Shown here piece after piece: positions 1-58,141 of a stretch of DNA of 58,141 bases. A model generated the notes under the pieces. The model did no database searches, was not told where the DNA came from, and saw nothing but the letters and a program-made list of their open reading frames with translations. The DNA lies in the IMG/VR virus record IMGVR_UViG_3300025168_000098, positions 1-58,141 of that record, one strand, 5' to 3'. The position numbers and the translations under genes were made by a program. This stretch comes from a virus. The stretch's first letter is position 1. Each line of letters opens with the position of its first letter.

Positions 1-66
1 ATGTGAATCTGAATCTGAATCTGAATCTGAATCTGAATCTGAATCTGAATCTGAATCTGAGTCTGA
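1..66 (-). repeat. Hexanucleotide microsatellite coding (Ser-Asp)n
   Basis: About ten tandem TCTGAA units (minus strand TTCAGA, read as TCA GAT) encode Ser-Asp dipeptides. Less regular copies continue to about 330. Such arrays slip easily, so tail length may vary between relatives. Confidence 0.85.
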
Positions 67-1170
67 ATCTGAATCTCCATCTGCATCTCCATCTGAATCT
101 GAATCCCCATCAGTTTCAGCACCTTCTGAATCTGCATCTCCTGTCATTGGTTCTGAGTCTGAATCTGAATCTTCTCCACCTTCTCCACCAGCACCTTCTG
201 AATCTGATTCTTCATCTGAATCTTCTCCATCACTACCAGCACCTTCTGAGTCTGAATCTGAACCTTCTGATTCTGAATCTCCAAGTGTGGATTCTGAATC
301 ATCTGAATCTGAATCATCTGAATCTGAATCGTCTGATTTCTTCTCTTCTTTTGGTTCTGCTTTTTCTGCTTCTTTCATGTCCTTGAATCTGTTAGAACTG
401 ACTTGTTCAGGATTGCGACCTTGAGACTCTTGTTGTTCTGATGCTTCCTCGACTTGTTGCTGAGATAAGTCATCTGATGACATTCCTGTGGATGGGTCAT
501 GTTCGTCAGGGAATGCTTCTCTAAACGATTTGATTAATCTCTTTGCTTGGTCTATCACAGCAGATGTATGTCTTTGCTTGATTGCATTGTTTAGTAATGC
601 TCTATTAGCATCCATGAAGTCAATAATTTCGGGTGTTGTAAACCAATGTGGTTCGTGAACAATTGCTTCGGTCATCATAGCAACCATTGCTTGCTCTTTC
701 AAAGGTGAATCATCAGTTGTGTTTTCTTTGTGTCTTTGCATGAAAACTTCGTGAGTAAATTGCATCCTCTTTCTGCTACCCTTCCAATCCTGACCGAATA
801 GGTGATTGATTCTAGCATCTTCTAGCATATTTACAAACTTGTGTAGTAGTGGGTCGCAAGTTCCTTTTTGTGTTGGCTTGACGCATTTTCGACTCCATGC
901 GACAAAATCCGTATAGCGATGATGAGCATTTTCATGTGCTAAGATTGCTTCTTGCATAATTTGATTGTAAGATGGATTGTCGTGCATTGTCTGAGGAATC
1001 CAAATTATTTTTCCATTGGTGCAAGCCTTCCCAGCAGGGTCAATCACTACTCTCTCGACCTTAGAACCGAAGCCTGTTAATTCTCCTGACATGACTTTTG
1101 AGACTCTATGGAATCTAGCGGCTTTTACTGCATTTCTTGACTTTGTTGTGGCTTCGGCTGTGTTGTTCAT
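1..1170 (-). CDS. CobT/VWA-like protein with HExxH motif and Ser-Asp repeat tail (3' end cut off)
   Basis: Open from ATG at 1170 to the window edge, 390 codons with no stop. Residues 79-83 read HENAH, an HExxH zinc-metallopeptidase signature, inside a helical domain. From about residue 230 the protein becomes acidic and ends in Ser-Asp dipeptides coded by a TCTGAA hexamer array (1-66). Metallopeptidase-like domains before VWA domains occur in CobT-like proteins, whose partner is a MoxR/CobS ATPase; exactly such an ATPase lies at 2596-3840, under a related promoter. Seen: motif, repeats, pairing. Inferred: a chaperone-like remodelling pair. The VWA domain, if present, lies outside the window. 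Confidence 0.6.
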   Translation of the reverse strand, partial: MNNTAEATTKSRNAVKAARFHRVSKVMSGELTGFGSKVERVVIDPAGKACTNGKIIWIPQTMHDNPSYNQIMQEAILAHENAHHRYTDFVAWSRKCVKPTQKGTCDPLLHKFVNMLEDARINHLFGQDWKGSRKRMQFTHEVFMQRHKENTTDDSPLKEQAMVAMMTEAIVHEPHWFTTPEIIDFMDANRALLNNAIKQRHTSAVIDQAKRLIKSFREAFPDEHDPSTGMSSDDLSQQQVEEASEQQESQGRNPEQVSSNRFKDMKEAEKAEPKEEKKSDDSDSDDSDSDDSESTLGDSESEGSDSDSEGAGSDGEDSDEESDSEGAGGEGGEDSDSDSEPMTGDADSEGAETDGDSDSDGDADGDSDSDSDSDSDSDSDSDSDSDSDSH

Positions 1171-1186
1171 ATCCCTACGGGGTTAG

Positions 1187-1236
1187 TTTCCGCTATTAAG
1201 CCGTTCTATGTGGTGGAATGTTTTAGTCAGACTTTA
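1187..1236 (-). promoter_or_regulatory. Promoter of the CobT-like gene (class C)
   Basis: On the minus strand AAGTCTGACTA is followed by ACCACATAGAA and then TTAATAGCGGAA, with ATG 24 nt further on. The same three blocks in the same order precede the CobS-like gene at 3905-3953, so the pair is probably co-regulated. The upstream block overlaps the stop codon of the 1227-2066 gene. Confidence 0.6.
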
Positions 1237-2066
1237 CCACCTTTACCAAACCTATCATTCTTCCTGAATGGAACAGGCTTGCTGTAAGCCGTTCTTAGGG
1301 TCAATAAATAGTTCTTCAAAACCCTAGATAATCCAGCATAATTCCAAGATTCAGATTGCATCTTTATTCCTGTGATTAAGTCATCTGTATTTACATGATT
1401 ATATTCAGCCATTTGAATCAGACTTGAGGGGTGATTATTCATTTTATTTCCATGATATTTTCCTGATAATATCGCTTGATTCTCTTCGACTCCAAACAAA
1501 TCTTTTGTTCTAACTTCTTCTTCACATCTAAATCCATTTGGAGATGTCAGAAGATTGAGTTCAGCACTTCTCCAAGTTGGAGATATCTCAGAAATATATT
1601 TCAGATGTTCATCATCAAAATCATTTGATTTGGATTTCAAAAAACCGAACAGATTTTCCTTAGAAGGTCTGTTGACTTCAACAAGTAAACTAATCTTCCT
1701 GAGATTGAACGGAACAGATTTCAGATTGATGACAATTATTATCATTGGAGATAATTTCTGACTTGAAAAATCTGATACTATTTTCCAATGTTTTTTTGAT
1801 AGAGAATCAGCATCATCAACAATCGCTATTCTCGATAATCCTGAAAGACTCAATGCTGTTACTTTTGAGAAAGGATATTTACCATTCAAGTCCGATATGA
1901 ATTGGGGTTCAAAACCTGAGTTTGTTGAGTATGATTTTGACAGGGTAGTTTTTCCAACTCCTGATTCTCCATGAATGATTATCGTGTTCATGTTAGATTT
2001 GTTTTTCATTGACCAATTATCTAACAAAGATTTCATTGGTTGATAGATTGATTTTATTCCAATCAT
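1227..2066 (-). CDS. AAA+ ATPase, probably clamp-loader large-subunit-like (RFC-L-like)
   Basis: 279 aa. Walker A GESGVGKTT at 33-41, Walker B IAIVDDAD at 80-87, then a short lid. The order of motifs and the segment NRPSKENLFGFLK resemble archaeal RFC large subunits, but the protein is much shorter than a cellular RFC-L (usually 400-500 aa) and lacks an obvious PIP box. The RFC small subunit at 8358-9383 and PCNA at 12261-13058 supply the likely partners. Its start overlaps the end of the upstream 63-aa gene by ATGA, so the two are translationally coupled. A DnaC/DnaA-like loader is the main alternative. Confidence 0.55.
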   Translation of the reverse strand: MIGIKSIYQPMKSLLDNWSMKNKSNMNTIIIHGESGVGKTTLSKSYSTNSGFEPQFISDLNGKYPFSKVTALSLSGLSRIAIVDDADSLSKKHWKIVSDFSSQKLSPMIIIVINLKSVPFNLRKISLLVEVNRPSKENLFGFLKSKSNDFDDEHLKYISEISPTWRSAELNLLTSPNGFRCEEEVRTKDLFGVEENQAILSGKYHGNKMNNHPSSLIQMAEYNHVNTDDLITGIKMQSESWNYAGLSRVLKNYLLTLRTAYSKPVPFRKNDRFGKGGKV

Positions 2067-2254
2067 TTCCAGCCCATCAATGTAGTCTGATTTCTTAGAT
2101 GTTCATTTGTCATATTTGGATTTCTGATATCTGTTGCTTGTGATATTGCAGATAGTATAGATTCCAATTTTTCAATCCTGAGATTTAATTGTTGGATTTG
2201 TAATCTCATATCTTCAATTTCGTGCTGTGCATTTCTCTCATTCTGATTACTCAT
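2063..2254 (-). CDS. Small coiled-coil protein
   Basis: 63 aa starting MSNQNER. The start is set by the promoter element at 2271-2287, 17 nt upstream; the longer frame would run through that promoter. The middle (about residues 12-35) has heptad-like Leu/Ile spacing, so a short coiled coil is likely. Its end overlaps the RFC-L-like gene by 4 nt. Function unknown; a helper of the clamp-loader-like ATPase is possible only by position. Confidence 0.7.
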   Translation of the reverse strand: MSNQNERNAQHEIEDMRLQIQQLNLRIEKLESILSAISQATDIRNPNMTNEHLRNQTTLMGWK

Positions 2255-2270
2255 ATCAAAGCCTGATATT

Positions 2271-2287
2271 CCCACCTTTATCAATAT
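2271..2287 (-). promoter_or_regulatory. Class A promoter (TATA + GGTGGG) for 2254
   Basis: Minus strand ATATTGATAAAGGTGGG; ATG lies 16 nt after the last G. No Shine-Dalgarno site between, consistent with a leaderless transcript. Confidence 0.7.
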
Positions 2288-2302
2288 CGTAGTTAGAAGC
2301 AT

Positions 2303-2480
2303 TTACGAATCTGACTATTCTGATACCAATAGAGACAATCTGAGCCATTTGTTAGATTGTCAGGACTCAGATTACCACCGATATCAAAACGTGGCCTTAG
2401 AATCTCTCTATCGGCATATGTTGAGGCCAACATCTAATATTCTAACTCACGTCAGAAAAAAATTGAGAAAAAATCAGATA
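2303..2480. other. Intergenic, one palindromic site
   Basis: About 180 bp between the 2254 promoter and the terminator at 2486. Holds a perfect 16-bp-framed copy of the dispersed palindrome at 2419-2432 and no convincing gene. Confidence 0.6.
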
Positions 2481-2485
2481 TTGAA

Positions 2486-2531
2486 AATAAAAAAAAGGGA
2501 GACAACCGAAGTTGCCCCCCAATTTTTTTTT
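2486..2531 (-). terminator. Hairpin terminator with TTCG loop and T8 tract
   Basis: Read on the minus strand: a GC-rich arm ending CAAC, loop TTCG, arm GTTGTCTCCC, then eight T and ATTTTC. It lies just after the CobS-like gene (stop at 2596). The plus strand also ends in a T run, so it could work both ways. Nearly identical elements occur at 24241 and 46735. Confidence 0.8.
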
Positions 2532-2595
2532 CGTCTGTTATTTTTCGCTTGATATCACATCCTTAATTTTTATTTTCTAATCTCCAATTTATTCC

Positions 2596-3840
2596 TTAAG
2601 CCAAATCCTCGATGTTTGCTCTTGCTAGGATTTTAACTTCTTCAACGTCATCAACGTCAAACAATGGGTAAACAACTGTATCAAGAGTTTGTTGCATATT
2701 GTAAACAGATAATGTCTCCATCATAGTTACAAGTGTTCTTGTTCCTAAGTCAGTTGGTTCTGAAAATGTCATTGATTCGTTTGCCTTTCTAACATTGCGA
2801 GCGAACTGAACAATTTCTGTTGCCGCATCTACATTGAAATTACTTGATTGTTCTTGGATAACTTGTATCTCTAAATCACGGCCAAGATAGTCGAAGTCTA
2901 ATGTGTGAGTAAACCTACTTCGTGTTGCATTGTTTAGTGGTGAAGTTCCAGCATAGTTTGGATTCATGGATGCTATAATTCTAAAGTCAGGATGAGCGTG
3001 AAGGACTTCTGCACCTGATGCACTTCCTTTCTGATTTATGACCATATGACCAGCATCTAAAACATCGTTTAATTGACTTAGAACTGCTGGCTTGATGAAG
3101 TTGATTTCATCAATGTAAAGAATGCATCCATGACGCATTGCTTTTGTTAATTGGCCGTCTACGAAATGTGTTTCAGTTCCGCCACTTGGGGTTGTTCTAA
3201 CTAGAAGCATTCCTTGAAGGTCATCCCATTCAACACCAACACCACCAACTATTCTGCAAATTGGTTGGCTGATAAGGCGACCAAACTCATAGATAGCCAT
3301 AGTTTTTCCACAGCCTGTTCCACCCTGAGTCAGCAAAGCCGATTTCATTTTATGACAGAAAGCCATAAACTCTAATTCTGAGCCAACTATACCTTGCTCA
3401 ACGTAGCCCTTTGCTACTGTTGGTATTAGTGCTTGAATATCTGCTGGATAAGCAGACGCATCTTTCTTAGCGATTCCGCAGAATACATTTGGTGATGGTG
3501 CAGATGTCATTCCTGATACAGTTGTAGTGATAGTTGGAGACATTGCTCTAGCCCCTCTAGGTATTGATGTAGTTCCGTTAATTGCCGCTTCGACTTGTTC
3601 ATCAGACCAAACATACTGTTGGCCGTTAATGTCTATTTTTTGTAGTCCAGCACCAGCAAGATTCTTTGCTGTAAAACAATGTGCTTTGAGAGAAGTTGGG
3701 TTTGGTATTCCACCATTTGCCGTGATACTATCGGCTATTTCAGCCAAATAGGTTTCACGGTCAACCCTACCGTTGTGGTCATCAACCACATCGAACATTC
3801 TTTGTTGTGTCTCCGTCATATTTTCATTTCGTGTTGTCAT
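2596..3840 (-). CDS. CobS/MoxR-like AAA+ ATPase
   Basis: 414 aa. Walker A GGTGCGKT at 173-180, Walker B ILYIDEI at 240-246, sensor-1-like IIASMNPN near 288-295. This is the MoxR/CobS pattern, seen also in cyanophages, where it pairs with a CobT-like protein; the CobT-like gene sits at 1-1170. ATG at 3840 (MTTRNEN) is chosen because GGAGATGA lies just upstream, the Shine-Dalgarno form reused at 7494, 7690, 24586 and 24712; the longer frame would translate the leader and promoter. Probable role: ATP-driven remodelling of a protein complex with the CobT-like partner. Confidence 0.85.
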   Translation of the reverse strand: MTTRNENMTETQQRMFDVVDDHNGRVDRETYLAEIADSITANGGIPNPTSLKAHCFTAKNLAGAGLQKIDINGQQYVWSDEQVEAAINGTTSIPRGARAMSPTITTTVSGMTSAPSPNVFCGIAKKDASAYPADIQALIPTVAKGYVEQGIVGSELEFMAFCHKMKSALLTQGGTGCGKTMAIYEFGRLISQPICRIVGGVGVEWDDLQGMLLVRTTPSGGTETHFVDGQLTKAMRHGCILYIDEINFIKPAVLSQLNDVLDAGHMVINQKGSASGAEVLHAHPDFRIIASMNPNYAGTSPLNNATRSRFTHTLDFDYLGRDLEIQVIQEQSSNFNVDAATEIVQFARNVRKANESMTFSEPTDLGTRTLVTMMETLSVYNMQQTLDTVVYPLFDVDDVEEVKILARANIEDLA

Positions 3841-3953
3841 TTTTTTCATCTCCATTTTTTTCAATTTGCCCTTCTCGGCGACTCTTCGGACTGAGTGTTC
3901 GCTATTATACTCTTCCATGTGGTCTAACAAAATAGTCAGACTTCAATGGATTT
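3841..3953 (-). promoter_or_regulatory. Class C promoter and structured leader of the CobS-like gene
   Basis: Minus strand AAGTCTGACTA, ACCACATGGAA and TATAATAGCG, then an untranslated leader beginning GCGAACACTC followed by TCCGAAG and GCCGA, then GGAGATGA and the start. The leader blocks recur at 57985-58016. Confidence 0.6.
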
Positions 3954-3958
3954 GGATA

Positions 3959-4420
3959 TTAGAGCAACTTCTTGATTTTCAAATACGTCATAATCATTCT
4001 TTCATCCCAAGCAATCTCAGCCTGTTTTCTTTCGTAATCAAGAATCTTTTTTCCAGCATAATATCTGTATGTGCTGGCCTGAGAGTTTGTGTAATTCATA
4101 GCCTGTATCAAGATTCGATTTATTTCTTTCACACATACATATGGAAATAATGGTTCTTCATTTTTGTCAGGCCAGCAGAAATTAAAAACAGAAATCCCTG
4201 ATTGTTTTGGGTCATCTCTCATACACAAAACTGCAATCCTTTGAGCGTGTTCTGACCATAGTTTTTTTTCTTTCTTAGAAGCATTCCTTAGTATCTCATC
4301 AAACTTCCCTAAGTGGCTGAGATTGAGTGTAATCAACCACATCGTTTGATGATGTGTAAATCCACATTCACCCCTCAACATCTCATACACTTTTCTTCTC
4401 CGACTTTGAACTACGCTCAT
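3959..4420 (-). CDS. Hypothetical protein downstream of DNA polymerase
   Basis: 153 aa starting MSVVQSRRRK. ATG at 4420 overlaps the PolB stop (ATGA), so it is coupled to polymerase translation. Basic N-terminus, Trp- and Tyr-rich middle, no recognised motif, no membrane segment. A polymerase accessory or DNA-binding protein is possible from position and charge alone. Confidence 0.75.
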   Translation of the reverse strand: MSVVQSRRRKVYEMLRGECGFTHHQTMWLITLNLSHLGKFDEILRNASKKEKKLWSEHAQRIAVLCMRDDPKQSGISVFNFCWPDKNEEPLFPYVCVKEINRILIQAMNYTNSQASTYRYYAGKKILDYERKQAEIAWDERMIMTYLKIKKLL

Positions 4421-7071
4421 GTGAACCACTCATCTAAACCAACTTGATTCATTCCAACAAGTGAAGTTTTCCAAGAAGTTCTGAATGCACCCAAAATACC
4501 TTCCCAAGATTTCGATTTTGTGAAGTGTTTGTTGAACGATTCTTCCCTGTTGACTTCAACACCAAAAGACTCAGGAGTTTCCCCCCATTCGATTGCGACA
4601 ATTTTGTTTGCTGGAAGATTCCCATTTTTTGTCGAAGATGCATTGAACAAAACGGGCTTGTCTCCAATGTCAAAATTAGTTCCAATATTTTTGTTAGACC
4701 ATAGCCCTGCTTTGTGAGCCTGAGTTCCGGTCTTTTTCATTCCCATCGGCTGACCAAAATCTATACTCGGTGTTTTCTCGACATCCATCAAATCAGAATG
4801 GATTTCTCTTAACAAATTATTAAGTTCAGATTTGTTGCATCCTTGAAGTATAGAATCAAAAACTTTCAACTGTGCATCTTTGACAATCTTGGGTGCAGAT
4901 GACCTTCTAATCTCGACCCCCCTGAATCCATGTTTACCATTGAAATCTCGATACGCATATCTCTTTTTTACACCCCAAGAAAAGAATCTTTCATAGTGTG
5001 CATCAGGCTTCACAAAAAAGAACTCATTCTTCTCAACACCCAATGTCTCCTGAACAAATCTATCGTAGGAATTATTCAACATTATACACAACATATTTGC
5101 TATCGAAATCACATCATCTTTTGTGAAGTCTCTAACTGCATTCTGAGCCTCATCGTGATTGGTTATTGCTACCTTACAGGAATCAGTATCTTGACCTATG
5201 ACATGGAATGATAATTTGATTCCTTCTGCATCTCCAATATCTTCTGTAAAGGGTTCAATACCCAAATCAGAAAACCAAAGATTTGTTGCTTCAATTAAAT
5301 CCTTATTCCATTGATTATGTATTCTCGCAATTTCTGTAATATCTGACCCCAATTCAGGCAATGCTAATCTGAATGGCCTTCGTTTTGTTTTCTCAGTTTC
5401 ACCTGAATAAAGAACTCCATACCAACTATTCATACTCTCCTTCATTACACGCTGACGTTGATTCAATCGGTTGCCTAATTCTTCATCACCATTTTCATAT
5501 GCTTCTCGCATTAATGCCTGTGTTTCTTTTCTAAGAATAGCAAGATTACGAAGAACAGAAGGCATGATTCCTTCTCTATCTCTTCGATAAATCCGACCTG
5601 CTGGCGTAGTAGTAATTGGGAATGGAAATCCATTAGGATAATCTGCTGGATTAACAAGAGTATCAGGACTTCCGTTTGTAGTAATAATCACCGATGGATA
5701 TTCCATTGAATTATCAACTTCAAAGGCATTCTGATAGACTCCAATTGGATTCTCCATGACGAATCCACCTAACTGTATTCCACCTGTTGTTCTTCGCTGT
5801 CTGACAACTTCAACAGAAGGCATAATAATATTCTTTTGAAACAACAAATGCCCCATCATATCTTCGACCAACATCATGTTAGAGTTTGCTTTTCTCATAA
5901 CTGAATTATGGAATGCAGTTTTTGTCAGGTAAAATGGAACAAGATTTAGTTGGTTCATACATCTCTCAACACATACATTATCCCATATGTTATAGACAGC
6001 CAACATCATTGGGTCTTTCTCCATTAATTCTGTAATTCTTGTTCGTGGAACTTTACCATATCCGAGAACAGAACCAGCCATCCAAGCAAGTGAACCTGAA
6101 CCTGTTGTTGCCGCCGCACCTTGAACCTGTTCTGCATATGCAATTTTAGAATCAAATAGTCTTTGTTTTTTGAGCGACCAATATAGATTCGGATAACGAT
6201 GATGAACAGGAACTTTACCAGCATATCTTCTATCCATTTCTTTTCTCATTACTCGACATCTATTTCTCAAATATGGTATATCATATCCGATAATGTGTTG
6301 ACCACCAAGTAAGTCTCTATCTAAATCTTCTAATCTTTTCTTGAACCACCAAAGTAAGGCCGCTTCATTTGTATCTTCATCCATATGAGAAAAGGATTCG
6401 ACTAAGACCTTCTCAGGGTCAAGTGGGGGAATTGGACTAGAATGCTCAACAACGCTCTCTAACGCCTTCCCTGACCCCAAAAATCGCCTAACTTGGTGTT
6501 GGCTAGTCGGAGAAGTAGTTCCAACTTCGTGAATACCCGTTACACTATCAACAAATGCAATACTCACAACTCTTTCAGGGGCATTATCAACATCAAGTGA
6601 ATCTGCTGTTTCAATATCAAACCAAACTATGTCGAGATTGAATCTTGTTGGGTCAGTTTCACTTGGTCGAATGTGAATCGGTCTGAGATTTCTTCCCGAT
6701 GCTAATTCATCCATGTTGATGTCAACAACCGAAGTCCATCCGTAAATCCACCGAACCAAAGAACTCCAAGAAACATCTGCTGAATAATGTGGATAAAAGT
6801 AATCTCTAATCTCTCTAATATCTGACGGCTTCTCAACTCTAATCTCATACAATGGAACGCCTGTTATCGAAGTCTTATCTGAGAGTTTTGTTGACGTAAC
6901 AAAATCAGGAAGATTTGGAATATCATCAGGATTTTTTTCTGACCAAAATCTTGGAACACAACCCTCAACTGTTACCTTTTTTGTTGACCCATCCAAAGCC
7001 TTCAATCTAAGATGAGTTAGAAGATTATTTGTTTCGTCATATTCAATTGATACAATAAGAAAAGATTCCAT
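4417..7071 (-). CDS. polB: Family B DNA polymerase
   Basis: 884 aa with all signature motifs. Exonuclease: Exo I D152-E154 (FDIET), Exo II around GYD at 262-264, Exo III YNIWD at 360-364. Polymerase: motif A D453-Y458-P459, motif B K544 to NSWYG at 548-552, motif C DTDS at 628-631, then KKRY. It should be the replicative, proofreading polymerase, working with PCNA and RFC encoded nearby. Motif A reads DNSMEYP rather than the usual DxxSLYP, and motif C has GQDTDS rather than YGDTDS. No intein or uracil-sensing N-terminal domain was recognised. First gene of a class A promoter at 7089; leaderless. Confidence 0.97.
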   Translation of the reverse strand: MESFLIVSIEYDETNNLLTHLRLKALDGSTKKVTVEGCVPRFWSEKNPDDIPNLPDFVTSTKLSDKTSITGVPLYEIRVEKPSDIREIRDYFYPHYSADVSWSSLVRWIYGWTSVVDINMDELASGRNLRPIHIRPSETDPTRFNLDIVWFDIETADSLDVDNAPERVVSIAFVDSVTGIHEVGTTSPTSQHQVRRFLGSGKALESVVEHSSPIPPLDPEKVLVESFSHMDEDTNEAALLWWFKKRLEDLDRDLLGGQHIIGYDIPYLRNRCRVMRKEMDRRYAGKVPVHHRYPNLYWSLKKQRLFDSKIAYAEQVQGAAATTGSGSLAWMAGSVLGYGKVPRTRITELMEKDPMMLAVYNIWDNVCVERCMNQLNLVPFYLTKTAFHNSVMRKANSNMMLVEDMMGHLLFQKNIIMPSVEVVRQRRTTGGIQLGGFVMENPIGVYQNAFEVDNSMEYPSVIITTNGSPDTLVNPADYPNGFPFPITTTPAGRIYRRDREGIMPSVLRNLAILRKETQALMREAYENGDEELGNRLNQRQRVMKESMNSWYGVLYSGETEKTKRRPFRLALPELGSDITEIARIHNQWNKDLIEATNLWFSDLGIEPFTEDIGDAEGIKLSFHVIGQDTDSCKVAITNHDEAQNAVRDFTKDDVISIANMLCIMLNNSYDRFVQETLGVEKNEFFFVKPDAHYERFFSWGVKKRYAYRDFNGKHGFRGVEIRRSSAPKIVKDAQLKVFDSILQGCNKSELNNLLREIHSDLMDVEKTPSIDFGQPMGMKKTGTQAHKAGLWSNKNIGTNFDIGDKPVLFNASSTKNGNLPANKIVAIEWGETPESFGVEVNREESFNKHFTKSKSWEGILGAFRTSWKTSLVGMNQVGLDEWFT

Positions 7072-7088
7072 AAACTCAATCGGGTTTT

Positions 7089-7105
7089 CCCACCCTTATG
7101 ATTGA
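7089..7105 (-). promoter_or_regulatory. Class A promoter for polB
   Basis: Minus strand TCAATCATAAGGGTGGG; last G is 18 nt from the ATG base at 7071. No ribosome site between. It overlaps the end of the gene at 7096-7494. Confidence 0.75.
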
Positions 7106-7494
7106 ATTGATTTTGATAACTTTGCATCAACCCATTCTTCTTGTTTTTCTCTAGTCCAAAATACGGGGTTCTGCATTGATTCATTCACTATCCATTCACC
7201 ATTCCAACCATTAATTTTCCTACCTTTGAAAGTATTCAATTTTTTTCTAAATGCTCTAATTTGTGTATCAGTAACTAATGGCTTACCTGCTGGATAATAA
7301 ATATATTTCTCCATTTTCAGATGGTAATCAGAAGCAACTTCCTGTCCGTATTTCGCCATACAATCTCTATTCCTTACTTTCACATCTCTAATTTTCGGCC
7401 AACCGTGTCTCAATTCATCATCAGTAAAGAGCATCATCAATCCTGATTTCGTCATTCCTTTAGGCCATGTTTGTCCGTTCTTATATTTCGTCAT
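7096..7494 (-). CDS. Hypothetical protein
   Basis: 132 aa starting MTKYKNG. The start follows GGAGATGAATGAA, the strong ribosome site of this operon. Basic, Trp-rich, with a C-terminal NPVFWTREKQEEWVD helix. No known motif. Third gene of a 7.97-7.10 kb operon of small proteins with Cys-rich members. Confidence 0.7.
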   Translation of the reverse strand: MTKYKNGQTWPKGMTKSGLMMLFTDDELRHGWPKIRDVKVRNRDCMAKYGQEVASDYHLKMEKYIYYPAGKPLVTDTQIRAFRKKLNTFKGRKINGWNGEWIVNESMQNPVFWTREKQEEWVDAKLSKSIQS

Positions 7495-7495
7495 T

Positions 7496-7690
7496 TCATT
7501 CATCTCCATTCATTATAATTTGGCAACATTCTTCACAATAATTTGACGGATAAGGCATAAACTCTAATGCTTCTTTTTTAGTAGGCCAAACACAACATAA
7601 ACCATGTTCATCACAATGTAATACCCATCCATCGGCACTTTTCCATAAACTAACATCAGTATTAGTTTCTCTAACTTTTCTTGTTATCAT
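7496..7690 (-). CDS. Cys/His-rich small protein, probable zinc binder
   Basis: 64 aa starting MITRKV, after GGAGATGA. Cys and His residues cluster in two groups (HCDEHGLCC and CEECC), enough for one zinc site. It overlaps its neighbours closely, so the three genes form one operon. Function unknown. Confidence 0.7.
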   Translation of the reverse strand: MITRKVRETNTDVSLWKSADGWVLHCDEHGLCCVWPTKKEALEFMPYPSNYCEECCQIIMNGDE

Positions 7691-7691
7691 T

Positions 7692-7973
7692 TTACTCATC
7701 TCCATACATCATAGCAATGATATCTTCAATCCGAGTCATTCTTCCGCCCTTCCATCGTAGTAATTCACGAAGGCAAGTCTTGCATATTTTTCCATCCTCA
7801 ATTGCTTGTCTAAACTCATCCACAGTCATTGGTGTTTCTGTGAATGAATCAACTTGTTCAGAAGCAATTTTACAAGCCAGCCCAACATTGTGTTCTCCAT
7901 GAGAAAATGAGTCATCCCATGAGAAGTGGATTTTCTTGTTGTTGTTAATTCGTAGTAGTTTTCTTGTTGTCAT
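7692..7973 (-). CDS. Hypothetical protein with CxxC motif
   Basis: 93 aa. The C-terminal half has CKTCLRELLRW, a possible half zinc knuckle, and the N-terminal half is His-rich (HFSWDDSFSHGEH). First gene of the small operon, after a 60-nt leader carrying a perfect hairpin (8013-8029) and an AGAGG ribosome site. Function unknown. Confidence 0.7.
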   Translation of the reverse strand: MTTRKLLRINNNKKIHFSWDDSFSHGEHNVGLACKIASEQVDSFTETPMTVDEFRQAIEDGKICKTCLRELLRWKGGRMTRIEDIIAMMYGDE

Positions 7974-8012
7974 TTTTTATTCCTCTTTTCGTTATGGCTT
8001 CGCTGGTTTCTC

Positions 8013-8029
8013 GCTGTGCTATGCACAGC
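8013..8029 (-). promoter_or_regulatory. Leader hairpin GCTGTGC/GCACAGC
   Basis: A perfect 7-bp stem with a 3-nt loop in the untranslated leader of the 7973 operon. It may protect the mRNA or regulate translation. Confidence 0.6.
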
Positions 8030-8038
8030 AGGGGAAGG

Positions 8039-8071
8039 CCGCCGGTATATGAATGAAGATGTAGTCTGACT
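8039..8071 (-). promoter_or_regulatory. Promoter of the 7973-7096 operon
   Basis: Minus strand AGTCAGACTA, then TTCATTCATATACCGGCGG. The AGTCAGA block about 12-15 nt before the TATA-like box is shared with 24755-24788 and 46362-46395. Confidence 0.55.
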
Positions 8072-8133
8072 TGTTTAGTATATAAAGAAACAACAAATCT
8101 CACTATTTTCTACTTGAGCCGAGTAATTTTTTT

Positions 8134-8361
8134 TCAGTCGGATTCTTCCAACAACTCCGTGTTGAGTTCAACATCGAGAGAATCCAACATAATCAGAATC
8201 CGTTGAAGATAAACTGACAAATCCATAGCCTCTTCCATAGCATGATTTATCCATTCTTTCAAAGTCAAATCTGTTCGTTCCATTGTTGTGTTATATTTGT
8301 TCAAACCCAACTCGGCTCTTTGACGTATTTTTTCTATTACTTTTTCTTCAATTTCGCTCAT
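8134..8361 (-). CDS. MazG-superfamily-like small protein
   Basis: 75 aa. The segment GLNKYNTTMER followed by LKEWINHAMEEAMDLSVYL matches a widespread phage family with the EExxDxxxYL helix pattern of MazG-like NTP pyrophosphohydrolases. It is shorter than a full MazG domain and lacks a visible first ExxE pair, so catalytic activity is doubtful. ATG overlaps the RFC stop (ATGA), so it is coupled to the clamp loader. Confidence 0.5.
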   Translation of the reverse strand: MSEIEEKVIEKIRQRAELGLNKYNTTMERTDLTLKEWINHAMEEAMDLSVYLQRILIMLDSLDVELNTELLEESD

Positions 8362-9383
8362 ACAGTTATTCTCCTTAGAAATGTCTTGACGGTTAGTAAA
8401 TCATCAGATGAAATTGAACACCAATAAATTGCTTCGCCCATACTTTTGTAAATTGATTTTCTTAATTTATTTGGAACATTAGAATCTTCTTCAACAGTCA
8501 GCAGAAATGCATCTAAAATCTCAACTCCTGACATACCTTTTTCGCCTAAGTTTTCAACCATAGAATCTAGTCGCTGGTGAATCTTGACGTATTTGGAATC
8601 TTCAACACCTAACTTGTTGGATTCAACAGCCAATCCTAGCATTTGTCGAAGTGATTTCTGAGATATTTCGTTAGTGATTTCATTGACATCTTCAATTTCA
8701 ACTCGGATTGGTATGCGAGTAACAGAAAAAAGCAGATTTAATGCACTTCTCATAGAGCCATTTGAAGCCATTCCTACGGCCTCTAGTGCATTCGGTGCTA
8801 TATCGAGATGTTCTTGCTTTACAATAGCCTCTAAAGCCCTGCAAATAGCATCAGATGGGATAGGCTTGAACCTTGAACCTGAGAAAGCACATCTATCCCT
8901 GATTGGTGCAATAACTTTGTGAGGATAATTACAAGATAAAATAAATCTAGTTTGCTTGGAATATTTTTCCATGATTCTTCTCAACGCTGATTGAGCATCA
9001 GAAGTAAGATTATCACATTCATCGAGAAATACAACATTGAATGGAATCAACAAATCTTTTCCATCCTTAGTTTGATATGTTCCAATTGTTCCTCTTCTAG
9101 CGAAGTCTTTGACCGTAGTTCTGATGACATTGATGCTTCTCTCATCACTTGCATTTAACTCGATAAAATTGGCCTTCCAATCTTCACCAAACATAGATTT
9201 CATCAGGGCTACTGCAACTGATGTTTTTCCTGTTCCAGCCTTGCCTGAAAACATCATATGAGGAAATGCACCATCATCACCATTCTCATGTAATTTCTCA
9301 ACTACATACCTGAGTCTTTTCACTATATGTTCCTGACCAACAATATCATTAAGATTATTTGGGCGATATTTTTCAGACCACAT
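8358..9383 (-). CDS. rfcS: Replication factor C small subunit (clamp loader)
   Basis: 341 aa, normal length. N-terminal WSEKYRPNN box, Walker A GKAGTGKT at 47-54, box ELNASDERSINVIR near 75-88, Walker B FLDECD at 119-124, sensor 1 LSCNY at 149-153, and RDRC at 162-165 in place of the SRC arginine finger. It should load PCNA for PolB. Leaderless start 18 nt from the class A element at 9401. Confidence 0.95.
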   Translation of the reverse strand: MWSEKYRPNNLNDIVGQEHIVKRLRYVVEKLHENGDDGAFPHMMFSGKAGTGKTSVAVALMKSMFGEDWKANFIELNASDERSINVIRTTVKDFARRGTIGTYQTKDGKDLLIPFNVVFLDECDNLTSDAQSALRRIMEKYSKQTRFILSCNYPHKVIAPIRDRCAFSGSRFKPIPSDAICRALEAIVKQEHLDIAPNALEAVGMASNGSMRSALNLLFSVTRIPIRVEIEDVNEITNEISQKSLRQMLGLAVESNKLGVEDSKYVKIHQRLDSMVENLGEKGMSGVEILDAFLLTVEEDSNVPNKLRKSIYKSMGEAIYWCSISSDDLLTVKTFLRRITV

Positions 9384-9400
9384 GGGATAATCTGTTTAAT

Positions 9401-9417
9401 CCCACCCTTATGATAGA
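9401..9417 (-). promoter_or_regulatory. Class A promoter for rfcS
   Basis: Minus strand TTCTATCATAAGGGTGGG ends 18 nt from the start codon. Almost identical to the polB element. Confidence 0.75.
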
Positions 9418-9424
9418 ATTGATT

Positions 9425-9913
9425 TTACTCGTTCAAAACTTTCTCGATTGAATCTGTTAATGATGATACAATATCGTATGATTCGTAGATTTGTTGTGCT
9501 TTGGTTCTGATGATGTGTTCAGGCACTACTCTTGGCCTGTTTGCATTTCTGTAAATTGATGTCTCGATTGAAACATCTACGAATACTAATCTTGTTGTCA
9601 TTCCAGCATCCTGAGCCATGTGAATGTATGTTGTCATTTTCTGAGAGTTAGTTCCTGTGGAATCATATACTGCATTGGTTGGGTTTTCAAATAAGTCTAA
9701 CATCATTTGATGACACAATAGTTTTGATTCTTCGTGAACAGTTTGAGGATTTAGTGGGTCATATTCAGGCATTGATTCTTTGATTGTATCACAGTCAATG
9801 AAAGAATGAGTTCCCAAGAACATATTTTCTCTTACATATGATTTACCTGATGCTGGTAATCCCATCATTAACACAAGTTCCGGTGTGTTTTTGTTGTCTG
9901 CTTGGTTGCTCAT
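9425..9913 (-). CDS. P-loop kinase (polynucleotide kinase/zeta-like)
   Basis: 162 aa. Walker A GLPASGKS at 18-25, then DCD near 40, and DSTGTN near 84-89, the lid-side pattern of the AAA_33/T4 polynucleotide-kinase group. Likely phosphorylates a nucleic-acid 5' end or a small molecule; the substrate cannot be told. No phosphatase domain, so it is a kinase only. It belongs to the class B promoter family, with an inverted repeat across its start codon. Confidence 0.8.
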   Translation of the reverse strand: MSNQADNKNTPELVLMMGLPASGKSYVRENMFLGTHSFIDCDTIKESMPEYDPLNPQTVHEESKLLCHQMMLDLFENPTNAVYDSTGTNSQKMTTYIHMAQDAGMTTRLVFVDVSIETSIYRNANRPRVVPEHIIRTKAQQIYESYDIVSSLTDSIEKVLNE

Positions 9914-9922
9914 GTAATGAGC
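9908..9922 (-). promoter_or_regulatory. Inverted repeat across start codon (GCTCAT-TAC-ATGAGC)
   Basis: The right arm contains the ATG. Shared with 20446-20464 and 35507-35522. As RNA it would bury the start codon in a hairpin; as DNA it is an operator-like palindrome. Confidence 0.65.
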
Positions 9923-9935
9923 ATGGTAGGCATTC

Positions 9936-9981
9936 CCTATATGAATAGATAGGGTAAATCAATGGTTTTTTCTATCAAAAC
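9936..9981 (-). promoter_or_regulatory. Class B promoter
   Basis: Minus strand upstream block TTTTGATAGAAAAAACCATT, then TATA-like CTATTCATATAGGGAATGCC. The same pair of blocks at the same spacing precedes 20457 and 35513. Confidence 0.7.
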
Positions 9982-9993
9982 TTCATTTTCTGA

Positions 9994-10857
9994 CTAAGCC
10001 GAATCATTTTTTTCTCCCTGTAAAACTGAGAGTATTCTGTTTGCTGTGTTGAGGCCAACACCTTCGATTGTCGAGAGTTCTTCCGGTGTCGTTTGACAAA
10101 GTGAAATTATTGTTGGATATTTTTTGGTAATCCTTCTTCTTAATTTTGAACCGATTTTTGGTAATCCTTCAATCAGACAATCTCGATATTCATTTACAGT
10201 TGGAGATTTTGGTCGAGGCACATACAGTCTTGGATTATCATCTTCTATTTTCTGAACTATCTTGTGAGTCAGTAATGAGGCATCGTGTCTATTGTCAATA
10301 AAAATTGGTGGATATCCAACAGCACATAGAGATGCTATGAAAGAGATTAGAGTTTGCTCACTAACACCCCTATCCCTTGCACCTAATCTAATCGCATCGT
10401 AAGACTTTGAAACAATTAGGTAGGAGTATTCAGCCTCTTCTCTCATAGCACCCAACTGCTTGAGCCTACGGCCATCAAACAGGGAAGGAATAAAGTCATC
10501 TTCCTTACGTTCTATACTGACCTTTCTTGTTGATACATCACCCTTACCTGTATCAAGACTAACTATCTCAAAACCAAGTTCAGAAAGATAGGTCAGCATT
10601 TCTTTGTGTTCTCTATGGTCAACCCGTCTATGTCGAGAAAACAACTCATTCAAAATCATCTGATTGACAAGTGGAAAAATCTCATCTGAACTTGGAGAAA
10701 TTGACAATGATTGCGTGTTGGCTTCAACAAGTTCCACAGTTAAGAATCGAGAGAATCCCAGCAGTTGACCAAGTGAAGCAGAATCGAGGAAATCAATTAG
10801 TTCAGAACGGTCATCAAGTAATCTTCCATATCTTGTCTTACGTTGATTTGTTTTCAT
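9994..10857 (-). CDS. ERCC4/XPF-family structure-specific nuclease
   Basis: 287 aa starting MKTNQRKTRY. ERCC4 core: GD at 106-107 and ERK at 116-118 followed by DF and DGRRL. A tandem helix-hairpin-helix follows near the C-terminus (EGLPKIGSKL and TIEGVGLNTANRIL). No helicase domain, so it is closer to crenarchaeal XPF or Mus81-like nucleases than to Hef. Expected to cut branched DNA at replication forks. The catalytic loop is one residue shorter than the usual ERKxxxD. No PIP box was noticed. Start chosen at the first ATG inside the primase end (20-nt overlap). Confidence 0.88.
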   Translation of the reverse strand: MKTNQRKTRYGRLLDDRSELIDFLDSASLGQLLGFSRFLTVELVEANTQSLSISPSSDEIFPLVNQMILNELFSRHRRVDHREHKEMLTYLSELGFEIVSLDTGKGDVSTRKVSIERKEDDFIPSLFDGRRLKQLGAMREEAEYSYLIVSKSYDAIRLGARDRGVSEQTLISFIASLCAVGYPPIFIDNRHDASLLTHKIVQKIEDDNPRLYVPRPKSPTVNEYRDCLIEGLPKIGSKLRRRITKKYPTIISLCQTTPEELSTIEGVGLNTANRILSVLQGEKNDSA

Positions 10858-12028
10858 CCCGTTTCGACCATTTGCGTTTAATCTGACGGGGTTGATAATC
10901 CATGCCCCCCATATCCTTGAATCGAGGACAAATATCGCCCACACAACAGCCATTCGCTTTGAGCGTAGTGCAGTTTGGAAAGATGTAATATTTTGGGTCA
11001 TCGAAGATAGTTGACATCTGATACAGCCGATGTTCAGTATTGTGTAAATCTACATATCCAATTTCAGTTCCTAACTGCATCCATATCTTTTCAAAATCAT
11101 GCAAACCCATTCCCAATATTTTAGCAAACAAAGCAGAATAAACTCTCGGTTTATGTGGTGGATTTCTTCTCTTTAATTCATTGACAACTCCCATACATCT
11201 TCTATCTAAGGATGCAAGAAATCGAGATGCTTCCGCATCGGTTTGAGCAATGTTGAAGTCAACATTTACAACAGGCCGAAGCAATGATTCAGGAGAATGT
11301 AATTTTACTCCGAGTTCCTTTACAAAATCAATCAGTTTCAATTTCCTTCCATTGATTTTAGGCAACTCATATTTTGGGCGATACGACATCTTTTCAATGT
11401 CCTCATGTGATAGTGTATCGAGAAGTTCCACATCAACAGGCATTGCGTGTCGGCCACTACTATTTCCATGTCTATCTATGTGCTTAGAAAAAGGAAATCT
11501 GCACAGTCTTTTGGGGTCGCCTGTTGTCTGTTCATCAAGTGTATTCAGACCTATCGTTTTACGCAAATGGTCTTGTGTTTGATGCACGATTTGTTTCAAG
11601 GCTTCACCACTTCCATCCTTGAAGTCAAACTTGAATCTTGTAGCCTCATGGACTATGAATAAATGATATCCTTTACTGCCACTATATTGAACCCAATGAG
11701 CCACATTCATTTCTCTCAAAAACGAAGATAATCTTTGAGCATCTGCAAATGCATTTTCAGGTTTTGATGAATGGTCAAAGTCGAAGAAAGTGAGTTCGTA
11801 AACAATTGTTTTTGGAGATTGTTTATTGCCAACTTCATATTGTAAATTATCATATCCACCTGTGCTTATGAAACAAGATTTATTTCCATTCCATTTTGAA
11901 TAAGACCGATAGATATCTTCCGTAGCAAAGACAAAGTTTTGACGTGGATTTCCTATGGCTCTTGGATAGTGTTTGAATCCAAAATGATTAGCCATTTCAT
12001 CAATGTTGTCAACATCAAATAAACTCAT
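10838..12028 (-). CDS. priSL: Fused archaeo-eukaryotic primase (PriS catalytic + PriL C-terminal domain)
   Basis: 396 aa. N-terminal half: catalytic DFD at 83-85, SGSKGYH at 116-122, DPKRLCR at 171-177, the AEP/PriS triad. C-terminal half resembles the PriL iron-sulphur domain: C278, a helical region with Pro/Arg at 290-300, YQMSTIF near 336, then C353, C361/C362 and C367. In most archaea these are two proteins; a fusion is known from Nanoarchaeum. It should make primers for PolB. ATG at 12028 follows GAGTGATT, a ribosome site also used at 51780. Confidence 0.88.
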   Translation of the reverse strand: MSLFDVDNIDEMANHFGFKHYPRAIGNPRQNFVFATEDIYRSYSKWNGNKSCFISTGGYDNLQYEVGNKQSPKTIVYELTFFDFDHSSKPENAFADAQRLSSFLREMNVAHWVQYSGSKGYHLFIVHEATRFKFDFKDGSGEALKQIVHQTQDHLRKTIGLNTLDEQTTGDPKRLCRFPFSKHIDRHGNSSGRHAMPVDVELLDTLSHEDIEKMSYRPKYELPKINGRKLKLIDFVKELGVKLHSPESLLRPVVNVDFNIAQTDAEASRFLASLDRRCMGVVNELKRRNPPHKPRVYSALFAKILGMGLHDFEKIWMQLGTEIGYVDLHNTEHRLYQMSTIFDDPKYYIFPNCTTLKANGCCVGDICPRFKDMGGMDYQPRQIKRKWSKRDENKST

Positions 12029-12033
12029 CTCAA

Positions 12034-12258
12034 TCACTCTTCATTTAGTATATTTTTTAGATTATCCGAAGCATCCTTAATGTGAGTTTTTACTCTTGCT
12101 TTGTAAGCCATTTGAACTTGTTCATCTGTGATTCCAGCATGAGCAAGTAGTAGGTCAACAGATACTATCATTTTCAATGTAGTTCTATCATCATCAGTCA
12201 TCCCTAACATTTGTTCTGCAAGTGCTATATCGAATCCTATTTTGTTTGGGTCAAACAT
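12034..12258 (-). CDS. Small helical protein between PCNA and primase
   Basis: 74 aa starting MFDPNKIG (a GTG two codons earlier is possible). Predicted helical, no Cys, no membrane segment, no recognised motif. It sits between PCNA and primase with overlaps or near-overlaps on both sides, so it is part of the replisome operon. Function unknown. Confidence 0.7.
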   Translation of the reverse strand: MFDPNKIGFDIALAEQMLGMTDDDRTTLKMIVSVDLLLAHAGITDEQVQMAYKARVKTHIKDASDNLKNILNEE

Positions 12259-12260
12259 AT

Positions 12261-13058
12261 TCACACATCCCTCATTGTTTCAGCAACAATCAACGTAGTA
12301 TCTCCACATTCAATTACGATAAATGGAACGTCTTTGTGTTTGTGAATTACGAAAGTATTTCCCTCACATCGAGATAATATTCCAGCAAGTATTTCTGATA
12401 AATTAATTTCAATTTTTTCACCTTCAACATCTGCATCTATAACAGAATAAGATTGATTGTTTTTAGCCCCCCAATGTCCTGATGCACAGGTTGATTTTTT
12501 CTTGTCAAAAGTAAATACAATGTAAGGTGCTTTGGCAACTTTCATATCTACCAAACCTTGAGATAATGAATCTCTTGAAAGTGTTATTCTTGTAGTGCAA
12601 ACTTCGTTATCTTTCTGAGGAATCTTGACCCATCCTTTCTTGTCTTTAGGCATCAACCATCTATCGGGAACTATGGAACAATCATCTTCATCTGCTGGAT
12701 GATATACAGTCCGAGAACCGTTTTTATTTTTGATTTCAATTGGCTTGTTTGCTTCTGTTGTAATTTGTATTATTTCATTACCAAACTTTGTAGATAATAA
12801 CTCAGAAAAAGAATCAGGAGATATTAGTAAAACACACGGCTCTTTGACTTTCAAATCATCCACTTTAGAATCAGTCAAAAGAAGATTCATTGTGTTTGAT
12901 ATATCGTGAGTCCATATGCTTATTCCATCATCCGTTAGAAGCATTCTAACAGGGTTTGCTGGCTTATCCATAACGATTCTCTTCAACGTCTTAGAAAGTG
13001 ATGACGCTGATACTCTTATTGTTGCATTTCGTGATACATGGCTATTGGGTGTTATCAT
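12261..13058 (-). CDS. pcn: Sliding clamp (PCNA)
   Basis: 265 aa, close to the usual 245-260. Signs: LLTDDGISIWTHDIS in the first domain (PCNA loop after the first beta strands), and a C-terminal strand pattern VPFIVIECGDTTLIVAET. Divergent and with an extra charged loop in the middle (about 115-150). It should tether PolB and recruit repair nucleases. Leaderless start 18 nt from the class A element at 13076; first gene of the PCNA-primase-ERCC4 operon. Confidence 0.85.
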   Translation of the reverse strand: MITPNSHVSRNATIRVSASSLSKTLKRIVMDKPANPVRMLLTDDGISIWTHDISNTMNLLLTDSKVDDLKVKEPCVLLISPDSFSELLSTKFGNEIIQITTEANKPIEIKNKNGSRTVYHPADEDDCSIVPDRWLMPKDKKGWVKIPQKDNEVCTTRITLSRDSLSQGLVDMKVAKAPYIVFTFDKKKSTCASGHWGAKNNQSYSVIDADVEGEKIEINLSEILAGILSRCEGNTFVIHKHKDVPFIVIECGDTTLIVAETMRDV

Positions 13059-13075
13059 AATTTTACATCGGTTCG

Positions 13076-13092
13076 CCCACCGATATAAATGA
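13076..13092 (-). promoter_or_regulatory. Class A promoter for PCNA operon
   Basis: Minus strand TTCATTTATATCGGTGGG, with the best TATA box of the set, ends 18 nt from the start. Confidence 0.75.
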
Positions 13093-13202
13093 AGTCATTT
13101 TGTGAAGTTATGGATTTTCGGGCTTGAATCAATTGAGATGTTGACCTCAACATGGAATGTTTGAAAAAAACTGCAAAAAAAACTGCGGAAAAAATCGAGA
13201 AA

Positions 13203-13559
13203 TTATTTTTCATCGTAAGCATCTTCATGTGCTAACCAAGTTTTCTGAGGATATTTTGTTCTTCCATCAAGACCTGCAACTCTTGATTCACCAGCACAGA
13301 AAAACAGATGTGGTTTTTTGGCTAAATGATTTGTCAATCTGTGAATCTCAAATGGTTGATTTTTCAACTGAACTATTTCTCCTGTTGTTAATGGTTCTCC
13401 ATCGGGATAAATCGCACCAGCCGCAATCAAAGCCTTCCATAATCTTTTGACATTTCGACCATCTGTTTTACCCATGCGACCAAACTTTCTTGTTCCATAT
13501 TTTGAAGATGGAACTTCTCTTGTTTTGGGGTCGTTTTCTTGGTCTTTAGAGTTCGTCAT
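13203..13559 (-). CDS. Hypothetical, possible winged-helix protein
   Basis: 118 aa. Basic N-terminus (SSKYGTRKFGRMGKTDGRN), then a helix-turn-helix-like run ending LTTGEIVQLKNQ, and a C-terminal part (LAKKPHLFFCAGESRV) that could be the wing. It overlaps the nuclease gene upstream by 14 nt. If it is a DNA-binding protein it is one candidate reader of the dispersed palindrome; this is a guess. Confidence 0.5.
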   Translation of the reverse strand: MTNSKDQENDPKTREVPSSKYGTRKFGRMGKTDGRNVKRLWKALIAAGAIYPDGEPLTTGEIVQLKNQPFEIHRLTNHLAKKPHLFFCAGESRVAGLDGRTKYPQKTWLAHEDAYDEK

Positions 13560-14742
13560 TAGGCTTTCGTCTTATGTTCAATGTCCGGTAGGGTTTAGTA
13601 ATAGCGGAACTCTTTACTTCATCGGCTACTTTGTCAGGCAATATAGGCAATATTCGTTCAACTGCTGTCTTAGATAATGTTGAGACTTGACCGTATGCAG
13701 TAGCACCTATTATTCTTTGAACTTCTGATGGAATATATTCTGTTCTTTTCCTGTCATCATAAGTTACTTTCCATTCGGTAGTTTGTATTGGTTCTCCACC
13801 TGATTGCATATCGAACCATTCTTGTTTAATCGTATCTTCCATTTGCTTTCTTTTCTTAGTCAAAATAGACTGTGCCGCTTTGACTGATGCAAGAGTTGTG
13901 AGCATCTCATTTTGGTCAAGAGAAGTTGGGTCATCCGGCACTACCAAATCCCATGAGCCATTCATAATCAAATCCTGTGCTGTCGGACATATATCTACAA
14001 ACGGACACCACTTGCATCCATCACCTATTGTCGGCACAGGGTCGGTAACAGATTGAATCCATTCATACTGTCCTTTCAACCATGCCTTGAATGACTCAAT
14101 TCTTTCATCAGACCATATTGTTGTAACTGTTCCATAACGAAGTAAATCGAAAGTGAAAATTATATCTCTATCAGGCCATATTTCTTTGGCTACTGCTATG
14201 TATATACCAGCCTGAATATTAGAGTCTGCTTCTTCCTGTTTGATTGGTTTTCTTTGTGATTTGTAATCTAGCAATTCTATTGTTCCATCAGGATGTTCTA
14301 ATACTAAATCTATGAACCCAAAAATGGGTGTTCCATTGGATAATCTATGTGGTGCTTTATGTGAGCCAAGTGATTGTTCAACTGCAAGCACTTTGACCTT
14401 CCTTCCACCCCTTTCAACAAACCATCTTTTTATCATTCGTTTGCCATCTTCATACATATCAAAATTGACTTCATTTTTTGAAGATTCTTCGTCATATAAT
14501 TCTAATAATTTTTTCAGAAGTGGCCTACGAACTTTTCCTGTTTTGGGATTCGGCCTTCTCCATTCTTCCAAAGCATTGTGAATGTTATTTCCTAACTTTG
14601 CCGCTTGCATATTATCTCGATGTTCGTTCTTCCATCTGATAGTTCTATCATCAGCATTATCAGGGTCATATTTCTTCCCATAAGAAAACATACAATCCTG
14701 AGCAAGTTTTAGTCGAGATGCGGATAAGTATGGAACTTTCAT
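13546..14742 (-). CDS. Cas4/RecB-like PD-(D/E)XK nuclease with Fe-S cluster
   Basis: 398 aa. N-terminal SASRLKLAQDC (C17), GNNIH at 51-55, FGFIDLV (D145), LLDYKS (D159, K161), Q177/Y181, then C243, C246 and C252. The one-plus-three cysteine layout is the 4Fe-4S staple of Cas4 and AddB nucleases. A further 140 aa at the C-terminus, partly coiled coil, is unassigned. Probable 5'-to-3' resection nuclease acting with the neighbouring RecA-like ATPase. No CRISPR array or other cas gene is present. Confidence 0.88.
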   Translation of the reverse strand: MKVPYLSASRLKLAQDCMFSYGKKYDPDNADDRTIRWKNEHRDNMQAAKLGNNIHNALEEWRRPNPKTGKVRRPLLKKLLELYDEESSKNEVNFDMYEDGKRMIKRWFVERGGRKVKVLAVEQSLGSHKAPHRLSNGTPIFGFIDLVLEHPDGTIELLDYKSQRKPIKQEEADSNIQAGIYIAVAKEIWPDRDIIFTFDLLRYGTVTTIWSDERIESFKAWLKGQYEWIQSVTDPVPTIGDGCKWCPFVDICPTAQDLIMNGSWDLVVPDDPTSLDQNEMLTTLASVKAAQSILTKKRKQMEDTIKQEWFDMQSGGEPIQTTEWKVTYDDRKRTEYIPSEVQRIIGATAYGQVSTLSKTAVERILPILPDKVADEVKSSAITKPYRTLNIRRKPNDEL

Positions 14743-14773
14743 TTGTATGCCTCAGATTGTCTCTATTTGATAG

Positions 14774-15661
14774 TTATTGGGTATTATCTTCAACTGCCTT
14801 CCAAAACTTTTCTTGAGTTGGGTGCATTAGTTGAAATGGTTCACAAGTTCTGCTCTTTCTGACAATCGCAATATGTCTTGTTTTGATTTCTTTTCCTTTC
14901 GCTCTTTGTTGTTGATGAAACTCGATTATCCAATCGAAGATAGGGTCGGTCATATCTGCTCGACCTGCACTTGTGATAACTTTCTTTTCGTTAGCAGTTC
15001 CATATCCTTCTGTGTATTCTCTCAACAATGTGGTGGAGATAAAATTAAATTGAAACATTTCTGCCGCAATTTTGATTCTTTCATATGGAGTAAAGAACAT
15101 CTTGTTTATCACTTTGTAAGAATGCATTTGACCCTCTTTGAAAGCAGGTAATGTTTTCTTCCCTTCTGCTATTGCTTGAGTCTGTCTTGCTAACATTAAA
15201 TCTGCTTCACTTTTACCATGAACTTCATATGAATAATAGTCTCTACAACCAACATAGAATGCCGCTTCATTTTCAAAAATTAAGACTCGACAACCATCAG
15301 GATATTTTTCTTGATGTTGTCTATGTAAATCAATAAATGCCAATGCGATTTCATTTACATCTGCTGGTGTTCTGCAAACTTTTCTAATTAGTCTTGAACG
15401 CAATTCAGTTGGAATAATATCTTCTCTTTTTACAAGAGCCGTCTGACCTTCTAAATCACAGTCAATGATAGTGCATAAGCAAGCGTCAGGGTCTTTGCCT
15501 TCTGATAAGTGGGCGAAGGTAGTAAGAGCGAAATGGCTCTTACCACCACCTGCAAATCCTTGCAGTTTCATATGCTTTAGTTGAGGCCGATTCGCCATGT
15601 CTATTCCTGTATCACAAGACTCAATCAAATCTGCATATTTCTCAACTTTCTTTTTCGCCAC
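14774..15661 (-). CDS. RecA-superfamily ATPase (Sak4/RadA-like)
   Basis: 295 aa from a GTG start (AKKKVEKY), which follows GGTGATT at the right spacing. Walker A GFAGGGKS at 35-42, IIDCDLEGQT near 62-71, and LIFENEAAF as Walker B-like. The compact core fits Sak4-type single-strand annealing/recombination ATPases of phages. Its place between a resection nuclease and an SSB-like protein supports a recombination role. A terminal helicase-loading role is the alternative. Confidence 0.7.
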   Translation of the reverse strand: MAKKKVEKYADLIESCDTGIDMANRPQLKHMKLQGFAGGGKSHFALTTFAHLSEGKDPDACLCTIIDCDLEGQTALVKREDIIPTELRSRLIRKVCRTPADVNEIALAFIDLHRQHQEKYPDGCRVLIFENEAAFYVGCRDYYSYEVHGKSEADLMLARQTQAIAEGKKTLPAFKEGQMHSYKVINKMFFTPYERIKIAAEMFQFNFISTTLLREYTEGYGTANEKKVITSAGRADMTDPIFDWIIEFHQQQRAKGKEIKTRHIAIVRKSRTCEPFQLMHPTQEKFWKAVEDNTQ

Positions 15662-15666
15662 TTCAA

Positions 15667-16845
15667 TCACCAATCTTCCCAATCATCATCGTCATCATCG
15701 GATTCTGCTGGACTTACTTTTTCATCAGATTTGGTGTTGGCTTCAACAACAGGTTCTTCAACAGTCTCAGGTTCTTTTTCTGCTTCAACAGTTTCAACAA
15801 CTTCTTCTTCTTTTTCTTCATCATCTTCATCGTCATCACCGATAGTTTTGATGTCTGAATTATTGAAGTAATCAGCCGCATCATCATCGTCATCATCTGA
15901 ACCAACAGAAGTCTCAGGAACAGGGGGTGCTACTGTGATAATTCCTATTGCTGTTTCTACATTTGCAGATAGTCCATATTCACCATTTTCCTTTGTAGTT
16001 AGAAGTGCAAGAATCCTACTATATTTTCCGAATCTTGAAGCGATTGATGTTGATGTTATACAATTCAAGAGAAGATTTTCACCACTCTCAATTGCTTCCA
16101 TAGTCATAGTAGAATCATCCTTCAAAAGCATCTTGCCAAATTGACTTCCAGCCCTACTATTCTGAACACCTGCATATGATACAGTTGCTTCAACTAAACG
16201 ATAATCAGTTGGACTTCTACTAATATCTTCATCCAAGTCAGAAATCGGTGAAATATCAAACATTGATTTTAGTAATTCTACCCTATCAGAATGGTCATAC
16301 TTTTCTGCTTTGAAAGAAGTAATCCCCGACATAGTTCTAAGGTCGAGAACTTCTGCATCAAGATTCCTACAAGATACACTTAGAGAGTAAGTTCCACCTG
16401 CTTCAATATCATCTGCTATTGAAGTCTCGGCATCCCATAAACTCATTCTGAAAAGTGCTGAATCCATCACGCTTCCATCTGTATCTTCAACAACCGCTTG
16501 ACCTATCATAAAACAAGCAGGTCTTGGATTGCCTTTATTGATTCCAACAGTTCGATGTGCTACTTCAAAAACATCAACATGGGCAGTATATCTCTTCTGT
16601 CTTAGAATGCTTGTTAAATCAATTAGAACAGCATCAGTTACGAAGGATTGGGCTATCTCACTTTTCATTCCACCAAGAGCATCTATCTGAGGCTTATTTG
16701 TTGGGTCTTTAGCGAAATTAGCGAACAGTCTGATAACTGCGGAATCATCTGTGAAGATTCCTTTTGAAATCCCACTATCTATGAATGGGCGTAATCTCTT
16801 CTCGGCATACTTGGGCAATTTACTAGGAGTCTTTTTATTCGACAT
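15667..16845 (-). CDS. Putative ssDNA-binding (OB/RPA-like) protein with acidic tail
   Basis: 392 aa. Middle part is beta-rich (about 60-300). From about 310 it is extremely acidic and ends DDDDDDWEDW, the kind of acidic aromatic tail SSB proteins use to dock partners. Co-transcribed with the RecA-like ATPase, whose start overlaps its end. I recognise no exact family, so RPA/SSB is an inference from tail and context. Leaderless start 18 nt from the class A element at 16863. Confidence 0.55.
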   Translation of the reverse strand: MSNKKTPSKLPKYAEKRLRPFIDSGISKGIFTDDSAVIRLFANFAKDPTNKPQIDALGGMKSEIAQSFVTDAVLIDLTSILRQKRYTAHVDVFEVAHRTVGINKGNPRPACFMIGQAVVEDTDGSVMDSALFRMSLWDAETSIADDIEAGGTYSLSVSCRNLDAEVLDLRTMSGITSFKAEKYDHSDRVELLKSMFDISPISDLDEDISRSPTDYRLVEATVSYAGVQNSRAGSQFGKMLLKDDSTMTMEAIESGENLLLNCITSTSIASRFGKYSRILALLTTKENGEYGLSANVETAIGIITVAPPVPETSVGSDDDDDDAADYFNNSDIKTIGDDDEDDEEKEEEVVETVEAEKEPETVEEPVVEANTKSDEKVSPAESDDDDDDWEDW

Positions 16846-16862
16846 AATTCCTATCCGTTCTT

Positions 16863-16879
16863 CCCACCCTTATGAATGA
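16863..16879 (-). promoter_or_regulatory. Class A promoter for SSB-like/RecA-like operon
   Basis: Minus strand TCATTCATAAGGGTGGG, last G 18 nt from the start at 16845. Confidence 0.75.
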
Positions 16880-18883
16880 TTAGTGGGATGACAAATCCTC
16901 ATCTGAAAAATGATTTTCCATCAACGCATCCCATACGTCATTATCATCTGCATTGACATGAACTTTAGATGCTTCTCTAACTTTTTCTTTTATGTCTCGA
17001 TGCTTCTCTAAATCTTGAGTTGCATCAGATTCTAACTCTTCATCTAACCAAGATTTTCCTGAGAACAAAATATCGTTTTGTTCGCTATCACCAATGATTG
17101 TTGACATCAACGTGTCTTTATTGATTGGTCGAAAATATGTTGGAAGAAATAAACTTCTCCAAATACTAGATTCTTTTTTATTTTGACATCCTAATTCTTT
17201 CAATGTTTGACCTTCTCCTTTGTCTAATTTTCTTATAGATTTTGGAACTGCGGAAACATTAATTATACTTCGATATTCTGATATAATATCCATCAAACTA
17301 TTTCTGATTCCTTCTACAAATAATGGAGTCAAGGAATAATTATCCATTAGTCCTTTTCTTGTCTTAACAATCCTGTAAGTTTTCTTTTTTCCGCCTCTTC
17401 CACCACCTCTTCTGAGAACTTCAATTAATCCTGAATCTTCAAGAGTTGGAAGATGTTTTTCTATCAACGCATTCTTTGAAAGAGAAAAGGCATGGATGTG
17501 CAACCATTGTAGTATATTATCAACCGTTAAAGCCCTATTAGATTCATCCATTTTAATCATCTGAGTAAAGGTTGACCAAGAATCATCCGGCACTCCTGAT
17601 AGGCTTGCCCTCAATACCAAATCTGCTAAGACCAAACCAATGATATTGTCCTCAATCGAGGAAAGTAAAAATTGTTCTCCACTTGCATTTGTAAATACAG
17701 GTCTTTGGTGTTGATGAAGTAAAGTAATTGAATCAATAATTGACAAAACTTTTCCGATATCTCTTTGATGTTGTGCAGACCTTGAAGGGAAGAAATCTGC
17801 CATCTGTGGGGCAAAGATATTTCTAACTCTATATTTGTTCAATGAAAGCATAGATGCTTGCATCAAAGTCAGGTCTTTGTGAACCTGAAATAAGTCAGGG
17901 TTTGCTTTCGCTAATAAAGAGTTTTTAACAACTGATGAAACTTTTCCAGCAGTAGTATCAGGAGTCATCAAAAGTGTTCTTGTTATCTGCTCTTGCTCAC
18001 TAGGATTTCTTGTAGTCAAAGTAATGAAAGAAGGTTGACCACGAATGATAAAATCTCTTGTTTCTATTTCACCTGTCAATTCATTTTTGATTGGAGTTTT
18101 CCAAATTAATTCATCATCATCTCCTGACATCAACGGTTTCATTTTTTTGACGAAAGCATAAGAGTCATCTTTCTCTAATACAATGATACACTTATTGTCA
18201 ACATGAATGATGAAATTACCATCGTCATCAATCTCATCATAATCGTATTTTAGAGCCTCTTTACTTGCACCTGCAAGCACCATACACATTGACTTAGGAA
18301 CACCGTTCCTTGCAGTTAAAACCATGTATGTCTTTCCAGCCGCAGAAGTTGCTACCATTTCCAAGTTTAATGGGTTGTCTGTTTTACATGACATGATAAC
18401 TAAAAATGTCAGTATAAGATTTGCATCATCACCGATGAAAGGTGTATCTCTTGATTCGTGTAATATTTTGTTAATTTTGTCGAGCAACAAATCGTCAGCA
18501 AGAAACTTTTCAATCGTGTTGGCATCAACAGCCCCTAATGTTGAATCTGAACCGAGATATTTGTCAATTTCAGGAATCTTCACAACTTCGGGTGCTGGTG
18601 TATATTTTGCATCTCTAATAATTACTCCAACTTCCAATAGTGTATCTTTGAAAAGTTGTTTTTCACCTTCTGCAATTCCAGCAGAAGTTACAAACCTAGC
18701 AATACTATGTTGGGATAGTAGATTTAATTTTCCTTTTGGTTTCTCATCTATATCAGTTGAGAAATCAATTCTTCCTTTCTTAGAAGATAAAAATGTAAGG
18801 ACAACTTTACGTTCTCCAACCATAACTGTAAACTTACTTGCACTCTCAGATGATTGTAAAACTTGTATCTCATTTTCTTCCAT
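16880..18883 (-). CDS. Helicase-like AAA+ ATPase with C-terminal winged helix
   Basis: 667 aa starting MEENEIQ, placed by the 18-nt spacing to the promoter (an ATG 9 nt earlier is the alternative). Walker A ATSAAGKT at 178-185, a block GASKEALKYD near 205, CIIVLEKDD at 232-240 as Walker B (E in place of DE), then PSFITLTTRNPSEQEQITRTL (sensor and arginine finger region). This order matches a family of phage and plasmid primase-helicase ATPases. C-terminal winged helix with a Gly/Arg-rich turn near 505. Probably the replicative helicase; no MCM was found. Confidence 0.65.
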   Translation of the reverse strand: MEENEIQVLQSSESASKFTVMVGERKVVLTFLSSKKGRIDFSTDIDEKPKGKLNLLSQHSIARFVTSAGIAEGEKQLFKDTLLEVGVIIRDAKYTPAPEVVKIPEIDKYLGSDSTLGAVDANTIEKFLADDLLLDKINKILHESRDTPFIGDDANLILTFLVIMSCKTDNPLNLEMVATSAAGKTYMVLTARNGVPKSMCMVLAGASKEALKYDYDEIDDDGNFIIHVDNKCIIVLEKDDSYAFVKKMKPLMSGDDDELIWKTPIKNELTGEIETRDFIIRGQPSFITLTTRNPSEQEQITRTLLMTPDTTAGKVSSVVKNSLLAKANPDLFQVHKDLTLMQASMLSLNKYRVRNIFAPQMADFFPSRSAQHQRDIGKVLSIIDSITLLHQHQRPVFTNASGEQFLLSSIEDNIIGLVLADLVLRASLSGVPDDSWSTFTQMIKMDESNRALTVDNILQWLHIHAFSLSKNALIEKHLPTLEDSGLIEVLRRGGGRGGKKKTYRIVKTRKGLMDNYSLTPLFVEGIRNSLMDIISEYRSIINVSAVPKSIRKLDKGEGQTLKELGCQNKKESSIWRSLFLPTYFRPINKDTLMSTIIGDSEQNDILFSGKSWLDEELESDATQDLEKHRDIKEKVREASKVHVNADDNDVWDALMENHFSDEDLSSH

Positions 18884-18900
18884 ACTACTCATCCGTTTAT

Positions 18901-18917
18901 CCCACCCTTTTCAATCC
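18901..18917 (-). promoter_or_regulatory. Class A promoter for the helicase-like gene
   Basis: Minus strand GATTGAAAAGGGTGGG, a weaker TATA box, 18 nt before ATG 18883. It overlaps the end of the gene at 18911. Confidence 0.65.
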
Positions 18918-19195
18918 TCGATATGAAGCCATACTGTTTCCTTTGGTGGAGAACCAATCAAAGTCCAATAAACACCACATCCTTTGTCTCCACATATTAC
19001 TACAATATTAGGAAATTGATTCAACGGAGATAATAGTAATGCATCCATTTCTGCTTCTCTTGCACATTCAGGATTTAGACATTTTTCGATGATGCTTACA
19101 CCATACACATCTGCTATTCTTGAAGGTGAACCTAAGTTCCTATTATCAGGAGTTAGAACCTGTTTAGGAATTGGTTTACCATCTAAAAATCTCAT
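18911..19195 (-). CDS. Small zinc-ribbon-like protein
   Basis: 94 aa. Two Cys pairs, CLNPEC near 39-44 and CGDKGC near 68-73, could form a zinc ribbon; the rest is beta-rich. ATG overlaps the upstream stop (ATGA). Unknown function; possible nucleic-acid or protein adaptor. Confidence 0.65.
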   Translation of the reverse strand: MRFLDGKPIPKQVLTPDNRNLGSPSRIADVYGVSIIEKCLNPECAREAEMDALLLSPLNQFPNIVVICGDKGCGVYWTLIGSPPKETVWLHIED

Positions 19196-20325
19196 GCTAA
19201 TCTCTTCCTAATTTTTTCAATAATTTCCATCTGTTTCGATGTCATTTCTCGATTCAACATTGCCTTGATTATTATTGATTTTACAAAATCATTTTCCCAG
19301 CCATTCAATCTTGTTTTATCCCATCCCTGTATCTCTTCTGAAAGTGGTGTTGAAGGGAGATTATCAAGCCCCGTTTCTAAAGCATATCTAATTGCGATTT
19401 CTTGAAAGAATCTCTTGTAGCCTGAATCTAATCTTCCGACTCCTTGATTTTTAATTCTTTGAGCAACCCTAACGGACATTGTTTGTTCCCATAAACTTAG
19501 ATTATCAAGCGACCTAATCATCATCTGAAACCTCTTAGTTTGCTCTAACCATTCTTGTCTTTTATTAGCAATTTCTTGAGCCATTTTTCTCCTTCTTTCT
19601 TGGTGTTCTTCTGCAAGTATTCTCATCTTGTTTTGATGTTCTTGTTCTTGTTCAGAATACTTTTGATATTCTTCTTCTGCATAGCCAATGAACTCATCCC
19701 ATTGCCTACTTAATTTAGGGCTTGGATATCCATGAGAAATCAATCTTTTAACCATATTTCTATGAATAGATTTCCATAACTTTTTTCTCCAATCTGTTTT
19801 GTATAGAAATCTGTTGTTAGTCATCATATCTTCATACTTCTTCAAGTCAGACATTGCGGCTGGATATTTTTGGGTGAATGTAGTTCGGTTAAATTGATGC
19901 TTGGCTTCCTTCATATTTGTTTTGAGATAATCCTTCTTTTCTTCACCATCTAAAACTCGATTATCAACTGTGATTTCCACATACCTATATGCACAAACAT
20001 TTCCAACAATAATTTCTCTTTTTGATTCTTCATCGAGAAGAACACAATTTTCAACAATTGGTCTTTTACCACACAAAGAACAAGTATCTCGATGACCGTA
20101 GATTGACTTAGAATATTTCCAATCTTTTTTGAAATCGTTGTAAGGTCTGATTGTTCCATTATCTGCAACAATTCTTGATACCTTAGCAAGACTTTTTATT
20201 TGTCTTTTTTCAAGGCCACTAGCACCTTCTGCTAGTGCCGAATACAGTTCATCCGGCATATCCCCCTTAGCCTGTTTACGAATCCATCTACGGGCTTGCC
20301 TCACAACTATCGCATCTTCGACCAT
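19192..20325 (-). CDS. Zinc-finger and coiled-coil protein, unknown
   Basis: 377 aa. A treble-clef-like finger CSLCGKRP...VGNVC lies near 82-112, similar in outline to the C-terminal finger of the 49186-51345 protein. Residues about 215-270 are a long charged coiled coil (EEEYQKYSEQEQEHQNK). The rest is helical and basic. Start at ATG 20325, 17 nt from the class A element; an upstream TTG is unlikely. DNA-binding scaffold is a reasonable guess, no more. Confidence 0.65.
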   Translation of the reverse strand: MVEDAIVVRQARRWIRKQAKGDMPDELYSALAEGASGLEKRQIKSLAKVSRIVADNGTIRPYNDFKKDWKYSKSIYGHRDTCSLCGKRPIVENCVLLDEESKREIIVGNVCAYRYVEITVDNRVLDGEEKKDYLKTNMKEAKHQFNRTTFTQKYPAAMSDLKKYEDMMTNNRFLYKTDWRKKLWKSIHRNMVKRLISHGYPSPKLSRQWDEFIGYAEEEYQKYSEQEQEHQNKMRILAEEHQERRRKMAQEIANKRQEWLEQTKRFQMMIRSLDNLSLWEQTMSVRVAQRIKNQGVGRLDSGYKRFFQEIAIRYALETGLDNLPSTPLSEEIQGWDKTRLNGWENDFVKSIIIKAMLNREMTSKQMEIIEKIRKRLA

Positions 20326-20341
20326 GAACAATCAGGATTAG

Positions 20342-20358
20342 CCCACCATTATGAAAGA
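20342..20358 (-). promoter_or_regulatory. Class A promoter for 20325
   Basis: Minus strand TTCTTTCATAATGGTGGG; part of a divergent promoter region shared with the plus-strand zincin gene. Confidence 0.7.
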
Positions 20359-20390
20359 ATCACATGGCTGGCGTGGATAGAAAATACAAT

Positions 20391-20440
20391 TTTGATATCA
20401 AAAACCATTGATATTACCTAAACATTGATAAGGGGAATGC
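20391..20440 (+). promoter_or_regulatory. Class B promoter for the zincin gene
   Basis: TTTGATATCAAAAACCATTG, then ACATTGATAAGGGGAATGCC. Blocks and spacing match 9936-9981 and 35535-35580. Confidence 0.7.
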
Positions 20441-20445
20441 CGCCC

Positions 20446-20464
20446 TTGCTCATTACATGAGCAA
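20446..20464 (+). promoter_or_regulatory. Inverted repeat across start codon (TTGCTCAT-TAC-ATGAGCAA)
   Basis: Perfect 8-bp arms, 3-nt loop; the ATG begins the right arm. Same arrangement as at 9908 and 35507. Confidence 0.7.
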
Positions 20465-21176
20465 GACGCAAGAGACACAAAAATCATTCAGGATTATGGA
20501 ATCCGTTTTAGTGGATGGATATAAAATGCCTATCGTTTTCTATAATCCTGAGAATATGTCAGCACCTTACACAACAAAGAATGTTGCAGAAAGTGTGTTC
20601 CAAACATTAACAACAGAAGGTGTTAGTAAAGTCGCATTAAACAAGTTCAGAATATCAATTGTATGTGCGAGTAAATCTACATATGACGAATGGGGTGTAG
20701 GTAAAGAAGCATATGTTCAAGAGACAGATTCAGATGCAAATGGATTTGCTACGGCTATCAATGTTCACGTTTATTTCGATGGCTCAGTTAAATCAGTTAT
20801 ATCCCTAGCACATGAGTTAATTCACGTTGCTCAATATGCTTCTAAGAGATTGAAGTCTGTATGGAACTCCAACAAAGCAGATTGGGTTTCCTCATTCAAA
20901 TTATCTGAAACTAATCAAATCCAAAAAGGAACACATTCTGAAATCCCATACAATCAAAGAGTTTGGGAATGGGAAGCATTCGCAAAGCAAACATACATTG
21001 CTTCTGACATTTACACAGCAATAACAGGATATGGTCTTAGCGGCCATGAATCACAAAACAGTTCTAACGCTTCTAGGAGAATAACTTCTCTCAAAATAGC
21101 GGCTGAATGGGGATGGGATGACCTGCCTTTGAAAATAGTTTGTGCAGTTGGAGATGCAAGAGTTTGCCGAGCATAA
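20457..21176 (+). CDS. HExxH zinc metallopeptidase-like protein (zincin)
   Basis: 239 aa. LAHELIHVAQY gives HExxH at 119-123; WEWEAFA near 170-176 gives a likely third ligand (E173), the layout of SprT/IrrE-like peptidases. No signal peptide or membrane segment, so it probably acts inside the cell, perhaps on a host regulator or during assembly. It is the only plus-strand gene in the first 46 kb and is under the class B promoter. It converges on the XPD-like helicase gene, with a palindromic site between. Confidence 0.8.
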   Translation: MSKTQETQKSFRIMESVLVDGYKMPIVFYNPENMSAPYTTKNVAESVFQTLTTEGVSKVALNKFRISIVCASKSTYDEWGVGKEAYVQETDSDANGFATAINVHVYFDGSVKSVISLAHELIHVAQYASKRLKSVWNSNKADWVSSFKLSETNQIQKGTHSEIPYNQRVWEWEAFAKQTYIASDIYTAITGYGLSGHESQNSSNASRRITSLKIAAEWGWDDLPLKIVCAVGDARVCRA

Positions 21177-21201
21177 ACGTGTTGAGGCCAACATCAAAGT
21201 T

Positions 21202-22941
21202 TTACTGAATATGTCGCTTCAACCAATTCGGAGTTTCACCGATTGAACCACGAAACCAATGTGGTAAAAGTCGAGCATTCATTCTAGCAAATCTAGCCCA
21301 TGAACCATCCAAGATAAATAAGTCTCCTTTGTCAGTTGGACTTCTGATTATTCGGCCAGCACCTTGCACTAATTTCAGACCTGTTTGGAGTTGATACCAA
21401 GCCTTGCAGGGGGCAGGGCAATTGAATGACCCGCACATACCGTTAGAATACTTTGTAGGCGGCTCGTAAGGACAGTCAAGAGTTCCTTCATACTTACTAC
21501 GCCAAGCGTGTTCATCTTCCTGTAATCGTTGCTCTATCACAGCATCTCCTTTGATTGGTAAATATGGAACTTTACAGATGACCAACCATTCTGCTAACTT
21601 GCCTTTGAAATCAAATCCTTGACCAACATATGTGCTAATCAAAACTAAACTTTTATCTTCGCTAGAAAAGAAATGTTTCAATGCAACATCTCTTGCTCTT
21701 GGATTAGAATCGTGAGTAATTATTCTATCACCATATCCGAGTTCTTTCAAACCATTGACAATCGCATTTCTGATGAAATGACTATGTGGTAAAACGACCC
21801 CTCTTCTCTCAGGGTATCTATCCATAATTCCAGCAATTGCTTTGACCTGTTTCAGAACAGATTTATCTCTCTTTGAATATGACATCGAACCACATGGGGC
21901 ATAATGTATTTTGAAGTTCTCAGGGGGGAATGGAGACTTGGTAATATTGACATAAAGATTCTTTTGATTTTCTAAACCAAGACCTGAGAGAAACGTATCA
22001 ACATCGAGAATTGTTGCTGAAAGAAAGATTCGTTTTTTGGAGACACGTTCTAGCATATCCGATGCTAACCTGTTGACACGAACAGGTCTTATTTTCAGAT
22101 ATCTTCCGTTCCGGTCAGATTCATTTTCGACAACTACTCGATTTGGTTCTTTTAGTAGTTCAAGAAGTGTCGTAGTTTTACCCAATAATTTTCGATATCT
22201 TTCTGTTGCTTTCTCATCTTCATTCTGTTCAGATATTTCTATTCCAGCCTGTGCCGCTTTGTGTAATTCTGTAATCGCTGGAATCCAATCTGCCGCATGA
22301 TAATGCATTGGAAAATTAGTTGTCGAGCCGTGAGCCAAAGACCAATCCCCAAGAGTAATTCTTGTTTCAAATAATCCTAAAAGAAATGATTCCATATCAT
22401 GTGCTTCATCAACAATCGTAAACTCTCTTTGACCGAAGTTCTTGTCTCCTTGAATCAGTCTGAAAAGATATGCTGGATTCGACAAAACCAATCTTGAGTT
22501 TGCGGCCTCAAACTTCTGCTCATAATACGGGCATGGGTCATCCTCTTTTGTGTGAGGACATGAACGCTTTGCACCATAGCAAGGTGCGGAATCTGCTGTG
22601 CCTTCTCTAACCCAACATGGAAAATTATTTCTTCCTTTTATTTCTTTCAAAGATGAACCATAATCTCTCTTGTATTGTTCAGTCAGTCCGAGACTTGGTG
22701 CAAGTAGATATGCGGATTGAAACCACTTCTGTAAAGTCATAGCAATTGCTGACTTCCCAATACCTGTTGGTGCTTGGATAATTATGTTATCAAAATCATC
22801 ATTATCCAAAGCCCATTTAATTACAGATAATGCTTCGGCCTGATATGTTCTTGGAGAAGGCATTGGGAAGTCAGGTTGAATATCTTCCCAAAGGTCAGGA
22901 AGTCTGTTTTTTGAGGGGATGTTGATTTTGACTACGGCCAT
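21202..22941 (-). CDS. XPD/DinG-like superfamily 2 helicase with Fe-S cysteines
   Basis: 579 aa starting MAVVKIN, set by the promoter 17 nt upstream. Walker A APTGIGKS at 57-64, four cysteines at 109, 121, 128 and 137 between motifs I and II (iron-sulphur cluster), DEAH at 178-181, LSATIL as motif III, and QGAGRIIRSPTDKG as motif VI. A second Cys group (MCGSFNCPAPC) sits in the second half. This is a 5'-to-3' DNA helicase of the XPD group, likely for repair or replication restart. Confidence 0.93.
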   Translation of the reverse strand: MAVVKINIPSKNRLPDLWEDIQPDFPMPSPRTYQAEALSVIKWALDNDDFDNIIIQAPTGIGKSAIAMTLQKWFQSAYLLAPSLGLTEQYKRDYGSSLKEIKGRNNFPCWVREGTADSAPCYGAKRSCPHTKEDDPCPYYEQKFEAANSRLVLSNPAYLFRLIQGDKNFGQREFTIVDEAHDMESFLLGLFETRITLGDWSLAHGSTTNFPMHYHAADWIPAITELHKAAQAGIEISEQNEDEKATERYRKLLGKTTTLLELLKEPNRVVVENESDRNGRYLKIRPVRVNRLASDMLERVSKKRIFLSATILDVDTFLSGLGLENQKNLYVNITKSPFPPENFKIHYAPCGSMSYSKRDKSVLKQVKAIAGIMDRYPERRGVVLPHSHFIRNAIVNGLKELGYGDRIITHDSNPRARDVALKHFFSSEDKSLVLISTYVGQGFDFKGKLAEWLVICKVPYLPIKGDAVIEQRLQEDEHAWRSKYEGTLDCPYEPPTKYSNGMCGSFNCPAPCKAWYQLQTGLKLVQGAGRIIRSPTDKGDLFILDGSWARFARMNARLLPHWFRGSIGETPNWLKRHIQ

Positions 22942-22957
22942 GACAACTGATTTTACC

Positions 22958-22974
22958 CCCACCGATATGAATGC
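22958..22974 (-). promoter_or_regulatory. Class A promoter for the XPD-like helicase
   Basis: Minus strand TTCATATCGGTGGGGG, 17 nt before ATG 22941. Confidence 0.75.
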
Positions 22975-23081
22975 AAGCATTCTAAGGGATTCTTTTCATC
23001 AACAGGTTAAATCATACCACCCGAAAAAAAGACGGGCTTAAAAGACCACTATTTTGATATTCGTAATAGTCATATTTGTAA

Positions 23082-24188
23082 TCAAATACTTTGACCTGCC
23101 GCAAATCTGATAGATGTAATGAAATCAGGGGCTTGACGGCCAACTGTCAAAGTCATATCACAACCATCCGTAGTCATGTTCCAAGTTACATCGAAAACCA
23201 TTTGTTTTCCAGCAAGCCCACCTTCGATAGATTTGAACTCAATTATATCACCAGCAATTATGTCTAATCTGTTTGGAATTGCTTCGACAATCCATCTTGA
23301 TTTATCTATACCCTGTTGGTTTAGAATCTGACGTGCAAACAACCTTGCAGAAACTTCGTCAGTAACCATAGTTTCTTGAAACAATCTTTGGATTGGTGAT
23401 GTTGGTAAAGTTTGGGGTTCTGTTACTAAAATATCTAAACCACTATTCTGAACTGAAACAACATTAATCAAATCAGAATCATCCTCTTCTCTAACTATCG
23501 CAGTTGGCATGATATCCAAAGGTGCATTAGTTCTTGGTAAGCGACCAGCGATATACGGAACGTGAGTTGTGTCATCGAGAGATGCAAGGCTGTTGAACTC
23601 AACACGTCTTTCTGAAAGGCTGGAAGATAATCTGAAAAGATTTGGAGTTGAATTAATCAAAGATAATACTGATTGCATTCCTGATAATCTAGTCTTACCT
23701 TTCAGATTCAAATTACTTGGAATGATTACTCTTGTTTCGCCCATCATTTTTTCAAGACTTGTTAGTAAACTGTATGAACTTCCTGATACAATTTCTTTCA
23801 GAACAGAAGCACCATCTGAACGTGTTGATATAGACAATGGATTTGTCAACATAATTTCATTTGTCAATACTCCTAATGTATCGTAAGCAAGAACTGAATA
23901 TGTAGAATTAGAAGTTTCTATATCTGCTACGATTCCGCAGAAAACAAATGGTTTTGAAACACTTCCTGAAACCCATTTATTCGGAGTTGCTTTGACAGTT
24001 AATCTATCGCCTCTTGAAATTGTAAATGCTCTTTTTCCTCTTACGTTAGATAGAACAATTTGACAACTAGATGAAGCATTTAGTTTGTGTTTGACTTTGA
24101 TGCTGATTACGCCCGTTACAGTAACGGTTTGCCACGCTTCTGCCGTAGGGTTGTAATGTTCCACCAACAAGTCAAAGAAGTCGCTCAT
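23082..24188 (-). CDS. Tail baseplate/hub-like protein
   Basis: 368 aa from ATG 24188 (MSDFFDLLVEHY). Beta-rich with segments GDRLTVKA, FVFCGIVADIE and AGDIIEFKS that fit phage tail hub (gp27/gpD-like) proteins. It is the last virion gene of the module and follows the giant tail protein region after a terminator, so it has its own promoter. Baseplate role is inferred from fold hints and position. Confidence 0.6.
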   Translation of the reverse strand: MSDFFDLLVEHYNPTAEAWQTVTVTGVISIKVKHKLNASSSCQIVLSNVRGKRAFTISRGDRLTVKATPNKWVSGSVSKPFVFCGIVADIETSNSTYSVLAYDTLGVLTNEIMLTNPLSISTRSDGASVLKEIVSGSSYSLLTSLEKMMGETRVIIPSNLNLKGKTRLSGMQSVLSLINSTPNLFRLSSSLSERRVEFNSLASLDDTTHVPYIAGRLPRTNAPLDIMPTAIVREEDDSDLINVVSVQNSGLDILVTEPQTLPTSPIQRLFQETMVTDEVSARLFARQILNQQGIDKSRWIVEAIPNRLDIIAGDIIEFKSIEGGLAGKQMVFDVTWNMTTDGCDMTLTVGRQAPDFITSIRFAAGQSI

Positions 24189-24240
24189 ATAGCCTCTAAC
24201 GGGCAAACGTGGTTCAATAGAATATCTATCGGATTTGAAA

Positions 24241-24276
24241 ATAAAAAAAAGGGAGAAGCCCGAAGGCTTCCCCCTA
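24241..24276 (-). terminator. Hairpin terminator with TTCG loop
   Basis: Minus strand: GGGGGAAGCC, TTCG, GGCTTCTCCC, then T8 and ATTTTC. It ends the 24712-24299 transcript. The flank TACCTAACCAAA is also found at the 46735 terminator. Confidence 0.85.
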
Positions 24277-24298
24277 ATTTGGTTAGGTAATTATTTAC

Positions 24299-24586
24299 TC
24301 AGAATGGACTCCAAAAAGTTCCAGTTTGGTCAAACCAAAAGTAAAGGTAAGCAAGTTTTCTGTCTGCGTGGTAGGCCGTGTTCATCTCGTTCTCAGGGAA
24401 TCCAGCCCATTCGTTGCCGCATGACCAATTCTCACTCAACCATTCTCTAACATCCTTTACTGTCGTTGGTCGCTTTGGTTGGTTGTAGCCAACATAGGTT
24501 AAGTTGTAGCCTTGCACCCAAAGCCTTCTTCCTTCTGTTTGTAGTATTCGTGTGTATCTTAAATGTTCCTTTTCTGTTTCATTCAT
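24299..24586 (-). CDS. Hypothetical aromatic-rich protein
   Basis: 95 aa starting MNETEKEH after GGAGATGAATGAA-like spacing. Unusually rich in Trp and Tyr (WVQGYNLTYVGYNQ, LAYLYFWFDQTGTFW). No known motif. It ends at a terminator. Expressed with the 28-aa gene upstream. Confidence 0.65.
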   Translation of the reverse strand: MNETEKEHLRYTRILQTEGRRLWVQGYNLTYVGYNQPKRPTTVKDVREWLSENWSCGNEWAGFPENEMNTAYHADRKLAYLYFWFDQTGTFWSPF

Positions 24587-24625
24587 TTCATTCATCTCCT
24601 TTTTTCATTTCCTTCATTCATTTAT

Positions 24626-24712
24626 TCAATACTCAAAAGTTACCTGTTCTCCTTCATACCAAAGGTTTCCATTTTCATCTTCATATACTCCATTTATGTC
24701 AGTTGTTGTCAT
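24626..24712 (-). CDS. 28-aa acidic microprotein
   Basis: MTTTDINGVYEDENGNLWYE is its first part; it ends GEQVTFEY. It has the strong GGAGATGAATGAA ribosome site and a promoter with a leader hairpin, so it is probably translated. Single small beta-hairpin-like domain, function unknown. Confidence 0.6.
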   Translation of the reverse strand: MTTTDINGVYEDENGNLWYEGEQVTFEY

Positions 24713-24725
24713 TTCATTCATCTCC

Positions 24726-24788
24726 ATTGCGTGTTTTCGCAATCAATCCGAAGGGGCATGAGTATATCAATATAACTTATCTGACTAT
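24726..24788 (-). promoter_or_regulatory. Promoter and leader hairpin of the 24712 operon
   Basis: Minus strand AGTCAGATAAG, then TTATATTGATATAC. The leader has a perfect ATTGCG/CGCAAT stem (24726-24743) just before the ribosome site. Confidence 0.6.
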
Positions 24789-24800
24789 TCTTATAGAATA

Positions 24801-25232
24801 TCAGGCAAACTTTTCTGTAAATGTTTTGACATTACTCACAGAAGAGATAATTGCTTCACGAAATATTTTACTGAAATCTCTTCTATCACTTTCATCATAT
24901 CGAAGAATAATGTTTGGTAATTCGACTTTAGAATCTCTATGACATCCATGTTTTTTTGATTGACCTACTAATGTATTCATTAGATTATCTTCTTCTTTAC
25001 TAACTATTTCGTTTAGGGTTTCACGATTTTTAGGTGATTGTGAATGCATAATCAATTCTGCAAATGCTAGATTTCCTATTTGTTCAACAGAAGGTATTGG
25101 TAAATCACCTAAAGTTTTTCCTACTTCTGCAAGTTTTTCAGCAGTAATTTGTAAAGTAAATTGAACGTGGTATCTCATCACATCTAATTTTATATCGTTA
25201 TACATTTCATCGTCTATGCCGTCTTTTCTCAT
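24801..25232 (-). CDS. Hypothetical protein
   Basis: 143 aa starting MRKDGIDDEM, 17 nt from the class A element; the longer frame would include the promoter. Mostly helical, charged, no motif. It is a single-gene transcript inside the tail region yet uses the class A promoter of the replication genes, so it may not be a virion protein. Confidence 0.65.
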   Translation of the reverse strand: MRKDGIDDEMYNDIKLDVMRYHVQFTLQITAEKLAEVGKTLGDLPIPSVEQIGNLAFAELIMHSQSPKNRETLNEIVSKEEDNLMNTLVGQSKKHGCHRDSKVELPNIILRYDESDRRDFSKIFREAIISSVSNVKTFTEKFA

Positions 25233-25248
25233 GCTACTACCTTTTTTT

Positions 25249-25265
25249 CCCACCTATATCAATGA
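25249..25265 (-). promoter_or_regulatory. Class A promoter for 25232
   Basis: Minus strand AATCATTGATATAGGTGGG, 17 nt before ATG. Confidence 0.75.
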
Positions 25266-25274
25266 TTTGTTTTA

Positions 25275-28200
25275 TCAAGATGCTATTTTGAAGGTTGCTG
25301 AGTATGGAGTTTCACCGTGTCGGCCACCTTCTCTTTCATAATCGAAATCAACCATTCTTCCTGTGAATCTTTGAACCGAAGATTGACCAGCCCAATTCGT
25401 AGTTTCCCATTCGATATACAATAATGTTCCAGCAGAAATGTATGTCTCCATTTGTAAGATATCAACTGTCGCTGTCGCTTTCAAGAATGAACCTGTTAGG
25501 GTAAATGTTTCATCTCTAGTTCCCATATCTGTAACGTCAGGATATTCAGAATCTAAGACTGAAACCGAAGTTAAGTTTGCACTTCTCTTTGCACTAAATC
25601 CACTTGGTCTTGTGTTCAAATTACCGAACAAATTAACTGCTACATTTGTCGGTAAAACTTTGTAAACAACAGTTGCAGTTGTAGATATATTGACAGGATT
25701 TTGATTATCTTTAACTCTAAGTGTTGCCGCATATTCACCAGCAGGGAGATTAGTAATTTGTAAGGTTGAACCTGATTGAGATACATCACTTGCACCACTT
25801 ACTCCACTATTGAAAATATATGATACAATATTGATTCCTGATGTTGTTGAAACTAAGTAAGAACTAGATGCATCGAGAGTAATATCTTGACCTGCATAAA
25901 TTAGTGCTGGACTTGCTCTAAGAACACCAACAGGAAGTCCTTCTGCAACTACTACTGAGACAACAGCAGAAGCATTAGATTCATTGCCCTTATCGTCTTT
26001 GACATATGCCTTTGCAGACTTTGTTCCCGCACCTGTATATACATGAGAGACATCGTAAATTGTTGATGTCAAAGTTTGGTCTGCAACATCTATCCATCCA
26101 CTTTCAGAACCATCTCCAAAATCTATTTTTACAGATGATATTTTTCTATCTGAATCAGTAGTCGAAGCATTAATTCTGAAAGAAACTATATTTCCTATTT
26201 TTGTGTTTATTGGTGAAGTTGTATCTCCATTGAATGTGTTGCCTGTGCAAATCAATTCCGCAGTAGGTTTGATGTCATAATTAATTGACCAATTTCTGAC
26301 AATCGGAATCTTGTTCCAATCAATCGGATGATATTCAGTTTGAGTATTATCAGGAATGTAAAAATTGAATCTGATTACGAAACCATTAGCCAATGCCGTT
26401 GCTGGAAGGTTTGACAAATCCACAGTTCCGAACCCACCTAAGATGTTGAGGTCAACATTATCATATCCTGAAATCACAGTCGAAGCCTCAGTTTGAATCC
26501 CATTTTGTGTTGATGTTGGTGGCTCAAGCAAAGTTGCTGTGATATTCATCCCTTTACTCGTATCTATGTTGTTGACTTCAACATCCAATGTATTGTATCT
26601 CGCAACTCCTGAGATTTGTTGTTTCATCGAATCAACTGTAAATGGTAACATCGGTTTTGTTGGAATCTGACGGAGAGTGATTTCGTCAATTTGTAAATCG
26701 GATTGACTCATGCTCATATTGGGTCTTTGGTTGAATGCAACTCCACCTTGATTATTCACAATAGTTCCAGCACCAAGAGCAATTGAATCACCAATTTTTA
26801 TTGTCATTCCCCATACTGCATTTGCTGAGTTTATGTCTATTCCCTGTGATACTCCATCAAGAATATATTCCATTCCACCTTCGGTAAATACTGTTCTAAT
26901 AATATGACTTCCTTCGACTAAGGTTTTTGGTGTTCCATATCCATATCCATTACCAAGATTTCCCCATCCATTATTCCCACCAATTGCTGTTCCTGATGCA
27001 CCCATATTTGGGAAAACATCAGGCAATGAATTAGTCCAATTAGCAGTAAAGAAATCTGTTCCTGTTCCCCAAGTCCATATCGCAGGTCTATTGACTGTGT
27101 ATGATGGGTTATTACCTGCTTGACCATATAATTTTGTAGTGTTCTGACTAGCCAAAACTTGAACACCATTATTGACTGTTGTATTTCCATTCCAAACCGA
27201 ATAGAAACCATGACCATGAAGGAAATTGTTTGTTCCACCATGAGTCATCATAGAATGTCGCCCTGTTTTTCCGTAAGAAACTCCATTGTCAAACTCTATC
27301 ATAACCATTCTATTTTTCTGAACAGGAATGAATGCTTTTATTTGCATATCAAGCCATATTGCTGAACAACCAATTTCAGTTAAACCTATTTTATTTGATT
27401 CTTGTCTCGACATTAATTTGTCTGTTGCCGCACCCACGTTCCACCCCTTAGTGCTTGCATCCTCAAATAGAGATGGAGAATATGCTGTTCTAGTTCCAAC
27501 TCTTGCCTGTGCTGGGTATGGTCTGTTTCTTCCATAAGCCCAGCCGTTAGGCTTGGTAAAATCCCATCCATGACGGCCATTGAAAGAATCAATATAAGAC
27601 CAAAATGGAACATTAATTCCTCTAAAACTCCATCTTGCATTTGGTGAACCATTTAGTGTATGTGCAGTATTTACAAAACCTACATCGGGAGTTGGCACAA
27701 AACTACCTGTCGAAACAGACCCCGAAGATGAATAATAAAACTTGGCTAAATCCCAACCTATCGGTGGGGGTATTCTTAGAACTCCACCACCCACACTTGA
27801 CATTGTTGGTGCAGTAGCAAATGTATCATCTGTATCAGCCCGTATTGAGATGCTTCTAGCCACGAAATTAGTGGAGTCAGTATAGACACCTTCTGCATCG
27901 GGTTGTTGAGCCTTGTATAGTGTTGGTCGGGCTGGATATGTAGAGTCTGTTGAAGCACCGCTTGGAGATGTTGAATCAGGTTGTGAAAGACCTGCTACGA
28001 AACCTGTTGATGTTCCTTGAACTAAGTTTTCTGTTCTCCACGATTCTGTGATTCCATACAGATTCAATCCGTTAGAACCGGATTGCATTTCTGCACCACC
28101 CATTCTTCCTTGACAAGCATATCCTGATGTTGCATATATTGCCTGACCACTTCCGCCAAAGATACCATGCCCTACTCTTATTGTTAATGTTTGATATGTT

Positions 28201-29936
28201 GTTCGACCTAAAATTGAGACTCCATTAACAACAACATCTGATACCGAATCGAGAATCCACCATCCATTATGATTTAGGTCATTTCCATTGTTAGTTCCCG
28301 AACCTGCATTTTGCCAACCATCCTCATCTAATGCACTCCATCTTGTATCAGGATTGTTTGTTGCTGTTCCTAATTTACCACCAATTCCTGTCATATAAAC
28401 GGGCATACCATGAGCCCCAACAAAATAATGAGAAGTTGTAGATTCAAGATAAACTGTTAATGTTCCATTTGCTGATTTGGTGATTCCAAATATTTCGACC
28501 CTGACAGGATTTGGCCTGACTAAAAATTGTCTAGGATTTACTATGTCAGTTGTTGTTGCTGGAATCGGCTGGGATGCAACAATCAAAGGCCAATTTGTAT
28601 GCTCTAATTCGTTTACTGACATATCATAATTATTACCTTGAGAAGCCGGACAAAATGGTGGCTGAACAAAGTCAAACATTGGGTAAATCTGAGCATCACA
28701 ATCATGTGCTACGGGTTGAGAATTACCATATCCATTTTTACCATCCCAAACTGCATACAATGTCGAAGAATTGACACCGCCAATTGTTCTTTCTGAATCG
28801 TAAATATATGGAATTATTGTTCCACCATCATTGAGTGTATAAGTTCCATCTTTTAGAAAACAAGCAAGAGCCATTCTCATTCTGTATTTTGGATTAATTG
28901 CCGCCGCAGAATCTAAAGAAGTATCTGCATTTGAATACCCCATTGTTTGTTGTTTTGTTCCACCAACTGACTTGACTGTGTGTGCTGTTGAATTGGCTGT
29001 AAATGTTTCATTTTTGTATAATGACCAAGCACCAACTGCACCTGTTAAATGGTCGCCTGAATATCCCACTTCTTTGTATTTCACACCATCCGAGCCTGTT
29101 GGTTTTGAATTGTATCTTGTTATGCCTTGAAGTTCATATCCATAGAACTTGGCATCCCTATTATTTCTTGGTAAAGAAAACCCAACAGAAGCATTTGGTA
29201 TTCTTTTGTCAAATTGATTATTATCTAACATCATAGGCATGAAAACGGTTGCTCTAACTTTGTGTTGATTTCCATATAAATCTGATACTTTATTTAGACC
29301 CGAAGAACTTAATCTTGGGTCTGCATTCATCAATGGATTTACTGCTGAACTTGCTACACTTCTTCCAATCAAACCATGTGGTAGGAATGCTGGTTTTGTT
29401 CCATCTTTACTTGGTGTTCCTATATGCCTGTAAGTATCTAACATTTCAGCAAACTCTTGAACTGTCATAAATACCATCGAAGGAGTATGGTCTAATTCTG
29501 CTAATGGTGAACCTGCTTTATTCAGACTTCCAGCCTGAGAACTGACACCATATAATGCGGCGTTTCCAGCCGCAGTATTAGGGGCTGATGGGGCTATCAA
29601 CATAAAGTTGTAAGAAGCGATTCCACCGTAGTTGATTTCTACAAGTGGTGTATGTGTTCCTGAACCTGAGATTGTAAGGGTGTAAGTTCCTGATGTTGTA
29701 GTGCCGTCATCATCAATGACTTCGACTCTTACGCCAGCAGTATTTGACTCATCATTTAGACCACCTTCATCGGCTGGTGTTTTACTTCCAAAATTAGTTT
29801 TGAAAAGAACGGGGTCAACTGAGATTCCGCCTAATCCATCATTCTTGATATAGACAGGAAACCATCTTTGTAATTCTACTAATCCGTTACCCATTCTTGA
29901 AAATGGTTTTGTTATATCTTGTTTGATTGTAGCCAT
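25275..29936 (-). CDS. Giant tail adhesin-like protein with PKD-type domains
   Basis: 1553 aa, second largest feature of the virion module after none; it follows the tape measure with a 1-nt overlap. Long beta-rich repeats, Gly/Asn/Ser/Trp-rich. A region near 850-1120 has lectin-like strands with HGGTNNF and EYILDG. About 1215-1320 is a PKD-like domain (KIDFGDGSESGW, VSHVYTGAGTKS), followed by a second (1320-1418, LDASSSYL). The C-terminal 130 aa (IEWETTNWAGQSSVQRF) may anchor to the tail. Expected to bind host surface glycans or S-layer. No peptidase motif seen. Confidence 0.75.
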   Translation of the reverse strand: MATIKQDITKPFSRMGNGLVELQRWFPVYIKNDGLGGISVDPVLFKTNFGSKTPADEGGLNDESNTAGVRVEVIDDDGTTTSGTYTLTISGSGTHTPLVEINYGGIASYNFMLIAPSAPNTAAGNAALYGVSSQAGSLNKAGSPLAELDHTPSMVFMTVQEFAEMLDTYRHIGTPSKDGTKPAFLPHGLIGRSVASSAVNPLMNADPRLSSSGLNKVSDLYGNQHKVRATVFMPMMLDNNQFDKRIPNASVGFSLPRNNRDAKFYGYELQGITRYNSKPTGSDGVKYKEVGYSGDHLTGAVGAWSLYKNETFTANSTAHTVKSVGGTKQQTMGYSNADTSLDSAAAINPKYRMRMALACFLKDGTYTLNDGGTIIPYIYDSERTIGGVNSSTLYAVWDGKNGYGNSQPVAHDCDAQIYPMFDFVQPPFCPASQGNNYDMSVNELEHTNWPLIVASQPIPATTTDIVNPRQFLVRPNPVRVEIFGITKSANGTLTVYLESTTSHYFVGAHGMPVYMTGIGGKLGTATNNPDTRWSALDEDGWQNAGSGTNNGNDLNHNGWWILDSVSDVVVNGVSILGRTTYQTLTIRVGHGIFGGSGQAIYATSGYACQGRMGGAEMQSGSNGLNLYGITESWRTENLVQGTSTGFVAGLSQPDSTSPSGASTDSTYPARPTLYKAQQPDAEGVYTDSTNFVARSISIRADTDDTFATAPTMSSVGGGVLRIPPPIGWDLAKFYYSSSGSVSTGSFVPTPDVGFVNTAHTLNGSPNARWSFRGINVPFWSYIDSFNGRHGWDFTKPNGWAYGRNRPYPAQARVGTRTAYSPSLFEDASTKGWNVGAATDKLMSRQESNKIGLTEIGCSAIWLDMQIKAFIPVQKNRMVMIEFDNGVSYGKTGRHSMMTHGGTNNFLHGHGFYSVWNGNTTVNNGVQVLASQNTTKLYGQAGNNPSYTVNRPAIWTWGTGTDFFTANWTNSLPDVFPNMGASGTAIGGNNGWGNLGNGYGYGTPKTLVEGSHIIRTVFTEGGMEYILDGVSQGIDINSANAVWGMTIKIGDSIALGAGTIVNNQGGVAFNQRPNMSMSQSDLQIDEITLRQIPTKPMLPFTVDSMKQQISGVARYNTLDVEVNNIDTSKGMNITATLLEPPTSTQNGIQTEASTVISGYDNVDLNILGGFGTVDLSNLPATALANGFVIRFNFYIPDNTQTEYHPIDWNKIPIVRNWSINYDIKPTAELICTGNTFNGDTTSPINTKIGNIVSFRINASTTDSDRKISSVKIDFGDGSESGWIDVADQTLTSTIYDVSHVYTGAGTKSAKAYVKDDKGNESNASAVVSVVVAEGLPVGVLRASPALIYAGQDITLDASSSYLVSTTSGINIVSYIFNSGVSGASDVSQSGSTLQITNLPAGEYAATLRVKDNQNPVNISTTATVVYKVLPTNVAVNLFGNLNTRPSGFSAKRSANLTSVSVLDSEYPDVTDMGTRDETFTLTGSFLKATATVDILQMETYISAGTLLYIEWETTNWAGQSSVQRFTGRMVDFDYEREGGRHGETPYSATFKIAS

Positions 29937-32215
29937 TAGAATACACCCCTTGCCCCTCTATATGATTGCTTGACGATTTTAGGCATTTCTGCACTAATTA
30001 TAGACCGAACATCACCTGCTGTCATACTTCCCCCGCCATTGATAGTTATACTCTCAAAATTGAGGGTTAATCCACTATTCGATTGAGAACCCGTATTCAT
30101 GCTTGATTTGCTTGTTAATGTCATATCGTATTTGTCAAGTGGAACAAGTGCTTCTCGACCTGCTTCACCGAAGATTCCGACTGACGGAGATTCTGCAACT
30201 CCGCCCCTGTGATTTGATAACAAACCACCTTCGGGAATACCCAACGCTGAATTGATTTCTTTACCAACTTCATTTGCTTCACCACCAGCACCTACTGAGA
30301 ATCCAACTGCCGCACCACCTATTGCACCTGCTGTTGTTCCAACAACAGGAATGACCGAACCAGCCGCACCACCGACCATAGCACCTGTAATTGCACCCTC
30401 AACGCCTCTCAATAGAGCCGTTCCAATAGCACTTTTTTCTAGCCGATTCATAGCACCAACAATTAAATCTAATATATCGAAAACAGGTTTAAGAATACCC
30501 CCAAGTATTTTCATTGTTTGACCAAATGCAGTAATGAATGGAACTGCTAATTCAAAGGCAACCATAGCCCTATCTACGAACTCAGGTAATTGTGCAATTA
30601 ATGGTAAAATCTCAGTCTGAATTGCATCTCTCAAAACAGTCCATTGGTCAGTATTTTCTCTTAATACTTCTGACACTCGGATTAGTGAGTTCGCAATCTT
30701 ACCATCATTAGCATCTGCAAGACCAATTAATTCAGCAAATAATCCACCAATTACAATTCTTGTTTCTTCAAAGGATGAAGCAACAACTTTCAGTTGGAAA
30801 TCAGAAGTCGTTTTCATGGTTTGTAAATATCTTTGAGCCGCACCATCTGCGTCATTTGTAATATCAACTAAGTCTAAGAATCCTTCACGTTGACCCTGTA
30901 AAGCCATGATAGCAGTTCCACCACGAACTGAGAATATTTCTAACACTTCTGCTGTTGTTGCACCAGCCGCTTCTAACTGATTAATTACATCAACTAAAGA
31001 TGTCAAACCCATAGTCTGAGATTGCACGACATCTTTGTTTGCTGAGAATTGTTTTTCCTGTTCTTTCAGGCTATCTGTAAACTTCTTATTTTGTCTTTGA
31101 GCAAGCCTTTGTTCAAGTGCAACTGATGCTTGTTCAACAGCCAAACTTTTGTTAGCCATTTCTAATTTTTCAATTCTTTTTATTTCAGTCTCAGATAATT
31201 CCCTTCCTTGACGTTCAGCCCTTGCTCTAATCTGCATTATTGCGAGAGAATTAGATTGTTGTTCAATTGACAAATCTTCTAGTTTTCCATTCAGAATGTC
31301 AAGTGCAAATGATGCTCTTTCAACATCAACTTTAGTCTGAGTAATTGTTGCTGAAACTGCTCTTAATGCTGTGTCAGCCGCTTGACCAGCAGGGGTCAAA
31401 GTTAGGAAGTTCAATCCGAGTCTATCCATAACTCTTCTAGCATCATCTGTTGGACTCAACAACTTGTTAATTGACATTCTCAATCCTGTTCCAGCGATTG
31501 TTCCCTGCAAACCTGCATCTCCTAATGCACCAATTGCCGCCGCCATTTCCTCAATAGAAAGTCCAGCCGCATTTGCTGTTGGGGCAAGAAACTTCATTGA
31601 CATTCCAAGAGATTGTAAGTCTGTAAATGATGATGTCATAGTAGCAACAAAAACATCCATTACTCTATCCATTTCTGAAATCTCAAGACCCATACCTTTC
31701 ACAGAAGAAATTACAATCCCAGCCGCAGTTTCAACATCAACTCCACCAACTACTGAGAAGCCAACAAGACTCTTGATTGCACCTTCTGTTGAAGTTCCTA
31801 ATTCATCCATACTAAGACCTGCTAGAGCAAGCACGTTACCTGCCTGTGCTACCTGTGTAGCAGTAGCAGAAGATTGCTTTGCTATGTCTCTTATTACAGT
31901 CTCAAGACCATCCATATTTTCATTGAGTTCTCCTGTGATTTCACTTGTTTCACCAAGAGTTGCACCCATCCTTGTCATAGCAACTTCAAACTCTAAAAAT
32001 GTTCCAATTGATTTCTTGATAAACATCCCTGTGATTGCCGCACCTAATGTTACTGCCGCAACCCCAGCGACAGCCATAGATTTACTCATTGATTTCAATG
32101 AACTTGATATTGAGTTACCTGCTGATTCGGTTGAACCTGCCGCCGCCGCCATAGCCGCTTGTAATTGCTTTGAATTACCCTCAATAACTACTGACATTTT
32201 TACATCTTTAGCCAT
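29936..32215 (-). CDS. Tail tape measure protein
   Basis: 759 aa. Start MAKDVKMSVVIEG; hydrophobic segment about 45-68; then the conserved TP901-type core with VAMTRMGATLGETSE, QVAQAGNVLALAGLS and SIEEMAAAIGALGDAGLQG. Coiled coil about 285-380 and hydrophobic glycine-rich stretches near 610-650. Length predicts a tail of roughly 110 nm by the usual 1.5 A per residue rule, if fully helical. It lies directly after the frameshifted tail chaperone, as in lambda-like viruses. Confidence 0.9.
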   Translation of the reverse strand: MAKDVKMSVVIEGNSKQLQAAMAAAAGSTESAGNSISSSLKSMSKSMAVAGVAAVTLGAAITGMFIKKSIGTFLEFEVAMTRMGATLGETSEITGELNENMDGLETVIRDIAKQSSATATQVAQAGNVLALAGLSMDELGTSTEGAIKSLVGFSVVGGVDVETAAGIVISSVKGMGLEISEMDRVMDVFVATMTSSFTDLQSLGMSMKFLAPTANAAGLSIEEMAAAIGALGDAGLQGTIAGTGLRMSINKLLSPTDDARRVMDRLGLNFLTLTPAGQAADTALRAVSATITQTKVDVERASFALDILNGKLEDLSIEQQSNSLAIMQIRARAERQGRELSETEIKRIEKLEMANKSLAVEQASVALEQRLAQRQNKKFTDSLKEQEKQFSANKDVVQSQTMGLTSLVDVINQLEAAGATTAEVLEIFSVRGGTAIMALQGQREGFLDLVDITNDADGAAQRYLQTMKTTSDFQLKVVASSFEETRIVIGGLFAELIGLADANDGKIANSLIRVSEVLRENTDQWTVLRDAIQTEILPLIAQLPEFVDRAMVAFELAVPFITAFGQTMKILGGILKPVFDILDLIVGAMNRLEKSAIGTALLRGVEGAITGAMVGGAAGSVIPVVGTTAGAIGGAAVGFSVGAGGEANEVGKEINSALGIPEGGLLSNHRGGVAESPSVGIFGEAGREALVPLDKYDMTLTSKSSMNTGSQSNSGLTLNFESITINGGGSMTAGDVRSIISAEMPKIVKQSYRGARGVF

Positions 32216-32219
32216 CTAT

Positions 32220-32395
32220 TCACCTACCTTTTTGTCTCTCATATTGTCGCCTGACCTTTTCTGCAAAGGCCGACCAAAGAAACATAGAATCTCTTGGGTC
32301 TAGTTGTCGCCACTCTTGAGGGGTTATTCCGGTTTCGGTCAATATCTGAAAAAGAAATTGCCCTTCGTCTGTTTTGGAGTAATCTATTACTTTCC
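32220..32395 (-). CDS. Tail chaperone extension (gpT-like), reached by -1 frameshift
   Basis: The frame entered by a -1 slip on G GGA AAG (32390-32396) continues VIDYSKTDEGQFLFQ and then WRQLDPRDSMFLWSAFAEKV to a TGA at 32220-32222, five bases before the tape measure start. There is no start codon of its own in a suitable place. About 57 residues, including the WRxLDPR...FLW pattern common in gpT-like parts. It is made only as a fusion to the 32387-32719 product. Confidence 0.8.
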
Positions 32396-32719
32396 CAAAG
32401 CACCGTTTTGGCCTGTTCCAACGGCTTCTGTAACTCTTGTTGCCAACTCTCCAAGTAATTGCATTGGAAGTAATCTAAACTTGTTCCATGTAAGTGTAGA
32501 ATCGCATTTGGATAACATCTCAAAGACGGTTCGTAATCCAAGTAATTCGTTTCTATCATCACCTGATAATCTTGCGATTTCCGGTTCTGATTTGAGAACT
32601 TGAAACTCGGATGCTGAAAGTGGTTTGGCTTGGAGAATATCTTCTGATAATCCAAGTCCTGATACATCAACATCAATCGGGTTGTTTGCTTGTTCAATTG
32701 CGTTATCCAGCCATGACAT
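32387..32719 (-). CDS. Tail assembly chaperone (gpG-like)
   Basis: 110 aa, starting MSWLDNAIEQ. It ends Leu-Gly-Lys-stop, and the last two codons form the slippery heptamer. Position between tail tube and tape measure and the frameshift identify it as the lambda gpG equivalent. Start uses a short leader with GAGGCGA as ribosome site; the class A element lies 36 nt upstream, so this transcript is leadered. Confidence 0.8.
   Translation of the reverse strand: MSWLDNAIEQANNPIDVDVSGLGLSEDILQAKPLSASEFQVLKSEPEIARLSGDDRNELLGLRTVFEMLSKCDSTLTWNKFRLLPMQLLGELATRVTEAVGTGQNGALGK
32390..32396 (-). promoter_or_regulatory. Programmed -1 frameshift slip site G GGA AAG
   Basis: Same heptamer as phage lambda gpG-gpT, placed immediately before the zero-frame TAA. 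Confidence 0.8.
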
Positions 32720-32754
32720 ATTTTTCGCCTCTTATTATTACTAATAGCCGAGTT

Positions 32755-32771
32755 CCCACCGTTATGAATGA
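32755..32771 (-). promoter_or_regulatory. Class A promoter, leadered, for tail chaperone
   Basis: Minus strand TTCATTCATAACGGTGGG. No ATG at 17-18 nt; the start is 36 nt away and has a ribosome site, as at 52385. Confidence 0.65.
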
Positions 32772-32786
32772 AGTGGTATTTGATGC

Positions 32787-33188
32787 TCAAGTGGCTCTTG
32801 ACCAATTCAAACCCTCAAAAGAAGCATTAATCATTAAAGCACCTTCTGAACCTGCTTCTAATCCTTCAATTGACATATCTGTGAATACACAAGTTAAAGC
32901 CGAGTATTTATGCGTAGCAGAACCACTACCTGTTGCTTCAAACTCAATGTTAAACTCAGCATCAGTATTGAAGTAAGTATAGAGTGTATTATCGGTTATT
33001 CCCCAAGCAGATTTCAATGTGCCTGATACAGATTTCAATCCTCTTGTATTTGCTGTTGCTGTATTACCGCCAAGAGTAACATATTTTCCTGTTGCTGTTG
33101 CTAGTGATAAATCACCACTAACAAACCCTACTATACTTCCTGAAACTGTTATCTTGCCTGTTACACCTGTGAATGCGTGAACTGCCAT
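32787..33188 (-). CDS. Tail tube (major tail) protein
   Basis: 133 aa starting MAVHAFTG. Beta-rich, with GKITVSGSIVGFVSGDLS, NTRGLKSVSGTLKSAWG and a C-terminal GLEAGSEGALMINASFEGLNW. Size and place, just before the tail chaperone, fit a gpV/tail-tube protein. No Ig-like extension. Confidence 0.75.
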   Translation of the reverse strand: MAVHAFTGVTGKITVSGSIVGFVSGDLSLATATGKYVTLGGNTATANTRGLKSVSGTLKSAWGITDNTLYTYFNTDAEFNIEFEATGSGSATHKYSALTCVFTDMSIEGLEAGSEGALMINASFEGLNWSRAT

Positions 33189-33214
33189 ATCCAAACCCTC
33201 TTCTTATGGGGCTA

Positions 33215-33550
33215 TTAACTGTCTCGCCTAGATTGTTTGTATTTCCGCTTTGCTTCACGTTCTTTTTCTAATTTCTCAATCAGAATCTTTGGTTTGACTT
33301 TTCCATCTTTCGGGTCTTTCTGAAAATATCCAGCCCTTCTACCATCCTGTCTTTCTGCCTCACATAAATCACATCTATGTTCAGAATCTTTAGTGTGTTT
33401 TTCAGCACCCATTCTTTGTAGTTCAGAAACGAATCTCAAACGTGAATCTCCCTGTGGAAAATCAACAGGAATTATACATCTGAGATTGTGATGTTCGCAG
33501 ACACATCTCCATTTATGACCGCAGGTAATTGCTTTGTTTTTCTTACTCAC
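33215..33550 (-). CDS. Cys/His-rich zinc-binding protein
   Basis: 111 aa from a GTG start that overlaps the glycosyltransferase end region. Cys/His groups: CGHKWRCVCEHHNLRC near 10-25 and HRCDLCEAE near 58-66. C-terminal third is very basic (Lys/Arg/Glu). Possibly two zinc fingers plus a nucleic-acid-binding tail. Role in the tail module unclear. Confidence 0.65.
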   Translation of the reverse strand: MSKKNKAITCGHKWRCVCEHHNLRCIIPVDFPQGDSRLRFVSELQRMGAEKHTKDSEHRCDLCEAERQDGRRAGYFQKDPKDGKVKPKILIEKLEKEREAKRKYKQSRRDS

Positions 33551-33551
33551 T

Positions 33552-34913
33552 TTATCGCCTCATTCCCATTGTTGAATGTTTACCAAGTGGGTGTTTAGTA
33601 TTGGCGGCTTTAGATAGTATTTTTTCTGTTTGGTCAACTATGATTTCCCAATCAAGATTTTCAATTGCGAAATCTCTTGCATTTCTTCCAAGTTCTTTTC
33701 TTAAATCTTCATTTTCATATGATTGAATCATTGCAGATTTCAAAGCATCAACATCCACCAATCCCATATTGACTGACCACTTTCCACCGCAAATCGAAGT
33801 GATACATTTCACCAACCATCCCCTGTTGGCTTCAACATATGATTTTCCTTCCGCTAGGATTCCGCCTGTCAATTCTGAACCTGTGCTATTATCAGGAAGT
33901 ATGATTGGGATTCCACATGACATTGCTTCTGCACTTGGAACTCCAAAACCTTCTCCACCTGTTGCTAAAACATGAACATCTGAGATACCATAGACAAGTG
34001 CTAATTCTTCTCTTGATAATCCCATCAATGGATTGTTGCCTTTGTCTGTAAATCTGACATTATTTGTTAATCCCATTTGATTCAAAGTTAATGGTAAATC
34101 CCAACCCCCCATTCCCATCGTATCTGATGCATCACCACAATGAATTAGAAGTCCAACAGAATCAGGGTCATCTACTTCATCGAGAAACTTTCTGAATGCT
34201 TCTAATAATCTTGGGATTTGTTTTCGATTTGTATTTCTTCCAACTGAACAAAAAATGTAATCCCAATGCGATATTCCCCACATCTGCTTAGTCTCTTCCT
34301 TTTTCTTTTCCGATATAGGGGCAAATACAGACGTTTCTACGCCATGTAGCAGTATATCCCCCTCATTCCCCCGATAACGGTCTAGCATAGCATCCCTGAG
34401 CGTCTTATCGGCATTCCCAGCACTACTGTATTCATTCACAAAGTCAGAAAATACAGATTTTCCAAAATTAGCCATCCAAAGTGGAGTATGAAGCATTTTC
34501 AAAACATCCTTCCAAGCATATGAAATTGGATATCCATCTATCGGCATATATGCAATATATGGAACATTCATTTTATTGGTGCTGACAACAGATGAACCAA
34601 TGTAAAATGGGTCATTCAATGTCAGATATAAATCGGGTTGTAATCTAGCCAAATGATATTCTAAAACAGTTGGGCTGTGGTCGCCACTTAATCTCTCAGC
34701 ACCATATCCTGAAATCCCAGCATGAACTAAAGTCCAACCTTCTTCATGTTTGAAATCTTCACCATTGTAATCCCATCCGATTATGAAAACTTCATGTCCT
34801 CTTTCAACTAATCGTTTGCAGATTTCTCTAGTTACAGTTCCATATCCTGTTGGTCGAGTTGGTTGCTCAGAACCCCACAGGATTCTCAATTTCTTTGACT
34901 TCGCTTTAGCCAT
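33552..34913 (-). CDS. Glycosyltransferase, GT-B fold, group 1 (GT4-like)
   Basis: 453 aa. N-terminal acceptor domain begins RILWGSEQPTRPTGYG; donor domain has VGRNTNRKQIPRLLEAF at 224-240 and the E321...E329 signature (GGEGFGVPSAEAMSCGIP). No signal peptide, so cytosolic. It sits inside the tail module but has its own class A promoter. It could glycosylate virion proteins or modify host surface sugars to exclude other viruses. Confidence 0.9.
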   Translation of the reverse strand: MAKAKSKKLRILWGSEQPTRPTGYGTVTREICKRLVERGHEVFIIGWDYNGEDFKHEEGWTLVHAGISGYGAERLSGDHSPTVLEYHLARLQPDLYLTLNDPFYIGSSVVSTNKMNVPYIAYMPIDGYPISYAWKDVLKMLHTPLWMANFGKSVFSDFVNEYSSAGNADKTLRDAMLDRYRGNEGDILLHGVETSVFAPISEKKKEETKQMWGISHWDYIFCSVGRNTNRKQIPRLLEAFRKFLDEVDDPDSVGLLIHCGDASDTMGMGGWDLPLTLNQMGLTNNVRFTDKGNNPLMGLSREELALVYGISDVHVLATGGEGFGVPSAEAMSCGIPIILPDNSTGSELTGGILAEGKSYVEANRGWLVKCITSICGGKWSVNMGLVDVDALKSAMIQSYENEDLRKELGRNARDFAIENLDWEIIVDQTEKILSKAANTKHPLGKHSTMGMRR

Positions 34914-34930
34914 AGATAATGGTCGGAAAT

Positions 34931-34947
34931 CCCACCGTTATGAACAG
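34931..34947 (-). promoter_or_regulatory. Class A promoter for the glycosyltransferase
   Basis: Minus strand TCTGTTCATAACGGTGGG, 18 nt before ATG 34913. Confidence 0.75.
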
Positions 34948-34956
34948 ACTCTAATT

Positions 34957-35088
34957 TTACATTCTAACAGTTGTTCTACCTAACTTGTAAAAGAAGTAAT
35001 AATGGTCTATTTCTTCTTCTGTTAATCCTGAACCTGCATACTCAGTAATAACCATTTCTTCAAACTCTTTTCTTGTCAATTGTCTCAT
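34957..35088 (-). CDS. 43-aa small protein
   Basis: Starts MRQLTRKEFEEMVITEYAGS. ATG lies 2 nt after the upstream stop, with AGGGGG as ribosome site. Helical, Tyr/Phe-rich (HYYFFYKLG). Coupled to the DUF4258-like gene; it could be its partner. Function unknown. Confidence 0.6.
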   Translation of the reverse strand: MRQLTRKEFEEMVITEYAGSGLTEEEIDHYYFFYKLGRTTVRM

Positions 35089-35090
35089 GT

Positions 35091-35513
35091 TTAGAACCCC
35101 CTGTTAGCAAAGATATCTCTTGGTGCATTTCTGCTTCCTCTTCGACCTGCTGATGGATTGTTTCTCAATGGTGTTGAAAGAACTTTTCCTGTCATGTCAA
35201 CTAATACATCTGTGCGTGAAACTGAGAGGTCGAATGTTTGTGTTGCCCTTCGTAGGTAAACAGTTTTCACTTGACCATTTCTTACGATTACAACTACTAA
35301 ATCTCCATTGCTGGTATTGCCCCATGCTTGGCCTCTTTGTGAGCCTAAGTCATGTGCAATGATTCCTACTGATTTTGTTCCATACTTTGCAGATGCTTTT
35401 CTAACTGCTGAAATTACTTTTTGTGCTTCTTCTCCAACTAATCTTTCGTCAACTCTTTGTAAAGCGTGGACTGATAGGTTTGGTCGGTTTGTTGGTTGGC
35501 TCATGTGGCTCAT
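35091..35513 (-). CDS. Small protein with HAxxRxxER motif (DUF4258/RelE-like?)
   Basis: 140 aa starting MSHMSQPTNR. HALQRVDER at 16-24 is the N-terminal helix signature of DUF4258/RelE-fold proteins; the beta-rich middle (SNGDLVVVIVRNGQVKTVYLRR) is compatible. Such proteins are often toxin RNases, but catalytic residues cannot be assigned. It is in the class B promoter family with an inverted repeat across the start, and is followed by a 43-aa gene that might be an antitoxin. Confidence 0.45.
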   Translation of the reverse strand: MSHMSQPTNRPNLSVHALQRVDERLVGEEAQKVISAVRKASAKYGTKSVGIIAHDLGSQRGQAWGNTSNGDLVVVIVRNGQVKTVYLRRATQTFDLSVSRTDVLVDMTGKVLSTPLRNNPSAGRRGSRNAPRDIFANRGF

Positions 35514-35522
35514 AAATGAGCC
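35507..35522 (-). promoter_or_regulatory. Inverted repeat across start codon (GGCTCAT-TT-ATGAGCC)
   Basis: Perfect 7-bp arms; ATG starts the right arm, as at 9908 and 20446. Confidence 0.65.
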
Positions 35523-35534
35523 ACCGTAGGCTTC

Positions 35535-35580
35535 CCCCTTATCAATATATCCCAAATATCAATGGTTTTTGATATCAAAA
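35535..35580 (-). promoter_or_regulatory. Class B promoter
   Basis: Minus strand TTTTGATATCAAAAACCATT, then TATATTGATAAGGGGGAAGCC. Third member of the family. Confidence 0.7.
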
Positions 35581-35961
35581 TTACTTTTTTGACTTGAGCC
35601 GTGTGTTGAGTTCAACATCTGTGCTATGTCTAATCCGATGACAATTTGAACACAACACAACACACTTCTCAATTTCTCCTAGAATCTTTTCTTTTCCATA
35701 TCCATCATGAACCATTTTTGAAACTATTGAAAACTTTTCAGAAGAATCTAAATGATGAAAATCTAAAATCCAAGAATGAGGATATCCTGAGATACTACAA
35801 TCAGCACATTTCAGCGTGTGTTTTATTGACTTGAACCATTCTTTCATTTGTTCTCTTCTGACCTTCTTTTTGTGCTTGTATGATGCTTTCCGTTCAGCAT
35901 ATCTTTTCTTCTGATACCTACGATTGTAGGCTACTCTTTTCGATGCGTCTTTGTAAGGAAT
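35581..35961 (-). CDS. HNH endonuclease, start codon apparently ATT
   Basis: Core from residue about 50: CADC, DFHHL, then CSNCH...H, a Cys4-zinc HNH motif. First ATG is at 35847 (88 aa), but the frame stays open upstream and reads PYKDASKRVAYNRRYQKKRY, matching the usual MPYKD(P)xK N-terminus of phage HNH proteins. In the M position the codon is ATT (35959-35961). Either ATT starts translation or a start was lost. Function: nicking or homing, or head-packaging helper as in some HK97-like phages. Confidence 0.7.
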   Translation of the reverse strand: MPYKDASKRVAYNRRYQKKRYAERKASYKHKKKVRREQMKEWFKSIKHTLKCADCSISGYPHSWILDFHHLDSSEKFSIVSKMVHDGYGKEKILGEIEKCVVLCSNCHRIRHSTDVELNTRLKSKK

Positions 35962-36006
35962 GAATCGAACCTGATTATTTGCTGTTATTGATAGTTATGA
36001 CTGAGA

Positions 36007-36360
36007 TTATCTTTTTCCGCCAAAATAAGGAGTTCCGTGTCCTTCGGAAATTAATTTTTCAGCAACATCGAACTGTTCATCACCTGTTGACATCAACAGG
36101 CTTCCAAGACACCTGCCGAACTTTCCGACTCCGTGAGATTGCAGAATTATTTTATCAGCACCAGCAACTAATTCTTTCATTCTCTCTTTCGCTTCAAGAC
36201 CTTTCTTTTTTTCTTCTAAATCTCTTGTTCTTGTTTCAGGAGTATTTAGTCCATAAATCCTGATTCGGATATTGTGATGAACTTTGAAACCTAAGTCAAC
36301 TCTTGCGTCAACGGTGTCTCCATCAACAACCCTTAGAACATTGATTGCGTATTCAAACAT
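36007..36360 (-). CDS. Staphylococcal-nuclease-like (thermonuclease) protein
   Basis: 117 aa. VDGDTVDARVDLG near 12-24, RIRIYGLNTPETR near 32-44 and GKFGRCLG near 79-86 match the SNase OB-fold core with its two arginines and acidic ligands. No signal peptide, so it acts in the cytosol or is packaged. Short, single domain. Placed in the head-tail gene block next to the HNH gene. Confidence 0.85.
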   Translation of the reverse strand: MFEYAINVLRVVDGDTVDARVDLGFKVHHNIRIRIYGLNTPETRTRDLEEKKKGLEAKERMKELVAGADKIILQSHGVGKFGRCLGSLLMSTGDEQFDVAEKLISEGHGTPYFGGKR

Positions 36361-36366
36361 TCACAA

Positions 36367-36759
36367 TCACAGGGAACGTGCTTCGTCTGAGTTTTTAATT
36401 CCAAAAACAAAGTTTTCCTTTGTTAAATTATTATGGAATGTCATTGCTTTTCTGTAATGATTTAACTCATGTTCAGTAGCATCTCTTTTTACATATTCTT
36501 TGAAAATATTATTGATGAAAACTTCTATGTCATCGTCATCTTCCACATCTGTAACTTCTGCTAATGTTGGTAGTGGTGGATGTTTGTAATCTTCCTCAAC
36601 AACTTCCTCAACAATTTCTTCTGTTTCTTCTGATGCATCATCCCAAGATAAAACTGCATCGAGTCTTTCTGCTAGTTCTGTTTTCGTTCCTTCTGTGTCT
36701 AAACCATTTTCTTCACAAAGAGCGATTAGTTCTGCTTTCTTCAAATCTACGAGAGCCAT
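36367..36759 (-). CDS. SAP-domain protein
   Basis: 130 aa. Residues 4-33 (LKKAELIALCEENGLDTEGTKTELAERL) form a SAP motif, a DNA- or RNA-binding helix pair. Then an acidic linker and a helical C-terminal domain (YVKRDATEHELNHYRKAM). First gene of a transcript with the promoter at 36777. A second SAP protein is at 45465-45794. May bind viral DNA at the head or connector. Confidence 0.75.
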   Translation of the reverse strand: MALVDLKKAELIALCEENGLDTEGTKTELAERLDAVLSWDDASEETEEIVEEVVEEDYKHPPLPTLAEVTDVEDDDDIEVFINNIFKEYVKRDATEHELNHYRKAMTFHNNLTKENFVFGIKNSDEARSL

Positions 36760-36776
36760 ATTACTTGACCGTTGAT

Positions 36777-36792
36777 TTCCGGTTATTCAAGG
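36777..36792 (-). promoter_or_regulatory. Late-type promoter (TATA + ACCGGAA)
   Basis: Minus strand CCTTGAATAACCGGAA. TATA-like part is about 24-31 nt before ATG 36759. Same block at 44225-44240 before the portal gene. Confidence 0.5.
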
Positions 36793-36801
36793 AATCGGTA
36801 A

Positions 36802-37317
36802 TTATTCATTCCATCGGCATGAAACTGTGATTTCTGCTCGATATCCTGTAACGTCAGTTTTGTCAATATCTATACCACATAATGCATCTTTGAACTCAAT
36901 TGTTTTACCCATTTCTGACCTAACTATTCTAACAAAATGATAATCACTTCCACCAACTCCTGTCATACCACTTCCTGACTGTGGAGAAGTCAAAGTTTCA
37001 TTGTTCAAAACTAGCATTAATTTTTGAAATAATGACCAAACTTTTACTCTAGTTGGGGCATACAAAACTATTGAATAATATCCTGTTGAGATTTTTGGCT
37101 GGGCTGTCGAAGAACCACCTGTTAGATTGAATGCTTCTGAGTCTGTATATAGTGGAACAATTGAGATTTGATATGTCTTTTGACGCTTGAACTCAAGCCA
37201 TCCACTATTCACAATTGGAGTCCAAACTCCATCAGGAGAAGTCATATTTGTAGTGATTAAACTTGACAACATTGTATGTGGGTCTGTTGCTGGGATTCCT
37301 GTGCTTGAAATTGACAT
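36802..37317 (-). CDS. Tail terminator/completion-like protein
   Basis: 171 aa starting MSISSTG. Beta-rich, with YQISIVPLYTD and YSIVLYAPTRVKVWSLFQKL. It follows the connector gene by 10 nt and precedes tail genes, the place of neck/tail-completion proteins. Exact family not recognised. Confidence 0.5.
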   Translation of the reverse strand: MSISSTGIPATDPHTMLSSLITTNMTSPDGVWTPIVNSGWLEFKRQKTYQISIVPLYTDSEAFNLTGGSSTAQPKISTGYYSIVLYAPTRVKVWSLFQKLMLVLNNETLTSPQSGSGMTGVGGSDYHFVRIVRSEMGKTIEFKDALCGIDIDKTDVTGYRAEITVSCRWNE

Positions 37318-37327
37318 TAATATTCCC

Positions 37328-38005
37328 TCAATAGTTACCTTCCAAACCAAATGTAGCAACTGCAATCTTAGAATGTTTTTTGACTAATTCTAACATTTCT
37401 TTCAGGTCTGCTTCTGATGATTTTAACAATCTCGCCCACATCTCTTTTACTCTATCCATACAGTTCTCATCGTTCAATGCAGAACGTGCCGCATTTCTTG
37501 ATACCATCATGATTGTAGCCATCTTAGCCTCGATTGTAGGTGTTGCATTACCAGCAATATATTCGGCCTTCAAAGCAAGCACACCATCTTCCGTAAACTT
37601 CCCCATAAATCTTACAATTCCAGCCTCTTTATCATGTAGCCAATATTCATCTGTATTCCTGACCCTACCCTGCACTAAAGCCTTCTCAACACCACTATCA
37701 TTGATTGTGTAAATATTAGTTATTGATGCAACAGGTCGAACCCCCATGACCAAATGTTTAGTGAATCCGTTTATGTCAAAATATTCTGTAACTCCAACAG
37801 TTCCAGCAACTTGAACACCAGCATATGCATCCACTAATCTTGATGCATTTGAAATCATCAAAGCAATCTGAGAATCAGTTGCACCAATACCTTCTGAGAA
37901 GTTTACTCCTGTGTATGCTTCAACGTCTGCTAAAGTGCAATAATCAATTGCAGAAGTAGCACCTTCATCAACAATTAACTGCCCCATTGACCAGCCAATT
38001 GTCAT
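37328..38005 (-). CDS. Head-tail connector (gp6-like)
   Basis: 225 aa. DYCTLADVEAYTGVNF and the helix MISNASRLVDAYAG are typical of HK97 gp6-like adaptor proteins; the beta middle (TEYFDINGFTKHLV) and helical C-terminus agree. Lies after the capsid gene as expected. Confidence 0.7.
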   Translation of the reverse strand: MTIGWSMGQLIVDEGATSAIDYCTLADVEAYTGVNFSEGIGATDSQIALMISNASRLVDAYAGVQVAGTVGVTEYFDINGFTKHLVMGVRPVASITNIYTINDSGVEKALVQGRVRNTDEYWLHDKEAGIVRFMGKFTEDGVLALKAEYIAGNATPTIEAKMATIMMVSRNAARSALNDENCMDRVKEMWARLLKSSEADLKEMLELVKKHSKIAVATFGLEGNY

Positions 38006-38175
38006 TAGAAATCCACCTCTTTTTCATTAATAATTATTCCACCAAAAGTATAGCCCAAGAGAATCATTGTCATTGTCTAATCCTTTATGGTTTATCACCG
38101 ATGCTAAAGGACTTAGCCTGACGGCCTTTTGTAGCCATCAAACTAAGCCATTAGGCAAGGTTTGTTTCAACAGTT
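38006..38175 (-). other. Intergenic 170 bp with RNA hairpin
   Basis: No ORF. Holds the 16-bp hairpin described separately and an AT-rich stretch before the connector start. Confidence 0.7.
38110..38149 (-). ncRNA. Conserved-looking RNA hairpin after the capsid gene
   Basis: On the minus-strand RNA, arms GGCUUAGUUUGAUGGC and GCCGUCAGGCUAAGUC pair over all 16 positions using G-U wobbles, loop 8 nt. On the other strand several of these pairs are A-C mismatches, so only the transcribed strand folds. It starts 27 nt after the capsid stop: a processing, stabilising or attenuation element. Confidence 0.55.
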
Positions 38176-39237
38176 TCAGACTGTGTTGATTCCGTTGAAT
38201 CTACATAGTGCGTCAGCGTATCGAACACCGAATGCTATGTCTTGTCGTGGAATCAAAACGAATCTATCTTTTGTTGGCTCATCGTGGAAATCAATACTGA
38301 ATCTTCTGTCAGCATTTGTTGGGTTTCCAATCAAAGGACTTCTCTTGTGAACAAGTAAAGCAGTAGTCTTTGTGTGAACATTTGAACCACCTGTTGCTTT
38401 GTGAGTTCCATCCCAATGTAGGTTGGTAGCAAGAGCAGATGTTGCGAATACTGAGATACCGTAAATCTTTCCGATTTCTCCTGTTAATATTGTAGCACCG
38501 CTTCCATATTTATCGAGAGTTTGCAGTTGTTCTAATCCGAGCAGTTGAACCTCAAGATTTCTAGGAACTATCAAAGCAAGGTCATCACGGTTTTCTGCGT
38601 AAACACCAAGTTTGTCAATTGCTTCACGAATATGGGATAATGCGAAAGTTCCGCTTACTAGAACTGATTTTCCAGCAGACTTTCTTAGACCATCGAACAT
38701 TAGTAGGTAATCGTTGTCATCTGCATCAACACCTGTTGGGTTAGTAGATGCATTATAGATACCGTTAATGTTTGCACCATATGCACTTCCTGTTGCTGTA
38801 TCACCGTTTAGTAAAAGTGATTGCTCATTGAATGCAAGACGGGATGCGATATCATCACGAAGAACGGATAGTAAACCTTCAACACCGTATGCAATTAGAT
38901 AGTTTCCAACAGGCACGTTAGCAATCATAGTTTTCAAGGTCATTGTCAACTCAGCAGTTGTCTGAGATGATTCGCCCTGTGCTGTTCCTGATGTTGTATC
39001 TGCAAGTGTTTGTTGGTGGAATGCTACTGAACCTGTTAGGCTTGGAACATTTACAGTTCTACGAGACATTGGTAGTGCTGGGAATAATCCACGCATGAAG
39101 TTTCTTTCATACACTATCGCAATAATTTCGTCTGCTGTTTCAGTAGGCAACATTGTTGCCCCTGAACCTGCTGTATTGCCAGCAAGTGCATCTTTCACTC
39201 TTTCTACTACATCGTTAAACTCTATTTCTTCTGACAT
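38176..39237 (-). CDS. Major capsid protein, HK97 fold
   Basis: 353 aa. N-terminal helix, then LPTETADEIIAIVYERNFMRGLFP, VNVPSLTGSVAFHQQ (P-domain strand), ATGSAYGANINGIYN, and C-terminal RRFSIDFHDEPTKDRFVLIPRQDIAFGVRY, the usual layout of HK97-fold capsid proteins without a long scaffold domain. GAGGA ribosome site. Follows the protease-scaffold gene. Confidence 0.92.
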   Translation of the reverse strand: MSEEIEFNDVVERVKDALAGNTAGSGATMLPTETADEIIAIVYERNFMRGLFPALPMSRRTVNVPSLTGSVAFHQQTLADTTSGTAQGESSQTTAELTMTLKTMIANVPVGNYLIAYGVEGLLSVLRDDIASRLAFNEQSLLLNGDTATGSAYGANINGIYNASTNPTGVDADDNDYLLMFDGLRKSAGKSVLVSGTFALSHIREAIDKLGVYAENRDDLALIVPRNLEVQLLGLEQLQTLDKYGSGATILTGEIGKIYGISVFATSALATNLHWDGTHKATGGSNVHTKTTALLVHKRSPLIGNPTNADRRFSIDFHDEPTKDRFVLIPRQDIAFGVRYADALCRFNGINTV

Positions 39238-39279
39238 TTTATATTCCTCAGTTTGATTTTTTTTGTTCGACCTTTTTCC

Positions 39280-41142
39280 TCAGTTCCTATGTGCAATATT
39301 GGATTCTAGCCATGCCGCTAATCCGTTCATGCCGTTACTCACTTTTGGTTGTGGGTCGAATGTTTTGGTTGCTGTTTTCTTTGATGCAACAGTTGGGATA
39401 GATTTGCGAGATGGGGTTGCTTCAACACCAACTTCTGCAAGTCTTTCTTCTACTCTCTTGGCTACTTCCGCCTCAAGTTTTACTTCTGCTTCTCTTGCCG
39501 CTTTTTCTTCTTTTAGTGAAGTAATCTCAGCCTTTAGAGATGTGATTTCATCTTCTGAGTTATCGAGTATTTCTTCCTCAACAACTTCTGATTTTTCTTG
39601 CATAGAATCAAGAGTCTCCATGATACTCTTTAATGCAGATGCAACATCAATTAATGCTTCTCTTGGAGAAGGCATTTCAATTTCCTCTTCTACGGATTTT
39701 TCTTCCATCATTTCTTCTGTTGTTTCAATAACAACATCTTCTACTAATTCAGGAGTCTCAACAACTACTGATTCTTCTTCGGTTGCAGTAGCATCTTCTG
39801 TGATTAAGTCCATATCTTCGGAGTCCATTAATCCCTTGCTTGACTCTAAGTGGCTATTAACTGATTCGTCTGACTCAAGCCGACTCTCAATAGCATCTAA
39901 TTTGGCTAAAACATCGAAAATCATCTTTTTATCATCATCTTCATCATAATATCCCGCTTCTTCCGGTGCATCTGTTGTATCAACATCTATTCCTTCCCAC
40001 TCTTCGGATTTACCATAAACGACAGTAATGTATTGGTCATCTTCTTCGATTCTAACTATGTGCTTTTCAGTAGTATCGAAATCTAATTTTTTAATTTCTG
40101 ATTCTGAGTCTTTTTCATCACAGCAATCATCACCGCAATCACAATCTTCCATGTTGGTGTCAACACCTAACATTACAGATTTCTGAACTGAGAAAAGTGC
40201 GTCAGGACTTGCTGGAACATCAACAACAGAAGTTTCGACCCAATCAATTTCTGTAAACTTCATGTAGCAACTATCATCATCTTTACATTCTTTTACTGCC
40301 GCCTTAGCGATAAAACCGATTGAAAATGCTTTCAACATTCCTTTTCTGATTTTTCTTGTAATGTCTTTTTCTCCACCATCAATAATTGCAGTTCCCATAG
40401 GCATTTTTACACCGTCTTGTTCTTCCATAGAAACATCGGTCATACGGCCTATTACACCGTATGTTTTTGAGTGGTTGTATAGAATGACAGGATTCTTTGA
40501 ATACTTGTTCCAAGCATCCATGATTGCCTTAGAATCAACAAGTTCTCCATGCCTGTCTAGCATATCATCTCCACCGACATAAACTGCACCACGAATCTTA
40601 ACATCATCTGATTCTTTTTCTTGAACTGCTTTATCAATTTTGAATGGAGTAATTATTCTATAATGAATCTCAACAGGCATTGATTTACCGGCCTTAGAAT
40701 CGAAGTCAGAATCTCCAACTATTGTCGCATCTTCTATCGAGATTTCATGGGTCATATCATGTGTTGGATAACTCAAGGTTTTTATCGGATTCGGATGAAA
40801 TGACTTTTCATCAGCATCAAAAGTTCTCTTTAATCTTCTTGACCAAGATAGCCCTGCTCGACCACCCCAAAGTAATGCGGCGACCCATGCTGGTGAATCT
40901 TTATCAAAAGTCAAAAACCTTGCATTTCTTCCCCACCATCGAACCATTTTTTTGGCTTTGGCAATTGTGATTGGTGTGCCTCTAACAATTGCTCTTGCTT
41001 CTCTAACTGTGGCCGCTTCTAAACCACTTCCACCCATTCCTTCTTCTACCATTTTTATTCCTGTTTTACAGGCTGATTTGACACCTGCTGGTGGACTTAA
41101 TTGTTGTCTTGTTGGTGTTTTCTTAGTTTGTATTTCTGTCAT
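39280..41142 (-). CDS. Prohead protease fused to scaffold, with XkdF-like N-terminal domain
   Basis: 620 aa in three parts. Residues 40-105: a domain with ARAIVRG, a block ending AALLWGGRAGLSWSRR, found at the N-terminus of some phage proteases. Residues 180-330: U35-like protease with H224 (LYNHSKTYG) and S274 (FSIGF) and the ETSVVDVPASPDA segment. Residues 330-620: acidic linker with a Cys group (DCDCGDDCC), then long coiled coil (525-580) as scaffold. Likely cleaves its own scaffold during head maturation. Confidence 0.88.
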   Translation of the reverse strand: MTEIQTKKTPTRQQLSPPAGVKSACKTGIKMVEEGMGGSGLEAATVREARAIVRGTPITIAKAKKMVRWWGRNARFLTFDKDSPAWVAALLWGGRAGLSWSRRLKRTFDADEKSFHPNPIKTLSYPTHDMTHEISIEDATIVGDSDFDSKAGKSMPVEIHYRIITPFKIDKAVQEKESDDVKIRGAVYVGGDDMLDRHGELVDSKAIMDAWNKYSKNPVILYNHSKTYGVIGRMTDVSMEEQDGVKMPMGTAIIDGGEKDITRKIRKGMLKAFSIGFIAKAAVKECKDDDSCYMKFTEIDWVETSVVDVPASPDALFSVQKSVMLGVDTNMEDCDCGDDCCDEKDSESEIKKLDFDTTEKHIVRIEEDDQYITVVYGKSEEWEGIDVDTTDAPEEAGYYDEDDDKKMIFDVLAKLDAIESRLESDESVNSHLESSKGLMDSEDMDLITEDATATEEESVVVETPELVEDVVIETTEEMMEEKSVEEEIEMPSPREALIDVASALKSIMETLDSMQEKSEVVEEEILDNSEDEITSLKAEITSLKEEKAAREAEVKLEAEVAKRVEERLAEVGVEATPSRKSIPTVASKKTATKTFDPQPKVSNGMNGLAAWLESNIAHRN

Positions 41143-41154
41143 TTCAATACCCCA

Positions 41155-41385
41155 TTATTTTTCGACCCTTAACATCATGTCTAATTTTGTTTTTATTTCA
41201 GCAAGTTGGACTTTCACATCTTGCATATCTTCTTTGGCTTTTCGATGATGAGCCCCAAACTCATTCTTCACTTCATAGAGAGCGAAAACCATGAACCGAT
41301 ATAGTGCATAAATAGACCCCAAAAGTAAAACTAATGGTAAACCATAATCTTCAACTAAAGAAAATGTTGATAGTGCATCTGTCAT
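41155..41385 (-). CDS. Small membrane protein with coiled coil
   Basis: 76 aa. One membrane segment about 16-36 (LPLVLLLGSIYALYRFMVF), then a charged coiled coil. Holin-like small proteins look like this, but a virion membrane anchor is equally possible. Overlaps gp10-like by ATGA. GGGGTATTGAA precedes both this gene and the protease gene. Confidence 0.6.
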   Translation of the reverse strand: MTDALSTFSLVEDYGLPLVLLLGSIYALYRFMVFALYEVKNEFGAHHRKAKEDMQDVKVQLAEIKTKLDMMLRVEK

Positions 41386-41780
41386 TTCAATACCCCGTAG
41401 TTTCTGTCGAACTCATCTAGTGATTTTGTTAAAGATTTTTTCAAGTCTATTCTTGCATCTTTCATTACTGAAATTAACGCTGGTCTGAGATATGGAATTG
41501 GGTCATATGGTGCGAAACTAAATCGGCCAAACTCGACATATCTAGCATAATCAACTTTAGTTCCTTGACCACCAAAAGAAACAATCCTTTGTCTAGGATT
41601 TGCTGTTAATTCTATTCTTCCACTTGCTCTTAATGCACCTGTGCGAACAGGGGCATTTTTCTTTGCTTGGGTTAGTATTCTTGAAGCCAATAAATCTAGG
41701 TATGAAGGCACTATTTTGGTTGGAACTCTTTTCGACCCTCTTCTTAATTCAGAAGCGAAACGAGAAAAAGGTTTTGCCAT
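41382..41780 (-). CDS. HK97 gp10-like neck/tail-completion protein
   Basis: 132 aa. KKNAPVRTGALRASGRIEL followed by VDYARYVEFGRFS and PIPYLRPAL is the gp10-like signature. Usually encoded after the capsid; here it lies between portal and protease. Confidence 0.85.
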   Translation of the reverse strand: MAKPFSRFASELRRGSKRVPTKIVPSYLDLLASRILTQAKKNAPVRTGALRASGRIELTANPRQRIVSFGGQGTKVDYARYVEFGRFSFAPYDPIPYLRPALISVMKDARIDLKKSLTKSLDEFDRNYGVLK

Positions 41781-41787
41781 ATTTTAT

Positions 41788-44208
41788 TCACTCCAAATCT
41801 AGTATCTCAGCACCTTCAACATCAGGTTTCAAAATCTGTGATTCAGGCACAGGTTCTCTTGGATTGATTTCGTCAGATGCTTCGTATGGAGTAAAGGTGC
41901 AACGGCAGTTTGGATGGGCTGGAATTACCCCACCTGATTTGTCAATTGGATATACAGCATTCTCAAATGGAACACACAAATCTTTGTCTGTTACTGAATC
42001 AACAGTTACCAATCTTTGAACCTGTGTAAATCCTAATTTTTTCAGCCCTGAAAGATGTGAGTTTTCAACAACTCTTCTTGTTTCTGTTCTAGCAATTCTG
42101 TTGTAATAATATCTCGGAAATGCTTTTCCTGTTGGGTCAATCACTCTTCTCATTTCTCTTTGAACCCATTGCCAATTTTTACTATCTACCAAAGCCGCCT
42201 CAAAGACTGTGAAGATTTCTTTTCTGAAAGCCCCAAGTGTATTTTTTAATGCTGGAACACGCCATCTTGCATTCCAATATCTCATTGCTTCTGCATCTCT
42301 AAAATCAAAGGATATTCCTACACCTGATGCAGATGCCATTGTAGCAAGAGTTTCATCAAATCCAACTGTAAGTGCAGTAGATGTTGAAACTGTTTGTTTG
42401 TCAAGTAATTCTTGTAATTCTCTATCGAGTAAATCAACCATCCAAACTAAGTCATCTCCACCAACTGCTTTTGTCAGAACTCCGTCAAAATCAGATGTTG
42501 GGTTCAACACGTTCCCAAGACTGTATTCAAAAATATCTGTCGGATTTATTCTCTCAGAATATTTATCAATTAATCTGTCAGCAAACTCTTCTTGATTTTT
42601 CATAAGTTTCTGTTCTGTTTGTCTTGTAGTTGCCCTGACAATTCTATCATATTGTGTTCGACTTGCATCGTTAATTTTTTTTTTAATGTCGTGAAGTTCT
42701 TCTGCGGAATATGCTATCTCATCCGTGTCAGAAAACTTCGGCATATCACCAATTTCTTCTTCATCTTCTTGTTCCATTGGATTTGGAAATAAATCGTCTA
42801 ATCCAATATCATCTTCTGAACTTGTTTCATCTTCTGAACTTGCATCTTTTGGAGTATTAATAGATAGTTTTGGACTAACAAAGAATGGGTCATTTGCTCT
42901 TTCGTTTTTGATGACAGGGAATCCCAACATTTCTCTTGCTTCATTGATTGTAATTGCCGCTTCCTGTCTTAGTGTTGCCACCGCAGATGCTTGTGCCTTC
43001 AAAGTCTCGGCTCTCTCGGTTTCTCTTGATGGTCTGATGCTTACAAACTTGAACTTCCAATCTGTAATTTCTAGTAATGGGAATATACGATTATTCATCA
43101 TAGAAGATATCCTCGCATGATAGGATTCGATGACATCATACCAAGCATCAAGTTGTTGCTCAGGATTTGCTAATTTACCTGTCTGAACCCAGCCAAGTTT
43201 CATTGGTGGAATACCAAAAACAGCACAGATTTCTTCACGGTAATAATACAACAAATCTAACTGAGCCCCTTCTCTTGTTGAATCAATTAATCGGTGCATA
43301 TTGAATCCTGTTCCACCATTGATTGCGATAAGTCCGAATGGTGATTTTCCACCTGATAATTGTTGTTCTATAAGACCCAACATTGCCTTCATTTCAGTAT
43401 TAGAAATATCTCCAACATTTAGGATAGTTTTGGGTAAAGTTCCTGTGTAAAGCATATTCAAATAATTTGATAGATTTAATTGACCTGCTATTATCTCCAT
43501 CAAAGGAATTAATGGACTTGAACCATATCCTCTTCCTTGCTTAAACTTAGCAATGTGAATTACTTTATTTGAATCGAACTTTCTCATTGTTTTATCGAGG
43601 GATTGGATGTAAGCCATTTTTGGTGGCTTCGGGGTCTGATTTGCTGGAACAAGTTTCATTGTTTCAGATGGAATAGTCCACACAGCGAGTAAGTCTCCAC
43701 CATATGACCAATTTTCACCATTTGCAGATGATTTGTCGGCACTTCCATCGAGTTCTAGGTAGGCATCCCCGAAGAGGATTAAATCGAACAGAAGAGACTC
43801 CAACCATTCATCACCCATATCGTCAGGATTTGGATTTTTGAAGAAGTTTCTCAACTTGTCTAGTTGCTCTTGACTTCCATCTTCTTTTCCGTCTGCTAAA
43901 ACAAACTCATATCCATTAGCAAGAGTATCATCAACACATCTTCTGAGGATTGCATTTACAACTTCTGATTTGAGAGAAATCTGTCTGAGAAGATTGTATG
44001 AAACTTGTGTATCTGCACCACTTGAGGATTGACGGCCAGCAGTTGTTGCCAAACCTATTTTTGAAAGAGATGCAAGAGTTTTTCCATCCCATGCAATTCC
44101 TTCACTTCCCATATTTCCATTGATTAAATCTGACATTTTTTGAGTATCTGCTGGGTCAGCCCTTCTTCTCAAAAGTCTGTCAATGATACTTCGCTGACGC
44201 TCGGCCAT
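41788..44208 (-). CDS. Portal protein fused to MuF-like minor head protein
   Basis: 806 aa. Residues about 60-440: portal (SLKSEVVNAILRRCVDDT, LFGDAYLEL, FGIPPMKLGW). Acidic linker about 450-500. Residues about 600-790: MuF domain with RIARTETRRVVENSHLSGL, and the zinc-like HPNCRCTF. Both families are common, but usually separate adjacent genes; fusion ties ejected or internal head protein to the portal vertex. First gene of the main late transcript. Confidence 0.9.
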   Translation of the reverse strand: MAERQRSIIDRLLRRRADPADTQKMSDLINGNMGSEGIAWDGKTLASLSKIGLATTAGRQSSSGADTQVSYNLLRQISLKSEVVNAILRRCVDDTLANGYEFVLADGKEDGSQEQLDKLRNFFKNPNPDDMGDEWLESLLFDLILFGDAYLELDGSADKSSANGENWSYGGDLLAVWTIPSETMKLVPANQTPKPPKMAYIQSLDKTMRKFDSNKVIHIAKFKQGRGYGSSPLIPLMEIIAGQLNLSNYLNMLYTGTLPKTILNVGDISNTEMKAMLGLIEQQLSGGKSPFGLIAINGGTGFNMHRLIDSTREGAQLDLLYYYREEICAVFGIPPMKLGWVQTGKLANPEQQLDAWYDVIESYHARISSMMNNRIFPLLEITDWKFKFVSIRPSRETERAETLKAQASAVATLRQEAAITINEAREMLGFPVIKNERANDPFFVSPKLSINTPKDASSEDETSSEDDIGLDDLFPNPMEQEDEEEIGDMPKFSDTDEIAYSAEELHDIKKKINDASRTQYDRIVRATTRQTEQKLMKNQEEFADRLIDKYSERINPTDIFEYSLGNVLNPTSDFDGVLTKAVGGDDLVWMVDLLDRELQELLDKQTVSTSTALTVGFDETLATMASASGVGISFDFRDAEAMRYWNARWRVPALKNTLGAFRKEIFTVFEAALVDSKNWQWVQREMRRVIDPTGKAFPRYYYNRIARTETRRVVENSHLSGLKKLGFTQVQRLVTVDSVTDKDLCVPFENAVYPIDKSGGVIPAHPNCRCTFTPYEASDEINPREPVPESQILKPDVEGAEILDLE

Positions 44209-44224
44209 AAGTTAATGGGTTGTG

Positions 44225-44240
44225 TTCCGGTTTTTCACCA
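44225..44240 (-). promoter_or_regulatory. Late-type promoter for portal
   Basis: Minus strand GTGAAAAACCGGAA, TATA-like part at about -30 to -23 from ATG 44208. Shares AACCGGAA with 36777-36792. Confidence 0.5.
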
Positions 44241-44318
44241 TGACGGCTCTAACCTAGTTTATCGGTGTCTAAAGCAATTATTGAGAACATGAAAAAAAGT
44301 ATCAACCAGCAACAGGTT

Positions 44319-45164
44319 TCAAGAGTCATTTATCTCGACTCCATACCAATCAACCCCTCTAGTATAATCGCCATGAATCTCAAATGTAGCAAAGATGTCA
44401 TATTTTCCTTTTGATAGATTTCCAATTGTCATGTTTGTTTGCTCATAATCATTACCAAATGTTTCGTATGTTATTTTGTCTTGAAGTGGCTCTTTTCCTG
44501 TTGAGTTATTTTCGTAGATAGTCCAATAAACTGTTAGATTGTGATTGTCATTGAAACAGGATAAATCAGCATCCCATGAGAATGTAATATTCTCATTATA
44601 CCAAGACCAATAAACATCATAGAAAACGGGGTCGCATTGTTCCCCTTCTTGATACTGACAAGAATCATCATCGTGGTCTGCATATGGGTCATAATTTTCT
44701 GCTTCGGGGTCGGTGCATCCATAGGTTTCTTCGGGTTCTTCCTCATACTCACAAGAGCCATCATCTTCCCATGCTTCTTCATCATAATTTAGTGCATCTT
44801 CATCCATACATCCATAAGAAATATTAGGTTCTTCACAGGTATCAGTTTCTTCACATTCTTCAACATTTTCTTCGGGTTCATCTGAACCATCTCGACAGTT
44901 TTTGTAGCCATCATCAACTAGAGAATATTCTATGACCGAACCATCACCACATACAAAGTCATCACCCATTTCCCAATCTTCATCAATTACCCATTCATCA
45001 TCTCCTTCACCATATGGTGTAAAATCAACTAAACCAATACCTTCTGCGGCTGGTAAAACTAAAGCAATAATTGATGCAATAGTTATGATTAATTGACGAA
45101 GTTCCGTTGCCCTTTCATTGACTACTTCTATGATTGAATCCGCTTCTTCTTTTGTCAATGTCAT
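44319..45164 (-). CDS. Membrane-anchored acidic protein with LDLa-like and GCxDxxAxNY repeats
   Basis: 281 aa. One membrane segment about 25-42, then an acidic outer part. Residues 72-104 (CGDGS...NCRDGSDE) look like a calcium-binding LDL-receptor class A core with fewer cysteines. Residues 119-138 and 149-169 are two GCxDxxAxNYxxxAxxDDxSC repeats, known from secreted proteins of marine microbes. C-terminal Ig-like beta domain with N-glycosylation-type NxT/S sites. Likely displayed on the infected cell or virion. Confidence 0.7.
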   Translation of the reverse strand: MTLTKEEADSIIEVVNERATELRQLIITIASIIALVLPAAEGIGLVDFTPYGEGDDEWVIDEDWEMGDDFVCGDGSVIEYSLVDDGYKNCRDGSDEPEENVEECEETDTCEEPNISYGCMDEDALNYDEEAWEDDGSCEYEEEPEETYGCTDPEAENYDPYADHDDDSCQYQEGEQCDPVFYDVYWSWYNENITFSWDADLSCFNDNHNLTVYWTIYENNSTGKEPLQDKITYETFGNDYEQTNMTIGNLSKGKYDIFATFEIHGDYTRGVDWYGVEINDS

Positions 45165-45216
45165 TCACTCCGACACTCCTTCTCTACAATGAGAGGATAT
45201 TGACTGTATCGGCTTC

Positions 45217-45468
45217 TCAAATCATCATAGGTATTCCAACGCTTGCTGATACGGCGGCGAAAAAAATCAAAGCCATTTTTTGAGTCCACATTTCGACAAA
45301 CTTTTCAATCGGAGATAATCTAGTTTTGATTACGGCGACATCGGTTTTTAATTCATTCATATCTTTTTCAACGTGAGCAAGATGATTATCTTTCAGAACT
45401 GTCATATCTTCTCTAATTTGTATCAAAGAATCTTTGATAAAATCGAGTTCTTCGGACACAGAAATCAC
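45217..45468 (-). CDS. Coiled-coil protein with C-terminal membrane segment
   Basis: 83 aa from a GTG that overlaps the upstream stop (GTGA). Residues 5-55 coiled coil, 62-82 hydrophobic (MALIFFAAVSASVGIPMM). Tail-anchored layout, like many phage holin-accessory proteins. Function unknown. Confidence 0.6.
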   Translation of the reverse strand: MISVSEELDFIKDSLIQIREDMTVLKDNHLAHVEKDMNELKTDVAVIKTRLSPIEKFVEMWTQKMALIFFAAVSASVGIPMMI

Positions 45469-45794
45469 GCTTCTTCGGTGTTGGCTTCAACAGCCTCAGA
45501 AAGACGTGCTACGAGTTCCGCTTTTGTTCCCGATGTTGAAAGTCCTTTTTCTTTGCACATTTCTATTAATTCTGCTTTCTTTTTAGCATCCATAGCCGAA
45601 GTAACTTCATCAACTGCTTCAACAACATCATCAATCTTACTTTCACTCTCAGTCAAAGTATCAATTATTTCGTCAAGACTTACTTTACCATCAGCCATAA
45701 TTTTCTGATACTTTTTCAATCCCCATACTGTCAGTCCGAGAACTGCCGCTAAGACAGCAATCCATAATTCTAATTCTACACCATATATCTGCAT
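45465..45794 (-). CDS. Membrane protein with SAP domain
   Basis: 109 aa. Hydrophobic segment about 8-25, acidic linker, then SAP motif about 72-98 (KKAELIEMCKEKGLSTSGTKAELVARL), close in sequence to that of the 36367 protein. A membrane-tethered DNA-binding protein: could hold viral DNA or capsids at the envelope. Confidence 0.65.
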   Translation of the reverse strand: MQIYGVELELWIAVLAAVLGLTVWGLKKYQKIMADGKVSLDEIIDTLTESESKIDDVVEAVDEVTSAMDAKKKAELIEMCKEKGLSTSGTKAELVARLSEAVEANTEEA

Positions 45795-45804
45795 TTATTT
45801 CACC

Positions 45805-46248
45805 TTAATTTTTCTTTTTTGTATTGAACTCATCCATGTCTAATTCGTGCTTCTGTCTTAGGGATGCTTGCTCTATCTCATGTTGGATGTGAGCATTTTC
45901 CATTTCCTTGACGTGAGCAAGGAATGCTTCTGCACTTTTCATTTCAGATTCAAGACGGGAAGGTAACGCACCAAGTTCTGCGGCTTGTTCGCTTTTCCAT
46001 GACTCCAAAACGGAGTTCATAAACAACAATGCTGGTGAACCAACAATTGCGATTAATGCGACATAGAAATCAAGATTTGATTGAACTAATCCTGTATCAT
46101 CATTTATTCCTGAATAGATAACAAAACAAGCGAAGAATAACCATGATAAAATCAATGGAACACCCAATGTCATCAACATGATATCATTGAATGTAATTGG
46201 CTTTTTAGGGCGTGTTGGGGGTTGAATTGAAGCAGTAGTTTTAGCCAT
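45805..46248 (-). CDS. Two-segment membrane protein with coiled-coil tail
   Basis: 147 aa. Hydrophobic segments about 25-48 and 62-80; C-terminal 60 aa charged coiled coil. Together with the three genes after it this makes a membrane-protein cassette ahead of the portal, a natural place for lysis or exit functions. No known holin signature. Confidence 0.55.
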   Translation of the reverse strand: MAKTTASIQPPTRPKKPITFNDIMLMTLGVPLILSWLFFACFVIYSGINDDTGLVQSNLDFYVALIAIVGSPALLFMNSVLESWKSEQAAELGALPSRLESEMKSAEAFLAHVKEMENAHIQHEIEQASLRQKHELDMDEFNTKKKN

Positions 46249-46361
46249 GCTGGTCGCCTTAATTCAAAGTCTGTTTTATCGAGGCTCTTTAGAGTATCGT
46301 CAGAAAGAGTAAGTTTTGATAGATTTTGGAGAATACCTCTAAATTAGGCTAAAATTATAGT

Positions 46362-46395
46362 CAGATATGGAATCATTGATATATGTAAGTATTAT
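46362..46395 (+). promoter_or_regulatory. Promoter for plus-strand microgenes
   Basis: TAGTCAGATATGG, then TCATTGATATATG, about 23-30 nt before ATG 46406. Same blocks as at 24755 and 8039. Confidence 0.55.
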
Positions 46396-46405
46396 CCGAA
46401 GAACC

Positions 46406-46594
46406 ATGAACGCAAACGAAGCAGGTAATCTGACACTACTACGAACATGGGGTCGAGCAATACGAGCAATATGGAATAAAGAAGCAAGAAATGCTTTGAG
46501 AGGCGGAGAGTTTATCGCTTCTCACATTCAATTAATTCCAGCACATTTAACAGTTTTAGACGCTATTGTTTCATTCTTATTGGGGGCATTCTGA
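46406..46594 (+). CDS. 62-aa small protein
   Basis: Starts MNANEAGNL; the upstream ATG at 46367 lies inside the promoter. Basic helical N-terminus (RTWGRAIRAIWNKEARNALRGG), hydrophobic C-terminus (HLTVLDAIVSFLLGAF). Amphipathic or membrane-associating; could act in lysis. Unknown. Confidence 0.55.
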   Translation: MNANEAGNLTLLRTWGRAIRAIWNKEARNALRGGEFIASHIQLIPAHLTVLDAIVSFLLGAF

Positions 46595-46717
46595 ATGCAG
46601 TATGAACTTTGGGTATGTGGTGGGATATACACAAGAGGACATTCTCCTGAACCTGCTTGCATCTGCACAAAAAATTGCACTCCAACACCTTATGATTGGA
46701 GTCAACACAGAAAATAA
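46595..46717 (+). CDS. 40-aa Cys-rich microprotein
   Basis: ATG follows the previous TGA directly. Four cysteines (VCGG, CICTKNC) fit a small zinc knuckle. Ends just before the terminator at 46735, which supports a two-gene transcript. Confidence 0.5.
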   Translation: MQYELWVCGGIYTRGHSPEPACICTKNCTPTPYDWSQHRK

Positions 46718-46734
46718 AAATACCTAACCAAAAT

Positions 46735-46772
46735 CGGGGGTCGCCTTCGGGCGACTCCCTTTTTTTTATTTT
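46735..46772 (+). terminator. Hairpin terminator with TTCG loop and T8 tract
   Basis: GGGGGTCGCC, TTCG, GGCGACTCCC, then T8 and ATTTT. Flanked upstream by TACCTAACCAAA as at 24241. It separates the microgenes from the terminase. Confidence 0.85.
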
Positions 46773-46815
46773 GAAAATCGAAACCATATAGACCCTCAAA
46801 ATATCAGCAGTATTC

Positions 46816-48333
46816 GTGAGCGATAGTATTACTGCTAAATTAACAGCAACACAAGCAAGAGAAATCGCAATTTATCCTGACCGTTGGGCTCAGTTTTTCA
46901 GAACAATAAACGGCCAAGAGTTTAGCCTACATGAAAGACCTTATCTGATAGATATCTATCGGCAATTTCAACCTAATATGAAGTCAGATAAAACCAAGAT
47001 AATTGTTCTCAAATGTAGTAGGAAAGTCGAGAAAACTGAAACCATCTGTAATCTACTATTGTATGGGCTTCTGAACATACCATATTTCAATGCAGTTTAT
47101 ACCGCCCCAAGACAGCCTCAAGTAAGCAGATTTGTTGATGAAAGATTCAACGGTGCTTTGATGTCATCTATCAATGGTGGATGCCTGATGAAACCAAGAG
47201 TAAAAACTTCTGTAAGTCATCAAACTTTTGATGTTGGTGCAAGGTCTTTGAATCATCTTTATGCTTACTCAAATTGGGGTGATGCACATGGTCTGTTGGG
47301 TATCGAAGCAGACATGGTATGTATTGACGAATATCAAGATTCAGGAACAGATGTTTTACCGATGCTAGTTGAGATGTTAGCATTGTCAGAATACAAGTGG
47401 GTTTTGATTAGTGGAACTGCAAGAGAACAGGGTTCAGACTTTTGGAAATTATGGGAGAAATCCAGCAAGGGAGAATGGAATGGAGAAGCATGGGTTCATG
47501 GAGATTCAGAAGAAAATATTATTGGATATCATATGAGTCAAAAAATGCATCCTCAGATTTCTGATGAAGATATCAAAATGAAGAAATCAACTTACACTCC
47601 GAGAAGATATGCGAATGAAGTTCTTGGAGAGTTTTTCGCTGGTTCAACGAAACCAATAACTTTCGATGAAGCATTGAAGGCTGTTGACACCAACAGGAAG
47701 ATTGTGAGATTTGTTGATGCACCGGAAGAAACTGTGATGGGTGTTGATTGGGGGAATCAGACAACAGTTGTGATTATGAGGAAAAATGGTGAAATCGTAA
47801 ATGCTCTAAAATTAGATTCAAGGGCTGACTTTGAAAATGATGAAGTTGAGGAAATCAAGAATCTCATAGAACGCTATAATTGCACCCAAGTTGTATGTGA
47901 TATAGGGTATGGGGCAAGACAGGTAAAAGAACTCCAAAGAGAATACGGAGATATGGTAAAATCATGCTATTATTCAAGTCGCCCCCTGACTCCATTCCAA
48001 TACAAGAAAAGAGACAATAATCGAAATCTAATTTACATGGTTGTTGTTGATAGAACTACTTACATCGAAGCAACAATTGAAGCAATCAAAAATGAAGAGA
48101 TTTCACTTCCATACAAAACAACAGATTTGGAATGGGTTTTGCATGAATGGTGTTCTTTGAACTCATCAGCAGAATCAGACGAAAAAAACCAAAGGCCAAT
48201 ATTATCTCAAAGTAAAACAAAGTTTGGTCGAGATGGAGATGACCACGCATTCCATGCTTTGCTCTATGCGAGACTAGCAATTGGATTCGATGAAGATAGT
48301 GGATTGCCCCAAATTAGAGTGTTTGGGGAATAA
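46816..48333 (+). CDS. terL: Terminase large subunit
   Basis: 505 aa from a GTG start with a TATA-like ACCATATAG about 25-33 nt upstream (leaderless). ATPase: Walker A-like CSRKVEKT at 67-74, Walker B VCIDE at 169-173. Nuclease: D312 (GVDWG), D363 (VCDIG) and a C-terminal DDHAFHA. The P-loop has Glu where Gly of GKT is expected. Only late gene on the plus strand. No small terminase subunit was recognised. Confidence 0.92.
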   Translation: MSDSITAKLTATQAREIAIYPDRWAQFFRTINGQEFSLHERPYLIDIYRQFQPNMKSDKTKIIVLKCSRKVEKTETICNLLLYGLLNIPYFNAVYTAPRQPQVSRFVDERFNGALMSSINGGCLMKPRVKTSVSHQTFDVGARSLNHLYAYSNWGDAHGLLGIEADMVCIDEYQDSGTDVLPMLVEMLALSEYKWVLISGTAREQGSDFWKLWEKSSKGEWNGEAWVHGDSEENIIGYHMSQKMHPQISDEDIKMKKSTYTPRRYANEVLGEFFAGSTKPITFDEALKAVDTNRKIVRFVDAPEETVMGVDWGNQTTVVIMRKNGEIVNALKLDSRADFENDEVEEIKNLIERYNCTQVVCDIGYGARQVKELQREYGDMVKSCYYSSRPLTPFQYKKRDNNRNLIYMVVVDRTTYIEATIEAIKNEEISLPYKTTDLEWVLHEWCSLNSSAESDEKNQRPILSQSKTKFGRDGDDHAFHALLYARLAIGFDEDSGLPQIRVFGE

Positions 48334-48571
48334 AATCTTACGAATATCAATAGAAGCGTTTCTGAGCGTTTTTTGGGGTCGGTGGTAGGTATTGACCCAA
48401 ACCCCCCTAGAGTCCGTCAGATTGGCTGTAAATAGTCAAATATGGGAAAATACGGGTTTTGACCCCTGATGGAATACAGAATGGTAGTATTTCGATAAAA
48501 AATAGTCAGAAATGTAAATATTTAGATTTGTAATAAATCTGAAAAAAAGGTGTTGAGTGCTTTTTCGACCA
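48334..48571. other. Intergenic 240 bp after terL
   Basis: Contains T6 after GAGCG (possible archaeal U-tract terminator), a TTGGGGTC...GACCCAA inverted repeat near 48379-48405, a C-run, and two AGTCAAATA/AGTCAGAAA blocks near 48438 and 48507 on the plus strand that resemble promoter upstream blocks. No ORF. Confidence 0.5.
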
Positions 48572-48585
48572 TGTTGGACTCAACA

Positions 48586-48867
48586 TCAATCGTGTTCCAA
48601 AAGAACATCAGCAGTTCCACCGTTCAATGTCAATACTGCAATAATTCCAGCAGGGAATGTTAATCCAGCAAATCCGTATGTAATTGCACCTGCACCAAAT
48701 GTAAATTGATGAACAAGATTTACCGCTATAATATCACCTATAACTTTTCCATTATAGAGTTTCAAAGTAGGTGAGCCTGTTGCATTACCTGCAATCGAAA
48801 GTAGGTTAGTTGTTGAAGCGAAAACAAAATTATTTCCTGTTGCTAAACTGAACGCTCGGTTTGCCAT
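48586..48867 (-). CDS. Small beta-rich protein, possible virion decoration
   Basis: 93 aa starting MANRAFSLAT; TATA-like TAATTAA is 24-30 nt upstream. Gly/Ala/Thr-rich, repeated short strands, ending NGGTADVLLEHD. Composition like small capsid decoration or fibre-tip proteins. A palindromic site lies at each end of the gene (48572 and 48899). Confidence 0.5.
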   Translation of the reverse strand: MANRAFSLATGNNFVFASTTNLLSIAGNATGSPTLKLYNGKVIGDIIAVNLVHQFTFGAGAITYGFAGLTFPAGIIAVLTLNGGTADVLLEHD

Positions 48868-48970
48868 AATCATCGAAGGAGAAATTACGGTTAATTACTG
48901 TTGATGTCAACAGGTATATCTGAGATGACAGAAAAAGATTTTTGTGAATTGGAGAATGTAGATGACGGAT

Positions 48971-49189
48971 TCAAGCCTGAGCATCTACACAATTCACAAT
49001 TGCAGTTGGATTTGACCAAACCCAAACTACGGTTTTGGATTCTACATGAACCCACTCTTGACCATCCCATTTTATCGGCCTAGAGCATAGCATACAGAAC
49101 TCACATTGGCAACGTGGCTGGTCATCCCCAATGGAGATAGAGGATAGACCACAATCCACGCATACGCTTTGAGAGTTTGTTACTTTCAT
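48971..49189 (-). CDS. Cys-rich zinc-finger microprotein
   Basis: 72 aa. CVDC near 10-13, then CQCEFCMLC near 27-36: six or seven cysteines for one or two zinc sites, followed by a Trp-rich strand pair. ATG overlaps the large protein's stop (ATGA). Confidence 0.65.
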   Translation of the reverse strand: MKVTNSQSVCVDCGLSSISIGDDQPRCQCEFCMLCSRPIKWDGQEWVHVESKTVVWVWSNPTAIVNCVDAQA

Positions 49190-51345
49190 TCTACTAATTC
49201 CCCTGCTTTGTTTTGGAAGGAAACTTTAGTATCTTCATCCAGCCAATTATCTGCTTGGTCTTTGTTGTCGAAAGTCATAATGACTGAGTTAGTTTCTAGG
49301 CATACAACAGCCCATGAACCGCCTTCTAATTGCATAACAACTCGGCTTACTTCATTTTCCATTTCTGTCTCAATTAACTTTGCTGATTTCTTACCATGAG
49401 GCAGACCTGCATTCTTAGCACAGGTTGCACCATATCCATGAGTCATTGAAACATCTGTTGAAAGGTGCTTGGAACAGAAGCAACAGTAGCCACTTTTTCG
49501 ACCTAATCTACGGATAGTTGAGATTGGGTCTGCACGAAGGGATTGAAGAACAATCCAAGTATCGTCAGGAAGCCCCATTGAAGGGGTCATACTGCCGTTG
49601 AAACGGTTTACATTACCTCTTGCTAGGGTTGCACCTGTTTGGATGAATCTTCGGCTATCCTGAGATGATGCTCTTTCTGCTTCTGTAAACTGTAATTCTG
49701 CCGCTTCGGTTGTTCTTGTTTTTTTGTCAAAGAAGTTTAATGGGCGAATCACTAATTCTCTTTGGAACGCATCAAAAGTTTCAACGCCTTTTGTTCCGTA
49801 TTTTGGAACGCATGGTGCTGGTGCTTCTTTAGTGTTGGAGTCAACAACCAAAGTGATGATTGGGTGTTTCAAAGGTTTGCCGTTTTCTGAACCTTCAAAC
49901 TGATTGAATAGTTCAACAACTGCATCCCATCCATCTTGCACTTTAGTAGTGTCAGGATTAGATGCAATTCCTTTCTTGGTTAATTCCCCAACCCAATACA
50001 TTTGCTTGTCAGAAAGACGGCCATATTTATTCCATCCACCAATTAAATCAATTGCGAAGTTTTTGTCTCGACCTGTAAGACTTTCATGGACTTCTTTTAG
50101 AGCATCAATTTTTGGATTTCCACCACGACTTGCTTGAGGCGTATTTAGTTCTTTGACGTAATACATCTGAGAAGAAGAAAGTTTTCCATTTGCTAAAAAT
50201 TGACTAACTAAAGATTTAGCGAAACTAATACTTCTGTTAGGAACTGTTCCCATGTCTAAAGCATCTTGAAGTGCCGCAATCTCAGGATGAGCATGACGTG
50301 TCTCAACATCAGTTTCAACAACTGAATTATTTTTAGAATCAGGCAATGCTGAAAATTGTTTTTCTGAGATGAAACTTAGACCTGTTGCATTGCAGTATTC
50401 ACAGGCACTACCTTTGTTGTATATATTGCCCGAAGTCCTACCGACTCCTTTACAGCATTGACAGGCCACTAGAACAGCACCCTTTAGTGAATTACCCCAA
50501 TTTGCAGATAGTTGTTTTACATATGGTTTTTTGTTGCTTCCATTCTTGAGTTGTTTAACAGAAGGCTTGGTGCTATTTGTTGTTATTATATCGAAAGATG
50601 CTGGACGTGATAAAATACGATTAAGGTTAGGTAGTTTGAATGGTTTGTCGTCATATTGACCACCTGAGACTACTTTCATACCAACAATAGAATGGAACAA
50701 AATACCATCCTCACAAACATAATAATATTCTCCATTTGAATCAGTTTTTCTTTGAACAAGTATAGACCTTCTCAGCCTATCATATCTTGCTGATATTGTT
50801 CCATTGATGGTGTTGCTCATACCATAGTAATTCAAAGGGATGTGAATAGTCTCAGGAGAAGAACCATCTTTGAATCCACATATCAGATTTCTTGTCTCAT
50901 ATCCATTACCCATATTTTTTTCTCCATAGATTCCAACATCGTGAGATTTGGCCGCAACATTCCAACTTCTCGGCATGAGAACTTTGGCTGATTGCCTATC
51001 TCCATTCTTGACTAATTCAAGTAAATCTTTCTGCGTAGTATGAGCCAAAGAAATATTCCTTCCCCACCAATCAATCGGTGAATCATATTTCTTGACACCA
51101 AAATTATTTTCACGGACTTGACCACCAAACCGACTGTATGCAATTGGTATGTGGCTTATATCCTCAGTTTGTATCAATGCGTAGTGTTGATGCTCGTCAT
51201 CGTTTGTTGGCTGTTTAACAACAAGTCCTGTTGATTGTAATTTCATTTTTATTCGATTATATCTTTGAATTGGTGTTAAGTCATGTAAGAAATCTGTTGA
51301 AGAAATCCTACTTTTTGGGTCATTTAGTGTGTTTTCTGTTATCAT
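49186..51345 (-). CDS. Large zinc-finger protein with DnaJ-like and DUF6011-like fingers
   Basis: 719 aa, largest unknown gene in the window. Residues about 305-335: CQCCKGVG...CEYCNATG, a DnaJ-type cysteine-rich pair. Residues about 640-665: YCCFCSKHLSTDVSMTHGYGATC, a DUF6011-like treble clef. In between, two helical repeats around SSSQMYYVKEL and SDKQMYWVGEL. N-terminal 250 aa beta-rich. Leadered start. Likely a nucleic-acid-handling scaffold; role unknown. Confidence 0.65.
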   Translation of the reverse strand: MITENTLNDPKSRISSTDFLHDLTPIQRYNRIKMKLQSTGLVVKQPTNDDEHQHYALIQTEDISHIPIAYSRFGGQVRENNFGVKKYDSPIDWWGRNISLAHTTQKDLLELVKNGDRQSAKVLMPRSWNVAAKSHDVGIYGEKNMGNGYETRNLICGFKDGSSPETIHIPLNYYGMSNTINGTISARYDRLRRSILVQRKTDSNGEYYYVCEDGILFHSIVGMKVVSGGQYDDKPFKLPNLNRILSRPASFDIITTNSTKPSVKQLKNGSNKKPYVKQLSANWGNSLKGAVLVACQCCKGVGRTSGNIYNKGSACEYCNATGLSFISEKQFSALPDSKNNSVVETDVETRHAHPEIAALQDALDMGTVPNRSISFAKSLVSQFLANGKLSSSQMYYVKELNTPQASRGGNPKIDALKEVHESLTGRDKNFAIDLIGGWNKYGRLSDKQMYWVGELTKKGIASNPDTTKVQDGWDAVVELFNQFEGSENGKPLKHPIITLVVDSNTKEAPAPCVPKYGTKGVETFDAFQRELVIRPLNFFDKKTRTTEAAELQFTEAERASSQDSRRFIQTGATLARGNVNRFNGSMTPSMGLPDDTWIVLQSLRADPISTIRRLGRKSGYCCFCSKHLSTDVSMTHGYGATCAKNAGLPHGKKSAKLIETEMENEVSRVVMQLEGGSWAVVCLETNSVIMTFDNKDQADNWLDEDTKVSFQNKAGELVE

Positions 51346-51505
51346 GGTATCATTTTCCTTGCCCTGTGGGTCGCTTTTATCGCTTCGCTCACGTTGGACT
51401 TTGGTTATGAATACTTCGTTTTCTCAATAAAACTCGATAATACTGTATCAAGTGCATTCGGAACTGATTTGCAGACCAAGTTCCAAGATGCGTTTCTCGC
51501 AGTAA
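51346..51505 (-). promoter_or_regulatory. Leader and promoter region of 51345
   Basis: Minus strand GTATTCATAACC near 51403-51414 as TATA-like, then a 60-nt leader with AGCGAAGCGATAAAAGCG and AAGGAAAATG. No ORF over 25 codons of interest. Confidence 0.4.
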
Positions 51506-51595
51506 TCAAGAAAGAATAAATAAAATTGCTAATAGACAAAATATCTGAGAAATAATCACAATCGCTAATCCAATTGGGTCAAGTTCTTCGCTCAT
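51506..51595 (-). CDS. 29-aa single-pass membrane microprotein
   Basis: MSEELDPIGLAIVIISQIFC then LLAILFILS. Nearly the whole protein is one hydrophobic helix. ATG overlaps the upstream stop (ATGA), so it is coupled. Too small for most gene callers. Confidence 0.6.
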   Translation of the reverse strand: MSEELDPIGLAIVIISQIFCLLAILFILS

Positions 51596-51780
51596 ATTTC
51601 ATCTTGTGAATTGACACGGTATTTTACGAAATCTAAATCTCGGACAATATCAATCTCATGTGTTGTAAATATTGTTCCTGATGTCATATGGATTTCAGCA
51701 GATATTCCCTTGATTAAAGTTACAGCGATTATCTTAGATTCGTCAATAAAACTCCATCCACTTTCTGTTAATATTTGCAT
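51592..51780 (-). CDS. Hypothetical beta-rich small protein
   Basis: 62 aa starting MQILTESGW (a GTG three codons earlier is possible). GAGTGATT upstream as ribosome site. Two beta-hairpins followed by a helix; resembles small KOW/Sm-like sheets only vaguely. Unknown. Confidence 0.55.
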   Translation of the reverse strand: MQILTESGWSFIDESKIIAVTLIKGISAEIHMTSGTIFTTHEIDIVRDLDFVKYRVNSQDEI

Positions 51781-51785
51781 TTCAA

Positions 51786-51869
51786 TCACTCTTTATTTTC
51801 TTGACAAAATAAACAAATCCATGTGATAGGCTCAAGACCCATATCAGTCCAACATTTACATTTACTCAT
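51786..51869 (-). CDS. 27-aa zinc-knuckle microprotein
   Basis: MSKCKCWTDMGLEPITWICL then FCQENKE. CxC plus CxxC could bind one zinc. GAGGGAT ribosome site; its stop overlaps the next gene's start region. Confidence 0.55.
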   Translation of the reverse strand: MSKCKCWTDMGLEPITWICLFCQENKE

Positions 51870-51878
51870 CTTAATCCC

Positions 51879-52349
51879 TCAAGCAAATGGATTTCTTTTT
51901 CTCTCAGCCATATCCGCTTCACGAACTATTCTTTGTTCTGCCCTGCGAGCGTCATCTTCTTTTCTTTTCTTGGCTCTAGCCCATCTGATTTCTCCAACTT
52001 CAACAACAGCATCTACAATCATCTGAATATGTGGGTCATTTGGATTGTCAAAATGGATAGCCCATTGGAATCCACGCTTGGTTAAATCAACATCATCAAC
52101 TCGGATATTTCCTTCTGAAACCTGTGGTCTAATTTGTTCCCATGCCGATTCCTTAATCCATATTGATGCACCACCACCTTGAGAACCATAGATAGCGGCG
52201 ATTCTTTGATAACTACCCATCAAAGATATTGCTGTGTATTTTACTGCACCAGCAGTTTTTTCGTCAAAGGTGCATCCGTATTTATCAAATGCATCTATGA
52301 TACTTGCTTTCGTCATCGTTTTTATTTCGGCTTTCGTGTATTCCGTCAT
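51879..52349 (-). CDS. Hypothetical protein
   Basis: 156 aa. Helical N-terminus, Gly-rich turn (GSQGGGASIWIKE), C-terminal 35 aa strongly charged helix. No known motif. Leadered, with GGAGATG ribosome site; first gene of the 52.3-51.5 kb operon. Confidence 0.65.
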   Translation of the reverse strand: MTEYTKAEIKTMTKASIIDAFDKYGCTFDEKTAGAVKYTAISLMGSYQRIAAIYGSQGGGASIWIKESAWEQIRPQVSEGNIRVDDVDLTKRGFQWAIHFDNPNDPHIQMIVDAVVEVGEIRWARAKKRKEDDARRAEQRIVREADMAERKRNPFA

Positions 52350-52384
52350 TGTTCACATCTCCTGTGTAATCCGTATCTGACAAT

Positions 52385-52401
52385 CCCACCCTAATAAATG
52401 A
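52385..52401 (-). promoter_or_regulatory. Class A promoter, leadered, for 52349
   Basis: Minus strand TTCATTTATTAGGGTGGG, 36 nt before ATG, with GGAGATG in the leader. Confidence 0.7.
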
Positions 52402-52502
52402 ATACTTTTCTGACAATGAATATGCTTCTGACCAAACTTCGTCAAACAATTGGAACGGTGGGATTATTGAAATCAGATTGAATGTTGGCTTCAACATCAT
52501 CC

Positions 52503-52646
52503 TCATTCCAAAACTCTCACTTCGACATTTTCGCCAACTCGTTTGAATACAAACTCGACATTCGGATTTGCGAAAACTATGATTTGCATTTTCCGACCAA
52601 ACTCATGTGGATTCATTGACGCTGAGAATATCCATTCTTTTTCCAT
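52503..52646 (-). CDS. 47-aa small protein
   Basis: Starts MEKEWIFSASMNPHEFGRKM. Placed exactly 17 nt from a class A element, no ribosome site: a leaderless microgene. Beta-strand-rich (QIIVFANPNVEFVFKRVG). Function unknown. Confidence 0.65.
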   Translation of the reverse strand: MEKEWIFSASMNPHEFGRKMQIIVFANPNVEFVFKRVGENVEVRVLE

Positions 52647-52662
52647 GACAACACCTGTTAAT

Positions 52663-52679
52663 CCCACCTATATCAAGAG
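52663..52679 (-). promoter_or_regulatory. Class A promoter for the 47-aa gene
   Basis: Minus strand CTCTTGATATAGGTGGG, 17 nt before ATG 52646. Its presence is the main evidence for the microgene. Confidence 0.7.
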
Positions 52680-53044
52680 ATGATTATAATGATTCCATCT
52701 ATTACAGCCTGACGTAAAGGAACGGTATCACAAATAGTTCCATTGTAGTATGCACCAATCGGTAAAATCTCATAGAGGAAAACATCAGAATGCACTTCCA
52801 TTTGTATGTCTGTAAAATTATCCAAAGTTCCATCAACCACGAAAATATAATCGGCTGTTATTAATCCTTCATTCTCGATTCGCTTGGAAACGATTTCACC
52901 ATCAAACCACATACAGGAATCTTCTTCCCAAAACGGAACTATTCTTGCTGGTAATGGGGGCATCAAAGAAACTGACATTAATAGAATTACTGTGAATAAA
53001 GAGAACACTTGAACAACCAAATCTGAATTATGCTGTTGGCTCAT
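52673..53044 (-). CDS. Membrane-anchored extracytoplasmic protein
   Basis: 123 aa starting MSQQHNS (ATG two codons earlier also possible). Hydrophobic segment about 10-32 as signal anchor, then a beta domain with one likely disulphide (SCMWF and TICDT) and N-glycosylation-type sites. Topology suggests the outer side of the membrane. Function unknown. Confidence 0.6.
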   Translation of the reverse strand: MSQQHNSDLVVQVFSLFTVILLMSVSLMPPLPARIVPFWEEDSCMWFDGEIVSKRIENEGLITADYIFVVDGTLDNFTDIQMEVHSDVFLYEILPIGAYYNGTICDTVPLRQAVIDGIIIIIS

Positions 53045-53054
53045 AAACATGAAA

Positions 53055-53208
53055 GAGACAACGCTGGTTATTGTCTAAGATGATTAGGTGAGAGTAGGGG
53101 GGTTTGAAACGGAATTACAACAAGCCGACCCAGCGACCCCCCTACCCTCAAAAATGCAATTTTTGTATGAGCAAGCATTGCATCAAATGATATGTTATTC
53201 GCTGGGTA
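53055..53208 (-). ncRNA. Candidate noncoding RNA with 10-bp GC-rich stem
   Basis: A class A promoter ends at 53225, but no ATG occurs at 17-18 or 36 nt. The region holds GTAGGGGGGT (53094-53103) and ACCCCCCTAC (53136-53145), a perfect 10-bp inverted repeat with a 32-nt loop. It is either a small RNA or an unusually long structured leader for the 53044 gene. Confidence 0.4.
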
Positions 53209-53224
53209 ATCTATGCTAGATAAG

Positions 53225-53241
53225 CCCACCTATATTAAGGA
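53225..53241 (-). promoter_or_regulatory. Class A promoter without a matching ORF
   Basis: Minus strand AATCCTTAATATAGGTGGG. See the candidate RNA at 53055-53208. Confidence 0.6.
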
Positions 53242-53510
53242 TTCATTAATGTAATTCTTCTAGCATTATAATCTGAAACTGCATTGTAATCCACATTCCA
53301 TTTCTTGACATCATCTGTTGGATTCAACAATCTGACATTCTGAAAATAAACATCAAATCCCAATGAAGAAAATAACTCTTTGAAATAAGTAATTTCCATT
53401 CCTGTATTCTGCATTCTCATAATGACTTTTCGATTCCCCAAATTATCTGTTGCGAGATGTAGTTCTCGACCTTCTTCTGCTTCGACCAGCAAATACGATA
53501 CTTCGACCAT
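53235..53510 (-). CDS. Hypothetical protein
   Basis: 91 aa starting MVEVSYLLVE. ATAAAAAA lies 23-30 nt upstream, so a leaderless start is likely; the longer frame begins with TTG inside a palindromic site. Alternating beta and alpha, ferredoxin-like in outline. No motif. Confidence 0.6.
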   Translation of the reverse strand: MVEVSYLLVEAEEGRELHLATDNLGNRKVIMRMQNTGMEITYFKELFSSLGFDVYFQNVRLLNPTDDVKKWNVDYNAVSDYNARRITLMNP

Positions 53511-53720
53511 GACTATTCGGAATGTATTGGGGTTTTTTATTCCGCCTATTTCCGAGCCGATTAACCATATGAACTCAAGACTATATAAACTGTGCAAGAT
53601 TTCCAAAAACCATTTTTTCGATGTTGGCTTCAACACGGAGTTTTTGCTGGTGATTACAATATCGCTATTGGTCAGGAAGCAGTTTGAGATTACAACCGAA
53701 TGTCAGAATATCGCTATCGG
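53511..53720. other. Intergenic 210 bp with palindrome and direct repeat
   Basis: Holds a palindromic site (53622-53635) and a 22-bp direct repeat (53658 and 53707). No convincing ORF. Confidence 0.6.
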
Positions 53721-53728
53721 TCAGGAAG
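53658..53728. repeat. 22-bp direct repeat, two copies
   Basis: AATATCGCTAT(T/C)GGTCAGGAAG at 53658-53679 and 53707-53728, 49 bp apart, one difference. Iteron-like; the second copy reaches into the stop codon of the coiled-coil gene. Confidence 0.75.
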
Positions 53729-53966
53729 ATTTCTCATCTTTCAATTCCCAAGCACCTTTCTGACTCGTATGTATCTGACTTAATTGCTCTATTTTGTCAT
53801 TTGCGGCGAATCTGAGAGCCAAAGATAGGTTTACTGACTCATCCATAGCCAAATCATATTTCTTACGCCAAAACCGTTCTGATTTACGCACCTTTCTGAG
53901 AAGTTTTTCTAAATGTCTCAACTTAATGTTTAGATTCTTTATTTTCTCATCTTTTTTCTTACTCAT
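53721..53966 (-). CDS. Coiled-coil protein
   Basis: 81 aa starting MSKKKDEKIK. Very basic coiled coil about 8-40 (RHLEKLLRKVRKSERFWRKK), then a mixed tail. Overlaps the upstream gene by a few bases. Confidence 0.6.
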   Translation of the reverse strand: MSKKKDEKIKNLNIKLRHLEKLLRKVRKSERFWRKKYDLAMDESVNLSLALRFAANDKIEQLSQIHTSQKGAWELKDEKSS

Positions 53967-54894
53967 CTTCGGACACATCAACTGTAAGATGTCCTGATTC
54001 CTGATAGACCTTAATCCTATCTTTGATATCGAGATTTTTCCCTTCATGGATTAACATCAGAACTTCTGAAACTCTTTCGTTTGTTATTGAGAATGTTTTC
54101 TTATTCCATCGAGGATAATTTTCTGAAATATTTTGGTCAGGCCGTGTAGTAAACATGACATTTCCTGAATAGTTTGATATCGTGTATAATGGTAATAATG
54201 CAATCCGAGAATTACTCTTGAAACCTGACCAAGAATGTTGTTCCTTTTCCAAAGTCCTTTTTGATTTTGATTTTGTTTCCTTCCAACTTCTTGCTTTTCG
54301 ATTATCATCATTCATCTGAATCATAAATGGTGGAATCATATTTGCTTTTTCTTGTTCTTTTCTTGTTCTAAAAATTGTTCTCGGCATTATCATAATTGGT
54401 GGAACAACAATACCATTATTGGGTCGAGAAAATTGACCAAATGTTAAGTCAACAAAATGATGTTTTGTCTGAATTATTACATGACCTGCATATCCTTCTA
54501 AATCACTTTGAAAATCCCAACCATCCATATGACCACATAAACCAATGTAAGCATTTGGAAAACCTTCACAGATATATCCATCAGATGTTAATTCATATCC
54601 ATTTCCAGCATTATACCATTCAACATAATCACGATTCCAATTAGCAATATCAACGCAAATTACTTTACTCGATTTATATCCTAATTTTTTCAGGAATAAA
54701 TGGAACAATTGAGAATGGGAAACACAACTATCTCCTTTCAAAAATGCACCACCATCGGGAGTCTTTTTGTAATCAACAAATGTCTCAACTGCTTTTTCCA
54801 AAAATATACGTTCTTGTCTTTCAGTTAGATTGTATTTATTTTCTGACTTTTTCTTTTTCTTGTAGGCCAATTTTTTCGCTCTAAACTTCGACAT
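53959..54894 (-). CDS. Transglutaminase-like/papain-fold cysteine enzyme candidate
   Basis: 311 aa. Candidate triad: C57 at the start of a helix (GDSCVSHSQLFHLFLKKLG), H138 at the start of a strand (GHVIIQ), D149 in VDLTFGQF. This order and the VDLT.GQF segment are typical of transglutaminase-like hydrolases. Basic N-terminal 20 aa. May process a host or virion protein, or be an inactive binder. Alternative: unrelated fold with chance residues. Confidence 0.55.
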   Translation of the reverse strand: MSKFRAKKLAYKKKKKSENKYNLTERQERIFLEKAVETFVDYKKTPDGGAFLKGDSCVSHSQLFHLFLKKLGYKSSKVICVDIANWNRDYVEWYNAGNGYELTSDGYICEGFPNAYIGLCGHMDGWDFQSDLEGYAGHVIIQTKHHFVDLTFGQFSRPNNGIVVPPIMIMPRTIFRTRKEQEKANMIPPFMIQMNDDNRKARSWKETKSKSKRTLEKEQHSWSGFKSNSRIALLPLYTISNYSGNVMFTTRPDQNISENYPRWNKKTFSITNERVSEVLMLIHEGKNLDIKDRIKVYQESGHLTVDVSEDE

Positions 54895-54931
54895 TTTTTC
54901 TCACTACTCCCTGTTGGCCTCAACACCTGAT

Positions 54932-55279
54932 TTAATACTCGACAAAATCGAGATAATTATCTTGCATAAAATCTAAGAAAATATTCATCTCATTTACTGC
55001 TTGTTCATATGACAAAAAAGATTTATGTGCAATTTTTTGTTGGGATTTCCAATCATTGAATATCGCCCAAGTATTGAATGCAGATTTCAAACCTCTTTTG
55101 TTGTTACATTTATTGCGTCTGCCAATTATTGATTTGTCGTTACCTGAATATCTTTCACCTTGATATGTTCGGTATTTTACATTCTTGAGATTAGCCCAAA
55201 CGAAGTCGAGCCAAGATTCCATTTGTTCAACAAACTTTTCCTGTTCCCAATCATGGACTTGGGTGATATTCCCAATCAT
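54932..55279 (-). CDS. Hypothetical protein
   Basis: 115 aa starting MIGNITQVHDW; ATG overlaps the upstream microgene stop (ATGA). Aromatic and acidic, helical, no motif. Followed by a palindromic site at 54912. Confidence 0.6.
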   Translation of the reverse strand: MIGNITQVHDWEQEKFVEQMESWLDFVWANLKNVKYRTYQGERYSGNDKSIIGRRNKCNNKRGLKSAFNTWAIFNDWKSQQKIAHKSFLSYEQAVNEMNIFLDFMQDNYLDFVEY

Positions 55280-55371
55280 ATTATTTGACCCCCACAGCAA
55301 CCACATTTATTCTTTACAATTTCATTTCTTGTGAAGGAATCTTCGGGGCATTCACATCGAAGCATATACAT
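55276..55371 (-). CDS. 31-aa zinc-knuckle microprotein
   Basis: MYMLRCECPEDSFTRNEIVK then NKCGCCGGQII. CxC and CxCC groups. TAATG overlap with the upstream gene and ATGA overlap with the next. Confidence 0.6.
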   Translation of the reverse strand: MYMLRCECPEDSFTRNEIVKNKCGCCGGQII

Positions 55372-55721
55372 TATTCTACCCCCGCATAAAATGGATTATC
55401 ATAAATCCGAACATCATCCCAAATAATATCCTGAGATGGAATCCCATCAGGGCTAACGAAGGATGCAGAATCGTCATCTACGCCCAGCATTCTAGTCATC
55501 ATGGGTGAATGGTCGCAACCAAGTTCCATCAGGCTAGAATCACGCCTAAATGGAAGCACCAATATTTTCTTTGAAGTGGCTCTTGTGAAGCAAATCCATT
55601 TGGCTGATGTGTTCATGTCAGTTGAGCAATAAACACCGCCCCAAGATTTTCTGATTCCTTCTCTCGTAATCGAGAAAAAGTTCTCGTATGGTGTGGCGTG
55701 ATAGTAGGTAGTCAGACTCAT
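55371..55721 (-). CDS. ADP-ribosyltransferase-fold-like protein
   Basis: 116 aa. YYHATPYENFFSITREGI then GGVYCSTD is the opening of many ART/KptA/RES-like folds (Y/H-x-T/S plus GVY strand). The rest is short and a catalytic Glu is not clear. Could modify host targets or be a nucleic-acid phosphate handler. Family hint only. Confidence 0.45.
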   Translation of the reverse strand: MSLTTYYHATPYENFFSITREGIRKSWGGVYCSTDMNTSAKWICFTRATSKKILVLPFRRDSSLMELGCDHSPMMTRMLGVDDDSASFVSPDGIPSQDIIWDDVRIYDNPFYAGVE

Positions 55722-55900
55722 GCTTTCACCACACAGTAATTAATTGATTTACAACTTCGGCATCTAACTATATTCATTCTTCTATCAAGACACATCATAT
55801 GAGTATATGAACCACAATCAGAACATTCGATTGCAGGGCTTATCTCACTAATAGGATGGTCTATCCTACCTGCTTTGACACATACACAACATTCTTTCAT
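55718..55900 (-). CDS. PHD/RING-like C4HC3 zinc-finger protein
   Basis: 60 aa. C4-x2-C7, C26-x2-C29, H34-x2-C37, C47-x2-C50: exactly the cross-brace order of PHD fingers (Cys4-His-Cys3). A PHD Trp is replaced (Thr-His context). Overlaps both neighbours by 4 nt. Confidence 0.65.
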   Translation of the reverse strand: MKECCVCVKAGRIDHPISEISPAIECSDCGSYTHMMCLDRRMNIVRCRSCKSINYCVVKA

Positions 55901-56655
55901 TCTTTCACCTTCCCCAACAGGTATTGGGAAGTTTTAACAAATGGATATGAGTCATGTTCATCAATAACTTCTCCATGATTATTTTCAACCCAAGTATAGA
56001 AATCTAAAGCATTGTTTCTTTGCCCTACAAGGTCTGCTAACGGTTGCATCCACCAATCAGGGGCATCCCTACCCTTAGCCCACTTTGCGAATGATTTGGT
56101 ATGGTAAAATTGCCTGTATGCTTTGACTGTATCAGCAGGGTATTTTTCTTCTATCTTGAACTCATCAGGCATGGCTTGAACAAACTTCTCAACATGAGTC
56201 CAAGCATAATCAGAACCTTCGGGCAAGGAACTGAATGCATCAAAACAACCATGAGTTTTACCATATCTAACGTGATATGCAAGAAGTAATTCTTTGGTAT
56301 GGTAATATAACCAAGAATAATTTGGTGTATTAATAGTAAATCCACTTTCACCTGCGGCTTCCCATGTGCTAACTGTTTTTATTTCTTGGGAAGGTTCGCC
56401 ATAGTAGTTTGGGAATGTCGGTTTATCCAAGTGTTCTCCAACCCATTTCGTGCATGGATGATGAGGATGTGCATTACCTGAATATCTTGTGATTCCATCC
56501 TTACGGAATGGTAGTTCATTGGGTGCTAAAAGACCTGATTGTTTTAGAGCCGTTGTTAGCATCTGCATTGACTCGACAATCATTTTATTGACGTGAATAT
56601 CACACAATGCATTAGCCGCTTCTATTGGGTTGTAATCAACTACGAATATATTCAT
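55897..56655 (-). CDS. Conserved phage protein (MNIFVxD...CDxHVxKM family)
   Basis: 252 aa. N-terminal MNIFVVDYNPIEAANALCD then HVNKMIVESMQMLTTAL, HPCTKWV near 66-72, and QAMPDEFK near 160. I recognise this as a family common in tailed phages with no settled function as far as I know. Cytosolic. Ribosome site GGGGTGGAAGA. Confidence 0.65.
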   Translation of the reverse strand: MNIFVVDYNPIEAANALCDIHVNKMIVESMQMLTTALKQSGLLAPNELPFRKDGITRYSGNAHPHHPCTKWVGEHLDKPTFPNYYGEPSQEIKTVSTWEAAGESGFTINTPNYSWLYYHTKELLLAYHVRYGKTHGCFDAFSSLPEGSDYAWTHVEKFVQAMPDEFKIEEKYPADTVKAYRQFYHTKSFAKWAKGRDAPDWWMQPLADLVGQRNNALDFYTWVENNHGEVIDEHDSYPFVKTSQYLLGKVKE

Positions 56656-57002
56656 TCTTCCACCCCTGCTTTATCCATCTCTTCTTTCAATCTCACTAAC
56701 ATAATCTCTATACCATCCTCATCAATGAAATTGGATTCAAGAAAACCATAAAATCCATTGTTGCTGTTCAATAATATCATATCTGCAATCCACCTTCTTT
56801 TCATGAAAGATAATCTGTCAAATACGAACCAAGAATCTTTTGTAAAAAGATGGCTCATTTTTCGGAAACAATACTTGTCTAATATCGGATAATCAGGCCG
56901 CCAACCACGCTGTTGTGCGACCCAACCACTTGTATCAAGTCCGATTATCATATTGCTTTCCATTTCTTGTATTTCATCATATATTTTTTCTCCATAACTC
57001 AT
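56652..57002 (-). CDS. Hypothetical protein
   Basis: 116 aa starting MSYGEKIYDE, ATGA overlap with the upstream gene. Mixed alpha/beta with Trp-rich middle; no motif. The start follows GAGGTGGAAGA. Confidence 0.6.
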   Translation of the reverse strand: MSYGEKIYDEIQEMESNMIIGLDTSGWVAQQRGWRPDYPILDKYCFRKMSHLFTKDSWFVFDRLSFMKRRWIADMILLNSNNGFYGFLESNFIDEDGIEIMLVRLKEEMDKAGVEE

Positions 57003-57220
57003 TCTTCCACCTCTTCTTTCCATGCTTCATTCTCCACAAGTTTCCGTGCAGTTTTCACTCGTCTTTCATGTTCTTCAAGTTCTGCTTTAGCATGATGTAA
57101 ACAGCCGTTCACAGTATCGTAGATTTGTTGTAATTCAGTAACACGTATCTGTGCCATTATACGACTATCTTCCCTTATTCTCCATTCTCTCTTCATTGAT
57201 TCCTCTATATTTTCATTCAT
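56999..57220 (-). CDS. Coiled-coil small protein
   Basis: 73 aa, nearly all charged helix (LQQIYDTVNGCLHHAKAELEE). Directly after the zinc microgene stop. Confidence 0.6.
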   Translation of the reverse strand: MNENIEESMKREWRIREDSRIMAQIRVTELQQIYDTVNGCLHHAKAELEEHERRVKTARKLVENEAWKEEVEE

Positions 57221-57343
57221 TTATTCATCACCTTCCATTTTTTCCCAACAAGTAGGGCAAATAACCCCACCATTTTGATAGCGAAAGATTTCACCATCTT
57301 TGAATACTCTTCTTCGGCACATAGTCATAATGCAGGGATTCAT
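57221..57343 (-). CDS. 40-aa zinc-finger microprotein
   Basis: MNPCIMTMCRRRVFKDGEIF then RYQNGGVICPTCWEKMEGDE. C4/C9 and CPTC make one treble-clef-like site. Start after GGGGTGGAAGC; TAA ATG junction with the next gene. Confidence 0.65.
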   Translation of the reverse strand: MNPCIMTMCRRRVFKDGEIFRYQNGGVICPTCWEKMEGDE

Positions 57344-57540
57344 GCTTCCACCCCACTATCATCATTAGGTTTTGGAAATCCAAAGTTGGCTCTAAGATAT
57401 TTAAGATGTGGAATCAAAGCCTCTTCTAAAATCAATAATTCATGTTTGTTCAATTTAACTAAGAAATGTAAATCAACATCTGTCGCTGTTTCTATACCCT
57501 TCGCTTGAAACGGGTTAAAAGTAAAATCCTTATTATTCAT
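57340..57540 (-). CDS. Hypothetical small protein
   Basis: 66 aa starting MNNKDFTFNP. Helix LNKHELLILEEALIPHL; no motif. ATGA overlaps on both sides. Confidence 0.6.
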   Translation of the reverse strand: MNNKDFTFNPFQAKGIETATDVDLHFLVKLNKHELLILEEALIPHLKYLRANFGFPKPNDDSGVEA

Positions 57541-57689
57541 GCTTCCACCCATCCTGTTGAAAGCGAATATACCATACCTGCTTCGTGATTCTTCCTACAT
57601 TCTTTTATTCCACAACAAAATGCTTGAACATATTGTTGTCCTCTATCATATCTGATTAATTGACAATAAGGGCATCTGTAACTACTCAT
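57537..57689 (-). CDS. 50-aa zinc-ribbon microprotein
   Basis: MSSYRCPYCQLIRYDRGQQY then CCGIKECRKNH: CPYC and CC/C/H give one or two zinc sites. Start after GGGGTGGAAGA; ATGA overlap downstream. Confidence 0.65.
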   Translation of the reverse strand: MSSYRCPYCQLIRYDRGQQYVQAFCCGIKECRKNHEAGMVYSLSTGWVEA

Positions 57690-57952
57690 TCTTCCACCCC
57701 GAACATATCACAAATACAATCAGGACATACTAAAATGTGGTTGTAAGTTTTAATTTGTCTGAAAACTTTCATAGATTTGGTAGAACTGTATGAACTTCCA
57801 CTATGGCAGAATGTAGCATATTGTAATACATCATATTTACAATGATGACAAGACACATAGATTCTATCTTTTTGAAATCTCTTTCTAGGTCTAAGATTCA
57901 TGTCTTTCTTTTCAGCAATTATATTCATATGTGGGTTGTGTTTATATTCCAT
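57686..57952 (-). CDS. Zinc-finger small protein
   Basis: 88 aa. CHHC near 35-38, C49, then CPDC near 76-79: probable zinc ribbon. First gene of the microprotein operon, after a structured leader. Confidence 0.6.
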   Translation of the reverse strand: MEYKHNPHMNIIAEKKDMNLRPRKRFQKDRIYVSCHHCKYDVLQYATFCHSGSSYSSTKSMKVFRQIKTYNHILVCPDCICDMFGVEE

Positions 57953-57960
57953 TTTTTCAT

Positions 57961-58035
57961 TTCTCCTTTATCTCCGCTATACGCTTCGGCAAGCCTTCGG
58001 ATAGAGTGTTCGCATATCAATGCTTTCATTTCTGA
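57961..58035 (-). promoter_or_regulatory. Promoter and structured leader of the microprotein operon
   Basis: Minus strand GCATTGATATGCG (TATA-like), then leader GCGAACACTC, TCCGAAG, GCCGA as in the CobS-like leader, and GGAGATAAAGGAG before the start. Confidence 0.55.
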
Positions 58036-58140
58036 TTATTTTCCTTTCTGATAGTCTCTAAGAAATCTTTTGTAATCTTCTGAAATATTTTTTTCCTGTT
58101 CAGGCTGGGCGATAGGGATATCAGATGTTGGCTTCAACAT
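58036..58140 (-). CDS. C-terminus of a gene running off the window, or 34-aa ORF
   Basis: Frame ends SEDYKRFLRDYQKGK then TAA. An ATG at 58138-58140 exists, but it lies in a palindromic site and reads MLKPTS, as the site does by chance elsewhere; so this is more likely the end of a longer gene. Confidence 0.45.
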   Translation of the reverse strand: MLKPTSDIPIAQPEQEKNISEDYKRFLRDYQKGK

Positions 58141-58141
58141 T

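Follow-up and report, generated by a model that had tools for sequence, protein, structure and literature searches.

The window analysed here is the whole 58,141-nucleotide stretch of IMG/VR record IMGVR_UViG_3300025168_000098. Genes encoding DNA polymerase B (PolB), a clamp loader, a LigD-like primase domain and a terminase were all found, and a clamp was recognised by inspection only; within the phages collection, the nearest PolB is that of HVTV-1. Members of the order Magrovirales, kin of the tailed haloviruses, have PolB, clamp, clamp loader and archaeal primase and no integrase, and viruses thought to infect Poseidoniales are known from metagenomes only. At the left end of the window lies a row of AAA ATPase genes. 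In a relative (G001, ~92% identical around the sites described below) this row continues into a CobT/VWA gene, a variable zinc-ribbon gene and a gene encoding a winged-helix plus ribbon-helix-helix-like protein (here denoted wHTH-RHH). All three are past the window's left end, wHTH-RHH (56927-57499 of G001) just beyond it.

A 14-bp dyad repeated along the window

Searching the window for TGTTGNNNNCAACA confirmed the repeated dyad reported by a sequence-only reading. There are 32 exact copies, one more than the 31 counted in that reading, and its three near copies stand, as just three further sites deviate by one base. The estimate of well under one copy by chance held as well: 100 dinucleotide shuffles of the window gave a mean of 0.17 copies and at most 2, nowhere near 30. 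Every exact site has the form TGTTGRNNYCAACA, with arms that are perfect inverted repeats (32/32). The spacer is strictly 4, every other spacer from 0 to 30 giving 0-3 matches each.

The spacer edges follow the R..Y rule noted earlier at all 32 window sites. The rule is not universal in relatives, as it is broken at 4 of 17 sites in G013, and G004 has mostly Y..R edges. G..C edges, which place a G in both half-sites, occur at none of the 32 window sites and at none of 78 sites over four lineages, where independent halves predict 5.6 (P 0.004). Including G025, which has one G..C among its 8 sites, gives 1 of 86 versus 7.6 expected (P 0.004).

At a mean density of about one every two kilobases, the dyads span the whole length of the window, which argues against nuclease, recombination or packaging sites, for instance for a small HNH protein or for concatemer cutting. 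Tens of cuts spread in this way would be expected to shatter the genome. A small HNH-like protein, conserved in 18 records, could supply such an activity, but the window's HNH-like ORF has just 88 amino acids, shorter than those of its relatives except G001, and we regard this explanation as very improbable.

Positions of dyad sites and associated genes in the window. Dyads carry no strand (.). "Exact" denotes a match to TGTTGNNNNCAACA and "G001 intact" denotes both arms intact in the G001 alignment, the basis of each row unless otherwise given. The sister clade was compared by plain DNA alignment, by alignment with the site masked and by codon alignment.
Position	Strand	Feature	Basis and relatives
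1227..3930	-	AAA ATPase genes (AAA_5/MoxR-like, AAA)	window end of gene row
1670..1683	.	dyad TGTTGACTTCAACA	exact; G001 intact
2419..2432	.	dyad TGTTGAGGCCAACA	exact; G001 intact
4548..4561	.	dyad TGTTGACTTCAACA, in DNA polymerase B gene	exact; G001 intact
6714..6727	.	dyad TGTTGATGTCAACA, in DNA polymerase B gene	exact; G001 intact
8160..8173	.	dyad TGTTGAGTTCAACA	exact; G001 intact
8615..8628	.	dyad TGTTGGATTCAACA, in clamp-loader gene	exact; G001 intact
10047..10060	.	dyad TGTTGAGGCCAACA	exact; G001 intact
10716..10729	.	dyad TGTTGGCTTCAACA	exact; G001 intact
11251..11264	.	dyad TGTTGAAGTCAACA	exact; G001 intact
13139..13152	.	dyad TGTTGACCTCAACA, between 12261-13058 and 13203-13559	exact; G001 intact
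13203..13559	-	118-aa winged-helix protein, second-choice candidate binder	predicted fold
15735..15748	.	dyad TGTTGGCTTCAACA	G001 intact; sister-clade L098 TATCGGCTTCGACA (unmasked DNA alignment)
16536..16549	.	one-mismatch site TATTGATTCCAACA	one base off
17099..17112	.	one-mismatch site TGTTGACATCAACG	one base off
18517..18530	.	dyad TGTTGGCATCAACA	G001 intact; sister clade TGTCGGAATCGACA, aa VDANT to VDSDT
21180..21193	.	dyad TGTTGAGGCCAACA, between convergent genes	exact; G001 intact
22071..22084	.	one-mismatch site TGTTGACACGAACA	one base off
23591..23604	.	dyad TGTTGAACTCAACA	G001 intact; sister clade TGTCGAACTCGACA, aa VEFNS to VEFDR
25275-29936		giant tail gene	holds sites 26444 and 26570
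26444..26457	.	dyad TGTTGAGGTCAACA, giant tail gene	G001 intact; no site there in sister clade
26570..26583	.	dyad TGTTGACTTCAACA, giant tail gene	sister clade TGTCG arms, aa VEVNN to VEIDN
29936-32215		tape-measure gene	holds site 31448
31448..31461	.	dyad TGTTGGACTCAACA, tape-measure gene	exact; G001 intact
33824..33837	.	dyad TGTTGGCTTCAACA	exact; G001 intact
35604..35617	.	dyad TGTTGAGTTCAACA	exact; G001 intact
36085..36098	.	dyad TGTTGACATCAACA	exact; no aligned G001 counterpart; L085 identical
40152..40165	.	dyad TGTTGGTGTCAACA	exact; sister-clade alignment gapped
42496..42509	.	dyad TGTTGGGTTCAACA	G001 intact; sister clade TGTCGGCCTCGACA, aa VLNPT to VSRPT
45479..45492	.	dyad TGTTGGCTTCAACA	G003 TGTCGGTTTCGACA in the plain DNA alignment but neither the masked nor the codon one
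47682..47695	.	dyad TGTTGACACCAACA, terminase gene	TGTCG arms at three sister-clade loci, aa VDTNR to VDTDR
48572..48585	.	dyad TGTTGGACTCAACA, intergenic	exact; site-masked alignment misaligns
48899..48912	.	dyad TGTTGATGTCAACA, upstream of 48586-48873	exact; G001 intact
49833..49846	.	dyad TGTTGGAGTCAACA	L158 TATCGGACTCGACA (plain DNA alignment); not full site by codon alignment
52483..52496	.	dyad TGTTGGCTTCAACA	exact; G001 intact
53316..53329	.	dyad TGTTGGATTCAACA	G001 intact; no site there in sister clade
53622..53635	.	dyad TGTTGGCTTCAACA	exact; G001 intact
54912..54925	.	dyad TGTTGGCCTCAACA	G001 centre ACTC (G..T to A..C)
58126..58139	.	dyad TGTTGGCTTCAACA, record's end	L006/L160 centre GTAT; no G001 counterpart found

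Placement of the sites among genes

The earlier statement that the sites occur in all reading frames is partly right. On the coding strand, the 22 genic window sites use frame 2 (17 sites) and frame 1 (5 sites), and frame 0 is empty. A site in frame 0 with A at position 6 would create the stop codon TGA. A surplus between genes had also been noticed, and it persists: 10 of 32 sites are intergenic versus about 5 expected, with a non-coding share of 16.5% by our own gene calls. The reported absence from the tape-measure and giant tail genes is incorrect, since three sites fall inside them, and the largest site-free gap (4878 bp) is smaller than the chance mean (6251 bp).

Over nine genomes, 83 sites are intergenic versus 55.9 expected, and 31 lie within the 150 bp upstream of genes versus 17.7. 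The sole strong upstream concentration is in the more distant relative G004, where 9 sites fall in the 150 bp before genes, versus 1.9 expected, and 19 of 31 are intergenic, versus 5.3 expected, a pattern that looks regulatory. G010 (4 versus 1.3) and G025 (4 versus 1.6) show weak upstream concentration. Genes longer than 2 kb hold 99 sites over the nine genomes, versus 101.7 expected. This fair share in long genes, together with a strong upstream concentration confined to G004, favours architecture over promoters, as does the spacing. Spacing is more even than random in five of the nine genomes at p<0.05 (single-test p; p=0.02 for the window) and not significantly so in the other four.

The intergenic and upstream excess, and G004 above all, would suit a viral repressor that blocks transcription initiation and elongation at the sites, as at mycobacteriophage stoperators, to set a temporal switch or a carrier state; the sites and protein would be unchanged, with gene control as their purpose. 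Site length, number and lineage-specific consensus resemble the cluster A stoperators in passages of PMC6550527, and in the repressor from that group that has been crystallised, two domains serve in DNA binding, as set out in part of PMC9283540. However, tyrosine integrase was found in none of 15 records, two magrovirus families are described as lytic in their ICTV profiles (PMC12999244, PMC10768690), stoperators are asymmetric and oriented whereas the dyads are palindromic, and in the sister clade about half of the mapped sites have no site at the corresponding position. We consider a repressor of this kind rather unlikely.

Conserved geometry and changed arms in relatives

Both arms are intact in G001 at all 30 alignable sites. 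Relative to this genome, 18 of 120 centre positions are mutated and none of 300 arm positions. Arms that stay unchanged while the centre drifts bear out the earlier view that the constraint is on DNA, and the element is a site in DNA rather than a motif in protein. Two further expectations also held: relatives are enriched, and their alignments agree that sites hold homologous positions even as the codons change.

The main finding, which lies outside the window, is that the arms vary among lineages while the 14-bp geometry persists. Relatives have TGTCG, TGTTC, TATTG/TATCG, TACTG and TACG arms. The sister clade often carries TGTCG-N4-CGACA at homologous places, with altered amino acids (N to D, L to S). 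Of 9 window sites that align without gaps, 5 show the swap from TGTTG to TGTCG; viewed from the sister clade, an arm swap is seen in 7 of 14 rows (6 distinct places). When 1344 arm/spacer pairs were scanned and the counts from 25 records added up, TAT-8-ATA came first (797 versus 302 expected, z 28.5) and CTA-10-TAG second (375 versus 137, z 20.4); the next-best z was 9.6, with a spread of 4.6 for all z. Several relatives gave no sharp motif.

Such changes might follow the host if a host DNA-binding protein reads the dyad, and the lineages with differing arms range in G+C from 0.38 to 0.56. The sequence-only reading had allowed for a host factor. This part of the proposal lost ground because the dyad is not enriched in 389 cellular genomes from Thermoplasmatota, the phylum presumed to contain the host; 83 of these genomes carry a rhodopsin gene over the cut-off, and the virus's own host may be missing from the set. 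These genomes hold at most 6 copies of TGTTGRNNYCAACA each and at most 74 of TRTYGRNNYCRAYA (in a 5-Mb genome), versus a window density of 568 per Mb. In its own genome, a host protein could have few binding sites. We judge a host binder improbable. The enrichment is likewise absent from two haloviruses.

Changing palindromes would also be expected if a viral methyltransferase reads the dyad and repair or mutational bias accumulates copies. In cyanobacteria, according to portions of PMC4390886, some lineages have swapped HIPs (highly iterated palindromes) for other palindromes together with the cognate methyltransferase. An N6_N4 methylase-like gene (E 9.6e-5, under the Pfam cut-off) adjoins wHTH-RHH in G018, but the gene's own cluster has members only there and in the near-duplicate G019, and DNA methyltransferase is absent from the best 25 of the 51 Pfam families matched by 58 window proteins. 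One-mismatch sites are rare, with 7 in the window when the edges are left free versus 32 exact. Type II methyltransferases are also not known to read as many as ten fixed bases, and this route to the repeats appears quite improbable.

A repeated dyad in the window and respelled dyads in relatives suggest a protein that most likely binds throughout the genomes of these viruses and whose preferred word changed as they diverged. Of the dimeric DNA-protein site proposed earlier, the dispersed two-fold DNA site is observed; from a site that is two-fold, dispersed, conserved and enriched we infer a dimeric binder. We lean towards the sites being operators of a virus-encoded dimer that would sit along the entire viral genome in an architectural or silencing role. 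Such a sequence-specific protein would find a site about every 1.3-2.6 kb, according to lineage, and would place one subunit on each half-site (TGTTGR in the window), with the fixed 4-bp centre between them. An affinity threshold would explain why two weak, G-edged halves are almost never paired. An architectural action is the likeliest: by bridging the genome or coating it, the bound dimers would compact it and damp transcription, with MatP at matS and mycobacteriophage repressors at stoperators as analogues; the conserved arms by themselves fit compaction and repression alike. As the protein's preference shifts between lineages, the site set would shift with it, selection on DNA overriding codons.

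The wHTH-RHH protein is the leading candidate. It is found in 8 of 8 other records of at least 64 kb and is missing from G004, whose motif ranks among the clearest. Its structure model contains a winged helix. The RHH part, a beta-strand plus two helices by sequence pattern, is assigned by resemblance only; the model has the two helices, the strand is not seen in the monomer, the CopG profile matches weakly (E 0.65) and Pfam RHH_1 has no matches in 15 records. When protein distance was compared with motif distance, wHTH-RHH came first of 39 families in one test and 7th among 15 compared over shared lineages (rho 0.46, partial 0.16), so covariation does not single it out. The protein at 13203 had been named as a possible winged-helix binder. 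Its predicted structure has that fold, but lineages with TGTTG, TGTTC and TACTG arms have the same recognition helix in this protein, which makes it a weak candidate for specificity.

More tentatively, this marine archaeal tailed virus group may have its own nucleoid system, in which a two-domain viral dimer recognises tens of spread 14-bp dyads and its specificity changed several times, dozens of sites being rewritten each time, even at the cost of protein changes. Many sites shifting in step offer a natural experiment on how a DNA-binding protein evolves together with all of its sites, one that a few proteins and oligonucleotides would suffice to test in vitro, and the dyad spelling is a marker for sorting uncultured virus fragments into lineages.

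Comparison with known systems

To our knowledge, the dyads would be the first hint that viruses thought to infect Poseidoniales regulate or pack their genomes as a whole. Neither a report of the dyad nor the spelled-out site was found in the literature searched, and a word search of the main text of PMC10160649 returned none of palindrome, motif and repressor.

MatP has a ribbon-helix-helix, and its site matS is GTGAC-RNY-GTCAC; the dyad differs in sequence and has a 4-bp centre. In the E. coli Ter macrodomain, 23 copies of the 13-bp matS in 800 kb serve one organising protein, in the part of PMC3330122 that describes them. Short sites scattered over a DNA domain with one organising protein, here proposed, are common to both systems, whereas the dyads are ~20 times denser, viral and lineage-dependent in sequence. 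HIP1 of cyanobacteria, in the account drawn from PMC4390886, is a highly repeated palindrome replaced by other palindromes in some lineages. The dyad is likewise abundant and respelled between lineages; unlike HIP1, it is long, bipartite and viral, and no conserved methyltransferase has been found so far. The partition protein ParB (PF02195) was found in none of 15 records, some of them fragments, and 11 of 14 control genomes gave a match.

Cluster A mycobacteriophages (L5, Bxb1) have 20-30 stoperators of 13 bp with a subcluster-specific consensus and one viral repressor, as related in sections of PMC6550527. Tens of genome-wide sites with a consensus particular to the subcluster or lineage are shared features. 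In contrast to stoperators, the dyads are palindromic and mostly inside genes, in archaeal viruses whose group is described as lytic and with no known repressor. The 15-bp SPBRE of phage SPbeta lies in prophage promoter regions, unlike the dyads; as recounted in part of PMC10516654, it too was a repeated element of a virus genome found computationally first, its binder MrpR following about two decades later.

The dyad in the window and in its close relatives

The palindrome TGTTGNNNNCAACA occurs 32 times in the 58,141 bases of the window against 0.17 times in dinucleotide shuffles, bearing out the proposal, made from the sequence alone, of a dispersed palindrome far above its chance number. 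The spacer is exactly 4: among spacers of 0 to 30 only this one is enriched, the others giving 0 to 3 matches. Position 6 is a purine and position 9 a pyrimidine in 32/32 window sites, and under this R..Y rule the window has, beside its 32 exact sites, 3 that deviate at one base and 25 that deviate at two. The R...Y spacer edges that the sequence-only reading had described thus hold throughout the window and fail in other lineages, as 4 of 17 sites break the rule in the related virus G013 and the edges are mostly Y..R in G004. The reading of the dyad as an RNA hairpin is disfavoured: G-U arm variants are rare among the one-mismatch sites of the window, and the edge rule shares the two-fold symmetry of the DNA site.

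The two spacer edges are not independent. Window sites carry A..T (12), G..T (16) and A..C (4) edges and no G..C, and over the window, G002, G017 and G018 G..C edges number 0/78 where 5.6 are expected from half-site frequencies (P 0.004; G001, which is not independent, G004, G013 and G025 were excluded). When G025, with one G..C in 8 sites, was added later, the count became 1/86 against 7.6 expected (P 0.004). It seems that one strong half-site is required, as for a dimer with an affinity threshold.

Alignment to the relative G001 (64.9 kb) covered 30 of the 32 window sites, with both arms intact in 30/30. Counted by hand, the window-G001 pairs differ by 18 substitutions at 120 centre positions vs 0 at 300 arm positions (Fisher P 6e-11). 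Edge substitutions preserve purine and pyrimidine; at site 54912 both edges are altered together, from G..T to A..C. With the site masked in the alignment, 29 window sites map to G001: 28 are intact, and the remaining one is in an intergenic region that aligns with gaps. The density of the window motif is 2 to 8.7 per 10 kb in the closest relatives, L005-L011 (terminase at least 91% identical) and L085-L096, zero in L012-L014 despite a terminase still 90% identical, and at most 1 per locus in the remaining loci.

Arm spelling across lineages

Screening for over-representation of gapped palindromes of any spelling, with no prior, yielded the arms of each lineage: TGTCG-4-CGACA in L012-L014 and L098 (the sister clade), TGTTC-4-GAACA in G004 (27 sites), TATTG-4-CAATA in G017, G013, G022, G010, G018, G019 and G016, TATCG-4-CGATA in G015, TACTG-4-CAGTA in G025, CTATT-6-AATAG in G011 and TACG-6-CGTA in G005 (15 sites vs 1.3 expected). 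The fourth arm base is T or C in G017 and G018, and because half-sites mix the two, one-mismatch sites outnumber exact sites there. Collagen-like coding repeats (GGTCC, CCGG) head some of the palindrome lists; sites less than 100 bp apart were counted once, and some of these repeats persist after the damping. In G006 (L203-L206) we observed an extra 18-bp dyad, TATAA-N8-TTATA, beside the family outline (11 copies vs 0.05 expected), and TATA-12-TATA (26 vs 0.96 expected).

When 1344 three-base arm/spacer combinations were summed over 25 records, leaving out six near-duplicate or short ones, the highest was TAT-8-ATA (797 vs 302, z 28.5) followed by CTA-10-TAG (375 vs 137, z 20.4); the third reached z 9.6 and the spread over all 1344 was 4.6. 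The two leading combinations are a single 14-bp outline, (C)TA....TA(G). CTA-10-TAG is present in G007, G020 and G021, where the TRY-8-RYA outline is barely enriched (z about 1), and the short records G008, G003, G026 and G009 stay below z 2. Records above 80 kb were analysed over 80,000 of their bases. Motif fitting by capped EM gave no sharp motif in G011, G012, G014, G024, G028 and G030 and repeat-like or weak profiles in G007, G021 and G008.

Codon-level ORF alignment of the window with the sister clade mapped nine window sites ungapped: five are TGTCG-N4-CGACA in that clade (see table) and the other four have no full site there. In the reverse view 14 rows are ungapped, and for seven of these the window or G001 has a TGTTG site; two of the seven share one place, which leaves six distinct places. 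Plain DNA alignment mapped 11 sites, of which 6 are fully switched and two are switched except for one more mismatch, and site-masked alignment showed 4/8 switched. Since the arm switch at homologous places brings protein changes, the sequences indicate that selection acts on DNA, and about half of the places turn over with density maintained. Together with the G001 alignment, the switch upholds the expectation that sites are kept at homologous places as codons diverge. A protein motif was rejected, since intact arms occur in two different codon frames as well as intergenically, and the sister clade's amino acids are altered where its own arms stand. Composition drift behind the change from TGTTG to TGTCG is unlikely, because G004, at 56% G+C, keeps AT-rich TGTTC arms and both arms switch together.

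Coordinates of features in the window and its relatives
Feature	Coordinates	Observation
Site, TGTCG arms in sister clade	18517	VDANT to VDSDT
Site, TGTCG arms in sister clade	23591	VEFNS to VEFDR
Site, TGTCG arms in sister clade	26570	VEVNN to VEIDN
Site, TGTCG arms in sister clade	42496	VLNPT to VSRPT
Site, TGTCG arms in sister clade	47682	VDTNR to VDTDR
Site at the record's very end	58126-58139	centre GCTT, vs GTAT in otherwise near-identical L006 and L160
AAA genes	1227-3930	homologs precede the CobT/VWA row in G001
Probable source of Zeta_toxin/AAA_33 match	9425-9913	by sequence; HVTV-1 likewise has a gene annotated zeta toxin
Clamp	12261-13058	by sequence inspection
Small HNH-like protein	35581-35847	88 aa, lacking a basic N-terminal portion that most relatives have
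CobT/VWA - zinc-ribbon - wHTH row, G001	53532-57499 (L143:13532-17499)	same order in other records
wHTH family member, G001	56927-57499	
wHTH-RHH protein, G025	L216:6594-7232	second RHH-like C-terminal segment apparent by eye
N6_N4 DNA methylase-like gene, G018	L212:7266-8456	E 9.6e-5 (below cut-off); directly after wHTH-RHH gene; cluster is G018 and near-duplicate G019 only

Viral setting, cellular controls and candidate binders

The window encodes a family B polymerase, an RFC-like clamp loader, a LigD-like primase domain and a PD-(D/E)XK nuclease, as well as portal, capsid, protease, tape measure and terminase; a GroEL-like protein was read by eye in some relatives. In a search of a phage collection its polymerase was nearest to those of haloviruses such as HVTV-1 (24%), and a tyrosine integrase is absent from 15/15 records. 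The ICTV describes Magrovirales as lytic and without integrase (PMC10768690, PMC12999244), and the window virus, matched by these descriptions, probably fits this group.

A clamp-loader query of genome contigs recovered no Poseidoniales, and hosts were therefore sampled via the phylum of L251, a Methanomethylophilaceae record, giving 389 genomes, of which 83 carry a rhodopsin over the cut-off, probably a sign of Poseidoniales among them. These genomes hold at most 6 TGTTGRNNYCAACA each, and at most 74 of the wider TRTYGRNNYCRAYA, the maximum in a 5-Mb genome, vs 33 in the 58-kb window. Across these 389 genomes of the presumed host phylum the dyad does not behave as a host signal, and the host factor proposed among the binders finds no counterpart in dyad enrichment. 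Terminase was not found in the 389 genomes, which is uninformative by itself. None of 30 cellular loci of at least 15 kb reached palindrome score 7, vs 40/67 virus pieces, a few of them through coding repeats. HVTV-1 and HRTV-25 (100 and 50 kb examined) scored 4.9 without dyads, and neither winged-helix family was found in them, while the clamp-loader control was detected.

No classical repressor family appeared among the scanned window proteins (in one scan, among the best 25 of 51 families). The candidate binder that we denote wHTH-RHH belongs to an N-terminal winged-helix family of about 97-212 aa, encoded beyond the window's left end and found in 8/8 other records of at least 64 kb and in 15/31 records overall, the remainder being the window and shorter records. 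The G001 model (pLDDT 80.8) matched winged helices (Cdt1, archaeal Orc1, Nur, IscR) with Z up to 9.1, middling by the tool's scale. Most members carry, by pattern, a ribbon-helix-helix-like (RHH) C-terminal segment (ITVNLPEDCVEYIKAWRANGVAAGRAVEALIRADIE); profile searches gave no match confirming it, a fold search covering mostly residues 1-113 gave none for the RHH part, and in G004, G012 and G014 the protein is too short to contain this segment. Between G001 and the TGTCG locus L223, residues 46-94 show four changes, all inside the recognition helix (52-65) with the wing unchanged, and residues 1-45 show eleven; as a link to the arm switch, the helix changes are suggestive at most. The order CobT/VWA, a highly variable protein whose zinc-ribbon tail is conserved, and wHTH recurs in 12/13 records, G007 ending first; G004, G012 and G014 have one additional small ORF. 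The part shared by the fast-evolving middle gene is mainly that C-terminal tail (F-I-P-S-W-K-D-K-R ... C-x-x-C-N-G ... C-P-H-C).

The 118-aa protein at 13203..13559 (-), also named in the sequence-only reading as a possible winged-helix binder, is a winged helix in an AF2 model, which gave no link to the site; its recognition helix is identical in the TGTTG, TGTTC and TACTG lineages, and the same helix across three arm spellings counts against it. Comparison of protein with motif distance placed wHTH-RHH 1st of 39 families having differing lineage sets and 7th of 15 on equal sets, and the 13203 protein at 0.02 and 0.09 in the two set-ups. With the first place lost on equal lineage sets, covariation does not name the binder. 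Set A5 took 53 of the 63 listed G018 proteins.

Placement of the sites, possible role and known systems

Placement and spacing were analysed in the nine clearest lineages only, with gene calls approximated as longest non-overlapping ORFs. Intergenic sites number 83 vs 55.9 expected (1.5 times), an excess driven in large part by G004 (19/31 sites), and 31 sites lie within 150 bp upstream of genes vs 17.7 expected. Long genes hold 99 sites vs 101.7 expected, and the tail genes of the window, described in the sequence-only reading as free of sites, contain three. By uncorrected p values, sites are spaced more evenly than chance predicts in the window (p 0.02), G018, G017, G022 and G010, and evenness is not significant in G002, G004, G025 and G013. 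Within genes the 3' half is richer in sites than the 5' half (154 vs 97), to which codon usage may contribute.

Most likely, a virus-encoded dimer would bind the dyads genome-wide and, once bound, organise or silence the viral genome. An architectural role is favoured because sites are evenly spread in several genomes, long genes are not spared and places turn over at constant density. Stoperator-like repression through the same sites is the alternative; the surplus of sites between and upstream of genes, most marked in G004, speaks for it, as does a resemblance to cluster A phages (PMC6550527, PMC9283540). Architecture and stoperator action would share most of their parts and be distinguished chiefly by purpose.

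None of the papers searched contains the spelled-out site, and among the results listed for magrovirus palindromes or repeats, Poseidoniales viruses, and dispersed palindromic archaeal-virus sites no report of it appeared, in a coverage that lacked two main papers. Dispersed viral sites themselves are known: cluster A mycobacteriophages have dispersed genome binding sites with a lineage-specific consensus (PMC6550527), and SPbeta has a repeated element whose repressor was found later (PMC10516654). The sites described here are palindromic and mostly intragenic, they belong to archaeal viruses whose group is described as lytic, and their lineage differences extend over the whole group with traceable codon rewriting. 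What appears to be new, as far as the literature searched indicates, is the presence of palindromic, mostly intragenic and lineage-specific sites in such viruses.
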